From Paramacrobiotus metropolitanus (taxonomy: Eukaryota; Tardigrada; Eutardigrada; Parachela; Macrobiotidae), in the NCBI RefSeq assembly GCF_019649055.1, contig NW_026570252.1:248001-312000 (forward strand): a stretch of 64,000 bases of DNA. Reading direction: 5' to 3'. Every line of letters starts with the position of its first letter. The stretch's first letter is position 1. The notes beneath the pieces are model-generated. The model ran no database searches, had not been told where the DNA came from, and saw nothing but the letters and a program-made list of their open reading frames with translations. Of this stretch, positions 1-64,000 are shown one piece after another. The position numbers and the translations under genes were made by a program.

Positions 1-969
1 TTTATTGATTAAATAATATTTTTTCTGCCACGGAATATACAATGGTGCTAGTCCATTTGGAGGCTCTTCACAATAATAATTATTACACGTATACAGACAA
101 CGCTTGAGAGCAGCAATAATGGATAAACATTGGATGCATGCAAACGCAATTCATTAAAATACAAGTGGTCGCAGAACAAACTGCCGGTAACTTCCAAAAC
201 TTAAGGTCATGATATTGTTACTGTCTTTGAGTGCAGCAAATTCTCGTTCTTGTGTACATTTTTAATGAACAAGCGACTTTTTCATCGCCGTACCAAATGC
301 AAGGGACCTGGCTTTGTTTGATGCTCATGGCGAGAACAACCATTTTGCATTTGTCATTAGTAAATTAATTGATTAGTTCCAGCTTAGTTGCGCATTGTAG
401 AGAAATATTAACTGGCTTAACATCATAAAGAGCTGAAGAGGACAGCATTTCCCGGCTACTTACTGTATTTAATTTTTAAATAAAAAAACGGCTTAAATTA
501 AATTGAATAATTTGAAATAATTTACCAAAAAACTGTAGTCATTAAACGCTTTTCCTTATTGTTAAGGTGATATTACTAAAATAGGTGTAATTGCTTTAAT
601 AACATGTGTATGCGACCTTATATAAGTGGGATTTTTCCCTCTTTAAAACTCCCGGCTTGATGTTAATAAACCATAAAGATAGCGCCAAAAAAATGCTAAA
701 TAAATATGTAAACTAAAATTCGATGGGATGTTTGCTACATTTTCTAACATTTTTTGTGGTATTTTTTCCTGCAGTTAATTTTAAATAGCTGAATAAATTG
801 GTGGTATAAATGGCACTCTATCCATACTCGTAGTTAATTAAAATTATTAAATTATATTCAGTGAAGTGTTGTCTAAGTGGATAAGATAAGTATTTTATAT
901 AAATGGTGTATTTGTCTTGTAATTTCCGTCAGGCCTGCACACCGTTGCAGGATCTAAATACTCAATAAG

Positions 970-997
970 TACTGTAGAAAGTAGACTTTCTACAGTA
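970..997. repeat. short perfect hairpin
   Basis: Two 13-base arms, TACTGTAGAAAGT and its exact reverse complement, are separated by two bases. The stem could form in DNA or RNA. No gene or known regulatory element is adjacent, so the function is unknown. Confidence 0.6.
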
Positions 998-3304
998 GAG
1001 TATATAGACGGCTTGTATCTGCACGGTCTATGGGAAATGTGTAACCGAAATGTTACACGCCTGTGATTGGCACAATTTAGGGGCGTGGTTTGCGGTATGT
1101 ATGCCTGTTAATACGGGCATACTGCATAATGCATAGCTGTCGCTATATTAATATACAAGTACTGGTTGGGCTAACAGCCTAATATAGTAGTATGCCACGT
1201 GGCTTGTATCCCGTTCCCGTTTACCCCGATTGTTTCCCTTTTCCATCCACGCCTGACGGAGCTATTTCCGTAGGAAATGTCACGTAGTGTTTTTTGTTTT
1301 CTTCATTTGCCGCTGCTTGCTCTCAGTTACGTATGTAATTACATACCTCAGTCGACCCAGCCAGGGCATCTTAATTCAGAGGTGTTTCGTAGCACAGTGG
1401 CATGCAGACGCTCCGTGTTCGATTGATCTGTGCTCGTGAGCCGTGCATTCGTGGCATTGTCATGGAATTTAGTTTGCTGAATACCGCTGATACTTTTTCT
1501 GGTATGCATGAATCGTGTTTAATTATTCTGATTAAAATCATCACTGCATTAATGTTTTTTTCTCGCGTATTTGTCTCGCGCAAAACAGCTCCAGCAATAT
1601 GTTATTTTCCTTATATTTCGTGATTTGTGACGGCCAGCATAGGACTTTTCCTTAATTATTCTTTAATTTACTGTAATTTTTGGTTTCTTTAAAAATTTAG
1701 TTATCGACGAGAACTACAATATTACGAGTATTACAATATTACGCGTATTGTGTTAACTATAACTACTTCGTATACATGGACTGATATTTAATTTTTATTT
1801 TTTAAATTTATTTTTCATTATGCACATCAACGAGCACGGCTCACCAAGGCACTATCCATTTCCGACTCCAAATTCAGAACAATCTTTGTCCCAGTTAACA
1901 TAATACGGGACTGTACACTTAATTTTGTTAATCTTGCCGGTGTTTGCTTTGTTTTCTGGTGTGATGTGTTCGTTGTAGTGCAATGGTAACATTAAAGCCG
2001 ATAGCCGCGATTCTATGTCGAATAATAAACAGAAACCTGTTAATGAATTATATATCGATCTAATATTGTACTTACGTATTTTTAGCGAATAATTACAGAA
2101 GTAAATTGCAGTTGCACAAAACTTTAACTGTGCACGTAACTTTGTTGTGCAGTGGGAAATTGATTAATACTCTTATTAAAGTGTTAATCATTTTTGACAT
2201 ATTCCTCCTAACTGTTTTTAAAAAATTTTCCCAGTTTTTTTTAAAATAAATTAATTGTAAATAAACTAAGGATGAATTACTTGTTAACAAATAAACACAT
2301 CTGTGATAAATATGGTTTGCAATTTCATATTTCGATAATTCGGATTATTATTGCATAAAATACCCGAGGAAGAATAATTCTATTGAAAAATACTACTATT
2401 AGGGTAATTATTTTCAAAATATTCCTCCTAATTATTTTTACATAAAATGTTTAATAAGTTTTTTTCAGTCTCAAATTATTTACGAGTAAATTAAGAATTG
2501 AATTTGTCGTGAACTCTCGCTCGCATATTTATTGACTGATTTTGTGATAGTTATAAATACATGTAAACCGATAGTCAAGGTCATAATTAATTACAAGTAC
2601 AAAGTCATGGGTTACCAGGACATCACAGAATTAATGGTTAAAAAATAAACACATGTGTTATGAATAATATTTACAATTTCGTATTGTGCATTGTGCAGTC
2701 TGGTGTGCCCGGTGGGCACCGCCGGACAATGCTGCATCATAATCCGGAGATTGATTGTGCCGGAAAAATTGTACATATGAGGAGTTGATGAAGCGGCTGC
2801 AAGCGGCCTACACGCAGATCCCCAGCAGAATGGGTAAAATTTCGATAAGAACTTATCTATATTCATATTATTAATTAATCAATTGTTTAGTTAACTAGGT
2901 GAATTATTGATTTATTTTGATTAAATTTTTATTAGATCAATACATTAAAAAGTTTAAAATGGTTTGAAAAGAAATTACAGAGTACAGAGAAAGAAAGTAA
3001 TAGTTAATACAAATTATATTGATTAGAAAAATAAAAAATAAATGATTTCAGAAATTTTTGGAAATAATTTTTGAGAAAAATTTTTAAGAAATAAATTTTA
3101 AGAAATAACGCGGTGGACCAGTGCCTGTCGTCCAGCATTTTCACACAGAACATTGGAACGATGCACGCGTGGCTGGGCGCCGGCGGATCGGACTGCAGGA
3201 TGGTCAAAGTGATTAATGAGTCGTCGTCCGGCGCGTAGACCGGCGGGGCCTGCGGGGAATAAGCACACCGTGGGCGGTCGGGAGAGCGGGAGTGGTTCGT
3301 GGAA

Positions 3305-4165
3305 ACAGTATATGCGCCGCGGCACGTGTTCGATTAATAACAGCAAGGAGATGCCGCTCGCGCAGGGGGTGAAGTTGATTTTTAGAGTTTTGTTCGTGCT
3401 GGCTGGTTGCTCAGTTTTATTGCGTACACATGTTAGTCGTAGTGCAGTGGCTACAAAAATGTTATAATTGTTGAAATTATAAATATTCGTGTCGGATGCT
3501 GAAAAAGTATATGCGGCGTGGGATGTGTACGTTTCATAACAGCAAGTAGATGCCGTTGGCGCAGGGACCCAAATTTGTTTTTTAGAGTTTTATGCTGCCG
3601 GCCGTTTGCTCAATTTTATTGTGGTGCTTGTGTGTCTTGTAGTACAGTGGCTTAGAAATAGCTTGTATCAGTCTCTGGAGACTATGCTGTAACGTGAAAA
3701 AAACAAAAAATTTTGAAAAAATATTAATTAATCATTTAAGGCATCGAAATACGTTTTAAGAAATGATCTTATGAAAAACGTAATCAAAATTATTTTTTAA
3801 CATTCTTGCCGGCTGTTTACTCAGGGGTCGGCCTACTTTCTGGCTGTTTGCTCAGTTTTCTTGCCGGCTGCATAAATATTAAATAAATCAAAAAGGAAGT
3901 AAGAATATTTTTTGGGGTTGCCGAAGATAGTTTGGTCATTTTATGCGGCGTACGATATCTACAGAGGCCGTACGTACATATATCTGTACGATATATGTAC
4001 GTACGTACTCTGTACTAATAATTACAGCATGGAGCTGCCTTTTCGCGCAGGCGCTGCAGGGACTGAAGTTTGGTTTTTAGAGCTTTATGCTTGTCGGCTG
4101 TTTGCTCAGTTTTATTGTGTGACTGCTTGGTATAGTGCCGCAGTGGCCAAAAGAATGCAGTTCTG
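3305..4165 (+). repeat. three degenerate copies of a ~150-bp repeat
   Basis: Copies lie at about 3308-3465, 3505-3655 and 3935-4160. Each runs through the same landmarks in order: a TATGCG(C/G)CG start, CAGCA(A/T)G..GATGCCG or the like, CGCAGG, TTTTTAGAG(T/C)TTTATG, GGCTG(T/G)TTGCTCAGTTTTATTG, then a GTAGTGCAGTGGC-type end. Partial copies of the CTGTTTGCTCAGTTTT segment also occur near 3815-3870. The copies differ by many substitutions, so they are old. No coding frame is shared by all copies. Confidence 0.6.
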
Positions 4166-4999
4166 TTCGTATGGTACGAGTATTATTACGTACGAGTATA
4201 AAATATTGGACTAGGAAAATACACCAAACTGTGCATTGGTAGACCGGAGCGCAGCTCTTAATAGGGTAAAAACGGAAGGTGGTTGAAATGGTTGCATTGG
4301 AAAGTTAGAATGTTTGAATGGGTGTGCAACAAAAGGAAATTCTGCGGGATGGTTTTAATGTGGTGGTACCTGTATAACCGACCGAAACGTCAGGTGGAGC
4401 GATTAAAAGATATCCAGCTAAATTTTTCCCGCGGTCACATACGCGTATGCCTTGCAAATGAGTCTGGTTGTTTTTGTTCCCGATCCTCTGCACCACGACC
4501 AAAGCGCGGAATAACTAATTATAGTTCTGTGTATTTTTTCCGGTTTTTTAATTCAGTAACGCTATAGAGTGGTTTCTGAAACGCCACGGATGACCGGAAA
4601 CTTAGCTATCCCATGCGGATCCTCTAGGTCTTAAATTGGCCTAAAGGGTTACCGTTTGCAGACTTCTTGTTGTAATTGTCTGTTGTCACGGGACTTTTAT
4701 TGCGGAGAGGCGGGAGAGTCACCCGATTTTACTATTTATACTATTGATTTTACTACGCCTTTAATAAAGGTTAAAGCCTTTCCTAGCTGCGAAAAAGGTA
4801 TCTGATATAAATCATATAAATCCCCTGATTCAATAACTCGAATGATGCTATTGCTCACCATATTCAATCGACAATTTGCTAGCAAAAGTAATCAAATCGA
4901 TTCAGTTAGTAAAAATTAACAGCAACATACAAGTGATTTGGCAACAATTTTCTCTGGTATTGTCATATACAAAGTGAGTCACAGCATTGGCTAGTAGAA

Positions 5000-5340
5000 T
5001 CGCGTGGTCAATAGAAGAAGGCTGTGACCTAGCGGAATACCAAGGCGAAGAACACAATGATCCTCATGACCAACTGAACGAAAAATATCGTACCTACATG
5101 AACGGGCATGACTTTGGCATGATTCTTTCCAGAGGGCGACAGCGATCTTAATGATGATTACACATCCAACGACAAGGAACTCGGTCTATATATACCCACC
5201 CGCGCGCACTCCCAGCAGCACTCCCAGCAGAATTCTTTCTATATTCAGACTGGCGTCTCTCAACAACCGCTAACTCAAACATTACATTGTGAGCAACCGG
5301 TAACCGCCTTCCATGTGGCGTTTTACATGTTTAAATAATA
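5000..5340 (+). pseudogene. possible decayed coding segment, unknown family
   Basis: One frame reads an acidic stretch (…AEYQGEEHNDPHD…) that ends at a stop near 5151. From about 5132 a different frame continues with an acidic, then Gln-rich stretch (EGDSDLNDDY…, HSQQHSQQ…) to a stop near 5337. The composition is protein-like in both frames, which suggests one exon broken by a frameshift, but no homologue or splice sites could be fixed. This may be chance. Confidence 0.2.
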
Positions 5341-6100
5341 ACCTATGTTAGCGACGGCCTGAAAAAAACAGACTTGCGATCTGTCCAAACGGTGTTCCGC
5401 TTGTTCCGCTTGCTCTCGACTCCGGTATAGGTAACCAATCCACTTTGGTGTCCCTCAACTCGTTTTGCAAGCCCCGGCCAAACTTTGGAGCCTTTCTCCT
5501 GTTGAGTCAGATTCGGGCTAAAAAACATTCTAAAAGCTCATTGCACTAAAAACAATGGAATAAAGTCTACCTATAACATTATGAAGTGTAAGCGTTGCGG
5601 GGCGAAGGAGTGTCCAAGAAAAATAATCAATAAACTCGTCAGATGATCCAACCGCCCAGCGGAACTGGCCTGTCTTCTCGTCCTAGCAAGAACAAACATG
5701 CACGGTGTTTCGCACTAGCAGACCAGCCTGAAGACGGAAGTTGATATCCAGAGTAAAAGTTGTGGACTTGTTTGCTTCACGAAAGTGTTCTTGCTTACAG
5801 TTTTCACCCGTGCACATTTCAACGTTTAAGAGACAGCATTTGTATAATCGCATAGTCAGTGTGGATGGAGGTTGAGTGTCTAGTGAGATTCAAGATCGAA
5901 CGCGTTTCATTACCGATTCTTCATCGCTCTGAACAGCAGTGGTTCTCTCGATCAGCATTCGACTCATTTTTCGTAAAAAAGGTAAGACTACACACGATCG
6001 ATGGCGGATGCCTGCTGTATCACCCTCTCTCTTCTAATTTCAAGCCACTGATTATTGTTTGTCTGCTATCAGAATCGGGGCAAGTCAGTCGGAAGACTAC

Positions 6101-9100
6101 ATGATGGCGAACCCGTTCAGGTAAGTTTGTTTCAACTTGATATCTTGTAACTGCTGCCAGACACTCGTTTCTGCATATTATGCAAGCATTCTGCACGAGT
6201 TTTCAACAGAATTTCTATGCTTGAAATTTGTTGGATGTCAATTGCTGATCTTTTTCAGAGCCCCAAAACGTATGAGGGATGCTGTACTTCAGGTAACTAT
6301 TGTCGGGGACCCCGTTTTTGTCTGGTTTCTTTGCAATAGAAGTACTTGTCACCAGTTCGCTTGGCCATGGTTACTGAATTACTCCTTAGTCCAACCAATA
6401 TTTAATCTGTTTAGCTGTTAGTGCTCCAGCGTTTTATAGCCGAGTGCGCGCATAACGGTAGCAGTAAATTATTTGATATATTTGTCTGCGAAATCTTCCT
6501 TTTTTCGCTGCTAGTACTGCGATAAAAGAAGGGCAATCCTCATAGCATTCTGGAGTCTGAAACAATGTACGAAATACACAAGTGAGCGTGTGCTTCGCAG
6601 TCTCTCGTCAGCGTTCCCGTGTCTCATCGTATTTACGGTTTGCAACTTCTCGTTAATGTAAACCGAGAATATGGGCATTTAGCACGGTTCTTGCGTTTTG
6701 GCTCCACAGCCTCCAATTACTAGTGCGCTGTTGTGCAGGACAAATGTCAGGATGCTCCTCAAAGCCAAGAAAATGTAGAATCGGTCCCAGTACTATCCGA
6801 AATTCGCATGCTGTACACTGAATTACGTCGTCCCTCTACACCCGAACAGCGTAGCGCGAAGAAACTGAAAACTGATTCTGCATACAACCTGAAACTGTCG
6901 CCTGTGGATGAACTATGGGAGCTGGTGGACCCGAATCCAGACATCCATGCTTTGTTTCGACAGTTTAATCGCGACTACTTTTGCAATGCTATCCGCAATG
7001 TGGATTTGGAGTGGACCAAGCGGCTGATGCAGTAAGTTGCAGTAACTGCTGACGTTTTCTTCATTATTCAGTATACTATAATTATTATATAATTATTATA
7101 TGTAATTATTATATAATTATTATGTAATTATTATGTAATTATAATATAATTATTATACGTATCCAAGTATACTCTGTATAAGTATCTATACGTGTATCGT
7201 AATCTATGTGTGATATGCATAATGCATTTAGTATTGAGCCGTGTTAGAGGTTTAAGAGCGGTCGGCCTGCTTTTGCCGTTTCAGTTTGCCTTTTCCAACT
7301 TTTTCTTTACCTTTGCCGCCGTGAAAACCTTAGCCTTTGCCTTCGCCGTCCTAATCTACCGTTGCAAAACAGTAAACCTTCAGAATCAGAGTCAGACTTT
7401 GAGCGGTCAGAGTCACAGTTAGAGCAGTCAGAGTCAGAGTTTGAGTGGTCAGGATCAGAGTTTGAGCCTGGGCCTTTCGACAGCCTTGGCCGGTAATTAA
7501 CCGTAAAAAAATCGAACTACTTTTGACACATTATCCTTTCAAGACTTTTCACTTGCTGTTTTCTGCATTAAAACGTTTTTATAATCACAGTGCAGGTATA
7601 CATAATGCATAGCTATAGTTGTACATAGCAAGTTATATATAGTTATACAAAGCAAGTTATACATAGTTGGACATAGCTGTGCAAGTATCAAATTTACACA
7701 TATCTATATATTTACAGCAATTTATCATTCAAATTCCTAGAAAACAAACTGAATTATAAATATGTATAAATATAAATATCTGTGAATTTTCATGTGTGCG
7801 CCGGCGCTACGGTGAGCTACCTATGTACAAAACCTGCTGTGATTGTGAAAAAAAGGCAAGCAGAGCAAGTGAAAAGTCTTGAAAGGGTAACCGGTTAACA
7901 GTGGCTCGGCTTCTTACAGTAATTAGCGGCAATGGCTTTCGAAACGGTTTTTATTATTAGGCGGCGAAGTCAAGGGCTAAGGTTTTCACGGCGGCAAGAA
8001 GAAAGGTAAATCAAAGTTTGGAAAAGGCAACTGTAACTGCAAAGGCAAAGGGGCGGCTGAGATAAAACAGGCCGACCATTTGAAAAGCAACTTCTACCAA
8101 AACAGCATACATAGCACTTTGTAGCGTTCTCACATACATCGCACTTCCCGTTGGTGACTTTGATCTGAAAGTTGCCCATAACCCGCGTGACTGCGCGGTC
8201 ACTGAAACATTCCACAGACCTGTGACAATACAGTGCAAGCAAGATTGATAGTTTTTTTTCGTCTACTATGGTGCAAGTATTTCGGCTTACTTTGAACAAC
8301 ACCACCGTAGACTGTTTACCGTTTATTTAAAAATGTGGGTTTGCTCAGAATATTTTCCGTTTTGCTTTAAAAATTCCAAGTTTTATAACGATTATGAGTG
8401 TTTTTTCAATGTTTAAAATTTAATCATTTTAATTCGTGTAAATCTGCGGAAGCATACCGACATGTGCAGTGGCTGTAGCCTATTAAAACCCCACATTTTT
8501 ATAGACTGGCTGGGGCCTTCCGATACCAACAGAAAGATGAGAGCCGTTTGATCGCGCTAAGTGAACCATTGCTGAAGTTCCGTCCGCGAAAAGACCTGGT
8601 TGAGACCTTGCTGCACGAGATGATTCATGCTTATCTCTCCATTATGAACAAACGTGACCCTGAGAGTCATGGAAAAAATTTCGATGAGCAAATGCTTCGA
8701 ATCAATAAGCTGACCGGCGCCAACATCATGATCGGACATACTTTTTATGACGAAGTGGATTATTACCTGCAGCACGAATGGCGCTGCAACGGTCGTTGCC
8801 AGTACGAAGTACCGGAATACGGGTACTTCAGGCGTGCGCGCAATCTTCCACCAAGTCCTGCTGATTATTGGTGGGCCGATCACGCTGCAACGTGTAATGG
8901 AGTGTTTATCAAAATCAGGGAGCCGGAAGGGTACACTAGCGGGACACCAAACAATCTCGAGGATGAGGTCAATGAGTTCTATGAACCATGCGGGACGTTC
9001 GGACCTTCACCGTGTAGCTTCATGGGATCAAAATCAGCAAAAGTTTCAAGTTCTCCTTCTATGCAGGCTCCCACTGTCGCATTGCCTGCATCTCTTCCAG

Positions 9101-9654
9101 TGGCTCCTCCTTCAGTGGCGGAAATTTATGGATTCATAGTGCCTTCCTCAGCAGCACCACCAGCGTCTTTTAAATCTGTGGGCCATCCAACTGCAGCTTC
9201 TTCACCAGCGTACTATGGGACTCCAATGCCCTCAGTTGCAGCTCCATTTCCAGTGCCTTATGCAGCTGCGGTGCCTCCAGTGGCAGCTCCTCTAACAGCG
9301 TATTACGGAGCTCCGGTACCTTTAGTTGCAGCTCCAGCGCTTGCGTATTACGGCGCGCCGGTACCTCGAGCTGCAGCTCCTTCACTAGCGTTTTATGGAG
9401 CTCCAATTGCAGCCACATTCCCAGGGGCAGATTATGGATTTTCAACGCCCTCATTTGCATTTCCCGCTCCACCTACCCTTCCCCATTACGAAGCCCCAGT
9501 GCTGTTTTCTGTTCCACCGGTAGAAGCTTTCTGGTGGGCTTCTATACCTCCGGTTTTAGGTTCTGCATCTGCATTCGGTTATGAATTTCTGGCGCCTCCG
9601 TCCGAAACCCCATTACCGGAAGGATATCCAGCCTCAGTACTTTCATCGTCTTAG
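6101..9654 (+). CDS. SPRTN: Spartan-like SprT metalloprotease with a Pro/Ala/Tyr repeat tail
   Basis: Four exons, 6101-6120, 6259-6292, 6739-7031 and 8505-9654, join in frame over GT-AG introns to about 498 residues. Spartan proteins cut proteins crosslinked to DNA at replication forks. The SprT domain is clear: NPDIHALFRQFN near residue 95, LEWTKRL, then SEPLLKFRPRKDLVETLLHE with the zinc site HEMIH at 153-157, and a Cys cluster (RCNGRC near 209-214, TCNG near 245) ending in KIREPEG. The start ATG is doubled (ATGATGGCG) and followed by a 20-nt coding exon and a 34-nt exon. After about residue 270 the family's usual linker, PIP box and C-terminal UBZ4 finger (C..C..H..C) are not visible. Instead there is a tail rich in YYGAP-(V/M)P-x-x-AAP repeats to the stop. 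Exon 4 joins exon 3 through an AGAFRYQQ segment that aligns to the family's AGVCSYRG region, which fixes the acceptor at 8504. Intron 3 (1.47 kb) holds a large inverted repeat. Confidence 0.88.
7068..7160. repeat. AT-rich microsatellite in Spartan intron 3
   Basis: Imperfect array of TAATTATTATATAATTAT-type units just inside the intron, 35 bases downstream of the donor. Nothing suggests function. Confidence 0.8.
7258..8090. repeat. long inverted repeat inside Spartan intron 3
   Basis: The left arm (about 7258-7575) and right arm (about 7840-8090) are reverse complements with scattered differences. Paired landmarks include GGTCGGCCTG at 7260 with CAGGCCGACC near 8070, GCCGTGAAAACCTTAGCC at 7318 with its complement near 7976, and CTTTCAAGACTTTTCACTTGC at 7536 with its complement near 7868. 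The left arm has a tandem repeat (7378-7468) that the right arm lacks. The transcript of this intron could fold into a very long stem. Confidence 0.8.
7378..7468 (+). repeat. CAGAGTC/TTGAGCGGT minisatellite
   Basis: Irregular tandem units of the form GTCAGAGT(T/C)..GAG(C/T)(G/A)GTCAG repeat about five times. They lie only in the left arm of the intronic inverted repeat, so the array probably expanded after the arms formed. Confidence 0.7.
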
Positions 9655-10463
9655 CCGTCTTAGTAGATATGCGGCAGCCATGAGATTTCATCGAGAACAG
9701 TCTGAAACACCGCGTACAAAATTCTGATATCGTCGCCCATCAGAAAAATGAATTTAAAGGCCGCAATATCATCAATTCATCACCAGCATTGCTAGCCATT
9801 TCAGTCGTGTTTTTAGTTCTGCCTCATAAGTTCGTTCGATGGATGGTACTTTAAAAATTTACCTACCGAAGTTGAAAGAATGTACCGGTAAATATTTTGT
9901 TGTTCTGTTGTAAAATTTTTATGGCTGTGACCGCTGTCGCTATAGAGACGATGACGGTTGAAAGAGCTTGGTTTTTTTGTTTTGGTTTGTATTGATTTGG
10001 AATTGTCTGTGATTTCGTTTACTTCTTTTATGAGCCTTCAATTTTTGATGTTTGCAGGAAATGCTTCAGTTGCAAAAAAAACAATCGAATAATCCGGTGT
10101 AGAGGCAGAAATACATAAATAATGCTACATCATAAGCGCCCACAGGAGGTAACTAGACTAGAAATATTGGAGCTTGCATATATAATTAAATGACTTTCGA
10201 TATTGTAGAACACTGGGATCTGCAATATTCATGCTCCTAGCATTGTGATTGGCAATTTGTTGTGGATTGCCAATGTTATGCTATCCATTGTTTTCCAGGT
10301 CAACCATACAGGCACTAGTTATGGGAGATAAGAAAAATTCACACTTGAAACCAAATGTGGCTCCGTATCTGTTCAGCTAAAAACCGTACGATACCCTTCG
10401 TTGCGCATGCACTTTTCCACATGAACACCACTAACTACGGTATTAACAGCGGAATCTCACTTA
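9655..10463. other. intergenic / 3'-flank, no gene seen
   Basis: This stretch lies between the Spartan stop and the stop of convergent locus A. It should contain both 3' UTRs. I see no coding motif or clear repeat, and no unambiguous AATAAA close to the Spartan stop. Confidence 0.5.
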
Positions 10464-11151
10464 CTAGTTACTAATTACGAAAAAGGGCACGTATTGGGAC
10501 ACGAAAGCCATGACGGCCAATGTCGCGATGATGATTCCCCATGGCACGCTAAACAGAAGGGCGATAAAGCGGCTGAACCCAGAGCCGGCGCGCTGAAGTA
10601 TTTTGTGGATTATGGCTAGAAGGCCTGCTAAGAGGATTATGGACAGACTTCCCGTAGCAATGACCATAGTTACGAACGACAAAGTCCCGGCTTCTGCAGT
10701 ACTGCGTACTCCCAAAAGCTGGTACCAGATGCCGTTATACGGCAGTGTTGTGGTGCCATTCCAACTGGAATTAGCTGTGTTGGGCGAGCCTCGTCTGGGT
10801 GGTGGAGATAGTACACGAGGGCTGTGTGGGCAGGAATTTGCTGTACATCCGCACCGTGGTTCAGCCAGTTCAGTCATCCTCTGTATACTGCAGACAACAA
10901 CATTCATACAGATATAAAAGCCGCAACTCACCCTGATTGCATTATACTAACTACAAAATAAGGGCTCAGGAAAGACCTGATGTTTCTGACAATATCGATG
11001 AGGATTTCCATATTCCGATCACGGTTGCAGCGTTGTGGGAGCCCGTGTTCTCCGCCGGCAGAACAATGTACGGCTCGTAAATGGACCCGTGCGACAGCGA
11101 TACGAGCACAAAGAGAAGCGAAACGCACAGCATTACACCGCGTGCATCCAT
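10464..11151 (-). pseudogene. small signal-peptide/two-TM protein family, locus A (frameshifted)
   Basis: This is a member of an unrecognised family shared with loci B, C and D. Exon 1 (11151-10932) opens with an ATG and a signal peptide (MDARGVMLCVSLLFVLVSLS), then YEPYIVLPAENTG. In locus C the same segment continues as …RNLEILIDIGKQIR. Here the matching RNMEILIDIVRNIRS lies in another frame, so one base is missing (or two are extra) near 11030. A 44-nt intron (GTGAGT…CTGCAG, 10931-10888) leads in phase to exon 2 (10887-10464): IQRMTELAEPRCGC, a Pro/Thr/Asn-rich linker, then two hydrophobic helices (…VTMVIATGSLSIILLAGL and …LFSVPWGIIIATLAVMAF). The helices and splice phase are preserved, so the break is recent or an assembly error. 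Function unknown; a membrane-anchored surface protein is the simplest reading. Confidence 0.6.
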
Positions 11152-11900
11152 AATCTCGAGTCGTCAAATTGGTATTACAGTTCAAATTAACGCCAAAAGG
11201 ATTCTAGTGGTTTAGTGATCAGAGTACTGATAAGCAGTGTAGTATCTGCAGTGATAAAAAATTTGGCAGTATCACTGTAATGTAGCAAATTTAAGAAAAA
11301 AACTGCTGACCTGTGCCTAGGCAGTCCATTTTACTGCGTTGAAGAGTGATGAGTGAACGAGAAAACGGTACTATAAATGGCCCAGACTGATTATTACTCG
11401 AACAAAGCATTTGTATCCTGTCACATTCAACGTGAAAAGGCCAGGTGGATCCGTTTTCCGCATAACAGTCTAACTATTGTGCAGGAAAGCCGCCAACCCC
11501 CGAACCTAACCGGTTGCATCGGCGTTGCAAAGCTATGAACAACGCAAGTGGAGCGCGGTCAACATTTTGACCTCAAATCAACGTCGCAGGAATTTATTTC
11601 AGTGCTTCCATGAATGTACTCTTCAACAAATTTACGAAACTCTGTAAGACGGCTCGAACTACCATTAGGTTAAAGAATTACTGAGTATGTTAGCCTGGCC
11701 GTCTTTAAAAAAAAACGTCGAATTAATTGATTATAAGGTACGGCTGTGTTTATTTGTTTTATGTTTAAACTTTTAATGTGCATAAGACGACAAACACATA
11801 TTGATGTACTTTTAGATAAGGTACGGCTGTGTTTTAAATTTTAATGCAGCGTGCATGAGACGACAGACACATTTTGATGTGTTTTTAGGGAATCTTAAAA
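11152..11900. other. divergent intergenic spacer between loci A and D
   Basis: Loci A (minus) and D (plus) point away from each other across this 750-bp spacer, so it should hold both promoters. An imperfect direct repeat (GATAAGGTACGGCTGTGTTT…, about 11730-11810 and 11813-11880) lies just upstream of the D start. No TATA box or other element could be assigned with confidence. Confidence 0.5.
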
Positions 11901-12868
11901 ATGACCGTCGCACTGCGCTGGACGGTTGGTATTGCATTGTGCATTCTTTGGAACGTCGGGACGGGACAATCGGAATCTCCCGCAATTGCCCCACAGGATT
12001 CATTGCAAAGCCCTGTGCCTCCGTCGTACTATAATCCCAAGTCTGGCACTGCGACTGATGTGGCTTACCAAAGTCTTCAAGTCTTATTAGAAATTCGGTG
12101 AGTCTGGTTCAGCAGTAGGACATGCCGAAAGAAGGTCGTCGTAGGTGCAATATCGCTATTGCGATCACTGTGACCGCTACGAATACCGTCATAGACGATC
12201 GTTTTGAAACTTCGAGTATAACACAAAATCACAATAATTTATACGGTTAATTAGGCTATTACTCATTTTTACTGCATGTAATTAATTTAGCCAGTTATGC
12301 AAGAATTTGTGCTGCTATGGTTTTCGCTTCCTAATTCAGAATCTCTTTCGCTAACAGATATAATATTTACTCACGCAGACGTAACACTTAATTTTCGTGT
12401 GGACCATTCGGAGAATGGGATGTGTTTTCCTTAGTGAAATCATTTAATTATATTGAAAACCTTTTCCAATCGAAAGACTTTCTTCCGAATATCCACTTAT
12501 CTACTGTTCATGATGTGCATTCTGAAGGACCCGTTGACGAACTAATCCGGTGTCTGTTGATTGTAGTGCAACGCTGGAAACGATTGCGGAACGATTACCG
12601 TCGCCGGCGAGCGCGGATTTTTCGTGCTCTGCCGCCGATCTGCCGGATGGAAAATACACCGATGCCGAGCCGTCGTCCTCCCATTGGCTGTGGGATATGC
12701 TAACCGGGAGTAGGCGGTCCTTGGGACGTTGGCCAGATTCTCCTTTACGTTATTTCGGGGATAATTGTGGCGGTGTTTGTTCTCCTAGTGGTTTCCTGCA
12801 CTCTGGAATTCAATGACTTCGCCATGGAGATCACGAACAAGCTCCTCGCTTCTGCTGCAGCGAGATAA
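11901..12868 (+). pseudogene. small signal-peptide/TM protein family, locus D (frame break before the TM)
   Basis: Exon 1 (11901-12097) encodes a signal peptide (MTVALRWTVGIALCILWNVG), a Ser/Pro-rich ectodomain and …SLQVLLEIR. It ends in phase 2 at a consensus donor (CG|GTGAGT), the same position as in loci B and C. Exon 2 starts after TTGTAG at 12567 (ATLETIAERLPSP…). A good membrane helix (QILLYVISGIIVAVFVLLVV) and a short tail end at 12868, but they lie one frame over from the exon start. I tried every GT/AG pair in between and none gives the needed shift, so either a base is inserted or deleted around 12703-12735 or the sequence is wrong. Read without correction, the protein stops near 12816 with no helix. 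Sharing of the phase-2 junction and the leader layout supports family membership; the ectodomain itself is very divergent. Confidence 0.5.
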
Positions 12869-13480
12869 GAGCCATCTCTTCATTGATTAGACTACACGGA
12901 AACCGGGATGTGCTACATTTAGAGCGACAGTAATAAATTTTATGTCTGTTAAATTTTTGGGAAGTAACCGGAAATTTTGTCTGACTTGTATTTAAATAAG
13001 TTTTGATGTGCATACTTTCATCCTGTTTAGAATGATGTCCAACGCTCGTGCGCAAAAAAAAATATGTTTGTGTACGAGTTCTGTTGCGAAGTTGTGGCAT
13101 AACGAATAGCATTTCGATCTTCAAACCGATTAAAGTTGTAAAACAAATAGGTAAAGTAGCCGCTAGACGAACTTGAACTACTTCCAGAGTGTGATGTACG
13201 GAAAAGGTACCCACACGCTGCTCGCTTTGTCCAGGTAACGTGTGCGATTTCCGATAGGGAGCGGATCTAAAAGGTCGCCTAGCGGCTACAGTGCAAATCT
13301 TTTGGCAGTAGCATACAACAATGCAAAAATGTGTTTCGGAGCGCATGGAAGCCAAATTTTTCGTGGATAAACGCAAATTGTATGCCATGTATCTGCACCG
13401 CAGAGAGGGATGTGCTAAGCATGGGATGTCACTTGTGTCAGTGGGGATACTATTGCGCCTTCCCATATGAAATCTACGGC
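12869..13480. other. intergenic, no gene recognised
   Basis: Open frames exist on both strands but carry no recognisable motif. It separates locus D from a retroelement tail fragment. Confidence 0.4.
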
Positions 13481-13788
13481 GGCAAACGCAGGCTGCAGCT
13501 GCGGTGGAAGCGGAAGAAAAAAAGGCGCAGCTGTTTGCGTACGAGTACTTGTTCGGCAGGTATATCTTTGCTCCGATAGCTTTTGCACCAATGGGCCCCT
13601 GGGGTCCGGCCGCCATCGCCATTATCAAAGAACTGGGCAAACGACTAGAACAGCCTACAGGGGAGAAGAGTTCCCATGAATTTCTACGCCAAAGATCGTC
13701 GTTGGCGATAATAGTGATAGTGACAGTGCGATACAGCGGGGGAACGCGACCTCAGTTTTGGGAACAATGGAAGGAGCAGAAAAGTTAA
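13481..13788 (+). pseudogene. retroelement reverse-transcriptase C-terminal tail, fragment 1
   Basis: The frame reads an Ala-rich helix (QAAAAVEAEEKKAQLFAYE), then RYIFAPIAFAPMGPWGPAA, IIKELGKRL and [14 protein letters not shown]. The pattern Y.F.PIA.ET.G..GP…L.ELG.R…FL.QR.SI.IQ.GNAA.(V/C)LGT recurs at four other sites in this window. I recall it as the C-terminal end of reverse-transcriptase-like proteins of animal retroelements; the RT core itself is absent here. The RGNAA end is lost in this copy. The naming rests on memory of the family, so treat it as moderate. Confidence 0.5.
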
Positions 13789-16700
13789 ACTATGTTTTAA
13801 TGTTGTAAAACTGTGATTTTTTTTATTAAATAATGATACATTGTACCACAGGCGAATAAAGATAGATCTGCACCCAGTAACTTCCCTAAAAGAGCCGGCA
13901 CTGGTGTGGGTGTCGTGGACAGCGAAGGCTTCTTAACGCGCCAAAGTTCAGTTGACGGTGATTTCTGAAAAAGAATACAGCTGCGATTGACACGGTTGAA
14001 ACCTACCCCGACCTACGGTGACTACATACCTACGGTGACTGAACAAAATGGCCGTCTCCATCGTTTGGTTTACTACTCCCTAACCATTCGTCGCACCGTA
14101 ACATGCTTACACTCATTCGATAGAGAATTTTACGGACTACTACAAACAACAAAGTTCGTTAAAACAAATTAAGACATGCTCGTAAGCAATGGGGTGAAAA
14201 GAAATTTTGTAAAAATTTATCGTGTCCCAGCTCCCAAAACTCAGAATCTTGAGCCATTTCGTTCCCGTAGGAGCCCTTTGAGCTTTTTCTTGTGTTCTAT
14301 CTAGAGGATGGGTTTTTATTTTAATTTTTAAAATAAATGCTGACCTGGGGCTCGCGCCGGATGTGCTATGCAGGCAGCGCATTTGCTGCTGCCAGAGCGC
14401 AACAGCAAATGTTGGTTCAATTGAAATGTGTAGCTAATTCCCTGTTCCTGCAGAAACTACATTGATTAAGATCCGTACTGCTTGCATTAGTAAATAAAGT
14501 AATGAATCAATTTCCAGACTTTGTACTTGCCGTTTTCACGAGAATTCCATGTGCGTGGCAACAGTTCGCTCGTCTCCTGAACGAACGCACAATAAAACAG
14601 AGGACAACTGCTGTACCAATGACCGTAATGTAAAATACTGCGATCTACTGCGCTGATTAACAGCAGTTTTTAATTTAGGAATAGGGGATTTTGAATTTTT
14701 GTTTCCGGTACATCCCCCAACTCCACCTAATTTTCCAAAATAAATTTACTGTTAAGTTAGATCTTTACATAAGGCCAGGTTTACTTACATTTTGCATGTT
14801 GCGAAGATTGCTCTTTCGAATGAAACAGACATGCTGCCAATCAGACATTGGACTGACCCAGCAAACCTTGGTAAATCAGACGGCCATTTTGTTCAGCCAC
14901 CCGGTACATAACAAAATTTATGCTATTCTGAAGTATTTGCAGAATGTAAAAAATTTAAAATTCGGAGCAATTTTTCTTGTTCGATCTTAAAGTCGGTTCG
15001 GTAGACCAGCGGACCAAAATTTCAATGCTAAAACCGCCAATTTTGGTCCTAGGATGAAGCCGTTGTTTTTCGGTAGTTGTGCCAAAAACCGCTCTGTTCG
15101 TCAAATGTGTCGCACTAATTCAGACACGCGTACGAGTTTTGAATCACTAATTACCACATGGTTGTTGTTTAAGGATTATTATTTGCCCTAACGAAACGTT
15201 GTACCTTTGTACAAACTTCCAATAAACAAACTGCAAGCAAAAATTAATAGGTATTTGCGCGGTACCGTTTGAGAAACATAATAACCTAATTATAATCAAA
15301 AATTCATAAAGTTGAAATAACGTTTTGCATATGGTGTTTTCAAACGGATTTATGTCTTAATCAGCATTGTTCAGAAGGACTGCGGATCACGTGTCTCGGA
15401 TGAAATCACACAAGGTTGTAGAAGCCTTTCTTCACTAATTCTTTGCCACTGCTGGCCGTCCGCGGATTCTTTCGAAATGTCTTACGCAGGGATGACATAA
15501 TTACATTATTCCAGCGCAAGACGTCGCGAAAGACTGGATCGCGGATCCTCATAGCTGGCATAAAATTGGTGTAATGAACGACGGTAGAAAGAAAGAACGA
15601 GACAATGTACGTAGCCAGCTTGATAGCATTGCGGTGAAGATGAGTGAAAGCTGGAGCTTGTGCCGGGCGTTAGCTTGGCTTAGAAAACCGGCGTAAATTT
15701 GATACTTGCAGTTACAGCAAATGCATTTTAAATGACTATATTTTCCTCGTTTTTTACTGATCGCTGAACGAACTGGTCTGTTGAAAAGCTTTAGAGCGAG
15801 TGAACACATTAGTTTTAACGTCCATAATGAATTGTTCTCGTATATACATGTAATGTAAACTGCTGGCTGTTGAGCGATATAACCTGCGGCTGCTTTTCTC
15901 AATGTTTTCAGCAGCTAATGACCGTACAACGTACCATCGTGTTTCGCTTTCTGCAACACATACAGGTAATTTATTTTGACAAATGAGCTGCTGAGGTTAT
16001 CAGTCTCGGCGAGCAATGTTGAAGGTACTGTAGTTTAAGAAAGTACTCACCGCTCCACGAATTATGCAATATACGCTGGTCGAACATAGTTCTCCGATCC
16101 CGGTATCATTGTACAGTTTACACCGCCAGAAATCCTTCTAAATTTTTACAATAAAATAAATAAAAACTAATGATAAAATTATTTCTGAAGATTTCAGGAC
16201 TCCGGGTGTTTGTATAGTACCGGCAAAAAATGGCTAGAATATTTTTATAAAGGTGAGCGCTGACAGTAGCGAATTATAAAGGAAAACACGTGCCGCCAAC
16301 GATAAATTAAGTGTGACTAGTGACTCTTAATACATGCAACTTTAGATTCCGTCAGAATTTTGACACGATACCGTATTTTTCAGTTGGACATTATTTGCCT
16401 AATTGAGATTAATTGAGCCAATCCTAATTATTTGTTAGCAATTTACTGGAACCCAACTCAACGGCGCGACAGTGCCATCAAATATATTAGCCAGACAAAA
16501 ATTCTCAGATAACTTGTCGCTTCAGGTGGTTGTTTTTCTTTTGATAAAATACAGCGAAAATATGCCGTTGCATAGGGTTGGTAAGTTTAACGTGGAAATG
16601 TACGCCAAACAACAGAGCACTTCATTGATTTTGATTGGCATCTCTTTTACTTTTCCTTGCCGAAGGTTGAACAGTTCGTTGTGCACAGGTATCTGGATGA

Positions 16701-17318
16701 AAGAAACAACATCATAATATTCACTGACGTGGCTAACAGCACCGTAAAACGACAGGCAAAACAAATCTGTCCAATAACATTAAAGACTAAAACAACATCG
16801 GTTTTTCGGTAGTGCCTTCTTAATATTTATGTTCTTTCAAGGAAAATGTTGTGAATTGTAGAAGAATGTGGGGGTAAAAATAAATCAAAAAGCACACAGT
16901 ATTTTTAAAACATTTTATTAGTGCTCCCTCATTGCAGTACCTTGAAACTGGCGATCAAAACGCTATCCGTACACAAACACTATACGGAATTGCCATGCTA
17001 AGCTTCGTAGGGGATTGATTACCCGCTCAAAACTTTGACAAGAAGACCCTTGAGGCATATAGTCAACAGACAGTTCTTGCGTACAGGTATGTATTATAAA
17101 AGGTGCACAGCAATGCTGAACTGACGCCCCCAGAGCCGCATCAAACTGCCTGTTACCAGATAAAATGTCGCCAATGATGCCGTTAAAAAGGATATTTCAA
17201 CTTTCGTTACCATGCAGCTTTATCTCGACGGCAATCTGCCAGTAAGTGTAACCTACTCGGAAATTCACTTGGCAGCCTTCCGCCAGCGATGCCCACGTGC
17301 AATTGTTGGCGCTTGCCC
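13789..17318. other. repeat-bearing intergenic region
   Basis: No gene recognised. It contains one copy (about 15360-16060) of a repeat family also found at 21330-21850 and 37590-38340, and one copy (about 16260-16620) of another family also found around 38570-39480 and 40840-41030. Open frames here have no recognisable domains. Confidence 0.5.
15360..16060 (+). repeat. dispersed repeat family R2, copy 1
   Basis: It shares with 21330-21850 and 37590-38340 the ordered landmarks GGATTCTTTCGAAATGTC, ACATTATTCCAGCGCA, GCGGCTGCTTTTCTC and CAG(T/C)CTCGGCGAGCA(A/G). All three copies have the same orientation. No shared open frame is seen, so this is probably an old non-autonomous element. Confidence 0.6.
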
Positions 17319-17404
17319 GATAAACCGCGGATAACGGGAGGCCGGGAGCTAGGCTGGCGTCGCTTTTGCAGCATCCTACCGGCCGGGCTTCCGTTATCCG
17401 CGGC
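17319..17404. repeat. GC-rich hairpin (family H), copy 1
   Basis: The arms CCGCGGATAACGGGAGGCCGG (17325) and the near-complementary CCGGGCTTCCGTTATCCGCGG (17383) enclose a loop containing GCAGCATCC. The same stem with a GCAACATCC loop is found at 20632-20709, and in weaker form at about 23565 and 30890. The downstream flank (GATGCACTGGGACACC…) is shared as well, so this is part of a larger repeat. Confidence 0.75.
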
Positions 17405-18446
17405 TCTGCGATGTTACGGTTGGTTATGATGCACTGGGACACCAGCTGGCTACCGAGACACGCTGCACTCCCTACGCAACCACAAAACCCACAAGTAAGC
17501 CTTACAGCGCTCCTGAAGGTCTATTAAATTATGGCTGCATGCACGGATGATCTATCTGATTTAAATATATCTGTTAATCAATAATTTAATTCACAAAAGT
17601 ATTTGTAGACCAGTACGTGAGCTCCACAGTTAACTTACATATCCAGCGTCTGCACTACTGTTATACGTACGGATACATTCTATACATTATACATTACATG
17701 CATGCCCGTCTTTGGCTTTTTGGAGCAGGTCCGCACGACCTCGCGCCAGCTGGAAATGGCCGAACGTTCCCGGCAAACGAATAAAATTTGCTAAAAAAAA
17801 GTAATCTTTTCGCACATTTTGATTGCAGTTTTCGATGCGTCAAAGCCGCAAAAACTCACGAGCAGCAAACGGACCAACACCTATGTTTCTAAAACCTTGC
17901 CTACGAACAACACTACCTTCCTGGATTGTAAAAAAACTTCCTACAAAATGAAATGTTGTGAGATATCTGACAGCATAAATTGTACTCTTTTCACGCCATT
18001 ACCGGTATGTACAAACCGTTTGGCTACGTAATACATTAAAGGAGTGACAAAAGTGCTAGGGAGTGTGCGAGAGCGAAACTCACCGAACAAGTACTCGAAT
18101 TTGGTACTTTTTGCCGGCACAATTCGCGTTTGTAAAAATTATTTTTAGTGCAAATTTTTCTGGCATACTCTCGTGGCAGAAAGAAGGAATCCCATAGACT
18201 GGAAACGGTAAACAAGTGGCACAACGGTTATCTAAGAATTCATGGATCGTTTTTGTTTCCGTAGCAAGGCTGACCATTAATAAAGCCAGCACCAGCGACA
18301 CGTGCTGGGCAAAAATCTAGCTGCAAATGCCCAAAAACTGGTGTAACCTTCGCTAACAAAAATACAAGATTAACAGCATCTGAATCATTAACAGAAAGAC
18401 ACAATTCCTTGGCGTCATTGCCGACTCGAAGCAGAAAGCACGATGT

Positions 18447-19356
18447 TTACGATAGATAGAGGTACATTCCGATTAAAACGAAGATAATCAGATCCCATGG
18501 TACGATGCTCAGCCCGCTGATGATGTGTTCCCATCGGTTTCGGGTGCGCAGTTGCCGAATACCGGCAGCAATACAGGCGCGGACGGCAATGCCAAGGAAA
18601 AATGGTATTACGATGATTATTAGACAGGTTGATATTCCACGAAATTCTGCAGCCTGTCGGGGATTTCAGACATCGGTGTCTCAGCAACGCTGCATGTATG
18701 TATTTGAGGTGGAGATTTATATACGGTCTGGTAAAGCAACATCGATGGCGGCTTCGTAGACTGCGTAGGAGATTCGGGGGTGGCATTCGGTGTCCGGGTA
18801 GAATGATTGCCAAGAATCGCATCCATTCGTATACTAAAATTAGCAAATTAAATTGCGACACCTTTCCCGCTTTTTCGGAACTTATCACTTTTCGCTATAG
18901 GTCGATTTGGAGCATTTGATCACCCTCTTCAAAATATACTGCGCAAGTAAACCGGTTGTTGTTCGAAAATTCGAAGTACTCCACTAAAAAGATAGGAGTA
19001 CAGAGTACAAGTTGCTGTATTATCGCGCTGCAGTAGACCGGCTATTTTCAGTGTAAAAAAGGCACATCGAAATAAAATTTTGGTTACGGGGTGATTTACT
19101 GGCTTTTGCCGGATATAAGCCAATATTCGAAAAAAACATTTTGCTAGTCCAATATATCAATCAGCTTCAGACTGCAGCACCTGATTTGTTGGACACGATC
19201 AGCTAGCGTCTGCAGATCCCGTTTAATGTCGGGCATATCATGCTGGCATTTTACTGGCAGATCATGGAGATCAAGGAGCGGTTCGTAAAAGAACCCGCTC
19301 GACATAGATACGAACACGAAGAGCAAAAAAGCACACGGCATGGTCCCGCGTTGCAT
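18447..19356 (-). CDS. small signal-peptide/two-TM membrane protein family, locus B (intact)
   Basis: Three exons, 19356-19181, 18833-18725 and 18653-18447, give an uninterrupted protein of about 163 residues. The start ATG is followed by a signal peptide (MQRGTMPCAFLLFVFVSMSS), FFYEPLLDLHDLP, and a short helical segment IKRDLQTLADRVQQI. The first intron is phase 2, exactly where loci C and D are split. Exon 2 (IRMDAILGNHS, then a Thr/Pro/Ser/Asn-rich linker) ends at LLYQT. A 70-nt intron (GTATAT…GACAG) leads to exon 3: AAEFRGISTCLIIIVIPFFLG (helix 1), a basic loop RQLRTRNRWEH, IVPWDLIIFVLIGMYLYL (helix 2), and stop. The second intron has no counterpart in locus A or C. I do not recognise the family. 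Likely a membrane protein with a short cytoplasmic basic hairpin; topology is inferred. Confidence 0.6.
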
Positions 19357-20631
19357 ACTGTAGACAATAAGGTTGGTTTTACTATTAAAACACTGGAAGC
19401 GCTCCAATGGGAAGGCGGTTCAAATCCAAATAACAGCGAAAATGTAGTGCTTCATAAATTGGCAAAGACTGCAGTGAGCACGTCTCAACTCACTCGACTT
19501 TACCACGCTGATAAATTAATGATGTAAAACAGCTATCCGATAGCTGACTGGTTATTACTAAGTCAAAGGCGTATCCGGGTGTGCCAGCAGAAAGGATCTC
19601 AATACATCCGGGTGTTGTGTAATGGTTGAACGATTGCGCATGCAGTTTTAACGGCGGACCGAGAAGCGTTTCTGATGTTGTGCGCAGATCATTCTGCGCA
19701 ACAGCGATGCACATGAGCGTACCCGTCACCTGTAACCGTTTAACTCGTCCGGATTTTTCAGATATCCGGTGGATGCCTTGGTGATTAAGCCATCAGTAGG
19801 AGGACGAGAACGAGCATGTTCACGATGCCGAACGGACTCACGCAAGGAGTGGAAACCACCCGCCAGGACTTCGGGAAGCGATGCCCGAAGTATAAAATGC
19901 TTTGAAGTTGTCATTTTAAAATTACCGGTGCTAGTCTGTGAAGTGCGAAATGCTTTTCATAGGTAGTGCAATATTCTATAAATCTTATAACCTATAAATC
20001 ACTTCTTGTATCCTGTAAATGGCCATAGGTGTTGTTCCTAAGTTACGTAACAGGTTCAATTCATAAAAAAGGATAAATGGTAGAAATATTGAAAAATAAT
20101 AATTCAAGAGCAGACAAGAGACACTGACATCCCAGCAGAAAAACCCTTAATTTAAATACAGAAGATCCCGGTATTTAATACTAAGTTAACAGAACAATTT
20201 TCATATTGCTGGCTCTCGCCGATATCTGTAGCGCTTTACAAATCTAAACTGTATAGCTGCTGTCCGCATAAAATTGGAAAAAAAACAACCCCAGGACTTA
20301 TACTCAAGCGTAGCTTGTATATCAAAAAGCACTTACTAATGCTGACAGCACGAAGCGAAACGCCGCTACTGGAAACCAACTTCACACTTTGCTGAGACGC
20401 GTCATATGTATTATCGACCCCTTCTCTTAATAATGTCGCCCGTGATCCTGATCCTATTGAGGAGCTTTCCCGGAAAGCTTTTAAACTTGTTTAATTCCGT
20501 TCTTAGTCGGGTGCATCTCGTCGGAGTCCGCAAGTTCATGGGATCTTGGCGGAAATTCACTGTGATGGACCGCCCAATCCTCACTTTAACGATGTCCTCC
20601 GCGGTTTAACGCGAGTGCCGGCTCCTTCTCG

Positions 20632-20709
20632 AAAAACCGCGGATAACGGAAGCCCAGCAGCTGTCGCTGTTGCAACATCCGTCTGCTGGGCTGCCGTTAT
20701 CCGCGGCTT
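20632..20709. repeat. GC-rich hairpin (family H), copy 2, nearly perfect
   Basis: The arms (20634-20660 and 20683-20709) are complementary over about 26 bases with one mismatch and one bulge, built on CCGCGGATAACGG. The loop contains TGTTGCAACA, itself palindromic. It is the best preserved of four copies in the window. Confidence 0.85.
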
Positions 20710-21329
20710 TTCGGGTTGACGGTCGGTGAGGATGCGTTGGGATACCCGGACGCTACCCGGACACACAAAACCAAACGGGCGTACCTTTCTGTACGTTATA
20801 CAGCGCTTGTAAAGGTCTTCTATATACGTATGAATTGTTGTAAAAGACGATGGATTGCCATCTGGTATGACCACATGGTCGCGCACTCGGCTTCTGCCAC
20901 CTTATTGCTAATTAGCAATTAGCAATATGTAATTAGCTAATTAGCAAGTTTTTATTATAATAAAAACCGGTTTTCTCAATGTGCAGCTTCAGACTTCAGT
21001 TGAACGCACAAAACGTACGATTGCCCCACATGTACACAGTTTGTCAGCAGGCTGAGAAAGTGTGAAGACGACTTTGAAAAGAAGCGTTCGGCAACAGACA
21101 GAGTACTTGGTATGGGAGCACGCAGCCATTTAGTTATACATAGTACGTATCTGTTTGAAAAATCAAACATAAATAAGTAATTCTAGATAAAAGAAAACTG
21201 GATGAGAAAACGTAGGAAAAATTAAAAAGCTTAAGAAACAAAGACGGATTTGGAGCACCCTAGTTCGCTTTAGCACGGTAGATAGGCTGCTAGATTACCA
21301 GTCACTTGGAAACTGTTTTTCCTGGATTC

Positions 21330-21850
21330 TGAAAATTGCAGGCTGTTAGTGGATTCTTTCGAGATGTCCTGCGCCGGAATGGCATAAGTACATTATTCCA
21401 GCGCAGGATAAAGCGAAAGACGTGTTCGCGGGCTTTCCGTTATAACAGGCTTGTTAGGACTTATCCGGACGTTAGATCAACTTAATAGAACCGGCGTTCG
21501 CTTAATGGGTGCAATTACAGCGATGGAATTTTAACGGACTGTGTATTTTATTCATTTGACTAATCGCTGAACAAAATGCTTTAACGTGAAGCGGTATGTA
21601 CAATATACAGTGAACACTTAACGGCCAAAATACGTACATAGCATAATTTGCTGGCTACCCATCGACATAACCCGCGGCTGCTTTTCTCGCAGTCTTGAGC
21701 AGGTAACGACCGCCAAACACTATATTGTGCTTTGTTTTCCGCATGATACGAATATAATTATTTTGATTGATGAGTGGAGGTCGTCGGTCCCAGCGAGCAG
21801 TATTAAAGGTATTGTAAGAAAATACTGCGCGCCGATGTTTTCGACTCAAC
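21330..21850 (+). repeat. dispersed repeat family R2, copy 2
   Basis: It matches 15360-16060 and 37590-38340 through GGATTCTTTCGAGATGTCC, ACATTATTCCAGCGCAGG and CGCGGCTGCTTTTCTCGCAG. The copy is followed directly by the foldback element at 21865. Confidence 0.6.
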
Positions 21851-21864
21851 CGGCATTATTTTTA

Positions 21865-22544
21865 AGGGATTTGGCCCGGTACATAGCACCAAATTCGTGT
21901 ACATCCACGGGAACTTTCGCTGTCGCGCACTCCCAAACACTTTTTTGCATTGCTTTATGGTATTTTGTAGCCAAAAGAATTGTTTACGTAGGTGTGAAAA
22001 CCGTTTGCGCGCGCAATATCCGGTTGCAGAGTTATGAGGGTAACAAAATTCCAAAAAGTTTAAATGCATTCAGGTGTACCAAAAGTCTCATTATGGGCCG
22101 ATCCCTTTCAAATTTTGCACATAAATGCACATAACCATGAAGATCGTTCTTACAGGGATTCAGACTTCCACGATTTTTTTCGAATTTTAAAAAGAATTTT
22201 AAAATTTTTGAAATTCATTGTAAAATTTGAAAAACACGCTAGAACAATGGATCGGTGTAAGAACGATCTTCAGGATTGTGCGCATTTACGTGCAAAATTT
22301 CAAGAGGATCGGTCCATAATGAGACTTTTGCTACACCTGAATGCATTTAAACTTTTAGAATTTTGTTACCCTCGTAACTCTGCAACCGGATGTTGCGCGC
22401 GCAAACTTTTTTCACACCTACGTACACAAATCTTTTGGCTACAAAATACCATAAAGCAATGCAAAAAAGTGTTTGGGAGTGCGCGACAGCGAAAGTTCCA
22501 GGGGTTGTACACGAACGTAGTGCTATGTACCGGGCCAAATCCCT
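21865..22544. mobile_element. 680-bp foldback/MITE-like element, copy 1 (complete)
   Basis: Almost the whole element is an inverted repeat: arms at about 21865-22160 and 22255-22544 begin AGGGATTTGGCCCGGTACAT and are separated by an AT-rich centre. It is flanked by TA on both sides (21863-21864 and 22545-22546; TTAA if one more base is counted), fitting a TA target duplication of the Tc1/mariner type. It has no transposase. Related copies lie at 33065-33715 and, truncated, at about 63003-63510. Confidence 0.8.
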
Positions 22545-22546
22545 TA

Positions 22547-23660
22547 AACGTTGCAGCCTGTTAAAGTTAACTCGGCTGATGGGTGTGTCCGTCTGAATTA
22601 TGAGGAAGGCCAGTATAGCCGGGATTATAAATCGGAATCTTCACTGTATGGCCTAAAAAAGAAATAAAAAATAAAAAAAATTAAAAAAAAAATTAAAAAA
22701 TATTATAAAAATAATATAAAAAATTATTATTATAAAAAAATGTTATAAAAAATTTTTACTACATTGTAACAGTATATATTGTAAAAATTTTGACTACACT
22801 GTAACAGTATATATTGCAGCAGTACATATTGTAACATTTTTGACTACATTGTAACTGTTAAAATGTTATAAAGAATTCTGACTACGTTGCAACAGTATTT
22901 GTACTGTTATTGCTTACTGTCTGTTTTGTTTCAAGCCGCCTGACATCCATGCTCTTATGGGATTCGGCGGCACTTCCGGTATGAACAGATAGCTCGTATT
23001 CGGTAGGAAATTTTGCAGGTAATGTTTCCTTTATGTTTTATAAAGGATAATTTTTTAAAAATAACAGTATTTTTTATAATATTTTAAATAAATGTTGCTC
23101 ATGATACCTTGCACTTAATATTAACAAAACTCACGATACCGAACGTCGTGTGTTATCTTCTCGAAATTTCAAAAAAATATCAGCAGGGCATTTATGTTCA
23201 ACAGTCAGTTTGTATACTTCTAGTCAGAAACAATGGCACTGGCTATCGCTGAAATAACTGAGCGAACGCCGGTTCTATAAACTGACTAACGCGGTGCTGA
23301 TTGCTGAGCCCAGCATAGTACCTTCCTATAAAAAATGTCGGTCCCGGATGCCGTGGTGATCTAAGAAACCTTATCCTAATACCTTTTAGGTACGATTTGA
23401 ATTAAATTCCGTGCTGATTCCAGAACTCTCCCGCGTCGACAGCCTGTCAGTTAACGGGATTGTCGAGGAAATTCATTTGGGTGGACCGCACCATACTCCC
23501 GTCGGCAATGTCCACTTTGGTGAGCGTGGACCGTGGTTAATAACTACCAAGCGTTGTCTGGTAAAGCCGCGAATAACTGGAATCCAGCAGAAGCTGCTTG
23601 TGCAACATCCTGTCTGCGGGACTTCCGTTGTCCGCTGTTTTTCGCGATAACGGTGTTAAA
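22547..23660 (+). repeat. repeat block, copy 1 (uninterrupted)
   Basis: This block matches, in order and orientation, 24885-25084, 25875-26180 and about 30516-31090. Landmarks are GCAGCCTGTTAAAGTTAACTC, TTTGTACTGTTATTGC, CTTATGGG.TTCGGCGGCACTT, GTCCCGGATGCCGTG, ATTCATTTGGGTGGACCGC and the degenerate family-H hairpin at 23565-23650. It includes a low-complexity A/T tract (22652-22760) and imperfect tandem TTTTGACTACATTGTAACAG units (22755-22880). The second copy is split by two later insertions. Confidence 0.8.
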
Positions 23661-24290
23661 TAAAAAACTTCATCTTTTTTACTGCACCTTTTTGAATCTT
23701 TATTGTCGAATCTTGAACGGTATGTGCATCGCATCTTTCTGGGAAAACGATATTTTCGATATTGCTGGCAGACACCGCTACCTTGAACTCAACCATCAGA
23801 ATCGTACTTTGCGACACCGTAACACGATACTGAGCTTTGCTGTCGGTACATACTGAAAACTGCGAGAAAAGCAGCCGCGGGCCATATTGTTCAACAATCA
23901 GCAACGCTTATACACGAGCAGTTTATAATTTTTTATAGAGACATCGAAATTAGACTTCTACAGATAGGCCAAACCGTTCAAGGGAGTGAAACGTCGATTT
24001 CCCACACTTGCATTATGCTACCGAATATTCTGCGTCTTTTGATCCTGGTATGATTTTCAAAAGTTCTAATTTCATCATTTCTGTGTACTGCTTTGGCCAG
24101 CTGGCCAGCTAGCAGCGGCAATACACGAACATGATGAAATTTACGAACCAAGTGGATCAGGTGGGACCGCCACAAATCTCGGCTTCCCAGGCAAACCCGT
24201 GGTTGTGTATCGAATGCAGCATGTCCCGGTCCCAGGACTCGCTGCGTTCGGCAGGCATCTCCAAGTGAGTCTACAGCTCTTGTCTATCCA
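23660..24290 (+). repeat. ~630-bp dispersed repeat R4, copy 1
   Basis: It matches 41085-41680 nearly end to end, for example GCACCTTTTTGAAT, GATATTGCTGGC(A/T)GACACCG, GAGAAAAGCAGCCGC and GGTGGGACCGC. Its GC-richer last 120 bases keep an open frame in both copies (…TNLGFPG.PVVVYRMQ, VPVPGLAAFG), and a frame related to it lies on the minus strand at 39840-39990. In this copy that frame runs into a donor-like CAA|GTGAGT near 24269. Confidence 0.65.
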
Positions 24291-24884
24291 TACAATTTAG
24301 ATAATTTTGGAAAACATTAAAATTAAAAACTGATTTAATATTGCACCGTGGAAGATCAATAACTGGTTTCTTTATTTATAACGCAAAACGAAAATAAAAA
24401 TTTATTAAAAAATAATTTCTTATAAATCTCCAATCACATTTTGAATCACTATTATACCGGCTCAATTGCAAAGTTGTTTGCAATCAGCCCTAAGTTAATT
24501 AGGTGATTTTCGATGATGATATGGCAATATATGCCAGTGCAATGTCGTATTACATACCTGTTGCATTTGTTTATTATTTTGTTACTGCAAGTTCAGTAAG
24601 TATTTATTAAAGTGCACGAAGCTTACTTCGTGACAAATGTTAACGGCAGGAAAAAATTTTTAACTATTTTTATTCATTAATTATTTATTTTATAAATTTT
24701 TGAAAGGAAGTTAAAATTACAGTACATAAAACGCGCTGAAAAACAAGAACTGCATAGTAACACAATTTTTTAACCTCTGGTGTTTCTTTGGGGATACAAA
24801 AACATGTAAAAATTATAAGAAAATACTGCTCGCTGTTGTTTTCGACTCGACCTGCAATATTTCTGATCGGTGCAGCGATTTAGC
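24290..24884. other. AT-rich spacer, nothing recognised
   Basis: The composition is strongly AT-rich, with no coding motif and no clear repeat boundary. Confidence 0.5.
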
Positions 24885-25086
24885 AGCCTGTTGTGGTTCA
24901 ATTCGGCCAATGGGGGTGTCAACCTGAATTATGTCATAGGCCAGTATGTTCTGGATCATAAATCGGAACCTTCGCTTTATATCTTAAAAAATTTTATAAT
25001 AAATTTTGACGACATTGTAACAATGTTTGTACTGTTATTGCTAACTGTCTGTTTTTGTTTCAGGCCGCTTCAAATTTTTTATCTTA

Positions 25087-25871
25087 TGCCCCGGTCAGAC
25101 TTCGTGTTCGAAGCCTTTAAAACAGTTCTAATCAAAAAATGTGTTAACAGTATGATCGCAAGCTGTTCTAAGCACCTTTTTCTTAGAACAAAAAACTATG
25201 ACCACTCTTCGAACAAAATCTTTAAAACTTGTTTTATAACCATATAAAACATGTTTTAGTAGGGAGGGGCCTAATCAAACTTCTTAAGATGTTTTAATAC
25301 TTTTAACCAATAGTAGCGCTCATGACCGGAACTGGATCCTGGCTACAACACCGTATTCCTATTTTTTTATGTCATGATAATGCGGATATCATTGAACTTC
25401 TTTGGATACGAGTTTTGTTGCTATCATTTAAAAGCGCGACCAACATCTGTAATAATAACTATCCAAAACTTGTAATACATAATTTCACCGTTCATAACCG
25501 GCACAAATAAGAGACAATAATGCTTGTTTCTTTCGAAGAAGCGGAAACTGCATCGCGTAATATTGGTAAAACTGTTTTTAAAATACGAAAGCCCAAATTC
25601 AAATTCTTCTACTTTTTGGAAGTTCTTGGTACTCTGATCAAGTCATGCTACTGTAGTCTAATTTTTATTTTAAAATTTTTGGATCAAACGGGTGAAGTTT
25701 ATATCAGAACAATTTTATCAGTATGACCAGCACACCGATAAAACTGTCCTAAGCATACTTTTGCGAACAGTTTAACATTTAAACACTTAACACTTAAAAC
25801 AAATTCGTTAGATCCTGTGCTAAGCAAAAAGTTCTACAATTTTCGTTAGAACACGAAGTATGACCGAGGCA
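25087..25871. mobile_element. 785-bp non-autonomous transposon with TTA target duplication
   Basis: The inverted ends match: TGCCCCGGTCAGACTTCGTG on the left, and TGCCTCGGTCATACTTCGTG as the complement of the right end. TTA flanks both sides (25084-25086 and 25872-25874). The related block at 22547-23660 carries a single TTA at 22955-22957 at the corresponding point, i.e. an empty site. A 3-bp TTA duplication with short inverted ends is typical of PIF/Harbinger-type elements. No transposase frame is present. Confidence 0.85.
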
Positions 25872-26396
25872 TTATGGGCTTTCGGCGGCACTTTCGGTAT
25901 GTACAGATTGCTAATATTCAGCATTAGATTTCACCGGTAGTGTTTCACAGGTAGTGTTACAGAGGATCTGCTGTGTACAGCAGGAAATCATGCCGCTTAA
26001 TTTAAATTTAAAAACAAAACCCGGTATACTTTATTCTTTCGATATCACTTGCTCTCGCTGTTTGACTGCCTTGCAGTTATAAACCTTTCGGTTGTTATCA
26101 GTTATCAAAAATTTGTATGCGACAACCGTATCACAATACCGAGCGCCGTGTTTCCTATCCACTCAAAACTTTCAAAAAAGTTAATTCATTAACTAGAGTT
26201 AAAATCCGGGTGACCTGTTTTTGCTCTCTGGCTGTCTTTGTCTTGCTGGCCTATTATATTACTTTCCCGGATACGATGTTCTTATCATGCTAAGCTGACT
26301 GAATGCAGAACTCATTCTCGATTATTGCCACTAGCTAAACTTGAATATTTTTGCTAAACTGACGACTGTTAACGTGTGCACTTCTTAACGTGTGCA

Positions 26397-29300
26397 ATGC
26401 CACCGAAGAAGGATCCCAAGAACAATCCCGCACCACCAGCCAGCCGGCCACCGAGAAAACGCGGGAGGCCTGCGACACCACCGCCACCTGCCGTCAACTC
26501 AGTAGTTCACGTCGTGCAACCGGCATCTCAGCAGCCAGACTTGAGAACTCTGATTGAGCAGCAGGCCAAGCAGCAGCAACAATTGGACAGTATCTTGCAC
26601 ATCCTCAACCCAACCCCCGCCGCAGGCACTGCCACGACAAAGCGCGTAGGACCCGGAACACCGCCACCGCCTGCCGTCAACTCGGAGGTTCAGGTTGTAC
26701 TGCCGGCATCACAGCAGTCAGACATCAGAACCCTGATTGAGCAGCAGGCAAAGCAGCAGCAGCAGATCGACAGCATACTGCAAATGCTGAATCCCCACCC
26801 GGACGCTCGTATGTCCCCGTCATCAGACACGGGTCCACATCTCCGGGTCCGCATCGGCGACAATGACCAGCGTCATATTACGAGCGAGAGCAACCCGCGA
26901 CCACACCGGAAACGCTCCAGAAGCCATGGAAGACACCGCAACGATCGAGGTAAGAGCACGTCGCAATCCAGCTCACGTTCCGAAGACTCTCCCCCTCGCC
27001 GCACTCTCAAAGACAGACTTGGCCGCCGTGACGTATTCAGCAGACTAGGTGACTTGGCAGATACCCACTATCGTCAATCACGCCATCTGCCGGCTGTACC
27101 CGAGAAAGTCCGCTCCAAGCTGCTGGATCCGACCCGATATGTCGACTTTGACAGCCTCCTGCCAAAGAATCGGGTGGAGAAGCCCAGGGACGGAGCATCG
27201 AAAATGGTGATCAGCAAAGGTCAGGTCATTTTGAAACCGCATGATGGACACGTCACAGTAGACTCATTTCCGGCATGGATCCGCGCTTTTACCGTATTCG
27301 CTGCATATCGGACGTCTGTCATTCCTGAACTGACCATTCCTCTTCTGAAGTATCAAGACTTGATGGCTGGATACGCCGACCGTGGTATCCCAGTAGATCA
27401 ATGGCTTGATTACGACAAGCAGTTCCGAACGTACATGACGGCTCACCCATACAACTTTGATCTATGGGGACACCAGCACGACGAAACCTACGCCGACACC
27501 ATCCAAAACGGTCACCGGGAAGCGACGTCGGAACTCCACGTGCGCGACCGGAACCAGAGGGCCCCCACCGAGCGCGACACCTGCCGAAACTGCGGATTCA
27601 GTGGTCATTTCATCGCGCAGTGCCCGGTACCACGCAAAGGATTCCCGGTCACCAACAGCAGCCCTTTCGGACAAGCACCGCCGCAGACGGCAACAATATC
27701 TGCAAAAACTACAACTTCACCAACTGCACCGAGCCATGTAAGCGGCAGTTCAAGCACGTCTGCCTCACCTGTGGAGGGGCCGGCCACAAGGCTCCGCAGT
27801 GTCGCAACGCCAACTGACATCGCCACAGTGCCTGCAAAGGTCACGACACCCCTGCGACCAGAGGTCTTTGCGAGACTGCTGGCTGACCATCCTAACCCAC
27901 GTTTTGTTTCTTTTATTGTTTCTTCCTTAATAACCGGCGTCGATCTTGGCTACCGCGGACCACAGTTTTCCCGCCACACTCCCAACTCACACACAGCCCG
28001 GAAACACCACCGCGCTTTGGGAACCAGCATCCAGAAAGAGGTCGCCCGGGGTCACACTGCCGGCCCATTCACGCAACCGCCCCTGGAAAACTTTGTCGTA
28101 AACGCCTTGGGCGTCCGCGAAAAGAAAGACGGGGACATCCGAACCATCATGGATCTATCACAACCAGCGGGTCAAAGCGTCAATGATTCCATCTCAACGG
28201 ACAACATGCCACTGCAGTACTGCTCCGTCGACGATGCCATTCGGATCATCCTTGACCTCGGACCGTCTACAGAAATGGCAAAGATGGACATCAAATCCGC
28301 CTTCCGCCTCATTCCCGTCCGCCGAGAAGATTGGAACCTCCTTGGATACTGCCATGACGGAAATTACTATTTCGACATAATTTTGCCATTTGGGTGTCGC
28401 TCAGCTCCCTACCTTTTCGAACAGTTCGCGGAGGCCGTCTACTGGGCGGTCTCCAGAAGCTGCGGCTTGTCATCATTCTTGCATTACGTTGACGACTTCT
28501 TGTTCCTCGGCCGCCCGAGAACGGGACAGTGTGCAACGCTAATGCATTCAATGCGCGAGACGTGCAACGAGCTTGGGGTCCCTCTCGCCGAAGACAAAAC
28601 CGAAGGACCCGCATCTCGGTTGACATTCCTCGGCATTGTCCTGGACACTGTTGCCCACACAGTAAGCTTACCTCCCGGTAAGCACCAAGAGATCCTAGAC
28701 GCCCTCCAGTCTTAGTCAAACCGCACACAATGCAGTGCATCAGAGCTCCAAAGCTTGATCGGCACACTGCAATTTGCATCAAAATGTGTCCCCACCAGCC
28801 GGCTCTTCACCCGCCGGCTCATCCGACTTTTGTCAGAACAATATGGCCAACGCACGATATACCTCAATACGGACTTTCACCGCGACATTGACTGGTGGCG
28901 CACCTTCCTCCCGAAGTGGAACGGGACCGCTTCCTTCATAAAGCCATCGTGGAGCACCTCCGACATCCTCCACCTGTACACGGATGCTTCCGGCACAATC
29001 GGTCTGGGAGCGTACTTCAACGGTGAATGGTTCCATCACCGTTGGCCGTCTTGGATTCACGAGCTATCGGTTCCCATTGAATACCTCGAAATGGTCCCGA
29101 TTCTATTGGCAATGCTTGTTTGGGGGAAGCAGTTGTGGTGCTGGAAGATCATCTTCCACACCGACAACGAAGGTGCAACACGAGCGTGGGAGAGTCTTCG
29201 GTCAAAGAATCCAGGCGTGTTAGATCTCATGCGTCGCATGACGGCTGCAGCCGCGGATAACAACATGACCTTTACGCTCAAACATGTTAGAGGCGTGGAC

Positions 29301-29438
29301 AACGGCATAGCTTATGCATTATCTCGTTTCCAGGTATTGCGTTTTCGACGTCTCGCACCGCTAGCGAATGCTCTTCCAACGCCGTGCCCGAATATCTTCA
29401 ACGATCTCCGCCTAACCTACGAGCATCCCCATCGCTAA
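26397..29438 (+). pseudogene. DIRS-like gag-reverse transcriptase-RNase H with one in-frame stop
   Basis: The first in-frame ATG is at 26397. The N-terminal part holds a duplicated module (PPPAVNS…ASQQ.D.RTLIEQQAKQQQ…LNP) and an Arg/Ser-rich stretch. A CCHC knuckle (CRNCGFSGHFIAQC) follows near 27583-27625. A second Cys-rich motif (CKNYNF…CLTCGGAGHKAPQC) lies in another frame up to 27817, suggesting that gag originally ended there and that an indel has fused it to the polymerase frame. RT motifs include MDIKSAFRLIPV, LPFGCRSAPYLFEQF and YVDD at 28485-28496. A TAG at 28713-28715 breaks the frame, which then continues in the same frame (ELQSLIGTLQFASK) through RNase H (YTDASG, HTDNEGATRAW, DNG.AYALSRF) to 29438. 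Function in life: copying the element RNA into DNA. Confidence 0.85.
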
Positions 29439-30386
29439 GCCGTCTCCTGGAAGCCCACATCGCAACATCCACACGGTCCACATACCGGGTAGGAGCAACG
29501 CGCTTCATCAACTTCTGCACTGCTCGCCGTCTTACACCACTGCCAGCGGAGCCAACTATCGTGGCCCGGTTTATCGCCAGCCTACACGATGAAGGCGCCA
29601 GCGCAAGCACCGCCAAAGTTTACGTGGCCCCCATCCACAACCTGCACCGCGAAGCCGATGCTGATAGCCCAGCCAACGCTGACATCGTCAAGCGCACGAT
29701 CAGTGGCTTCGTCCGACTGTCAGCGTCCAAATCAGACAAACGACTTCCGATCACCATGCCACTGATGCGCAAACTGAAGGACCGCCTGCGTCTCAGCACA
29801 CTGGACGTCTCCGATATCACTATGCTGTGGTGTGCCTTCACCATGGCATTCTTCGGTTTCATGCGCATAAGCGAGCTCGTCTCACCATCACCGACGTCTC
29901 ATGACCGCCACCGCACTCTGCTGTCGCGCGACGTGGAGACGGAAGACGACACCATTACAGTGCACATCAAACGTTCAAAACCGACCAACTTGAAGTGGCG
30001 TTGTACTTCGCTTGACCGCGACTAACCGCTCGGTTTGTCCGGTGCGAGCATACGAACGCTACATCCACAGCCGCACCACCAAAGCCCGCGCGGACAGTCC
30101 ATTCTTCTCCTTTCGCTCGGGTCAACACCTCACACGAGCATCCGTGCTGCACCACATCCGGAAGCTGCTCTGGGACCACCCTGAACGCGACCGCCTAAAC
30201 ACGCACAGCTTTCGCATTGGAGCCGCCACTACCGCAGCCGAAGGAAACATTCCTGAGCCGGATATCATGCGAGCCGGACGGTGGAAGAGCACCTGTGTGC
30301 GTCGCTACATCCGAAAGACCAATCCCAGTCAAGTAAACCTGTACGGAACGTCTTGTTTGGGGGCAAGTGGCCAGAAGGAAGGCTAG
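29384..30386 (+). pseudogene. tyrosine recombinase of the DIRS-like element, frameshifted
   Basis: This region overlaps the end of the RNase H frame by about 55 bases, as is usual for the class. The first part reads an N-terminal SAM-like segment (HIATSTRSTYRVGATRFINF) and the first catalytic Arg in FGFMRISELV near 29860. Near 30000 the frame shifts by one base, and the rest continues with SVCPVRAYERYI, LNTHSFRIGAAT (His and second Arg, about 30199-30230) and the Trp/Tyr end GRWKSTCVRRYIRK (30280-30315). All catalytic positions are still visible, but the frameshift would prevent a working enzyme. The recombinase joins circular element DNA into the genome without target duplication. Confidence 0.85.
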
Positions 30387-31090
30387 GGGGAGCAATGGGC
30401 GCGCGTCTTCGACCTCCTAATCGAAACGGCGACATCTGTCCGCTCTGGCCTTCTTCTCGGTTTCCCATCCCATTACCGGCACTCGCTCACCATGGATTTT
30501 AACATTCATTAGTATTACCCGTAGTCAGCGTGTATATTGAAAAGCAGTGGCACTTGCTGAGTGAAATCATTCAGCGAGCCCTGGTTTTACCATTTGACTA
30601 TATAGATGCCTTTCTGAACCGCATCATAGTACCTTCTATAGATCGGTCCTGGATGTCGGTCCCGGATGCCGTGATAATTTAAGAACCTTATCCTACGTAT
30701 TGCCTTTTAAATACGATTTGATTTAATTTCCGTGCTTATTCCAGAACTCTCCCGTCGACAGTCTGCCAGTTGACGCGATCGTCGAGAAAATTCATTTGGG
30801 TGGACCGCACCATACTCCCGTCGGCAATGTCCATTAAGGTGAGCGTGGTCGACCGTGGTTAATGACTCCCAAGCGTTGTTTCGTAAAGCCGCGAATAACG
30901 GGAATCCAGCAGATGCTGCTTTAGCAACATCCGGTCTGCGGGACTTCCGTTGTCCGCTGTTTTTCGCAATAACGGTGTGCGATGATGCACTGGGACACCC
31001 GGACACTGTCGGGAGACTCTGCGGAACTACACACTCACAAGTAAGGTCAGAGCGCTTGTGGAGGTCTATTAAGTTGATCCAGAGACATTA

Positions 31091-32104
31091 GAAAATATGC
31101 GATTTTTTTATTAACTGCTGCACAAGTGTGGCCTGCGTCTTTGTACTTTTAAACATACAGGAGTCAGGAAAAAACACAATGTAACCATCAAAAATACTTC
31201 CATAACGGACACAAGCGAAGCGCGATGGAAAACTGCTTTTCAGTCGCATGACGTCATCAGGCTTGTTGTTCGTGGTAACGTAACGTTTCTGCATCTCCGT
31301 AACTGAATCAAAATGCAGCAATGCATCGGAAGTGAATTAGGAAGACTTCCAGTTACAGGGAAGCCCTCCACCTTTTAGTTTCAATTAAACTGCCGATTGT
31401 AAGATGGTAGTGACGCTATAAGCGAAAGTGCTATCAAGTAGCATTTTTTTTACCTTTTCCATACACCATAGAATATTTTGAAGTTGTGCGTTTTAAAATT
31501 AAAAATTTAGATACGCCAGCGCTAATTCTGGTGACCTTCAAGAAACGAGCTAACTGCGCGCGAGAATCATAGCCCGAGCATCTGCTTTGGTGGCGCTTTC
31601 CCTGAACGTGCCGACGGTGCCGTTATCCAGTTTTCCTACCGTTACCGCGTCTACGATGTCTACGTCATTATTCTAGAATTAACAATGAATGCCGAAAACG
31701 AAGTGTCATGTGGAATTTGAGTCAGAAAAGCCGATATTTGATTTACATTTTCTTTATTATTATGCCGCTCGCGTTCAGTGGCCTAATGATATTTTACAAA
31801 TGCTCGTATAACTGCAAAACTTCTATCGCTCTTTGTGCGAGTCATTACATTATCCCGAAACTTAATCAGTAGTAACACTTTCTGCATTTTTTATACTTTA
31901 TCGCGAGTGAAACAGACAATGTTTTACAAACAAAATGAGTTGGTTAATTCCACCACACAGATTACGTGCGCTACAGAAAATTCCAATTTGTTAAGCAAAA
32001 TCCAGATGTTTATAAAGCCAAGGAAGAATATCATCATGCAGCTGCACAATACACACCATGTACCACAACGGAACAACATCCGATCGCTGTTCAATGTAGC
32101 GCTT
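31091..32104. other. intergenic, no gene recognised
   Basis: This lies between the split repeat block and the 3' end of locus C. I see no coding motif. Confidence 0.45.
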
Positions 32105-33918
32105 TCACGACATGAATAAGTAATGGAAAAAGGGTCCGACAACTCGGGATACGAAGGTCATAAGCGCCAGTACCACGCCGAAGATACTCAACGGCACACC
32201 GAATAGTTTGGCAAGAAATACCATACCCTGAAGGCCACCTCGTCGGGAAACTTCGATGCAGATGGCAAAGATCAAGCACATAACGATCAAACAAGCGATA
32301 ATAAAAAACACAGTGCATAAGAGCATCCCCATGAATTCGTCAAAGCTGCCGATTTGCAACAGCTGGTACACGAAAGCTGTATCGGTGGTATTACTCTGAC
32401 TGGCGTTCCGTGTGGTCGTCGATTGGCTGGTTGATTTCGCCGATGCAACAGGAATTCTCTGACGAAGTTTCCCTTTGCATTCACACTGCGGTTGCGCTAA
32501 TGCGTCCACAACGGTCGCCATTTGTGCGCTGCAAAGTGAATCAAATGCTGAATAGTGGCGTATGGTAGGAACTTGTCATTACGGAGCTGTCGTTACCAAA
32601 ATTACCGCCCGCAAAGACGGACCATCGTTACCGAATTCATGCAGGCACTGAAGCATGTATGGATATACTCGTTCAAGCTACTGGTAGAAAAAGTCCATGG
32701 AAAGACTTACGATCAGCAGTACTGTGTACTTTGATGGAATTTGCATTAGAAGCGCTTCGCTCGGTATATGATTTCAGATTTTACACAAAATAATACACTC
32801 TAGCACCTCAAACGCGCCGCTACTTAAGCCATAAACATAGCTGGCCGGAAACTCCATTTCTGATAATTTCCTTGTGTAATTCGTAAACGTTTATATCAGT
32901 TATAACTTTCCAGTGCCGTTGCAGAAGATTATATTTGTGGTGTGGAGCTTTTTTTAAAAAATCGGGCAGAAATAGCGATTTCAGGGCGAAAGATGTCAAA
33001 CGATATAATTACCATTACACATAACCATACACTATACAGAGATTGATTGCTGCCGATATTACTAAGGGAAGTGGCCCGGCACATGGTGCCAAATTCGTGT
33101 ACCTGCACGAAAAGGTTTACTTTCGCGCACTTCCAAACACATTTTTGTTTCGATTTATGACGTTCTGTAGCCAGATGATTTGTATACACTTAGGTGAAAA
33201 CCGTTTGTGCGCGCAACATCCGGTTCGGAAGTTAAGGCTGTTAGAAAATTCCAAAAAGTTTAAATGTACAGACTCTGTATTCAGGTGCACCAAAAGTCTC
33301 ATTATAGACCGATCTCCCTCAAATTTTGCACGTAAATGCACATGACCACGAAGATCGTTTTTACACTGATCCACTGTTCCAGCATGTTTTTAAAGTTTTA
33401 AAATGAATTTCAAAAATTTTAAAATTCATTTTATAATTTAAAAAAAATCATGGAAGTCTGGATCGGTGTAAAAACGATCTTCATGGCCATGTGCATTTAC
33501 GTGCAAAATTTTAAGGACATGGTCCATAACGAGACTTTTGGTACACCTGAATGCATTTAAACGTTTTGGAATTTTCTAACAGCCATAATTCGCAAACCGG
33601 TTGCTGCGCGCACAAACGGTTTTCACGCCAGTGTATACAAATCATCTGAGTGCGCAAAAGTGACACTTTTCGTGCAGGTACACGAATTTGGTACCATGTA
33701 CCGGGTAACTTCCCTTAAGCAGTTTCTGACTCAAAACATGGTACGGACCTGATCTGTTTCCCAATATCGATTAAGATCTCCAGATTGCGATTGATGTCTG
33801 CTGCAGCGTTAGCTGGCAGAATAATGGACGGTTCGTGGTCGATCCCGGACGACACCGGTACGAATACGGTGAAAACAAAAAATACATGTACAAGTAGCAG
33901 TATTCCACGTGTTTCCAT
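32105..33918 (-). CDS. small signal-peptide/two-TM membrane protein family, locus C (intact)
   Basis: Exon 1 (33918-33749) and exon 2 (32528-32105) join over a phase-2 GT-AG intron to about 197 residues. Exon 1 has the signal peptide METRGILLLVHVFFVFTVFV, then HEPSIILPANAAADINRN and LEILIDIGKQI. The ILPAN/EILIDI core is shared with locus A. Exon 2 starts after TTTGCAG with AQMATVVDALAQPQCECKGK. A Ser/Thr/Gln/Asn-rich linker with several N-x-S/T sites follows, then helix 1 (MLLCTVFFIIACLIVMCLIF), a short basic loop (EVSRRGG) and helix 2 (LFGVPLSIFGVVLALMTFV). The donor ATCAG|GTCCGT is imperfect; without splicing, exon 1 would stop within 11 residues (33715). The 1.2-kb intron contains a foldback transposon (33065-33715). 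A partial copy of exon 2 and this intron lies at 40190-40750. Confidence 0.6.
33065..33715. mobile_element. foldback/MITE-like element, copy 2, inside the locus C intron
   Basis: The ends AGGGAAGTGGCCCGGCACAT and …CCGGGTAACTTCCCT are inverted repeats flanked by TA (33063-33064 and 33716-33717). The internal arms match copy 1 (TTTCGCGCACTTCCAAACAC, CCAAAAGTCTCATTAT). The right end lies only about 30 bases from the exon 1 donor. Confidence 0.8.
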
Positions 33919-36709
33919 AATTCACACGATATCGCGATTATACGGTGAACGTAAGAATCATACCAGCGCCAACGGTCAAAATATTTAAATTTCGACAGCA
34001 CTCACAGCAGTGTGATATAAAATTAATGTATAAATTGTGTCGATAAATTCGTAAAAACTGCAATAATATTATACCGATCCGGTGAACACTACAAGATATT
34101 GCGCCAGAATTCCTACGATATCATACTGTTTGCAGGTTAGAAAAATTCTGTCCGATAACACTCCAGACTCCACACAAGCACGTGTGCGAAGTGGTTTGGG
34201 CTGTCCAGCGGTAGCCGACTCTGACCCAGGCAGCAAGTCCGATGCGCAGAGGGGAAGTGAAGGGAGAATGCTGCTCACTGACCGGTATGCTTTCTGCTGT
34301 TCCACTTGTACAAAAACGGAAGAGGGCAGGGAGGACTATTCCGTGTGTTCTGTCTGCCTGTTAAAGAATTATCTCTCTCTGATTTTATTCTCTTGTTCGC
34401 GCTGATCTGCCCTAGTCGGTCGATGTGCAAATCTGGCGGTTACACTTGCGAGCGCTAGATATATATGATTTGCCTGTCGCGCTGTTATTAGCCTGAATAC
34501 ATATTACCACGATGTTTGATTAAGAAAATTACCGAACTTCTACTGCCACGGGAGTCGAACGCACGTTATTGTCCCGTCACTCGTGGGGGGCGCCATCAAG
34601 TTGCACGCCTCCGACTGACCCTCATCTTCATGTCAACACGTGTCTGCAAGCCTTGTTAACTACCCGATAAAACCGTAAATCTGCCATGCAGTTTTGTTCA
34701 GGGTTTGGAAAAATGGTAGTCGTTACGTTCGCTGACTGCATCTCAAATGGAATGGCTTACACAGTTAGAAAACGACTGATCAGGTTGCAAAACGATGCGA
34801 GGTCACGAAGCAGCTATAACTACGTCTACCTGAATGGAGAAACACCAGTTTACTGCGGCCAGATCGCAGGCCTAATTTATTAAAATGACGTCGTCCCGTA
34901 AGAACCGAAGAAGACTCACATCAGGTAAAACTCACATCAGGTTTAGAAATAGAAGGGACAGCTTCCGATAATGTGTCTCCTTATGCTACGCTCATGGCAA
35001 GCTGGCCAGAACAGATAGTCACACTTGGCGAACCGCTTAGACAACATTCATCCGCTTTAAAATAATTTGATGTCCGATGGCGGCGGATAGCCGTCCGTTT
35101 AAGAAGAGATTATACCGATTTCGACCTCTTTTGACTATTCTCGCTGGCGCAATGCGTGCGTTTGTGCTGCATCATAACTACACATCTGACCTTACGCTAT
35201 GATATTTTCGCTACATACATTGAAAGTCTGAAATTGTTTAGACAGTTTTAAAATGTAAAAGTCACTGATCAAAAGCCATTATTTTCCGGAAGCAATAACA
35301 ATTCAAGCAGATTTTTGAAATTTTTTTTTCAAGCGCAGCGATGTGTTCAGATAAAATGACTAAAGTTCTGTGGAGCGTTTTTTCCAAAAAACTCAACCAT
35401 TCTTGAAAAAAACAAACTTTTTTACACTCAGAGTTACTTTCTTTTATTTTTTACAAAATACGCGAACATTTTTCACAAAAACGCTTCACAATTCTTCTTG
35501 AAAATGATTTTTCTTAAATCTGATCAAATGTCAGAATTTTTTGACATCTTTGAAAATTGTTATTGAGTTTAGAAGTCAATTTTGGAAAATTTTCCAGAAA
35601 GTGGCGAACAACCTTCTTTTGTTTTGCGCTTTCCTTTGGTCTTACCGATTCTGCGCTTGCAGTGCCGCCACACTGATTGTGTGCACAGCGAAGAGTGGAC
35701 TTCGGCCACTCTTTCATGTGCACTCACGGGATAGCGCTGCGTGTTTCCATTGTCTAGCGCCTTTGTTATGCTGTATTCGTCCTCACTGTGTAAACATGAG
35801 CCTTGTCTGGTCCTATTACACTTGCAATCTGGCATGGAATATAACAGCCACAAGGCATATTCCAGATTGAAAGAAAGCACATCTCGGTGCAATCTTTCTT
35901 TCACTAATTTTGATCACAGGTGGCAGTACTGTAGAAAGATACGCTAGCCCGCCAAATCGCTCCTGGTCGGCAACGAAAAAACGTGAATAAGTTTTTCGTT
36001 GCTACCTGAATCTACTCAACTTTCGCCCAGTAATAGATGTGACTATTCTTATTACACTGTAGAATTTCGAAAATCTCATTTTCAGTCTTGCTACCATAGT
36101 ATAAATTCTCCTTAAATATCTGTGCAGGTTTTTAAGTGCTGCTGTTAAGATTTCTATTTTCTACTTCGATGTTTTTCGCAATAAGAAAATCCTCCGCTCT
36201 ATTAGAAACTTACTATGGCTGAAGGGATTGAGAACAGACTGTACAACGGTCGTCTACGTCATAAATATCAGTCGCGCATATAGAAGGCAAGGCTGTGTTA
36301 GTGCTTGCTGTAGTTCCACAGAATTTGTCCATTTTATAAGATATACCAGGTATTCAAGTTTCTTTCTCATTAAAAGCTTTCTGATATTTTAACAGATCAT
36401 ATTTATTACAGAAACTCGGACCACGACAACCGACAATAAAAAATACCTTGACGGTAGCGCACATGCCGGTGAGAATGAAGAAGACTTCATCCCAGTGCCC
36501 GACCGTCGTGTGACGGCAGTCATGTACAAGGACTTCCCTTCGGTGTGCGTTGTATAAGAACAAAAATTCGGTATGGAAAAACATATATTTAGACGGGCAA
36601 CCTCTGATCTGCAATCTCCAGAAAATACATAACGCTCAGTTCTTAAAAGCATGTCAAGGGTATTGCGAGCCAAATCAGTAGGTTTGTACGGAGTATGATT
36701 TGATCATAC
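33919..36709. other. intergenic, dispersed repeat, no gene recognised
   Basis: Contains one copy (34770-35060) of a repeat also found at 48690-48990. A T-loop-like GTTCGACTC near 34553 was checked and did not make a tRNA. A palindromic stretch near 35860-35900 (ATTCCAGATTGAAAGAAAGC… with CTTTCTTTCA…) is weak. Confidence 0.45.
34770..35060 (+). repeat. dispersed repeat R5, copy 1
   Basis: Matches 48690-48990 through AACGACT, GCCAGATCGCAGG, ACGTCGTCCCGTAAGAAC, CATCAGGTTTAGAAA.AGAA and CATGCTACGCTCATGG-type landmarks. No frame is conserved between the copies. Confidence 0.6.
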
Positions 36710-37061
36710 GGGTGCTGCAGCAGAAGCGGCTGAACACCGGAAGTGCGGGAAGTATGCTGACTTGGCTGACCAGTACATTTTCCAACCCATCGCGTTAGAG
36801 ACAATGGGAAGCTGCGGTCCCAGCACCAGGGATTTTATTAATGAACTGACAAAACGCACCAGGGAGCAGATTGGTGAATTTCGCGGAAAGTATTTCCTGT
36901 TACAACGTTTTAGTATTGAAATTCAGGGTGGAAATGCTGCTTGTGCCTTGGGAACTGCTGAAAAGCAGCATGAGCTGGATTGTTTATTTTTAATTTGTGC
37001 AAAGGTTGTGTTTGCATATGGAGTAAATTGTATCCTGCAGACAACAGAACAGAATTTTTAG
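36710..37061 (+). pseudogene. retroelement reverse-transcriptase C-terminal tail, fragment 2
   Basis: The best preserved tail copy on the plus strand. It reads an Ala/Glu helix (GAAAEAAEHRKCGKYADLAD), QYIFQPIALETMGSCGP, FINELTKRT, then YFLLQRFSIEIQGGNAACAL with GT after it. The sequence then becomes non-family. Only the end of the protein is here, as expected for a 5'-truncated insertion. Confidence 0.55.
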
Positions 37062-38678
37062 ATGATTAAAGAGCATTTCCAATCACGTTTTTTTAAATAT
37101 ACCCTAGTGTAATTGTTCTTAATGAAAGTTGAAGTGGTCGACATTTTTATTGCCCGGAATAAAACTCGGCTCTTTACTGCAATTCGGCAAAAAGGGCGCG
37201 AAATATCTAGCAAATACCATATATTACGCGTGAGGCGCGGAGTACACGTAGTTCTATACTTAAACAGTATATTTGCACAACTAAATCATACTATTTTTCT
37301 ATTTCAAACCGAATTCCCAGCAGTTCCCGCCCTAAAAATGCCGTCGGCTTCGCACGAAAGTCGGCCTCTCCTTAAAATTCAGGACATTTATTGCATACCT
37401 TTTTCATTAAGACAGTAGTAATCCCGAACAGATTTACCGTACTTATTGTGCAAATTACTATCTGCATTACTATTCATCTCTGTTGATGGAATTCAGCTGC
37501 TGCAGTTGGATAGGAAGTACAATTCTTCAGTAATACAAACTTTTTACGACGATATCTATCCAGTCACTGGAGCAATGCCCGCGTAATCGAGTTTAATTTA
37601 GAAACTCCCGGGCATCATTTCTGAAACGTCGTGCGCCGGGATGACGAAATCGTATTACTCCAGCGCATGATGTATCAAAACCCATGTCCGTGAGCCTTTC
37701 AGGGTCCGCGGCCTGTTAGGACTGAGCCGGTACAGAGGCGTGATCATTAACGGCGCTGATTTCTGACGTCATCGCAGAATGGAGGACAGTGAATTTTCCA
37801 AATGATGCAGCTTCTGTTGCATAGAATGACGTGAACACTATAGCAAAATAAAGCATAATGAAGACAAATTGTTTAAATCCCGTTGTGGAAACCATTTGAT
37901 CACCAAAGGGGGCATCAAAGGGGCGGTTTCAGCACAATATGCGGTAATATAGGCGGCTGCGTCGAACGATAATTCAAAATGTAAAACCGGCGTTTATATT
38001 ATTACCGGCGTTTATTTTATTACCGGCACGTGCATTTTCATGGACAGTATTTTTTTCCATTCAGCTGATAGCTGAACGCAACGGTATAGCATAATGCGGT
38101 ATAGCGAGTGACAACCAAATGTCTATGGTATAAAGCATAAACTTCTACTAAGCTGGTCTTACGACAATTACTTGTACAACCCGGGGCTGCTTTTCTGTAA
38201 TCTTCGAGTAAGGTATAAACGATGGTGAAACATACAGTATCTTCAGCATCGCGCTTCGCTTTCCGCGTAACATAGTTATTTTGATTGATGAGCTGAGCTA
38301 GGTTATCGGTCTCAACGAACAGCGGGTAATTAATCGAAGGAATACTGCCTGTTGTTGTTCAACTTTTGAATCGCCCAGCGCGATGACTGATTTCTGCAGC
38401 AGTCTGCAAGTTTCTGCGCATCAACCAATCTTATAAGATATACAGCATATCAAAGATTAGAATTAAATAATGTTATAATTAAAAATAAAGTTGATCTGAA
38501 AATTGTACTGCAGCACCCGAAAAAGCCGGCTGCCAGATTTTTTGGAAGGTAACCGTGATGAACTGCAATGAAAAGCGCGTGCAGCTGGCGATAAATTAAC
38601 TGTGAGTAATATACTCCAAGTCACCAATGTTATATGAACCTGCAAAAATTTTTTTATTGCATACCGCCTGCTTCTTAA
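37062..38678. other. repeat-bearing intergenic region
   Basis: Holds copy 3 of repeat R2 (37590-38340) and the left half of a family shared with 16260-16620. No gene recognised. Confidence 0.45.
37590..38340 (+). repeat. dispersed repeat family R2, copy 3
   Basis: It shares CGTGCGCCGGGATGACG, TACTCCAGCGCA, GGCTGCTTTTCTG and GGTTATCGGTCTCAACGA with the two other copies. A central part (37740-38150) is not shared, so this copy probably carries its own insertion or has diverged. Confidence 0.55.
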
Positions 38679-39333
38679 CCCTTAATGGCCTGACATATTT
38701 TTATCCGTGCCTAACTGCATCAATCTGATACAAGTGATAGCCATTGGTCTGCTTAGCGTTGCTAGCTTATGAGAGAGAGAATAAATCTGAAAGAGGCACA
38801 GGCAGGCTGCTGGACCTTTATACATTCAGCACACAGTGCTCGCATGGAGACCTACTTATGCAGCCAGTACAGGGACAGAACTTAAATGCTCTCTCTTGCG
38901 CTGACCATTCTGTAGGACAAAAGAAATTTCATTTTCGGATGCCGGCTTGTATTATCATCCGGCATAAGGACACCATCGCGGATCAGAATTTTTTTCACGA
39001 TTGTTAGCAAACGTACCATTTTCGAAACGTGCCTGCTGCAGCTAGGACTGTCGATTGTTAGTGCAGCACCCATGATTTATCTAATCTGCAAGTGCTGTGC
39101 CATTAATTTGTGCTAGAAGTTTAACTTACTTCCGGCAAATCATGTATCATCTTGATACATCAGTTTTTCTCAAAAACCATTATCTTCTAAAATTTGCAAA
39201 AATCGTTAGGAGTATGCTGTAGGTGTCGGCATAGCATACCACGGAAGAAAAATGCAAATTTTGAGCCTGTACGGTATGTACAGTGCGTTTTTAAATGTGA
39301 TGTATCAGTTTTACGATGTCAGGCCATTAAGGG
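38679..39333. mobile_element. 655-bp piggyBac-type MITE
   Basis: Perfect inverted ends, CCCTTAATGGCCTGACAT and its exact complement, are bounded by TTAA on each side (38675-38678 and 39334-39337). TTAA targets with CCC-beginning ends are the hallmark of piggyBac-superfamily elements. No transposase frame lies inside, so it is non-autonomous. The perfect ends suggest a fairly recent insertion. Confidence 0.88.
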
Positions 39334-39337
39334 TTAA

Positions 39338-40189
39338 TTAAGCTGGCGCTAACTCAACGTGAATACGTACCAGCCCGACTGTGCTGTCTGTCTGTACCTT
39401 CTGTTAGTTATCGGAAATCCTCAGGCAGCTTGTCGCTTCGGGTGGTTCTCTTTATTTTGATGCTAGTGAACAGCGAAAGAATTTTCATTGCTTTAAGGCA
39501 ATAATTGGCTTTAACTGACAATATATGCCGAAACCGAAAGCAAAAGATAACATATACATTGAACATTACATTCATCGTTTTCTGCTGTACTGTACATTTA
39601 TTAGTGTTTGTTCTCGAATCATCCGTTCGAGGCGGCAATTAATGCATAGCGGAAGCACCGCGGTTTCTTAGTAAATCGGCTTTTAATTTTACCAATTTGT
39701 CCATCTTACGATTGCCTAAATGATCATCTAAAAATCATTTTTGATTCACAACCGCTTGTATTTTCGAATTCCCATTGGATTTGGGACGGATTAAAAGCCT
39801 GAGACGAGAAACGTCCAAAATGCTGATTTTCGGACTAAAAACATGTGTTAAGTTTCCTTGTAGTTGTGTAGCGGATGCAGCGTGTTCCGGGTGTGGCACA
39901 CGCTGCATTCGCGACGCAATCACAAGTGTGCCTAGGATAATCCCAGGCTGTTGCTGTAGTCCAACCAGGTTAATCTCCCCCAGAGATCCTGCTGGCTGGC
40001 ATAATTCCAACGTGATACAGTAGAAAAGAAATGGAACTAATGTTGTTACGGAAAGCTCCTAAAGCACCTAAAGTCTAACGAATCATCCAAGTTTATCCCG
40101 TAATTTCTACCGCATTAAAACCGCGACACGGCCATAGACCGTATCTGTACAGAGGGTCATTCAGCCAAGTGTGTTCACTTTGTGTTCAC
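39338..40189. other. repeat-derived sequence, no intact gene
   Basis: The part at 39840-39990 reads on the minus strand as a divergent relative of the end of repeat R4 (…INLVG…, SRMQRVP). The part at 39990-40140 matches 53810-53960 (CATAATTCCAACGTGATACAG-like, then CATCCAAGTTTATCCCGTAATTTCTA-like landmarks). No gene can be supported. Confidence 0.4.
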
Positions 40190-40460
40190 TTTGGCTTATT
40201 TTGGGGATGCAACGGGAATTTTCTGACGGCGTTTCCCGAAACTTTCACGCCGTAGTTTCGCCAATTTGTTCACAACGGTCGCCATCTGCGCGTTGCAAAG
40301 TGAATCGAATATCGAGGCCATGCCGTGTAGTACGAACTTATCATTACGGACCTGCCGTGGAAAATTGCCGTCCGCAAGAACCACAAAAACCGGTACCGTT
40401 TCATGAAGGCATCCAGAGGTACATACAGAGTACATTCGCTTATGCAACTGCTAGAAAAAA
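40190..40460 (-). pseudogene. locus E: broken exon 2 fragment of the small membrane protein family
   Basis: Reads AQMATVVNKLAKLRRESFGK, then IPVASPK and a stop, matching the exon 2 start of locus C (AQMATVVDALAQ…RIPVASAK). The acceptor has changed from TTTGCAG in locus C to TTTGCAA here. Intron sequence upstream (to about 40750) is also shared with locus C. The linker and both helices are missing, and no exon 1 was found upstream. This is clearly a dead partial copy. Confidence 0.75.
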
Positions 40461-41084
40461 ATTTATTTTTATTCTACATGACTATTAACGAACAGTCTCA
40501 CTTCAGTGTTTCTGCATTAAAATGATTTCTTATTTTGGATTAACAATTGAACTGACCGGAAATCGACAGCTCTGATTTTTTGTGTACTACATGGCGGAAA
40601 TACTTTTTACCAGTTACAAGTTTTCGCGAGCCGTTTAGAAAATCATTTTTCGGGTTAACTGTGGGAAAACTTGTGGAACGCACTTTCTTATAAAATGATG
40701 CAGTACTAACGTTTACCTTGCGGAAAACATCGAACGACATAAATTACAAATTACAGGCTATCGTTGTAGTTTCTGCCCTGTAGTTCTTACCTACAAATAA
40801 TAAATCACGCAGTTTTATTTTGAATAACGTAACAGATGTTTCACTTTTGCTGACTTAATGTATGTAAATAACGCGCGACATAGCTATGATTTCTAGAGAC
40901 TCTTTCAGTTCTCGAAAATTATCAGACAGCTTGTCGTGTTAGGCGGACATTTTTCTTTTGCTAAAAAACCACAGAATTTTCACATCCCGGTTGCTAACTT
41001 TAACGGGCAACGTTACGCCTTGAACGAAAGCCGTACGTTGACCGTTAAAAATTTAAACGATCTAAAAACTTGTAAAGATCGTTT
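40461..41084. other. former intron sequence and repeat, no gene
   Basis: 40461-40750 matches the locus C intron. 40840-41030 belongs to the same repeat family as 16300-16620 and 39360-39520 (CAGCTTGTCG(C/T) landmark). No coding motif. Confidence 0.45.
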
Positions 41085-41680
41085 AGATTAATCTTTTTTA
41101 GTGCACCTTTTTGAATTTTTAATGTCGAATCTTGATCGGTTTGCGCATCGTATCTTTCTGGAATAACGATGTTTTCGATATTGCTGGCTGACACCGCTAC
41201 CTTGAACTCAACCATCAGAATCTTATTATGCGGACACCGTAACACGATACTGAGCTGTGTTGTCACGATACTGAAAACTGCGAGAAAAGCAGCCGCAGGC
41301 CATATGGTTCACCAATCAGCGACGCTTCTAACACCAGCAGTTTATAATTCTGCAGATAGGCCGAACCGTTTCACCGAGCAAACCGTCGATTTCCCCCAGT
41401 TCAAGTTGCATTATGCAACCGAATATTCTGCTTCTTTTGATGCCTCGTACGATTTTCCTAAGTTCTAATTTCATCATTTCCTTTTACTGCTCTGGTCAGT
41501 TGTCCAACTAGCAAGGAATTAAATAGAACTGATGAAATTAACTAACTTAGTGGATCAGGTGGGACCGCAATAAATCTCGGCTTCCCAGGCACACCTGTGG
41601 TTGTGTATCGGATGCAGCGTGTCCCGGTCCCGGGACTCGCTGCGTTCGGCATGCATCTCCAAGTGAATCTCTCTTGTGCA
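41085..41680 (+). repeat. ~630-bp dispersed repeat R4, copy 2
   Basis: Direct copy of 23660-24290. The GC-richer end keeps an open frame (INLGFPGTPVVVYRMQRVPV) that is conserved in sense with copy 1, hinting at a former exon carried by the repeat. Confidence 0.65.
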
Positions 41681-43007
41681 CCTCTTGTGCCGACTAATTC
41701 ACAGCGAGCGCAGCGAGATGCTACTATTAAGCCTTCTTCAAGAGCATAAAATTTGTCTGACGCCACGAAGAGCGTACGCCACGCTTTTCCAATTCCACAA
41801 TCCAATACCATTTTCCAGTGGTATGTCGCTCGCTCGGAGCACTGATGTGATTTACAACCTGATTTTAGATTTCACATGGTTTTGGCTCCGTACACTAAAA
41901 CTACGGCGTCACACAAACAGCACGTTAGCAGCCTGAGAATCGTTTAAAAGGATTGCACGCATCCACATTTGCAGTGATGTACAGCTGAAAATTAAATCGA
42001 ATCGAGAGAGCAACTTGCTCACGGTAGGCGGATAGCATACAGGCATCACATCACATCACGGATAGAGGATATGTACAAAAAAGATTACACGCACAGACAT
42101 CACAGGCAAAATATTTTTACATTTCGCCTCACTTTTTGTTTAGCACTTCCCAATATAACTTTTTATTGTGCGTCCACACAGGATAATAACTCAAATGTGA
42201 TGCGTGATTGATGTGCGAGGTGCATCTTCCATAGACTTGATTGTTAAAAAGTGCTTACGGGATAACCGGCGCTGAACTACTGTAGATACCTTTCTTAAAT
42301 TTCTTAAATTTATTTAAAATATAGGTTTATTTATTTAAAATATAGGTCTGCATTTTTTCTAGGTAATGTTTTCTGTGAATTAAAATGCATTGATAAAGAC
42401 GATTTTTTTGCTCTATCCGATATTTACTTGGCAGGCGACAGGATGGAGTCTACCGAAGACTGAAACAAAAAGCCAACAAAACACTGGTCAAAAAAATTTT
42501 TGTCGTTACTGAAATGTGATAAAACGGGATGTTACAACGTTCTTCGTTTAGCAACAAAAAGTCATAGCTGTTGCTCAGCGCTTCAACATCGACATCTTTG
42601 CCGAAAATCTAATCCGACGCATTCAATCTTCCCCGGTTACCAGTGAGCTCACAACTGTTGCGATCTTTTATTTTGATTATACAGTACCAGCAATAAATTG
42701 TGGACGTTCATGCCGCCTCGTCGAATTGTGTAGAACCATGACAAGCGTATTTTGCAAGAGAATCAAATGGCAAACAGCCGAGCATTACCACCCACTGACT
42801 ATGACATTAGAAGATTCTTTGAAAAATTTTTAACGGGAGGAAGTATACCATGACGTGTTCCGGGAACAAAGATACTATATACGTCAATCATGAATACTAT
42901 CCATCAATCAAATCAAACCATCCGGCTTGTAATTTCGCCGATTCCACATAATCTGGAGCCGGAGATAGCCCGTATTACGCATCGTGAGGCCGGCCAAATA
43001 TTGGAAA
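41681..43007. other. intergenic, 3' flank of GPCR1
   Basis: No gene recognised. The last 100 bases (42950-43010, GAGCCGGAGATAGCC… and GGCCGGCCAAATATTG) are duplicated at 53410-53460, marking the border of the tandem GPCR unit. Confidence 0.5.
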
Positions 43008-43979
43008 TTACCGACGAAGGCCGACGATCGTCTGATGTGCCGCTGCGCGTAGATCATGCTGCGCGACAAGGAACATGAGCGGATCCAGTAGCGACTGCAG
43101 CATAATTAAGATGGCCGTAGCCACCGCGGCACTGGCTATCCGCAGTTGTGTAATGTAGAAGATGTTCGCTGGCGTCCAGATCACCACCATGTTAATGGTC
43201 AGCAACGTCAAGATAAACAGCGACTGTGAGCGACGCATCTTGGTGCGCTGATATTCCGAACTCGACGTTTCCGGCGTTCCGTGCGAAGTTACGCGCTTCG
43301 AGCGCAGAATCCAGCGTTTTCGGCGGTATACATACAGGAACACGGGATAACTCAGCACGATGAGGATTTCCGGGGTTAAATACAGAGCGGCGTTAACGGC
43401 CGTCATCCACTGCACCATTGAAGGCGCTGCGAGGAAAACTCCGCATGTTTGATCGTTCAACGCCGTACGATACGAAGCGTCCATTATTCGTCCCGGTACA
43501 ATAAACACCGCAATCAGCAGCAGCAACGCAGCGGTTATCCACAGTGTGAGACGTTTGGAAATCTTTTCTCTATACGATACCGGGTGTACCACCGCCCAGA
43601 TACGGTTGGCGTAGATGACCACGTGATAGGTTAGGAGAAACGCCGCTAATATGGTTAGAATCAGGAGCTTGACGACGCAAAAAGGGCGGACATAGGGAAC
43701 GGGGAGAATGTCCTTAATTAGCATGAAAGTCTGACTGCGGACGATACCATTCAGGACGTGGGCGCTGGCTAATATAATAACGTAGAAGCCGAACGGTGTG
43801 ATTATGGGAACGCGGTAGCGGTATAAGTACAGTACGAAGGCGTTGAGAATGACGCCACTGACGCAGATGACCGTGGAGCAGGTGTCTATCCATGTCCAGT
43901 TAGCTGATACTAAATAGGCGGCGCTGGTGTGGGTTTTGTTTAAAACTAGAGAATCCGAGCGCATCGATGTATTATTCAT
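43008..43979 (-). CDS. rhodopsin-like GPCR, tandem copy 1
   Basis: Single exon, 323 residues, seven hydrophobic segments. The extracellular N-terminus has three N-glycosylation sites (NNTS, NKTH, NWTW). TM1 carries the conserved Asn (GVILNAFVLYLY). The TM3/ECL2 disulfide pair is probably the Cys in PFCVVKLL and the one in QTCGVF. Unusual positions: TM2 has LASAH where most class A receptors have LAxAD (the sodium-site Asp). The DRY box reads NRI (YANRIWAVVHPVSYRE). TM6 has IWTP rather than CWxP, and TM7 ends in DPLMF instead of NPxxY. The short C-tail is basic. Ligand unknown. Copies 2 and 3 downstream on the same strand are closely similar (copy 2 very much so). It probably signals at the plasma membrane. 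Confidence 0.85.
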   Translation of the reverse strand: MNNTSMRSDSLVLNKTHTSAAYLVSANWTWIDTCSTVICVSGVILNAFVLYLYRYRVPIITPFGFYVIILASAHVLNGIVRSQTFMLIKDILPVPYVRPFCVVKLLILTILAAFLLTYHVVIYANRIWAVVHPVSYREKISKRLTLWITAALLLLIAVFIVPGRIMDASYRTALNDQTCGVFLAAPSMVQWMTAVNAALYLTPEILIVLSYPVFLYVYRRKRWILRSKRVTSHGTPETSSSEYQRTKMRRSQSLFILTLLTINMVVIWTPANIFYITQLRIASAAVATAILIMLQSLLDPLMFLVAQHDLRAAAHQTIVGLRR

Positions 43980-44018
43980 GGTTGTTTTCTGAAAGAATGA
44001 GCGGCGATTAGTGCAGGT

Positions 44019-44779
44019 ATGTTAAGAAAATGCAGAAAAAGCTGCAGTCCGCTGGATACTCTGAAATATATTGCCAAATGCAAAAAGTTATACAATCTCC
44101 GGCAATATGCTCTTTCCGATGGACCGCTAAATTACCGATCCAGCTTTACTGAAATGATTTTAGTGAAATCTAACAAATACACTCTGGAAACTCTAATAAA
44201 TCGTCCTTTTTTACTCACCACACAGAAAGCCGGCTTGCATCACCCGAACTTTTTTCCTGCAGACGCTTCATATGAGCTGTAATGAGCACAGAACAACTTG
44301 ACTGTATGTATCGTAATGATCAAAGTTTGGCCGAAAGGGAACACTGGATAAAGATGTGCGAGTGGGTTCCGGGTACAAAGAAATGGGTATGGACTATTTC
44401 GGCGAGGTTCTGTATAATTGCCGGGGATGCTCTTATGCGCTTCAGTAAAGAACAAAGCTGTCGTGAGTACGGTCAAAGAGTAACAAATTATTCGCGCAAG
44501 ATGGGCTTCATATGAGCTATGCAAGTGCACGGCACCGGAAACAGGTGCTCTAACGCCCATTAATCATATGGCATGAGGAATTAACGCTCATTAAACTTTC
44601 CTTGAGGAACTAACGCTCATTAATCTTTCAAGCCGACCGATCCGCACAAAAGATGTCAAATTACTGTTAAACACACAGGGGCACACCTGTGATACGGTAT
44701 TCCCTACTTACGTCCAAAAGGGTACTGCCGTTTCTCAAGTATCATCACATATAATTATGCGGCTTCCATACCGGTAGTT
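44019..44779. other. upstream flank of GPCR1
   Basis: The first 40 bases (GGCGATTAGTGCAG…) resemble the GPCR2 upstream flank, so a shared promoter is likely nearby. Imperfect tandem GAGGAACTAACGCTCATTAA units lie at 44545-44632. CACACCTGTGATACGG near 44690 is shared with the 3' flanks of the permease copies (52515 and 57870). Confidence 0.5.
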
Positions 44780-45780
44780 GCGCGAGCGCTGCTTTCTCTT
44801 CCGCTACTTCAAATCGATATCTCTTCTTCCGCACAACAGATCGATTGTCTGTGGTTTTAACAAGAAGAAGCGGTCGCTATTTCCCTTTTCCGGTTACCAC
44901 GAACCGTTTCTTTTTTCTATAAATTGCTGTACCACAAAGAACATCCTCGTCTCCGGCGCGGCCAGGTACGTTTCGAAAAAAACTTACTACGGATTGTCGT
45001 TAGACCCGCCCAACGGTGCTACGGCCAGGTATGACTGGCCGATTAACAAGGCAACGTGGAAGATGATCGCCCGCCACGAAATTCCAGACCCCAAAAGTTG
45101 TCCGGAACAAGAGCTCGTCCAGTGTGTGACCCGGGGCATTCCATGCCTAAGATACTGCCAAAAATGCTTCATTAATCAAGAATGTCAGTTCAATAGTGGA
45201 GCCAGTATATCTCCAGTCCAAAGTCCAAACTAAATACCGACCACCGCATACAAATCCGTAAACATGTATAAGTTAATTAATGAAGCAGCATTAAAACTAA
45301 TCTCAGCATCAAAACGACTCCAACGATTTTGGATGTTTTTTCAATGTTTAAAATTCATGCTTTTTTTAGTGTAAAACTGCGCACGCAAATTGTTACGTAT
45401 ACTGGCTGAAGCCTAATAAAGTGCTTATATCACGACAGAAAGTTATTTAATTTCTCTACTCCCTCCAATGTTTGCATAGCGGGTGCGGCGTTTCCCCGCT
45501 GTATCTCCACCGATATTCTCTGCCGCAGAAATTCACGTGAGCGAAGACCATAAGTCTGGTTGCACAATTGTTTTCCTGTTTCCGTGACAGTGGCAGCAGC
45601 CGAAGGTCCCCACGGGCCTACAGTGAATACTTTCCTGAATCACGAGCGACAGTTAGACGTTCCAGGAAATATTTTCACTATTTAAGAAAGAGAGCTAGAG
45701 GCTCGAAGGCGATCAGTTACCTGCCGGAACCGGACGGTATATACCGGATGTATGAGCGTCGTAGGAAGTTAGACCGCAGA
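44780..45780 (-). pseudogene. decayed 3' end of the amino acid permease, copy in tandem unit 1
   Basis: 44770-45160 aligns along its whole length with the last permease exon (58049-58462). [12 protein letters not shown] is still readable near 45000 (minus), and the Glu/Arg-rich C-tail DNA lies near 44780-44900. The splice acceptor region (CTTAG|GCATGGAAT) and part of the last intron follow. The end of the preceding exon (GGTTCCGGCAG|GTAACTGATC) can be recognised at 45710-45745. Multiple frameshifts and stops make it non-functional. A retroelement tail fragment lies inside it at 45475-45550. Confidence 0.8.
45475..45550 (-). pseudogene. retroelement RT tail, fragment 3
   Basis: Reads [18 protein letters not shown], the terminal motif of the five related fragments, on the minus strand. 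Very short. Its position in the duplicated permease remnant parallels fragment 5, which lies in intron 2 of the intact permease. Confidence 0.6.
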
Positions 45781-46599
45781 GTTTGCTCACCGTAGAAATG
45801 CACACTGTATATACCCACGCTGCGCGGGCAAAATCCATGATATTAAATTTTTACAATGAAATTAGAATCGGAGTTCCTTGAGCAACATTCATGCTTCAAC
45901 ATTACATTTAACTAATTAATAATATCTAAAATCAAAGATCAGCTAGAATTTGTATTGCAGAAAGCTGAAAGGTAATGCATACAAATAAAGATCTCCTATA
46001 CCATGTTGGTTCGTAGTGGTTTTCGGGGTGTCCCTGCAAGAAGGTTTTCGTTCAGCATTGGGATTGGCGGTGAATATGTTTACAGGATGGGCGCAGAAAG
46101 TGGTGATGATTTTTAGAGATAAGGATATCATCAGAGCTCTTAAAATCATCAGCACTTTAAACGTGGCTGATAAAGTGGGATTAAAATTACGTGGAAATTT
46201 GCTTTCTGAATTCAGAAAATGTAAAATGGAATTTAGGTCGTGAATTTCGCCCATGCAGCGTGGGTATATACAGTGTGCATTTTTCCGGTAAACACCATCT
46301 GTAGTCTAACTTGCTACCGCCGTTACAGTATTTCATATAAATACCAGCCTCCAAGTGGAAGTCCCGGGACATGTCCTGTTTCATGTCCGTCGACGTTCCA
46401 GATCCGCTTACCACTATGTCGCTTCTGTAGACAACACGGGCGAAGATTTCCTCAGGGTCCTGACGACGGACGTCGATAACGCTGACAGAAAGCGGCCAGT
46501 GGTCGGGGCAGGAGACCGCGGCAGCAAGCCAGGCACAGAACGGTATAATGGTGGGTGGTTACTGGTTTATTTCTCAATATGTACAAAGGGAGCTTCGCT
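45781..46599. other. intergenic, no gene recognised
   Basis: Open frames on both strands lack motifs. No clear repeat boundaries. Confidence 0.4.
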
Positions 46600-46935
46600 C
46601 AGCAATAACAACCAAAAGAAGAATTTGTCCCAATTAACACGAGAATATACTGTGCACGACACACTCACATCATTACCACGCATAATCTCCAAACTTAAAC
46701 GCTGAAACAAAAAACAAGTGGAGTGACACTCGCCCGTCCTTAAAAACAACTTCCTACCAACCTCCTTTAACGTTACAATACCGGTATCACACCAAGTGCC
46801 AAAAGTCTGACATGCAAAGGGGACAAAATTATAGCGATCAGTAAGCGACTTGTATTTTCCAATTTTCTCCCGGCAAGCCAGTTCGGCGGCGGCGACAGCA
46901 CATTTTGAGGTCGCGTCGATATACGAATCCGCCAT
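46600..46935 (-). pseudogene. retroelement RT tail, fragment 4
   Basis: Reads CAVAAAELACREKIGKYKSL, then YNFVPFACQTFGTW, LKEVGRKL and CFLFQRLSLEIMRGND. It follows the family pattern but is strongly diverged (Val-Phe-Ala-Cys where others have Ile-Ala-x-Glu). Opposite strand to fragments 1 and 2. Confidence 0.5.
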
Positions 46936-47786
46936 CGTGTCTCTGCCAGTGACGTCCCATACTGAAGGCTGCCCGCGGTACCACTTCCAGCGCGTGGCTT
47001 CATCCGGGCGCTTTCAATTTTCGCGAAGAAAACCAACGGGCAGAAAACCAACGGGCTCCGGATAAGATTCAATCCCGGCATTATGAAACGCTCGCAAAGT
47101 TATGTCGTTACAACCGTTATCTCGTTCTCTTCTAGCAATGCACTTCTTACAAGCCAGCCCATGATATCAATTCTCCGCTACATCTTTTCCACATTTGGCA
47201 TACGAATGACACTGGAAAATTTTAGCACCAAGACAAAGACCATCGGAAATGCGAAAAAACTGGTCGTCCAAGAAGCTGCCGAATACTTTAGCAGGAATAT
47301 CGTATTATGGCATATTACCAAATACGGTATTCTGTAATTATTGTTAACGAAAAAAGTGTGGCCACGTTCCGTTGCGCAAGTTTTGTTTACAAAGCTTTTA
47401 AAAGAATAGGTTATGCGTGCCTTTTTCCCTAATTTGTGATATGGTTTTTTGCCGCACAGCGGATGCTCTAGCCGCAGTGCTGGCCTAACGGCCCGACCGA
47501 TCGGTACGCGAGCACGCCACTAAATTCAATTCGCCATGCAGAAAGTCGAATTTGCCGGCAGTGTCCACCCGTCCCGAGGTGCCATGTCTTACGTCACGTG
47601 ATTGCTTCGATAATTACTTGAATATAATACGTCGACTTTTAATTAATCGGTACAGAATATGTATAAATCCCACTCAAAAAACGGGTAACGGACACCCTGA
47701 TGACAACAGATAAAACTGACATAACCTGCTTATTGCCCCTGCCAGTCGCGGTTCTGGGGGGGGGGGGCGTTGGTGGGCTGGTCAGT
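46936..47786. other. intergenic, no gene recognised
   Basis: A run of twelve or so G residues at 47756-47768 is the only notable feature. It just precedes the hAT-type element. Confidence 0.45.
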
Positions 47787-47794
47787 GTCGACAG

Positions 47795-48631
47795 TAGAGC
47801 CCTGCACGAGCCGAGCCGCTCGGCTCGGCTCGCGAGCACTTCGAGCGAACAGGCGTCGTTTTGCGAATTTGCGAACAAGCTGAGCAACAGAAAAAAAATT
47901 GCGAGCGAGCCGAGCGAGCGGGATGGTCGGGTGCGAGCGATCGCGAGCCTACAGGCTTGAAATTGTGCGAACTGGAGAAGTTTCTAGTACAAAACACTTC
48001 TGCACAATTACCAGAATTACATTGAACGACCTGAAAACGGCCTTAAAGCACCGTCACCTTCGCGCGAAGTGATTTACTTACTTTCCTAGACTGGTTGAGA
48101 CTCGGGACTAAGTTTTGATATTTTGTGGCCAACAAAAACATTATTTGACGGGTTTATGAATCACTTGAATGCTTCCTAACTCCTAAGAAAGGTGCATTTT
48201 AATTTTCTAGCATTCTGTTATATGTATTTATTTCAGACTAAATTAAAAAAACTACATCCAGTTGAAAATTAGAGAAAGGTATTAGCGAAAAAATGAAACT
48301 AATGAAACGGACTACCAGTATGGAGATATAAGTGATTGTCTCTGAACATCCTGTTGCAATTACTGAGTTTTTGTTTTGGTTAAAAGTTTGGTATACGTGT
48401 AATTAATTCGTGCAAAAAATCGATACGTAATTTTTGTCCGATCTCACGAGCGAGCCGATTTGCCAAAATAAAATTACGAGCGAGTTGAGCGAGCGGAAGC
48501 TAAGAAAAATTGGAAAACGAGCGAGTTGAGCGAGCGGCGGTTTCGGCGCGAGCGAGCTGAGCGAGCAGGAAGTTTCAGAAAGCTGAAACGAGCGAGTCGA
48601 GCAGCACTTTTGCTGCTCGTGCAGGGCTCTA
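47795..48631. mobile_element. 837-bp hAT-type non-autonomous element
   Basis: The inverted ends TAGAGCCCTGCACGAG and CTCGTGCAGGGCTCTA are perfect, and an 8-bp target duplication GTCGACAG flanks both sides (47787-47794 and 48632-48639). Eight-base duplications and such ends are typical of the hAT superfamily. Both subterminal regions are packed with CGAGC/GAGCGAGC motifs, which may be transposase binding sites. The central part has no transposase frame. Confidence 0.92.
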
Positions 48632-48639
48632 GTCGACAG

Positions 48640-50101
48640 TACCGCATATTAAAACAATGCTCTTAAAGCATCTCAACCGGAATTGCTTACTGAGCGCTTA
48701 CAGGGAGCAAACGACTATCGCGGTTGGAAAAGGATGCGTGGTCGCGAAGTAACTATGATTACCGGATTACCAGAATCGAAAAACACCAGCTTAAAGTGCA
48801 GCCAGATCGCAGGTTTAATTTATTACACGACGTCCCGTAAGAACGAAAGAAGAAACAAAACTAAAATCAGGTTTAGAAAAAGAATGGGCAGTCTCCGATA
48901 ATGTGTCCAGTCATGCTACGCTCATGGGAAGCTGATTAGAATAGGTAGCCACACATGGAAGCCGCTTAGACAATCCAACAGCAGTGCATATTCCTGGCTT
49001 GCTACTCTTTTATACAGTTGTTATGACCTTAAAATTTTACTGTCAATGTAACAGCGTCACACAACTAAGAGTTTAGAAATGCAACAGTAATTTTGCGTTC
49101 AATACCGGCAAATATCATATTACGGCGGGCTCAGGCAATCCTCCCCCCCCCCGCCACCGGGGATATTGGAAACCAATGAATATGGCACGAATATGCTAGT
49201 CTTCGGGGCCGTTTCCAGCCATGTTCGGCATACATGCGCAAAGGAATTAAAGTTCCGGCCCCACCTTCGGTTTCCTCGCGTGGCGTTTGGGAGTAATCGG
49301 GCGCAGATAGGCACATTTGTAAAGAAACAGACAGGAGCTGTACGGGTGTAAAATTTTGAGTCTGAAGTTGTTTTTCCTCCAAATCGTTTTTCGTTGATTA
49401 ACAAAAAGTAAACCCAATAGAAGTCCATTTTAGGTAATTTAAAATTTTAAAGGTTGTTCTCTTTAAAAGTTCTTGCGACACCCCCGCTTTATTAAAACTT
49501 TAAAACGGATACTGTACTGCAGAGTGCAAAATAACGTGATCTTAAACGTCACGTGAAATTAAGCATTAATTCAAACAGAGTAATGTTTTGTACTTGTAAA
49601 TATGCTTGTTGAATGTCCGACTCGCGTGTTACAGTAATATCGAAATGATTTCTTCGCGACTGGCGTGTGAAAGATGTTATATAACCGTTAACATCACCCC
49701 CGGCCCAATACCGAGTTGCCAAAGCCAATACGAATCGTTAAACTTTTTTCGGTGCACAGGGAAAACACACACCCTTTCGGCGCTAATTTGTAATGTATAG
49801 TGTTAAACGTAAAGATCTGTGCGTATTACCCGTACAATGTTTATATTATGTGCGTAATGCACATAGCGTTTGCAGATTTCGGATATTATGGATGCGGAAT
49901 TTTTGGCGTTCAACTACGAGTCCGTTTGAGATTACTCGATAAAAAGCACAAGCAAGGTTTAGCAAACATTATACCTAATCAGTATAAACTAATATGACGG
50001 TAATCACTACAACCATAATAACACTAAACACACAGGTATAAATATTACGCATCCACAGGATATTCAATATTACGCATCCACACGTAGGCCTAATATGGAA
50101 A
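48640..50101. other. intergenic, 3' flank of GPCR2
   Basis: Contains copy 2 of repeat R5 (48690-48990), a C-run at 49140-49152 next to a GC-richer stretch (49155-49345) without a recognised frame, and AT-rich sequence. No gene supported. Confidence 0.45.
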
Positions 50102-51073
50102 CTACCGGCGAAGGCCGACAATCGCCTGGTGTACCGCTGCGCGCAGATCATGCTGCGCGACAAGGAACATGAACGGATCCAGTAGCGACTGCAGCATGAT
50201 TAAGATCGCCGTAGCCACGGCGGCGTTGGCTATCCGTAATTGTGTAATGTAGAAGATGTTCGCCGGCGTCCAGATTACCACCATGTTAATGGTCAGCAGG
50301 GTCAAGATATACAGCGACTGCGAACGACGCTTTTTACTGCGCTGATAATCCGAAACCGATGACTCCGTCTTTCCGTGCGAAGTGACGCGATGCGAGCGCA
50401 GAATCCAGCGTTTTCTACGGTATACGTACAGGAACACGGGATAACTCAGCACGATGAGGATCTCCGGGGTCAAATACAGAGCGGCGTTGACGGCCGTCAT
50501 CCACTGCACCATTGAAGGCGCTGCGAGGAAAACTCCGCAAGTTCGATCGTTCAACGCCGTACGATACGAAGCGTCCATTATTCGTCCCGGGACAACGAAC
50601 ACCGCAATCAGCAGCAGCAACGCCGCGGTTATCCACAGTGTGAGACGGTTGGAAATTTTTTCTCTATACGATACCGGGTGTACCACCGCCCAGATGCGGT
50701 TGGCATAGATGACCACGTGGTACGTTAAGAGAAACGCGCCTAAAATGGTCAAAATGAGCAGTTTGACGACACAGAATGGGCGAACGTAGGGAGCCGGGAG
50801 AATGTCTTTAATCAGCATGAAAGTCTGACTGCGGACGATCCCGTTCAGGACGTGAGCGCTGGCAAGAATAATGACGTAGACGCCGAAAGGCGTAATGACG
50901 GGAACGCGGTAGCGGTATAAATACAGCACGAAGGCGTTGACAATGACGCCACTGACGCAGATGACCGTGGAGCAGGTGTCTAACCATGTCCAGTTAGCTG
51001 ATACTAAATAGGCGGCGCCGGTGTGGGTTTTGTTGAAAACCAGAGCATCCGATCGCAACGATGTATTATTCAT
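50102..51073 (-). CDS. rhodopsin-like GPCR, tandem copy 2
   Basis: Single exon, 323 residues, aligned without gaps to copy 1 and differing at only a small fraction of positions. The same non-standard motifs are kept: LASAH in TM2, NRI for DRY, IWTP in TM6 and DPFMF for NPxxY. Differences cluster in the N-terminus and the third intracellular loop (TESSVSDYQRSKKRRSQSLY, against TPETSSSEYQRTKMRRSQ in copy 1). The basic Ser-rich end of loop 3 (KKRRSQS) could be a G-protein contact or a kinase site. The intact frame after duplication argues for retained function. Confidence 0.85.
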   Translation of the reverse strand: MNNTSLRSDALVFNKTHTGAAYLVSANWTWLDTCSTVICVSGVIVNAFVLYLYRYRVPVITPFGVYVIILASAHVLNGIVRSQTFMLIKDILPAPYVRPFCVVKLLILTILGAFLLTYHVVIYANRIWAVVHPVSYREKISNRLTLWITAALLLLIAVFVVPGRIMDASYRTALNDRTCGVFLAAPSMVQWMTAVNAALYLTPEILIVLSYPVFLYVYRRKRWILRSHRVTSHGKTESSVSDYQRSKKRRSQSLYILTLLTINMVVIWTPANIFYITQLRIANAAVATAILIMLQSLLDPFMFLVAQHDLRAAVHQAIVGLRR

Positions 51074-52539
51074 GGTCGTTGTCTGTAAAAGATGGCGATT
51101 AGTGCAGTTATTTTGCGAAAATGCACAAAAGAGCAGTTATTTTGCGAGAAGTCCATCCTGGGCGGCTGGTAAACCTGCCGCGAAATGTGGTGGACTCGGC
51201 AATGGTAACCTCTTCGTATTTCACACAAATTTTCTTCGTGGACTCTTATGGTAAATTTAAAAAAAGCCAGCTAGCATGATGCTAGCTGGCTTTTAATTTG
51301 GGAATGAAGCTGGGCAAGTGGTATACCGAACGGTAGAAAACAGTTTGCAAGATTTTTGGTACCATTTACCGAAAAAGTGGCTATTTGTGGCTACTGAACA
51401 GGTACAAGCATTTCTGTTTTCTCGTAGACAGTATACAATCCGAAGCGAAGGTCCTCTATGTTCAAGAAAACGGAAGTTATTGTCCGTCGGTCACGCTCAT
51501 CGGTCACGCCCTGAACTGTCGGTCACGCAACAAGCACTATGTCAACGTGCTGATTTGTAGTCTCATGGTACGTTTAGTAGCGTTACCAAAATATTGAGTT
51601 AGGGCACTAAGCATTAAGGTATCATTAGGGTAGCCGGCATCATTAGGTACTAGCGTATCATTAGGGTAGCCGGTTGCCCCTGTCTTAGTACTGTATTTTC
51701 ACGAGTTTAAGGACAGCCAGAACCAGCTTCGGTACATTCGCGAGGAATTGTTTTGTGTCACTTCCGATCACTTGGTGTTGTTCGGGGTGTTTGAATGGCA
51801 TTAGCAGACAAATTTGGTACATACACAATTTTTAAAAAAAAGAGTTTCGTTCATCAGGTGCATTACAATTTTAAAAATTAAATGAGTTCGACTTTTGCTA
51901 ATTTAAAATACAAATGTAATCAAAACTCCATTTTTTAAAAGTGCAAAAGTGTTAGGTTACGGTAAGTGTATGCAGCGCTGAAAGAAGCAATCCGATTCAT
52001 CTTACCGCTCTCAAGAATAATGCTCACCAATACAGTAATAATGCTCACCAATCTTTTGTGTGTACTGGTAGTCTGGTACAAAACGTTAACGTCACTGAGC
52101 AGCGTTAAAAAAAAGCATTGAAATACTGAAATACGGTGCTGCCTGGTAGTGTTTTAGTAACGCACTACAACTCAATAATTTATTCAGCAGTTAGGCACAG
52201 AAATCCCAGGTACTAAGATGATCACTAACGTACATATTGGTGCCTTGGCAGCTTACCGGTAGCAAAGATAAGTGCTACGTAGCACCCAATCCATAGTAAC
52301 GATTGTACTTGAGCTATGCTGTGACAAGCATATTCTTCGCGCAAAATGAGGCAGGTAAATTCACAAGAGCAAAGCAAGTGGACGTATGCCACTCAAAACA
52401 GATGACTGTTCCAGCAGCAAACGCTCAATAATGTTTTCTTCGCTCCGCGCAACAGAGCGCTCAGCGACCACGCCGAAATGGTTGATGCCGGTCAAATTAC
52501 TGTTAAAGACAGAGAGGCACACCTGTGATACGGAATCCC
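51074..52539. other. intergenic, upstream flank of GPCR2
   Basis: Contains a perfect hairpin at 51262-51294, two copies of a GTATCATTAGGGTAGCCGG unit near 51618-51680, and a doubled AATAATGCTCACCAAT unit at 52016-52058. No gene recognised. Confidence 0.5.
51262..51294. repeat. perfect 16-bp hairpin upstream of GPCR2
   Basis: The arms AAAAGCCAGCTAGCAT and its exact complement are separated by a single G. It ends in a T-run on either strand, so an RNA from either direction would form a tight stem followed by U residues. It lies about 190 bases upstream of the GPCR2 start. No equivalent was seen upstream of GPCR1 or GPCR3. Confidence 0.85.
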
Positions 52540-53150
52540 TTAATTACGTTCGAAAGAATAATTGCCGTTTCCCAAGGACCTTCTTATAATTATGCAGCAC
52601 CATACCGGCGGCTGCGCGTGCGCTGCTCCTTCTTCCGTTCAAACATTCTTCAAATCGATATCTGTTCTTCCGCTGAGTAGATCGATGGGTTGCTTCTTTA
52701 ACAGGAAGAAGCCTTACCGTATTTAACTCTTTCCCTTGCCGGTTAGCATGACCGGTGTTTGCTTCCGCAACTTTCATACCATGCCGAACAGCAACGTCAC
52801 CAGCGCAGCTATGATTTGAACAACAACTCCCACGGATTGCCGCTGGACCAACCCAACGGGGCCCGCGCACGGTAGAACTAGCCGATCAATACGGCGACGT
52901 TGAAGATGATCCCCCACCCCGAACCCCAGACCCAAAAAGTTGTCCGGAACGGGAGCTGGTCCAGTGTGTGATCCGGCGCTTTCCACGTCGCAAATACCGC
53001 CAAGAATATTTTACTAATGGAGAACGTAAACTAAAGTTCGAAGGAATAATTACTTTAATCACCAAAGACAGTCAGATCTTCCTGGAACTGTTTTCCTTAT
53101 TCAGGGACGAAATCTAGAGATTCAAATGCGATCAGTTGCCTGCCGGAACC
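52540..53150 (-). pseudogene. decayed 3' end of the amino acid permease, copy in tandem unit 2
   Basis: 52545-52990 aligns with the last permease exon (CCATACCGGC(G/A)GCTGCGCGTGCGCTGC, CAACGGGGCC, CCACCCCGAACCCCAGACCC landmarks). The end of the preceding exon and its donor are recognisable at 53115-53150 (GGTTCCGGCAGGCAACTGATC on the minus strand). Deletions and frameshifts abolish the protein. Confidence 0.78.
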
Positions 53151-53394
53151 GGATGTACCGGAACCTGCCTGCCATTCGCGAACTACAGTGCAGTGCATAG
53201 GGATTAAAAGTCAATTGGCCATTAATCAAATTGGGATGTGGACTGTAGTGATGACAGTGTTTTGTTGTGAACTCATTTGTATAAGTCAAAAAAGATATAT
53301 GAGAGAGCTCAGCTATGTGCGTGCTCAGTTATTCATGAAAGCAATCCATTAAGCAAATTAACTCATCCGGCTTCTAATATGTAGTGAAAATTCA

Positions 53395-53515
53395 GCAACA
53401 TCAGGAGCCGGAGACAGTCAGTATTGCGCACCGCCAGGCCGGCCAAATATTGAAATTACCGGCGACCACTGATAACACGTGTCCGCTACGCCGCTGTACG
53501 CAGGTGCTGGGCGTT
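53395..53515 (-). pseudogene. remnant of a GPCR 3' end
   Basis: The GGAGCCGGAGA, GCCGGCCAAATATTG and AATTACCGGCGA landmarks match the 3' border of GPCR1 (42950-43020) and continue for a few codons into the receptor's C-terminal end (CGCTGTACGCAG). The rest of the gene is missing. It points to a fourth tandem unit that was lost. Confidence 0.55.
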
Positions 53516-53966
53516 AACTCAGAAGATAAATCCGGTGTCCGTTTTATGACTGGCGTTATAGCAAGTGCATTTTAATGGACAGAATAACGCTATTCCCTTT
53601 CTACTGATGGCTGAACGAAACAATTTAGCGTAAACCTTTAAAGGTTTTCAAAACAACCGTACACTAAAGATTATGTAGTTTCAGAAAGGCAAAAAGTATT
53701 ACAAAAAAAGAGATTAGGAGTGCGCGAAAGCGAAAGTTTTAGTGTATGTATCCCATTTTTGGCACGATGTACCGTGATATTTTCCTTCATGTCCATCCAA
53801 GTTCCACCTGGCTGACGTAATTCCGACATGATGCAGCATAGCCGGCAAAATGAAATGATGAAATTAAATTTTGGTACGGAAACCTAATGCGAAGCATCCA
53901 AACTTTTCCCGTAATTTCTATAGCATTTAACACAGCGACAAATACAAATTCACGGGTCATGCTAAT

Positions 53967-55046
53967 CTTGTGGTAAAATGGTAATATACCCCACGATTAC
54001 TATTACGTAACCGATGATGTCATTCGACTCAGTTTTTGTATCTGAGTTGACTGGTCATGACCTTTTGGGAGGAAAAGGTCACCTAAAGGCCATAGAGCTC
54101 AGTGCGTTCGTATAGTGTTTTGCCATCACTCGCGTCTAACTCGCTTGTTTTTACAAAGTATTGAAATTTTCTCGACCTTTTTACAAGAACTTGAAAATTA
54201 TATCCTGCAAAATGCTTTAAGAACTCCAAGAAACCTAAAAGACCTAAGAAACCTAAAAAACCAAAGAAACCAGAGAAACCTAAGAAACCTAAAACCAAAA
54301 AATTATATCATGCAATATATTTTAAGAAGCCTAAAAAACCTAAGAAGAATAAGAAACCTAAGAAACCTAAGAAACCTAAGAAGAATAAGAAACCTAATAA
54401 GCCTAAGAAACCTAAGAAGCCTAAGAAACCTAAGAAACCTAAGAAACCTAAGAAACCTAAGAAGCCTAAGAAGCCTAAGAAATCCAAGAAACCTAAGAAA
54501 CCTAAGAAGCCTAAGAAGCCTAAGAAACCTAAAAAATCTAAAAAACCTAAGAAACCTAAGAAACCTAAAAAGCCTAAAAAGCCTAAGAAACCTAAGAAAA
54601 CCTAAGAAGCCTAAGAAACCACCGGTTAAATAAAGAAGTAAACGTATTGACCCAAGAAAGAAACCCTAAGAACCTAAGAAACCACTGCTAATATAAAACA
54701 GTAACCTTATTGACCTAAGAAAGAAACCCTACGAACCTAAGAAACCAACCGTTAATGTAGAACGGCAACTTGAATAACTTGATCACGTGATCTTGGATCC
54801 AGGTGACCTACGTATTGTACGACTCGCAATTTTCCCAAACAAAACAGCTATAGGAAATTCATTTTTGCGAAGAAAACACAAGAAACTTAATACAAAATGT
54901 TTATATATAGCATTTTCGTCCATGACCTTTAGATGACCTTTCCCTCCCTTAAGGTCCTCGCCATTCGACTCAGAAAAAAATACTGAGCCGAATGGAGCCA
55001 TCGGTTACGTCATAGCAATCGTGGGGTATATTACCATTATACCAAA
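53967..55046. repeat. 1.1-kb inverted-repeat structure enclosing a KKP minisatellite
   Basis: The left arm (53967-54095) and right arm (about 54918-55046) are inverted copies: ATGGTAATATACCCCACGAT, ACGTAACCGATG, CATTCGACTCAG and AAAGGTCA(C/T)CTAAAGG-type blocks occur in mirrored order. The arms are diverged by roughly a fifth, so no recent event is implied. The middle holds the minisatellite below and two to three ~70-bp units (54630-54760). It resembles a foldback transposon, but no target duplication could be defined. Confidence 0.75.
54190..54625 (+). repeat. (AAGAAACCT)n minisatellite, open as (Lys-Lys-Pro)n
   Basis: Nine-base units AAG AA(A/G) CCT repeat for about 400 bases. One plus-strand frame is open from about 54190 to a stop near 54605 and reads KKP KKP … with occasional KKN or KKS. 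It contains an internal duplicated leader (KLYPAKCFK, later KLYHAIYFK). No ATG begins this frame. Another frame reads Leu-Arg-Asn repeats from an ATG at 54115 and slips into the KKP frame at the end. Translation is unproven; a nine-base unit keeps any frame open by itself, so the open frame is weak evidence. Confidence 0.8.
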
Positions 55047-55066
55047 AAAATACGTGGTAGGAATAC

Positions 55067-55356
55067 TTGTTCATATACTTCGCTTTGCCCATTATTTTAA
55101 TCAGTACCACTTTAGGGATCAATATATTAATCACTTTTACTGCATAAATGCAGTGCTGGTCTTGCTGCATAGATTGCTCACTGATAAGCTGCATAGGCTT
55201 TATGGACTGAATGGTAATGCATAGACTGCATTTGAGTCAGCCGCGGTTGTTCATGTAGCCGCCCGCCATAGAGGCTGTCAATTTAGTATAGTGATTAATA
55301 TATTGATCCCTAAAGCGGTACTGATTAAAATAATGGACCAAGCGAAGTACAGATAC
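55067..55356. mobile_element. 290-bp small foldback/MITE-like element
   Basis: Arms of about 65 bases (ATACTTCGCTTTGCCCATTA … GGGATCAATATATTAATCAC) are mirrored at 55288-55356 with few differences, and unique sequence lies between them. No certain target duplication. It lies immediately beside the KKP inverted-repeat structure. Confidence 0.7.
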
Positions 55357-56546
55357 TTGGCTATTTCGTCCCGATTAATGTGTTTAATGCGCTAATTTGC
55401 ATATGACCGAATTCTAAAAGCTTTGCATTCCAGCCGTTTTTGAAAAAATTTGAAAGGAAGCCTGAAATTAAAAAAAAATGGATTGTGTTATGTTATTCCG
55501 TTTTCTCTTACAGCCTAAACGAAGAAACTAAATTACGTTAGTTACCAATGGATCGATCTTTTTAGCCGAACTACATTGAACGTATCTGTACATTCTATGC
55601 AGCAAATTCCTAATAACACCTAGAGGAAAAGCGCGACTTCTGCATGGTGATTTCCTGTAACCGGATAAAGACAACAGAAGTGAGAAAGGAATTGCTTCGA
55701 ATACTGGAAAAAACGGATTTGTTATTTGCTCGCTGCTACCGATACGTAGAACGCAATCAAGCAAAGCACCATATGCGTATCACGATATCACTTTTTTGGC
55801 ATATTATGGCATGCTTGGCGGTCCTCACTTGCTCAATACGTCCAAAATATTACGGCACCTATAAATCAGCTGTGATTCTGTACGTGTGAGTAATACTTTT
55901 GGAAGCATAATGTCAGGGCAATTGTCTTTCCTGTATGTACGCCGCGTAGACGGTGACTCCACGCAACGAAATTGCAGTTACAAGCAGTTGTAAGGTTGCC
56001 CCGTAATTTCTGTAGTAAAGAAACAGAAAAAACATATTTATCGAGCAATTCTGCCCCGACTACCGCTACAGCTACAGACAGATACACTGCCACTAAATGA
56101 AAAATTCATTCCTCTCTAGATTTAGGATAACTACCAAGGAGAAGCTAAACTTACACATAATTTATGTCGATGTTTTATAATTTTCATCAATATTTGGCAT
56201 GCATCAGCCACGCCAACTGCAAATAGAGCGTAAATAGTGGGGCATGGCGTGCCCTTACCATTTTTTTACGTTGTATGCGTGGAAGTCAAAAACACTACTC
56301 AATATACATTTAAAAATACGCATACGTTTGAATAGTTATACACACGATTTTAGTACCTGATGTTTTTTTTTATGCATAAGAATAAGTGAGAAAGTCTACG
56401 GCCGTGGTGACTTGATAAAAAAAATTATATACAGTATCGCGTTAACAAATTCGCATCCGGCCTCCAACTCGATTAATTCAACCAGATTAACCTTGAAGCA
56501 GAATATTACGAGTACATAATGTCCTTTGGGCTTTCCGCGCCTCGTA
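55357..56546. other. intergenic, 3' flank of GPCR3
   Basis: No gene supported. A 40-residue minus-strand frame at about 55913-56035 (MFFLFLYYRNYGATL…) is protein-like but has no context. AT-rich sequence follows. Confidence 0.4.
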
Positions 56547-57497
56547 TCACGCACCGACGAGTGTCTGATGCGCCGCTTTACGCAGATCATGTTGCGCAGT
56601 GAGGAACATTAGCGGATCCAGCAGCGACTGCAACATAATCAAGATCGCCGTGGCCATCTGAAAAGTGTTGATGCGCAGTTGTGTAATGTAGAAGATGTTC
56701 GCCGGTGTCCAGATCACCACCATATTAACCGTCAATAAGGTCAAGATATAGATGGACTGTGAGCGGCGTTTTTTAATACGCTGATAATCCGAATCCGATG
56801 TCTCCGCCGTTCCATGCGAAGCGACACGATTCGAGCGCATCATCCAGCGTTTTCTGCGATACAAAAAGAGGAACACGGGATAACTCAACACAATGAGAAT
56901 CTCCGGAAGTAAATACAGTACGGCGTTGACAGCGGCCATCCACTGCAGCAGCGGGCGTGCAGCCGCAGAAAAGGCACAGGTTTGATCGTTTATCGGCTTA
57001 CGATACGCCGCGTCCATAATAATTCCCGGGACAACGAACACCACGATTAGCAAAACTAGCGCTGCGGTTATCCGCAGCGAGAGAGGTTTCGTGTTCTTTT
57101 CTTTGTACGATACCGGGTGTACCACCGCCCAGATGCGGTTGGCGTAGATGACCACGTGGTACGTTAAGAGAAACGCAGCTAAAATGGTCAAAATAAGCAG
57201 TTTAACGACACAGAAAGGGCGGACGTAGGGAGCTGGGAGAACGTCTTTAATCAACATGAACGTTTGACTGCGGATGATACCGTTGAGGACGTGGGCGCTG
57301 GCTAGAATAATGACATAGACGCCGAAGGGCGTGATGACCGGGACGCGGTAGCGGTACAGATACAGCACGAAGGCGTTGACAATGACGCCACTGACGCAGA
57401 TGACCGTGGAGCAAGTGTCCATCCATTTCCAGTTTTCTAATACGGAATAGGTACCGTTAAAATTAACGGGTCCCCAGCGCACAGATGTATTATTCAT
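56547..57497 (-). CDS. rhodopsin-like GPCR, tandem copy 3
   Basis: Single exon, 316 residues, the most diverged of the three. The N-terminus is shorter (NNTS and NGTY sites). The TM core is conserved: GVIVNAFVLYLY, LASAHVLNGI, YANRIWAVVHPVSYKE, VVIWTPANIF and DPLMFL. Extracellular loop 2 and TM5 differ most (PINDQTCAFSAAARPLLQWM), which is where ligand-binding differences usually arise. The C-tail ends at GA without the terminal Arg residues of copies 1 and 2. It lies 552 bases downstream of the permease stop on the same strand. That spacing and order, permease then receptor, is echoed in the other two units. Confidence 0.85.
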   Translation of the reverse strand: MNNTSVRWGPVNFNGTYSVLENWKWMDTCSTVICVSGVIVNAFVLYLYRYRVPVITPFGVYVIILASAHVLNGIIRSQTFMLIKDVLPAPYVRPFCVVKLLILTILAAFLLTYHVVIYANRIWAVVHPVSYKEKNTKPLSLRITAALVLLIVVFVVPGIIMDAAYRKPINDQTCAFSAAARPLLQWMAAVNAVLYLLPEILIVLSYPVFLFLYRRKRWMMRSNRVASHGTAETSDSDYQRIKKRRSQSIYILTLLTVNMVVIWTPANIFYITQLRINTFQMATAILIMLQSLLDPLMFLTAQHDLRKAAHQTLVGA

Positions 57498-58048
57498 GGT
57501 TATTGCGTGGACAAGAACGGTTTACGCTTTGTGTGCAACAGGATTACTTGTTAACCTTTAAGTAATCGTGGTGGCGACAAAATAATATTATCCTCCTGAA
57601 CGTTAAATTGCACCTGTACAAACCGCGCGTTGCCGGTGTCTCTTATGCTTACGTCTTAGTGAACCGTGCAACAAAAAGCAGCAAACTGGTCAATGCTTAG
57701 GAAGTAGTTCGTTTTGCGTTACCGGGATACCGTCGCCGGAAACACCTGCTCCATTTACACGGCCTCCAATTAAATGTCCTTGCTCATGCATACCGATTCG
57801 CGTAACTGAATGTTCAAAGGCGCAGTATTGCGCACAAACGACAGATGTCGGTCGGAATGCTGTTAAATATAGAGAGACGCACCTGTGATACGGACTATCC
57901 TATGTAGTTACCAGTGAAGCGTAATTTTTCTTTCGAGTGTCTTGTTTTTGAGCTGACTTACGAGAGTATCTTTATTAGCCTTGTTTCTGCATTTTACCAG
58001 GAAAGACTGGCTGAGAAGCATGTGTCTCGCTTGGCATTACCGTGCCAA
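57498..58048. other. spacer between permease stop and GPCR3 start
   Basis: Must hold the permease 3' end and the GPCR3 promoter. CACCTGTGATACGG near 57880 is conserved in the other tandem units. No further element identified. Confidence 0.5.
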
Positions 58049-61000
58049 TTAACCGCAAAAAGAAACATAGCAGCGCTTCCATACCGGCAGCTGCGCGTGC
58101 GCTGCTCTTTCTTCCGCTAGAACATCCTTCAAATCGATGTCTCTTCTTCCGCTCAACAGATCGATGGTTTCCGTCTTTAACAGGAAAAATCGGTCGCTGC
58201 TGCCCTTGCCGGTAACCATAAACGGTGTTTTCTTCCATAATTTCCATATCACAAAGAACAGCAAGGTCACTGGTGCAGCCAGATACGCTTTGAAGAAGAC
58301 TTCCCATGGACTATCGTTGGACCCGCCCAACGGTGCAACGGCGAGGTAGAATTGCCCGATTAATACGGCGACGTTGAAGATGATCCCCCACCACGAACCC
58401 CAGACACCGAATGTCGCCCGGAAGGGGAGCTCGTCCAGCGTGTGACCTTGGGCTTTCCATGCCTAAGGTATTGCCAAGAATGCTTTCATTAACCAAGAAC
58501 GAAAGTTAAAAATTCACAGGAATCTTTCGCTCATCAAAAATAAAAGTTACAGATTCGAAGGAATTCTTTCATTATTCAAGAACAACAATTACGGGTCCAA
58601 CCGTTCAAGAAATATTTCTTCTTTCGGTAATGAATGTTAAAGGTTCAATGGATTTCATTACTAAAGAAATAAAATTATGGGTTCGAGGAATGTTTCGTTG
58701 AACGAAGAGGAATGTTAAAGGTTTTAAAGAACTTTTCAATAATCATGGTCCATCGATGAAATTAGAGGCTTGAAGGACTGTTTTCGTTAACCAGGAACGA
58801 AAGTTAGAGGCTCAAAGCTGATCACATACCTGTCGGAACCGGATATGCGCCCAGCAGATGGACGCCCAGGTGAATATGGTGGATAACCCGGAGATGGCCA
58901 AGAGCCAGTTAAAGATGGTATCAGAAGCGGCAGTTTCGTTGATGAACGCTAGAAGCCCGATGACCAGAGCGATGATGATGGCGAAGAGCGGACGGCCCTG
59001 TCGGTCGACATACCCCAAGAACTTCGGAGCCTGGCCTTGGTGGGCCATGGCGCACAGGGTCCGGGATGACCCGTACACGGAAGAGTTTCCCACCGAAAGC
59101 ACCGACACCAGGATAACGCCGTTGAAAATGGACGGGAGAACTTTGATTCCGGCTTCGTTGATGGCGATGACGAAGGGTGAGGCGGTGATGTCGACGGAGG
59201 AGTTGGCGTTGAGGAGTTGCGGGTGGTTGAAGGGGACCAGGAGGCCGACGAGGAACAGAGAGACGATGTAGAAGATTGTGACGCGCCAGAAAACTTGTTT
59301 CGTGGCTCGCGGGAGGGTTTTCCGCGGATTGGCGGACTCCGCGGCGGCTAAACCAACCAGTTCCGTACCTCCAAATGCGAAGGCTCCGGTGACAAAAATA
59401 GAGATAAATCCGAGGAACCCGTTGTTAAAAGCTCCTGGTTCGGACCTAAGAAAATCCCATTAGTTTTATTTTTTTTGCGGTAAGGAGCTTCATTTACCAT
59501 GTCTTGACTCCACGATAACCGCCCTGGGGTGCGCCTCCGCAGTCAATAACCACGGCCAGCACGATGAACCCGAGTACCGCGATGACTTTGATCATGGAGA
59601 ACAGGAACTCCGCCTCGCCGTAACCTTTAACCCCGAAGAAGTTGATGATTATGATGGCGACGAGGAAGGCGCCGATCCAATACCCCGAATTAATTTGCCC
59701 ATCCGTCCAGTAGTTGATGGTGATGGCGGAGGCTGTTAGTTCCAGCGGGAGAACCACCAGCCACTGCAGCGCATAGTTCCAGCCCATGGCAAAACCCCAG
59801 GCCGGGTCGATGAAGCGGCTGGCGTAGACGGAGAAGGAACCGGCAATCGGGTACATCACCGCTAATTCGCCCAGCGCCATCACCACGTTGAAGAGCATGG
59901 AGCCGATCAGGGCGAAACCGATGAGGAGGGAGGCGGGGCCGCCTTGGGCGAGGACCCCACCGGAGCCGATGAAGAGACCGGTGCCGATGGCTCCACCCTG
60001 AGTATCATTAAGCCAACTAATTACGTGCGTTCTTCGTATTATGATATCGGACTTTATTGCTCAAATCAATGCTACAATACACAAATTTAAAGAAGAAAAA
60101 CACGCTAAACTATAACAGAAAAATTTCGTTCAGCTTATCCAGTCCTTCCATCGTGCCCAGCACTGACGCCGCATTTCCCCGTTGAATTTCTATGGACAAA
60201 CGCTGCCGCAGAAATTCGTGCGAGCGTGCTTCTCTGATGTGCTTCTCGTATTATTAGCAGTCAATTTCTTACATTAGTTGGGTTTTCTTAGGTGCCTTAA
60301 AGCTTACCAAAGTTTTTCACGTTTTCATGTGTCTTGAAACTATTTAAGGTTTCTTAAATTTGTTTAAATTTTTTTAAGTTTTCTTAAATTTTTTTAAAGT
60401 TGTTTTTTAAGTTTTTTTTTATGAATTTTTTAATTTCTTAAGAGAAATGTTGCTGAACACATACAATAGCAATCATCTGCATGTGGCGGTTCTTGAGTTC
60501 GTGCTTGAGACCGATATTGCCGGTGCCGGAAGGCAGCGGTTTAGGAGTGTTACTCTCGGGATCCTTCTCGTGATCAGCGGGAATTGGGTGACCGTGGACA
60601 TCCTTCACCGGCTGACTGGGATCCATGGGTTTAAACGAGTCAATGTAGTCGCGAACCCAGCGTTTGTAAAAAGGAACCTTGTTCTCCGGCTGCAAGTAAT
60701 GAAGTTCTAAAATGTTACCTTTTTTGTAACGATTGCGTAAATGGGCTGCATCTCGCTTAAAGTTCTTATGATTCTATTTTACTAAATAAATTTATTTTTG
60801 AAAGTGCACCCATCTGGAGGAGACGCTTAGTAATGATCTTATAAGAGCGTTCAGTATTCTGCAGTTGATCTCGTAAAAAAACAGTATCATCGAAGCAGCT
60901 AAAATGCAACAAAAACGCACCTGCTCAAAAAATATTAAGTTTTAGACGACTTTGCGTAGTTAATCGCCAAGCGCCGAAATGGGCAATCCAGAAACTTTTG

Positions 61001-61327
61001 AAAGTCACTTACTGGTGTATAGTGCCACCGCACTACAATTTTGCCGATATTCTTACAGTTAGGTGAAAAAAGCGGCTGTTGATGATTACATGATTACGCA
61101 TTTAGTAGATAATCTGATGCTTGATATGGTATTTTTATTATATTGCTATCATACTTCTTTTTTTATTTATTATTATTATAATACAATTATAATTCCTTCA
61201 ACGAATCACCACTTGTTGTATCTGTACATACCGTCATAATTGACAGATCACTGCCGGTGGAGGAGGACGACAGCCGGTAGAAACGGTTCTGGCCTTTATT
61301 GGCCGGCGGCGGCACAGTGTTGTCCAT
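58049..61327 (-). CDS. fungal-type (YAT family) amino acid permease, five exons
   Basis: Exons 61327-61232, 60689-60465, 59997-59498, 59445-58830 and 58462-58049 join in frame (GT-AG throughout) to 616 residues. The start ATG sits in AAGGATGGAC. A hydrophilic N-terminus leads to [16 protein letters not shown], then the signature [14 protein letters not shown] split exactly by intron 2 (after MIAI). Twelve hydrophobic segments follow, with FRAMES such as [65 protein letters not shown] and [19 protein letters not shown]. These are typical of fungal amino acid permeases that import amino acids with protons across the plasma membrane. Animal amino acid transporters do not normally carry this set. 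Substrate cannot be read off. Introns are 542, 467, 52 and 367 nt. Decayed copies of the last exon sit beside GPCR1 and GPCR2. Horizontal origin is an inference. Confidence 0.92.
60110..60245 (-). pseudogene. retroelement RT tail, fragment 5, in permease intron 2
   Basis: Reads [20 protein letters not shown], then [16 protein letters not shown] and a stop, the clearest version of the terminal motif in the window. It lies on the permease's coding strand inside intron 2, where it is spliced out. Confidence 0.6.
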
Positions 61328-61619
61328 CCTTGGATCGGCAGGGTGTTATTCTTCCAGGCAGAAAGCAGAAATACAGATCCGATCCGATGGCGAACACACG
61401 GCCTTCAATGCTGGGTGATTGCTAATCACAATCAACGGCGACTGGATGTTCTACCCACCAGCATGAATATTTCTTGCATTAACTCGCGCAAATTGCTCCG
61501 ACGTTATCGACAACATGGACCTCTGTACTGACTGTACGCGGGATGTTTTGAAAGGACGCTTTGTTGCGGTGGACAAGGACTTATCTGCCATTCAGCCGAT
61601 TCTATTCACCCGCGTGTCA
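61328..61619. other. upstream flank of the permease
   Basis: Should contain the permease promoter and 5' UTR. A plus-strand frame (from an ATG near 61515, about 48 residues, MDLCTDCTRDVLKGRF…) overlaps the start of the region below; I could not relate it to a family. Confidence 0.4.
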
Positions 61620-62920
61620 CGGCTGAGTGGAAAAACCGGTGCTCTTATCAGTCAAGGTTAGACGGCCGTCATCCACAATATAATACACGCTGCGCTTGTT
61701 GTAATGAGTGTCTGATAAGGTGGCATCGTAAATCATACGTACTTCCATGAGGAAAATCGCTGTAGTTCTGCTGCACAGCTTTTACTATTGAACAGAAATA
61801 TTCCGTTTCCGCCACCGTCTATTAAAGTACTGCTTAAACGCAACGGAGAGATTCTCTGTCCATGGTAGTCATACGCATTTGAAAGCCCATAATGGCTGGT
61901 AATGCAAAACCACAACCGGTGTTCTTAATGAAAACAGAAAGAATCGGTTTATCCGTACGCACCAGAGTTAATGTTGGCTTTGCCATTATTTTAATATTTC
62001 ACTGATCTGCTCAGCGTGTCTGATAAGCTAGCAGTCCGAAGCAAACGGAATAAGTACCGAACCGACTAACTTTATTGTTAATTTTACCAGCAGCAATCAG
62101 AGTATGCAGTTGCACCCGTAATAAACGCAACTGATAAAAGGAGCTCGCTGAGATGTTGGAATTTTCGAGTATGCGGAAAACCCGTGGCTAAATTTCTAGT
62201 AGCAGAAGTCATGAAATGCGAGCTACGACTCCTCATTCTAACGAGCATCCCTCACTCCTATTGACGAAATATCCGGCACTGATCATTGGTCACCAGGGCG
62301 GTATTGCGCAATTGTTTCTGGGTTTACAGATATAAGAGTCTAGTCTGTATTTTGGAGAAACATAGTGATGCATAATATTTGGCATATTTTTCAGCAGGCA
62401 GTAGGCAAATTTTTTGTGCCTCTCAGCTTTTACTTCTGGAAAAATCAATTGTGTGTTTTTCTGATAAAAGGGAATCCGCATTGATCCATGACCCCGCGGG
62501 CCGGTCATGGGACACCGAGACGAGCAACTGGGGAGCTGCCATGATGTCGCTCCTCCCGCGCTTTATCAGCGAAACGTGGGCCGGGATTAACATCGTCCGC
62601 TGAAGGCGCTGCTTTTCCACATAATCTTCGTACAAGTATTTACCCAATTCGTTATTGCAACGCTTGGTGTTCCTTTGTTTTGCGAGATGCACGATACCGA
62701 GTAGCTGCCGATGGCCTGATTTGTGTTACTGGTTATGTAACGGGGCGAAAATGACGTAAAAGCTGTACGACAAATTTCGGCTTGAATTACAACTCTGCTG
62801 TATCGACTGTAAACAACATATTTTATGGTGTCACGACCTGGCGTATAGTTTATTAGCAGCCAGGGAGCTGCTCGAAGGCAGACTAAATATCGTAACACAT
62901 CTGACAGCCACAATGGCAAC
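61620..62920 (-). pseudogene. decayed coding region of unknown family upstream of the permease
   Basis: Several minus-strand stretches read as plausible protein but in shifting frames. About 62180-62000: QLHTLIAAGKINNKVSRFG…LLAYQTR, then two stops. About 61990-61840, same frame: MAKPTLTLVRTDKPILSVFI, then NTGCGFALPAIMGFQM. About 61760-61630: MIYDATLSDTHYNKRSVYYI, then VDDGRLTLTDKSTG. Farther upstream (62290-62900) similar protein-like pieces occur (for example FPEVKAERHKKFAYCLLKNM). Stops and at least two frameshifts indicate decay. I recognise no domain, and chance cannot be excluded for individual pieces. Confidence 0.3.
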
Positions 62921-63002
62921 TACTGTTGCCATGCCACTGCGTCACAATGGGATACAATTTTTCCACACCATACTTTGATTATTTCTGTTTCTGTTTAAGG
63001 AA

Positions 63003-63510
63003 AACGGCCCGGTGCATTTTTATGAAAAAGGGTGCCATAAATGGGATACATACACTAATTCGCGCACTTCGAATCACTTTTTGTAATGCTTTATGTCATT
63101 CTAAAGCTAAATGATTTGTATAGTGTGTTCTGAAAACCGTTTGCGAGCGCAACACCCGGTTGCCGAGATATGGCGAACAAAAATGGGTGAAGCGTTTAAA
63201 TGCATTCTTGTGTACCAAAAGTCTGGTTATTACCCGATCTTCTTGATACTTTGCTGCGAAAGACATATGGCCATAAAGTCGAAAGTGAGCTACTATCAGA
63301 TACCTTTGCATTTGTATCCGATTTTAAAATGAATTACAAAGATTTTGAAATCCATTTTAAAATTATTGGAAAGTGCTACGAACCTGAATTGATTCACTTT
63401 CGACTTTATGACCATGTGCCTTTTACAGCAAAGTTTCAAGAAGATCGGGTAATAACCAGACTTTTGGTACTCAACATTGCATTTAAACTTTTCACCCAAT
63501 TTAGTTCGTA
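63003..63510. mobile_element. foldback element, copy 3 (diverged, right end truncated)
   Basis: The left arm begins near AAGGAAAACGGCCCGGTGCA and follows copies 1 and 2 through AATTCGCGCACTTC, GAAAACCGTTTGCGAGCGCA and GTACCAAAAGTCT. The right arm (from about 63390) is recognisable to GCATTTAAACTTTTCACCC near 63495 and then stops. The outer part of the right arm is missing. Confidence 0.7.
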
Positions 63511-64000
63511 AGATTCATTGCGACTCAAGTAGCGCACATTTCGATGCTTTTGAGTGATTAGTAAAAAACGGTTTTATCGGGTGTCCACAAGTGCGTCCTG
63601 GTTGGCCATTAAAATTAACTGGTATCGCCAGTCCGATGAAAAGAAAATAACGCCGTAAATGGTTTCTGGTTATTACGAACATTTCTTGAGTCAATGTATG
63701 GTAACTGCGGCAGAAATTCCAAAGCCCGAGGCTGCGCTGCTTAAACCTAGATCGAGCTGGATACTGTTTTTATTTCATTACCATCACTCGTTCGTGCGTT
63801 AACACTACCGCGGCCTTGTAATTGCCTCCAGCAATTGTGGCACTATATCCGCTGTACAGCGGTTTTAATTGGAATTGATCGGCGGAAGACGGTTGTTGCG
63901 GTTAAGGAACAGAGCGGGAATTTACAGGAATTTACTATGCCTTGCGGTGAAAAGTTGCCTTGAAGAACGCGACATTTATATACGATACTGAAATAACGCA
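63511..64000. other. intergenic end of window, nothing recognised
   Basis: No coding motif or repeat boundary could be supported up to the window end. Confidence 0.45.

Follow-up and report, generated by a model that had tools for sequence, protein, structure and literature searches.

Animals have lineage-restricted, fast-evolving families of small secreted or membrane proteins. The Fam-L/Fam-M-like proteins of malaria parasites (DUF3671, PF12420) are likewise small, have a signal peptide and paired membrane helices, and undergo birth and death. Two other groups of membrane proteins enter the comparisons below: SBF transporters, which have many membrane helices, and the Prominin family, whose members are far larger proteins with five membrane helices.

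Within a 64,000-nucleotide stretch of the Paramacrobiotus metropolitanus genome (the window), a sequence-only reading had proposed an unnamed family of small proteins with a signal peptide and two membrane helices. Our analysis supported such a family for copies A, B and C and took E to be a dead member (Table 1). The family proteins are about 160 to 200 residues long. They resemble the lineage-restricted animal families in their loose constraint, local duplication, broken copies and lack of library relatives, where “orphan” means orphan in the libraries that we searched (Pfam, NCBIfam, PHROGs and PDB). A narrow literature search, largely limited to tardigrades, found no named family with this plan.

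Table 1. Positions in the window of the family copies, the separate locus D and associated elements.
Feature	Position	Strand	Exons	Remarks
Copy A	10467..11151	minus	exon 1 11151-10977; exon 2 10887-10467	from translation, exon bounds and homology; frame break in exon 1
Copy B	18450..19356	minus	19356-19181; 18833-18725; 18653-18450	three exons
Copy C	32108..33918	minus	exon 1 33918-33749; exon 2 32528-32108	
E	40192..40459	minus		dead fragment of a C-like copy; intron end and 31 codons of exon 2
D	11901..12868	plus		separate gene-like stretch; membership in the A/B/C family not demonstrated
Palindromic (foldback) repeat in C intron	33057..33718	no strand		related copies at 21857-22546 and 63060-63492
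Reverse-transcriptase element	26373-30386			

The genuine copies A, B, C and E all lie on one strand and span less than 30 kb. They therefore form a local cluster, and the earlier description of the family as dispersed was wrong. After splicing, B and C are open throughout. A exon 2 also reads open, while its exon 1 has a frame break that translation places between about 11032 and 11020. The fifth locus, D, also carries a frame break and is not a demonstrated member.

Leave-one-out profiles of exon 1 recovered A, B and C from the 2704 six-frame segments of the window with E-values of 6.9e-10, 1.9e-8 and 1.1e-11, respectively. Those of exon 2 recovered A (5.1e-5) and C (1.5e-8) from the six-frame segments, and also the membrane part of B (E-value 0.005), with exons 2 and 3 of B joined unspliced. 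All of these matches were to unmended segments; in the profile, pairwise and codon-model comparisons, A was read through its frame break. The second intron of B was retained in the earliest profile searches, and the values obtained there for B exon 2 are superseded by tests with spliced B. In full-length pairwise comparisons with B spliced, none of 5000 shuffles reached the real score for A-B, A-C or B-C. When exon 2 was compared alone, again with B spliced, shuffles did as well in 37/5000 (A-B), 0/5000 (A-C) and 5/5000 (B-C) cases. A profile of A and C matched B with 97% probability over 151 columns, and 0 of 100 block-shuffled versions of B reached the real score against it. In a blastn self-comparison (E-value 1e-3), A and B shared a single match, in exon 1 (72% over 89 bp).

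The leave-one-out profiles and shuffles support the proposal that the shared plan of A, B and C is that of homologous proteins. Judged by their sequences, the three are true paralogues and form a small, locally duplicated gene family. No further copy was accepted in the window, either among the best eight matches of each leave-one-out six-frame profile search or by tblastn searches in which A, B, C, the D pieces and E were the queries (E-value up to 1). One stretch of the C intron (32740-32636), considered as an extra copy, had a weak likeness to B exon 1 (E-value 0.026), contained a stop and was rejected.

The first intron, as read from the sequence, is in phase 2 and at the same place in A, B and C, where it splits a predicted helix-like stretch. 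The common junction reads I-AG up to the splice point, followed by a Ser codon. By reading, the junctions proposed earlier for B (19181/18833 and 18725/18653) and C (33749/32528) are compatible with GT..AG introns. The donors of the first intron are non-consensus (GTCTTT in A, GTGCTG in B and GTCCGT in C); the weak donor of A occupies the family position, and a consensus GTGAGT, also in phase 2, lies 45 bp downstream of it. B possesses a second intron of 71 nt (GTATAT..GACAG) just before the first membrane helix. This intron is absent from A and C, and its removal aligns the first membrane helix of B with theirs. A polyadenylation hexamer lies about 350 bp downstream of C, and none was found downstream of A or B within about 500 bp.

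Three different kinds of test were applied to D, which had been proposed as a member of the family, and the outcomes of the pairwise, profile-search and profile-comparison tests were all unconvincing against shuffles. At full length, shuffles were as good in 851/5000 cases with A, 85/5000 with B and 658/5000 with C; the B-D value is the best of six D tests and fails correction for six tests. With exon 2 the corresponding numbers were 2138/5000, 448/5000 and 968/5000, and with exon 1 the shuffle fractions were 0.20 (A), 0.72 (B) and 0.08 (C) at n = 2000. In the profile comparison D did no better than block-shuffled D (85/200 as good), and the A/B/C profiles did not list D at E-values below 10 among the 2704 six-frame segments. 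The best tblastn match of D exon 1 in the window was to the exon-2 linker of B (E-value 0.24), which we read as composition. What D has in common with the family is limited to a start resembling a signal peptide, a GT..AG intron in phase 2 and a single hydrophobic stretch. Its donor is the consensus GTGAGT, and the hydrophobic stretch has coding-like codon use (4/400 nulls as good). D therefore looks gene-like in itself, and a relation to A, B and C was not demonstrated.

E matched C at 71% over 271 bp (blastn, E-value 8.7e-27), and the match covers about 160 bp of the C intron. Exon and intron are about equally conserved (76/101 and 117/161 matching positions, respectively). The acceptor AG has been lost and a stop follows after 31 codons. 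Together with the match to C, these losses are consistent with the previous view of E as a dead family fragment, and on these comparisons E derives from a C-like copy and looks neutral.

Hydropathy profiles contain the same three hydrophobic segments in A, B and C. The first is a signal-peptide-like start that ends in S-x-G and is followed by the (Y/H)EP core. The Ser/Thr/Asn/Pro-rich linker has two N-x-S/T sequons in each of the three copies. Shuffles had sequon counts as high in 950/5000 (A), 639/5000 (C) and 214/5000 (B) cases; the number in A or C is not unusual for its composition. The remaining part is a hydrophobic hairpin with basic residues in its short loop and a VP(W/L) motif in its second helix. 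By eye, acidic residues precede the first membrane helix and basic residues follow it, which suggests that the N-terminus is outside. In the alignment of A, B and C, 28 of 152 gapless columns are invariant. With region limits set by hand, these comprise 8/21 in the signal part, 9/40 in the EP core and its helix, 2/25 in the linker, 3/30 in the first membrane helix, 1/9 in the loop and 5/27 in the second membrane helix with its tail. Conservation is therefore highest in the signal part, followed by the EP core and helix.

The protein-level constraint had been put forward as a check, and codon models and DNA-only alignments differed in their answers. Goldman-Yang pairwise estimates of omega were 0.565 for A-C, 0.411 for A-B and 0.296 for B-C (LRT against omega 1 of 7.26, 8.30 and 17.36, respectively), while 20 pairs simulated at omega 1, without indels, gave estimates of 0.77-1.54. 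With dN/dS at 0.30-0.57, the codon models suggest moderate constraint, so the protein seems to be held, albeit loosely. In contrast, the DNA-only alignments gave a weaker picture: mismatches at the three codon positions numbered 46/110, 41/112 and 48/111 for exon 2 of A and C and 8/28 at each position for exon 1 of A and B, and 9 of the 14 gaps in A-C exon 2 were not multiples of three. The even codon-position mismatches and the out-of-frame gaps mean either that constraint is loose or that the alignment is poor. Some of the divergence of A, a broken copy, may have escaped constraint.

One alternative is decay. All copies would then be dying paralogues of a once-functional gene, with B and C open only through recent descent. 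The near-even mismatches and many out-of-frame gaps point this way, as do the breaks in A and E and the non-consensus first-intron donors. We nevertheless consider decay unlikely, as omega was below 1 in three comparisons (LRT 7-17) and B, C and A exon 2 are open although the A-C distance in exon 2 is about 0.58 substitutions per site. When exon 2 was simulated neutrally over half of that distance, 183/5000 lineages stayed open, and none of 5000 did when frameshifts were added at the C-E intron rate, for which six gap openings were counted. Judging from these comparisons, the frame and the physical character of the proteins seem to have been kept, with the sequence loosely held.

Codon use, with training genes taken from the same window and with nulls for the two 420-base exons that were not required to have an open frame, beat all but 2% of nulls in five of the eight exon pieces. 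Nulls as good numbered 21/400 for the second piece of A exon 1, 27/400 for B exon 1 and 66/400 for B exon 2, where another frame scores higher.

No match of A, B or C to Pfam or NCBIfam was above the curated cut-off, and none of nine pieces of A, B, D and E, taken unmended, was above the cut-off in Pfam. Five of the eight exon pieces gave one match in NCBIfam (E-value 0.51) and four weak matches in PHROGs (best E-value 0.0082, function unknown). Below the Pfam cut-off, three families appeared. The membrane part of B matches the end of the SBF profile (PF01758) with an E-value of 0.00074 when searched by itself and 0.0054 within the full protein. It reaches 19.7 bits (full B, 16.9) where the cut-off is 24.3; A exon 2 and C were not listed, and B has only two membrane helices. 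The outer helix and first membrane helix of C weakly match Prominin (PF05478; E-value 0.0075), at 14.8 bits compared to a cut-off of 34.3, and neither A exon 2 nor B was listed. C also has a weak match to DUF3671 (E-value 0.012), at 15.5 of the 34 bits of the cut-off, again without a listing for A exon 2 or B. The surroundings of A, B and C differ from this parasite family too, as their window has an SPRTN-like gene and receptor-like genes.

These sub-cut-off matches invite the speculation that A, B and C are distantly related to a known polytopic family, with the sequence signal since lost. This is quite improbable: the matches vary by copy and stay below the cut-off, A exon 2 lacks any, and hydrophobic composition is enough to explain them. 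Furthermore, exon 2, searched as a profile against the PDB, had no match at E-values of 10 or less. A structural model of C exon 2 has two long helices, with low confidence (pLDDT 60, pTM 0.31), and a Foldseek search of the PDB with this low-confidence model also gave 0 matches.

Another possibility is that a mobile element or an integrated virus brought the copies in, as cargo or envelope-like genes. The window is repeat-rich, it contains a reverse-transcriptase element with sub-cut-off tyrosine-recombinase matches and the 1.2-kb intron of C harbours a palindrome, all of which would fit such an origin. On the other hand, the copies carry introns, and nine comparisons of 300-bp flanks (three of them with D) gave no convincing match, the best being equalled by 27/1000 shuffles. 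With C exon 2 as the query, viral contigs gave seven pattern matches and no relative, and prokaryote genome contigs gave 65 pattern matches and no relative. The low-confidence model had five matches in a viral fold library (best E-value 5.9). A mobile or viral origin is accordingly very improbable. Shared promoters were also considered and rejected, as the best of six comparisons of 300 bp upstream was unconvincing (27/1000 shuffles).

On balance, A, B and C are probably lineage-restricted, glycosylated membrane proteins, displayed or resident in the secretory pathway, that undergo local birth and death. In such proteins the signal peptide would be cleaved, and the N-terminal ~90 residues would lie outside the membrane and be glycosylated. 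The chain would span the membrane twice, leaving the basic loop on the inner side. The outer helix may be the partner-binding part, and the stalk and hairpin would need to keep their physical character only. Copies would arise by local duplication and vanish by frame breaks and truncation. The earlier suggestion of “fast birth and death” fits a set in which two copies are open, one has a broken frame and one is truncated, although four in one window are few. The immune-like role hinted at with it is conjectural. A bolder version is decidedly unlikely. In it, the proteins would form a new, lineage-specific family of glycosylated two-helix membrane proteins in an animal lineage with no described family of this kind, and the outer helix would diversify between copies, as happens in recognition or conflict systems.

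If orthologues and transcripts exist, the locus would be a compact case of the birth, exon change and death of an orphan membrane-protein family within 30 kb, the exon change being the intron that is present in B and absent from A and C. Many such orphan families are to be expected when a genome is poorly sampled, and taken alone this is one of them.

Neither Rfam, run at its gathering threshold, nor ARAGORN, run on bacterial settings, gave hits in the window. The window also contains the SPRTN-like protease gene, with two Pfam domains above the cut-off, and a trio of related receptor-like genes. One of the three matches 7tm_1 with an E-value of 1e-6, just below the Pfam cut-off.

The amino acid permease locus is covered by PF00324 in pieces (E 1.5e-52, 9.9e-76 and 5.3e-16 in Pfam), and the gene is apparently divided by introns. 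Among solved structures, a lysine-specific permease was the only chain that matched it at E 0.001. The candidate N-terminal piece was without a match in the Pfam search. Because we take this type of permease to be known from fungi and bacteria rather than from animals, it was possibly acquired.

Self-comparison of the window revealed two further copies of the permease 3' end, adjoining receptor-like genes. Three such genes, 80–89% identical in DNA, alternate in order with the permease ends; receptor-like gene and permease end together are a unit tripled in tandem. Pfam gave weak Srx matches in all three genes and a 7tm_1 match, below the cut-off, in one of them. A PDB search with one copy as query returned no matches.

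Further features of the window (window positions)
Feature	Positions	Strand	Basis
Amino acid permease, PF00324	58052-60060	minus	Pfam matches
Candidate N-terminal permease piece	60441-60773		by eye only
Stretches related to the permease	44655-45193; 52491-53047
Receptor-like genes	43011-44021; 50105-51136; 56550-57521	minus
Retroelement, across several reading frames	26373-30386	plus	domain matches
Palindromic foldback repeats	21857-22546; 33057-33718; 63060-63492
Short related repeats	17318-17461; 20630-20764; 23557-23654; 30881-31007		self-comparison
Lys-Pro-rich (KKPKKP) low-complexity repeat	54061-54705
Stretch weakly like B exon 1, in intron of C	32740-32636	minus

The retroelement, presumably DIRS/Ngaro-like, has a reverse transcriptase match above the cut-off, and zinc knuckle and tyrosine-recombinase matches that both fall below it. 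It is flanked by a repeat pair found by self-comparison (23228-23656 and 30542-30978, 82% identical).

The short related repeats contain an inverted hairpin around CCGCGGATAACGG / TTATCCGCGG, a motif recognized by eye. The palindromic foldback repeats span about 0.4–0.7 kb with arms 82–92% complementary, and one sits in the intron of the membrane-protein gene C. The stretch in that intron that resembles exon 1 of its paralog B matches it weakly (E 0.026) and contains a stop; it is perhaps a fossil exon, or perhaps a chance likeness. In the KKPKKP repeat, three reading frames are open.
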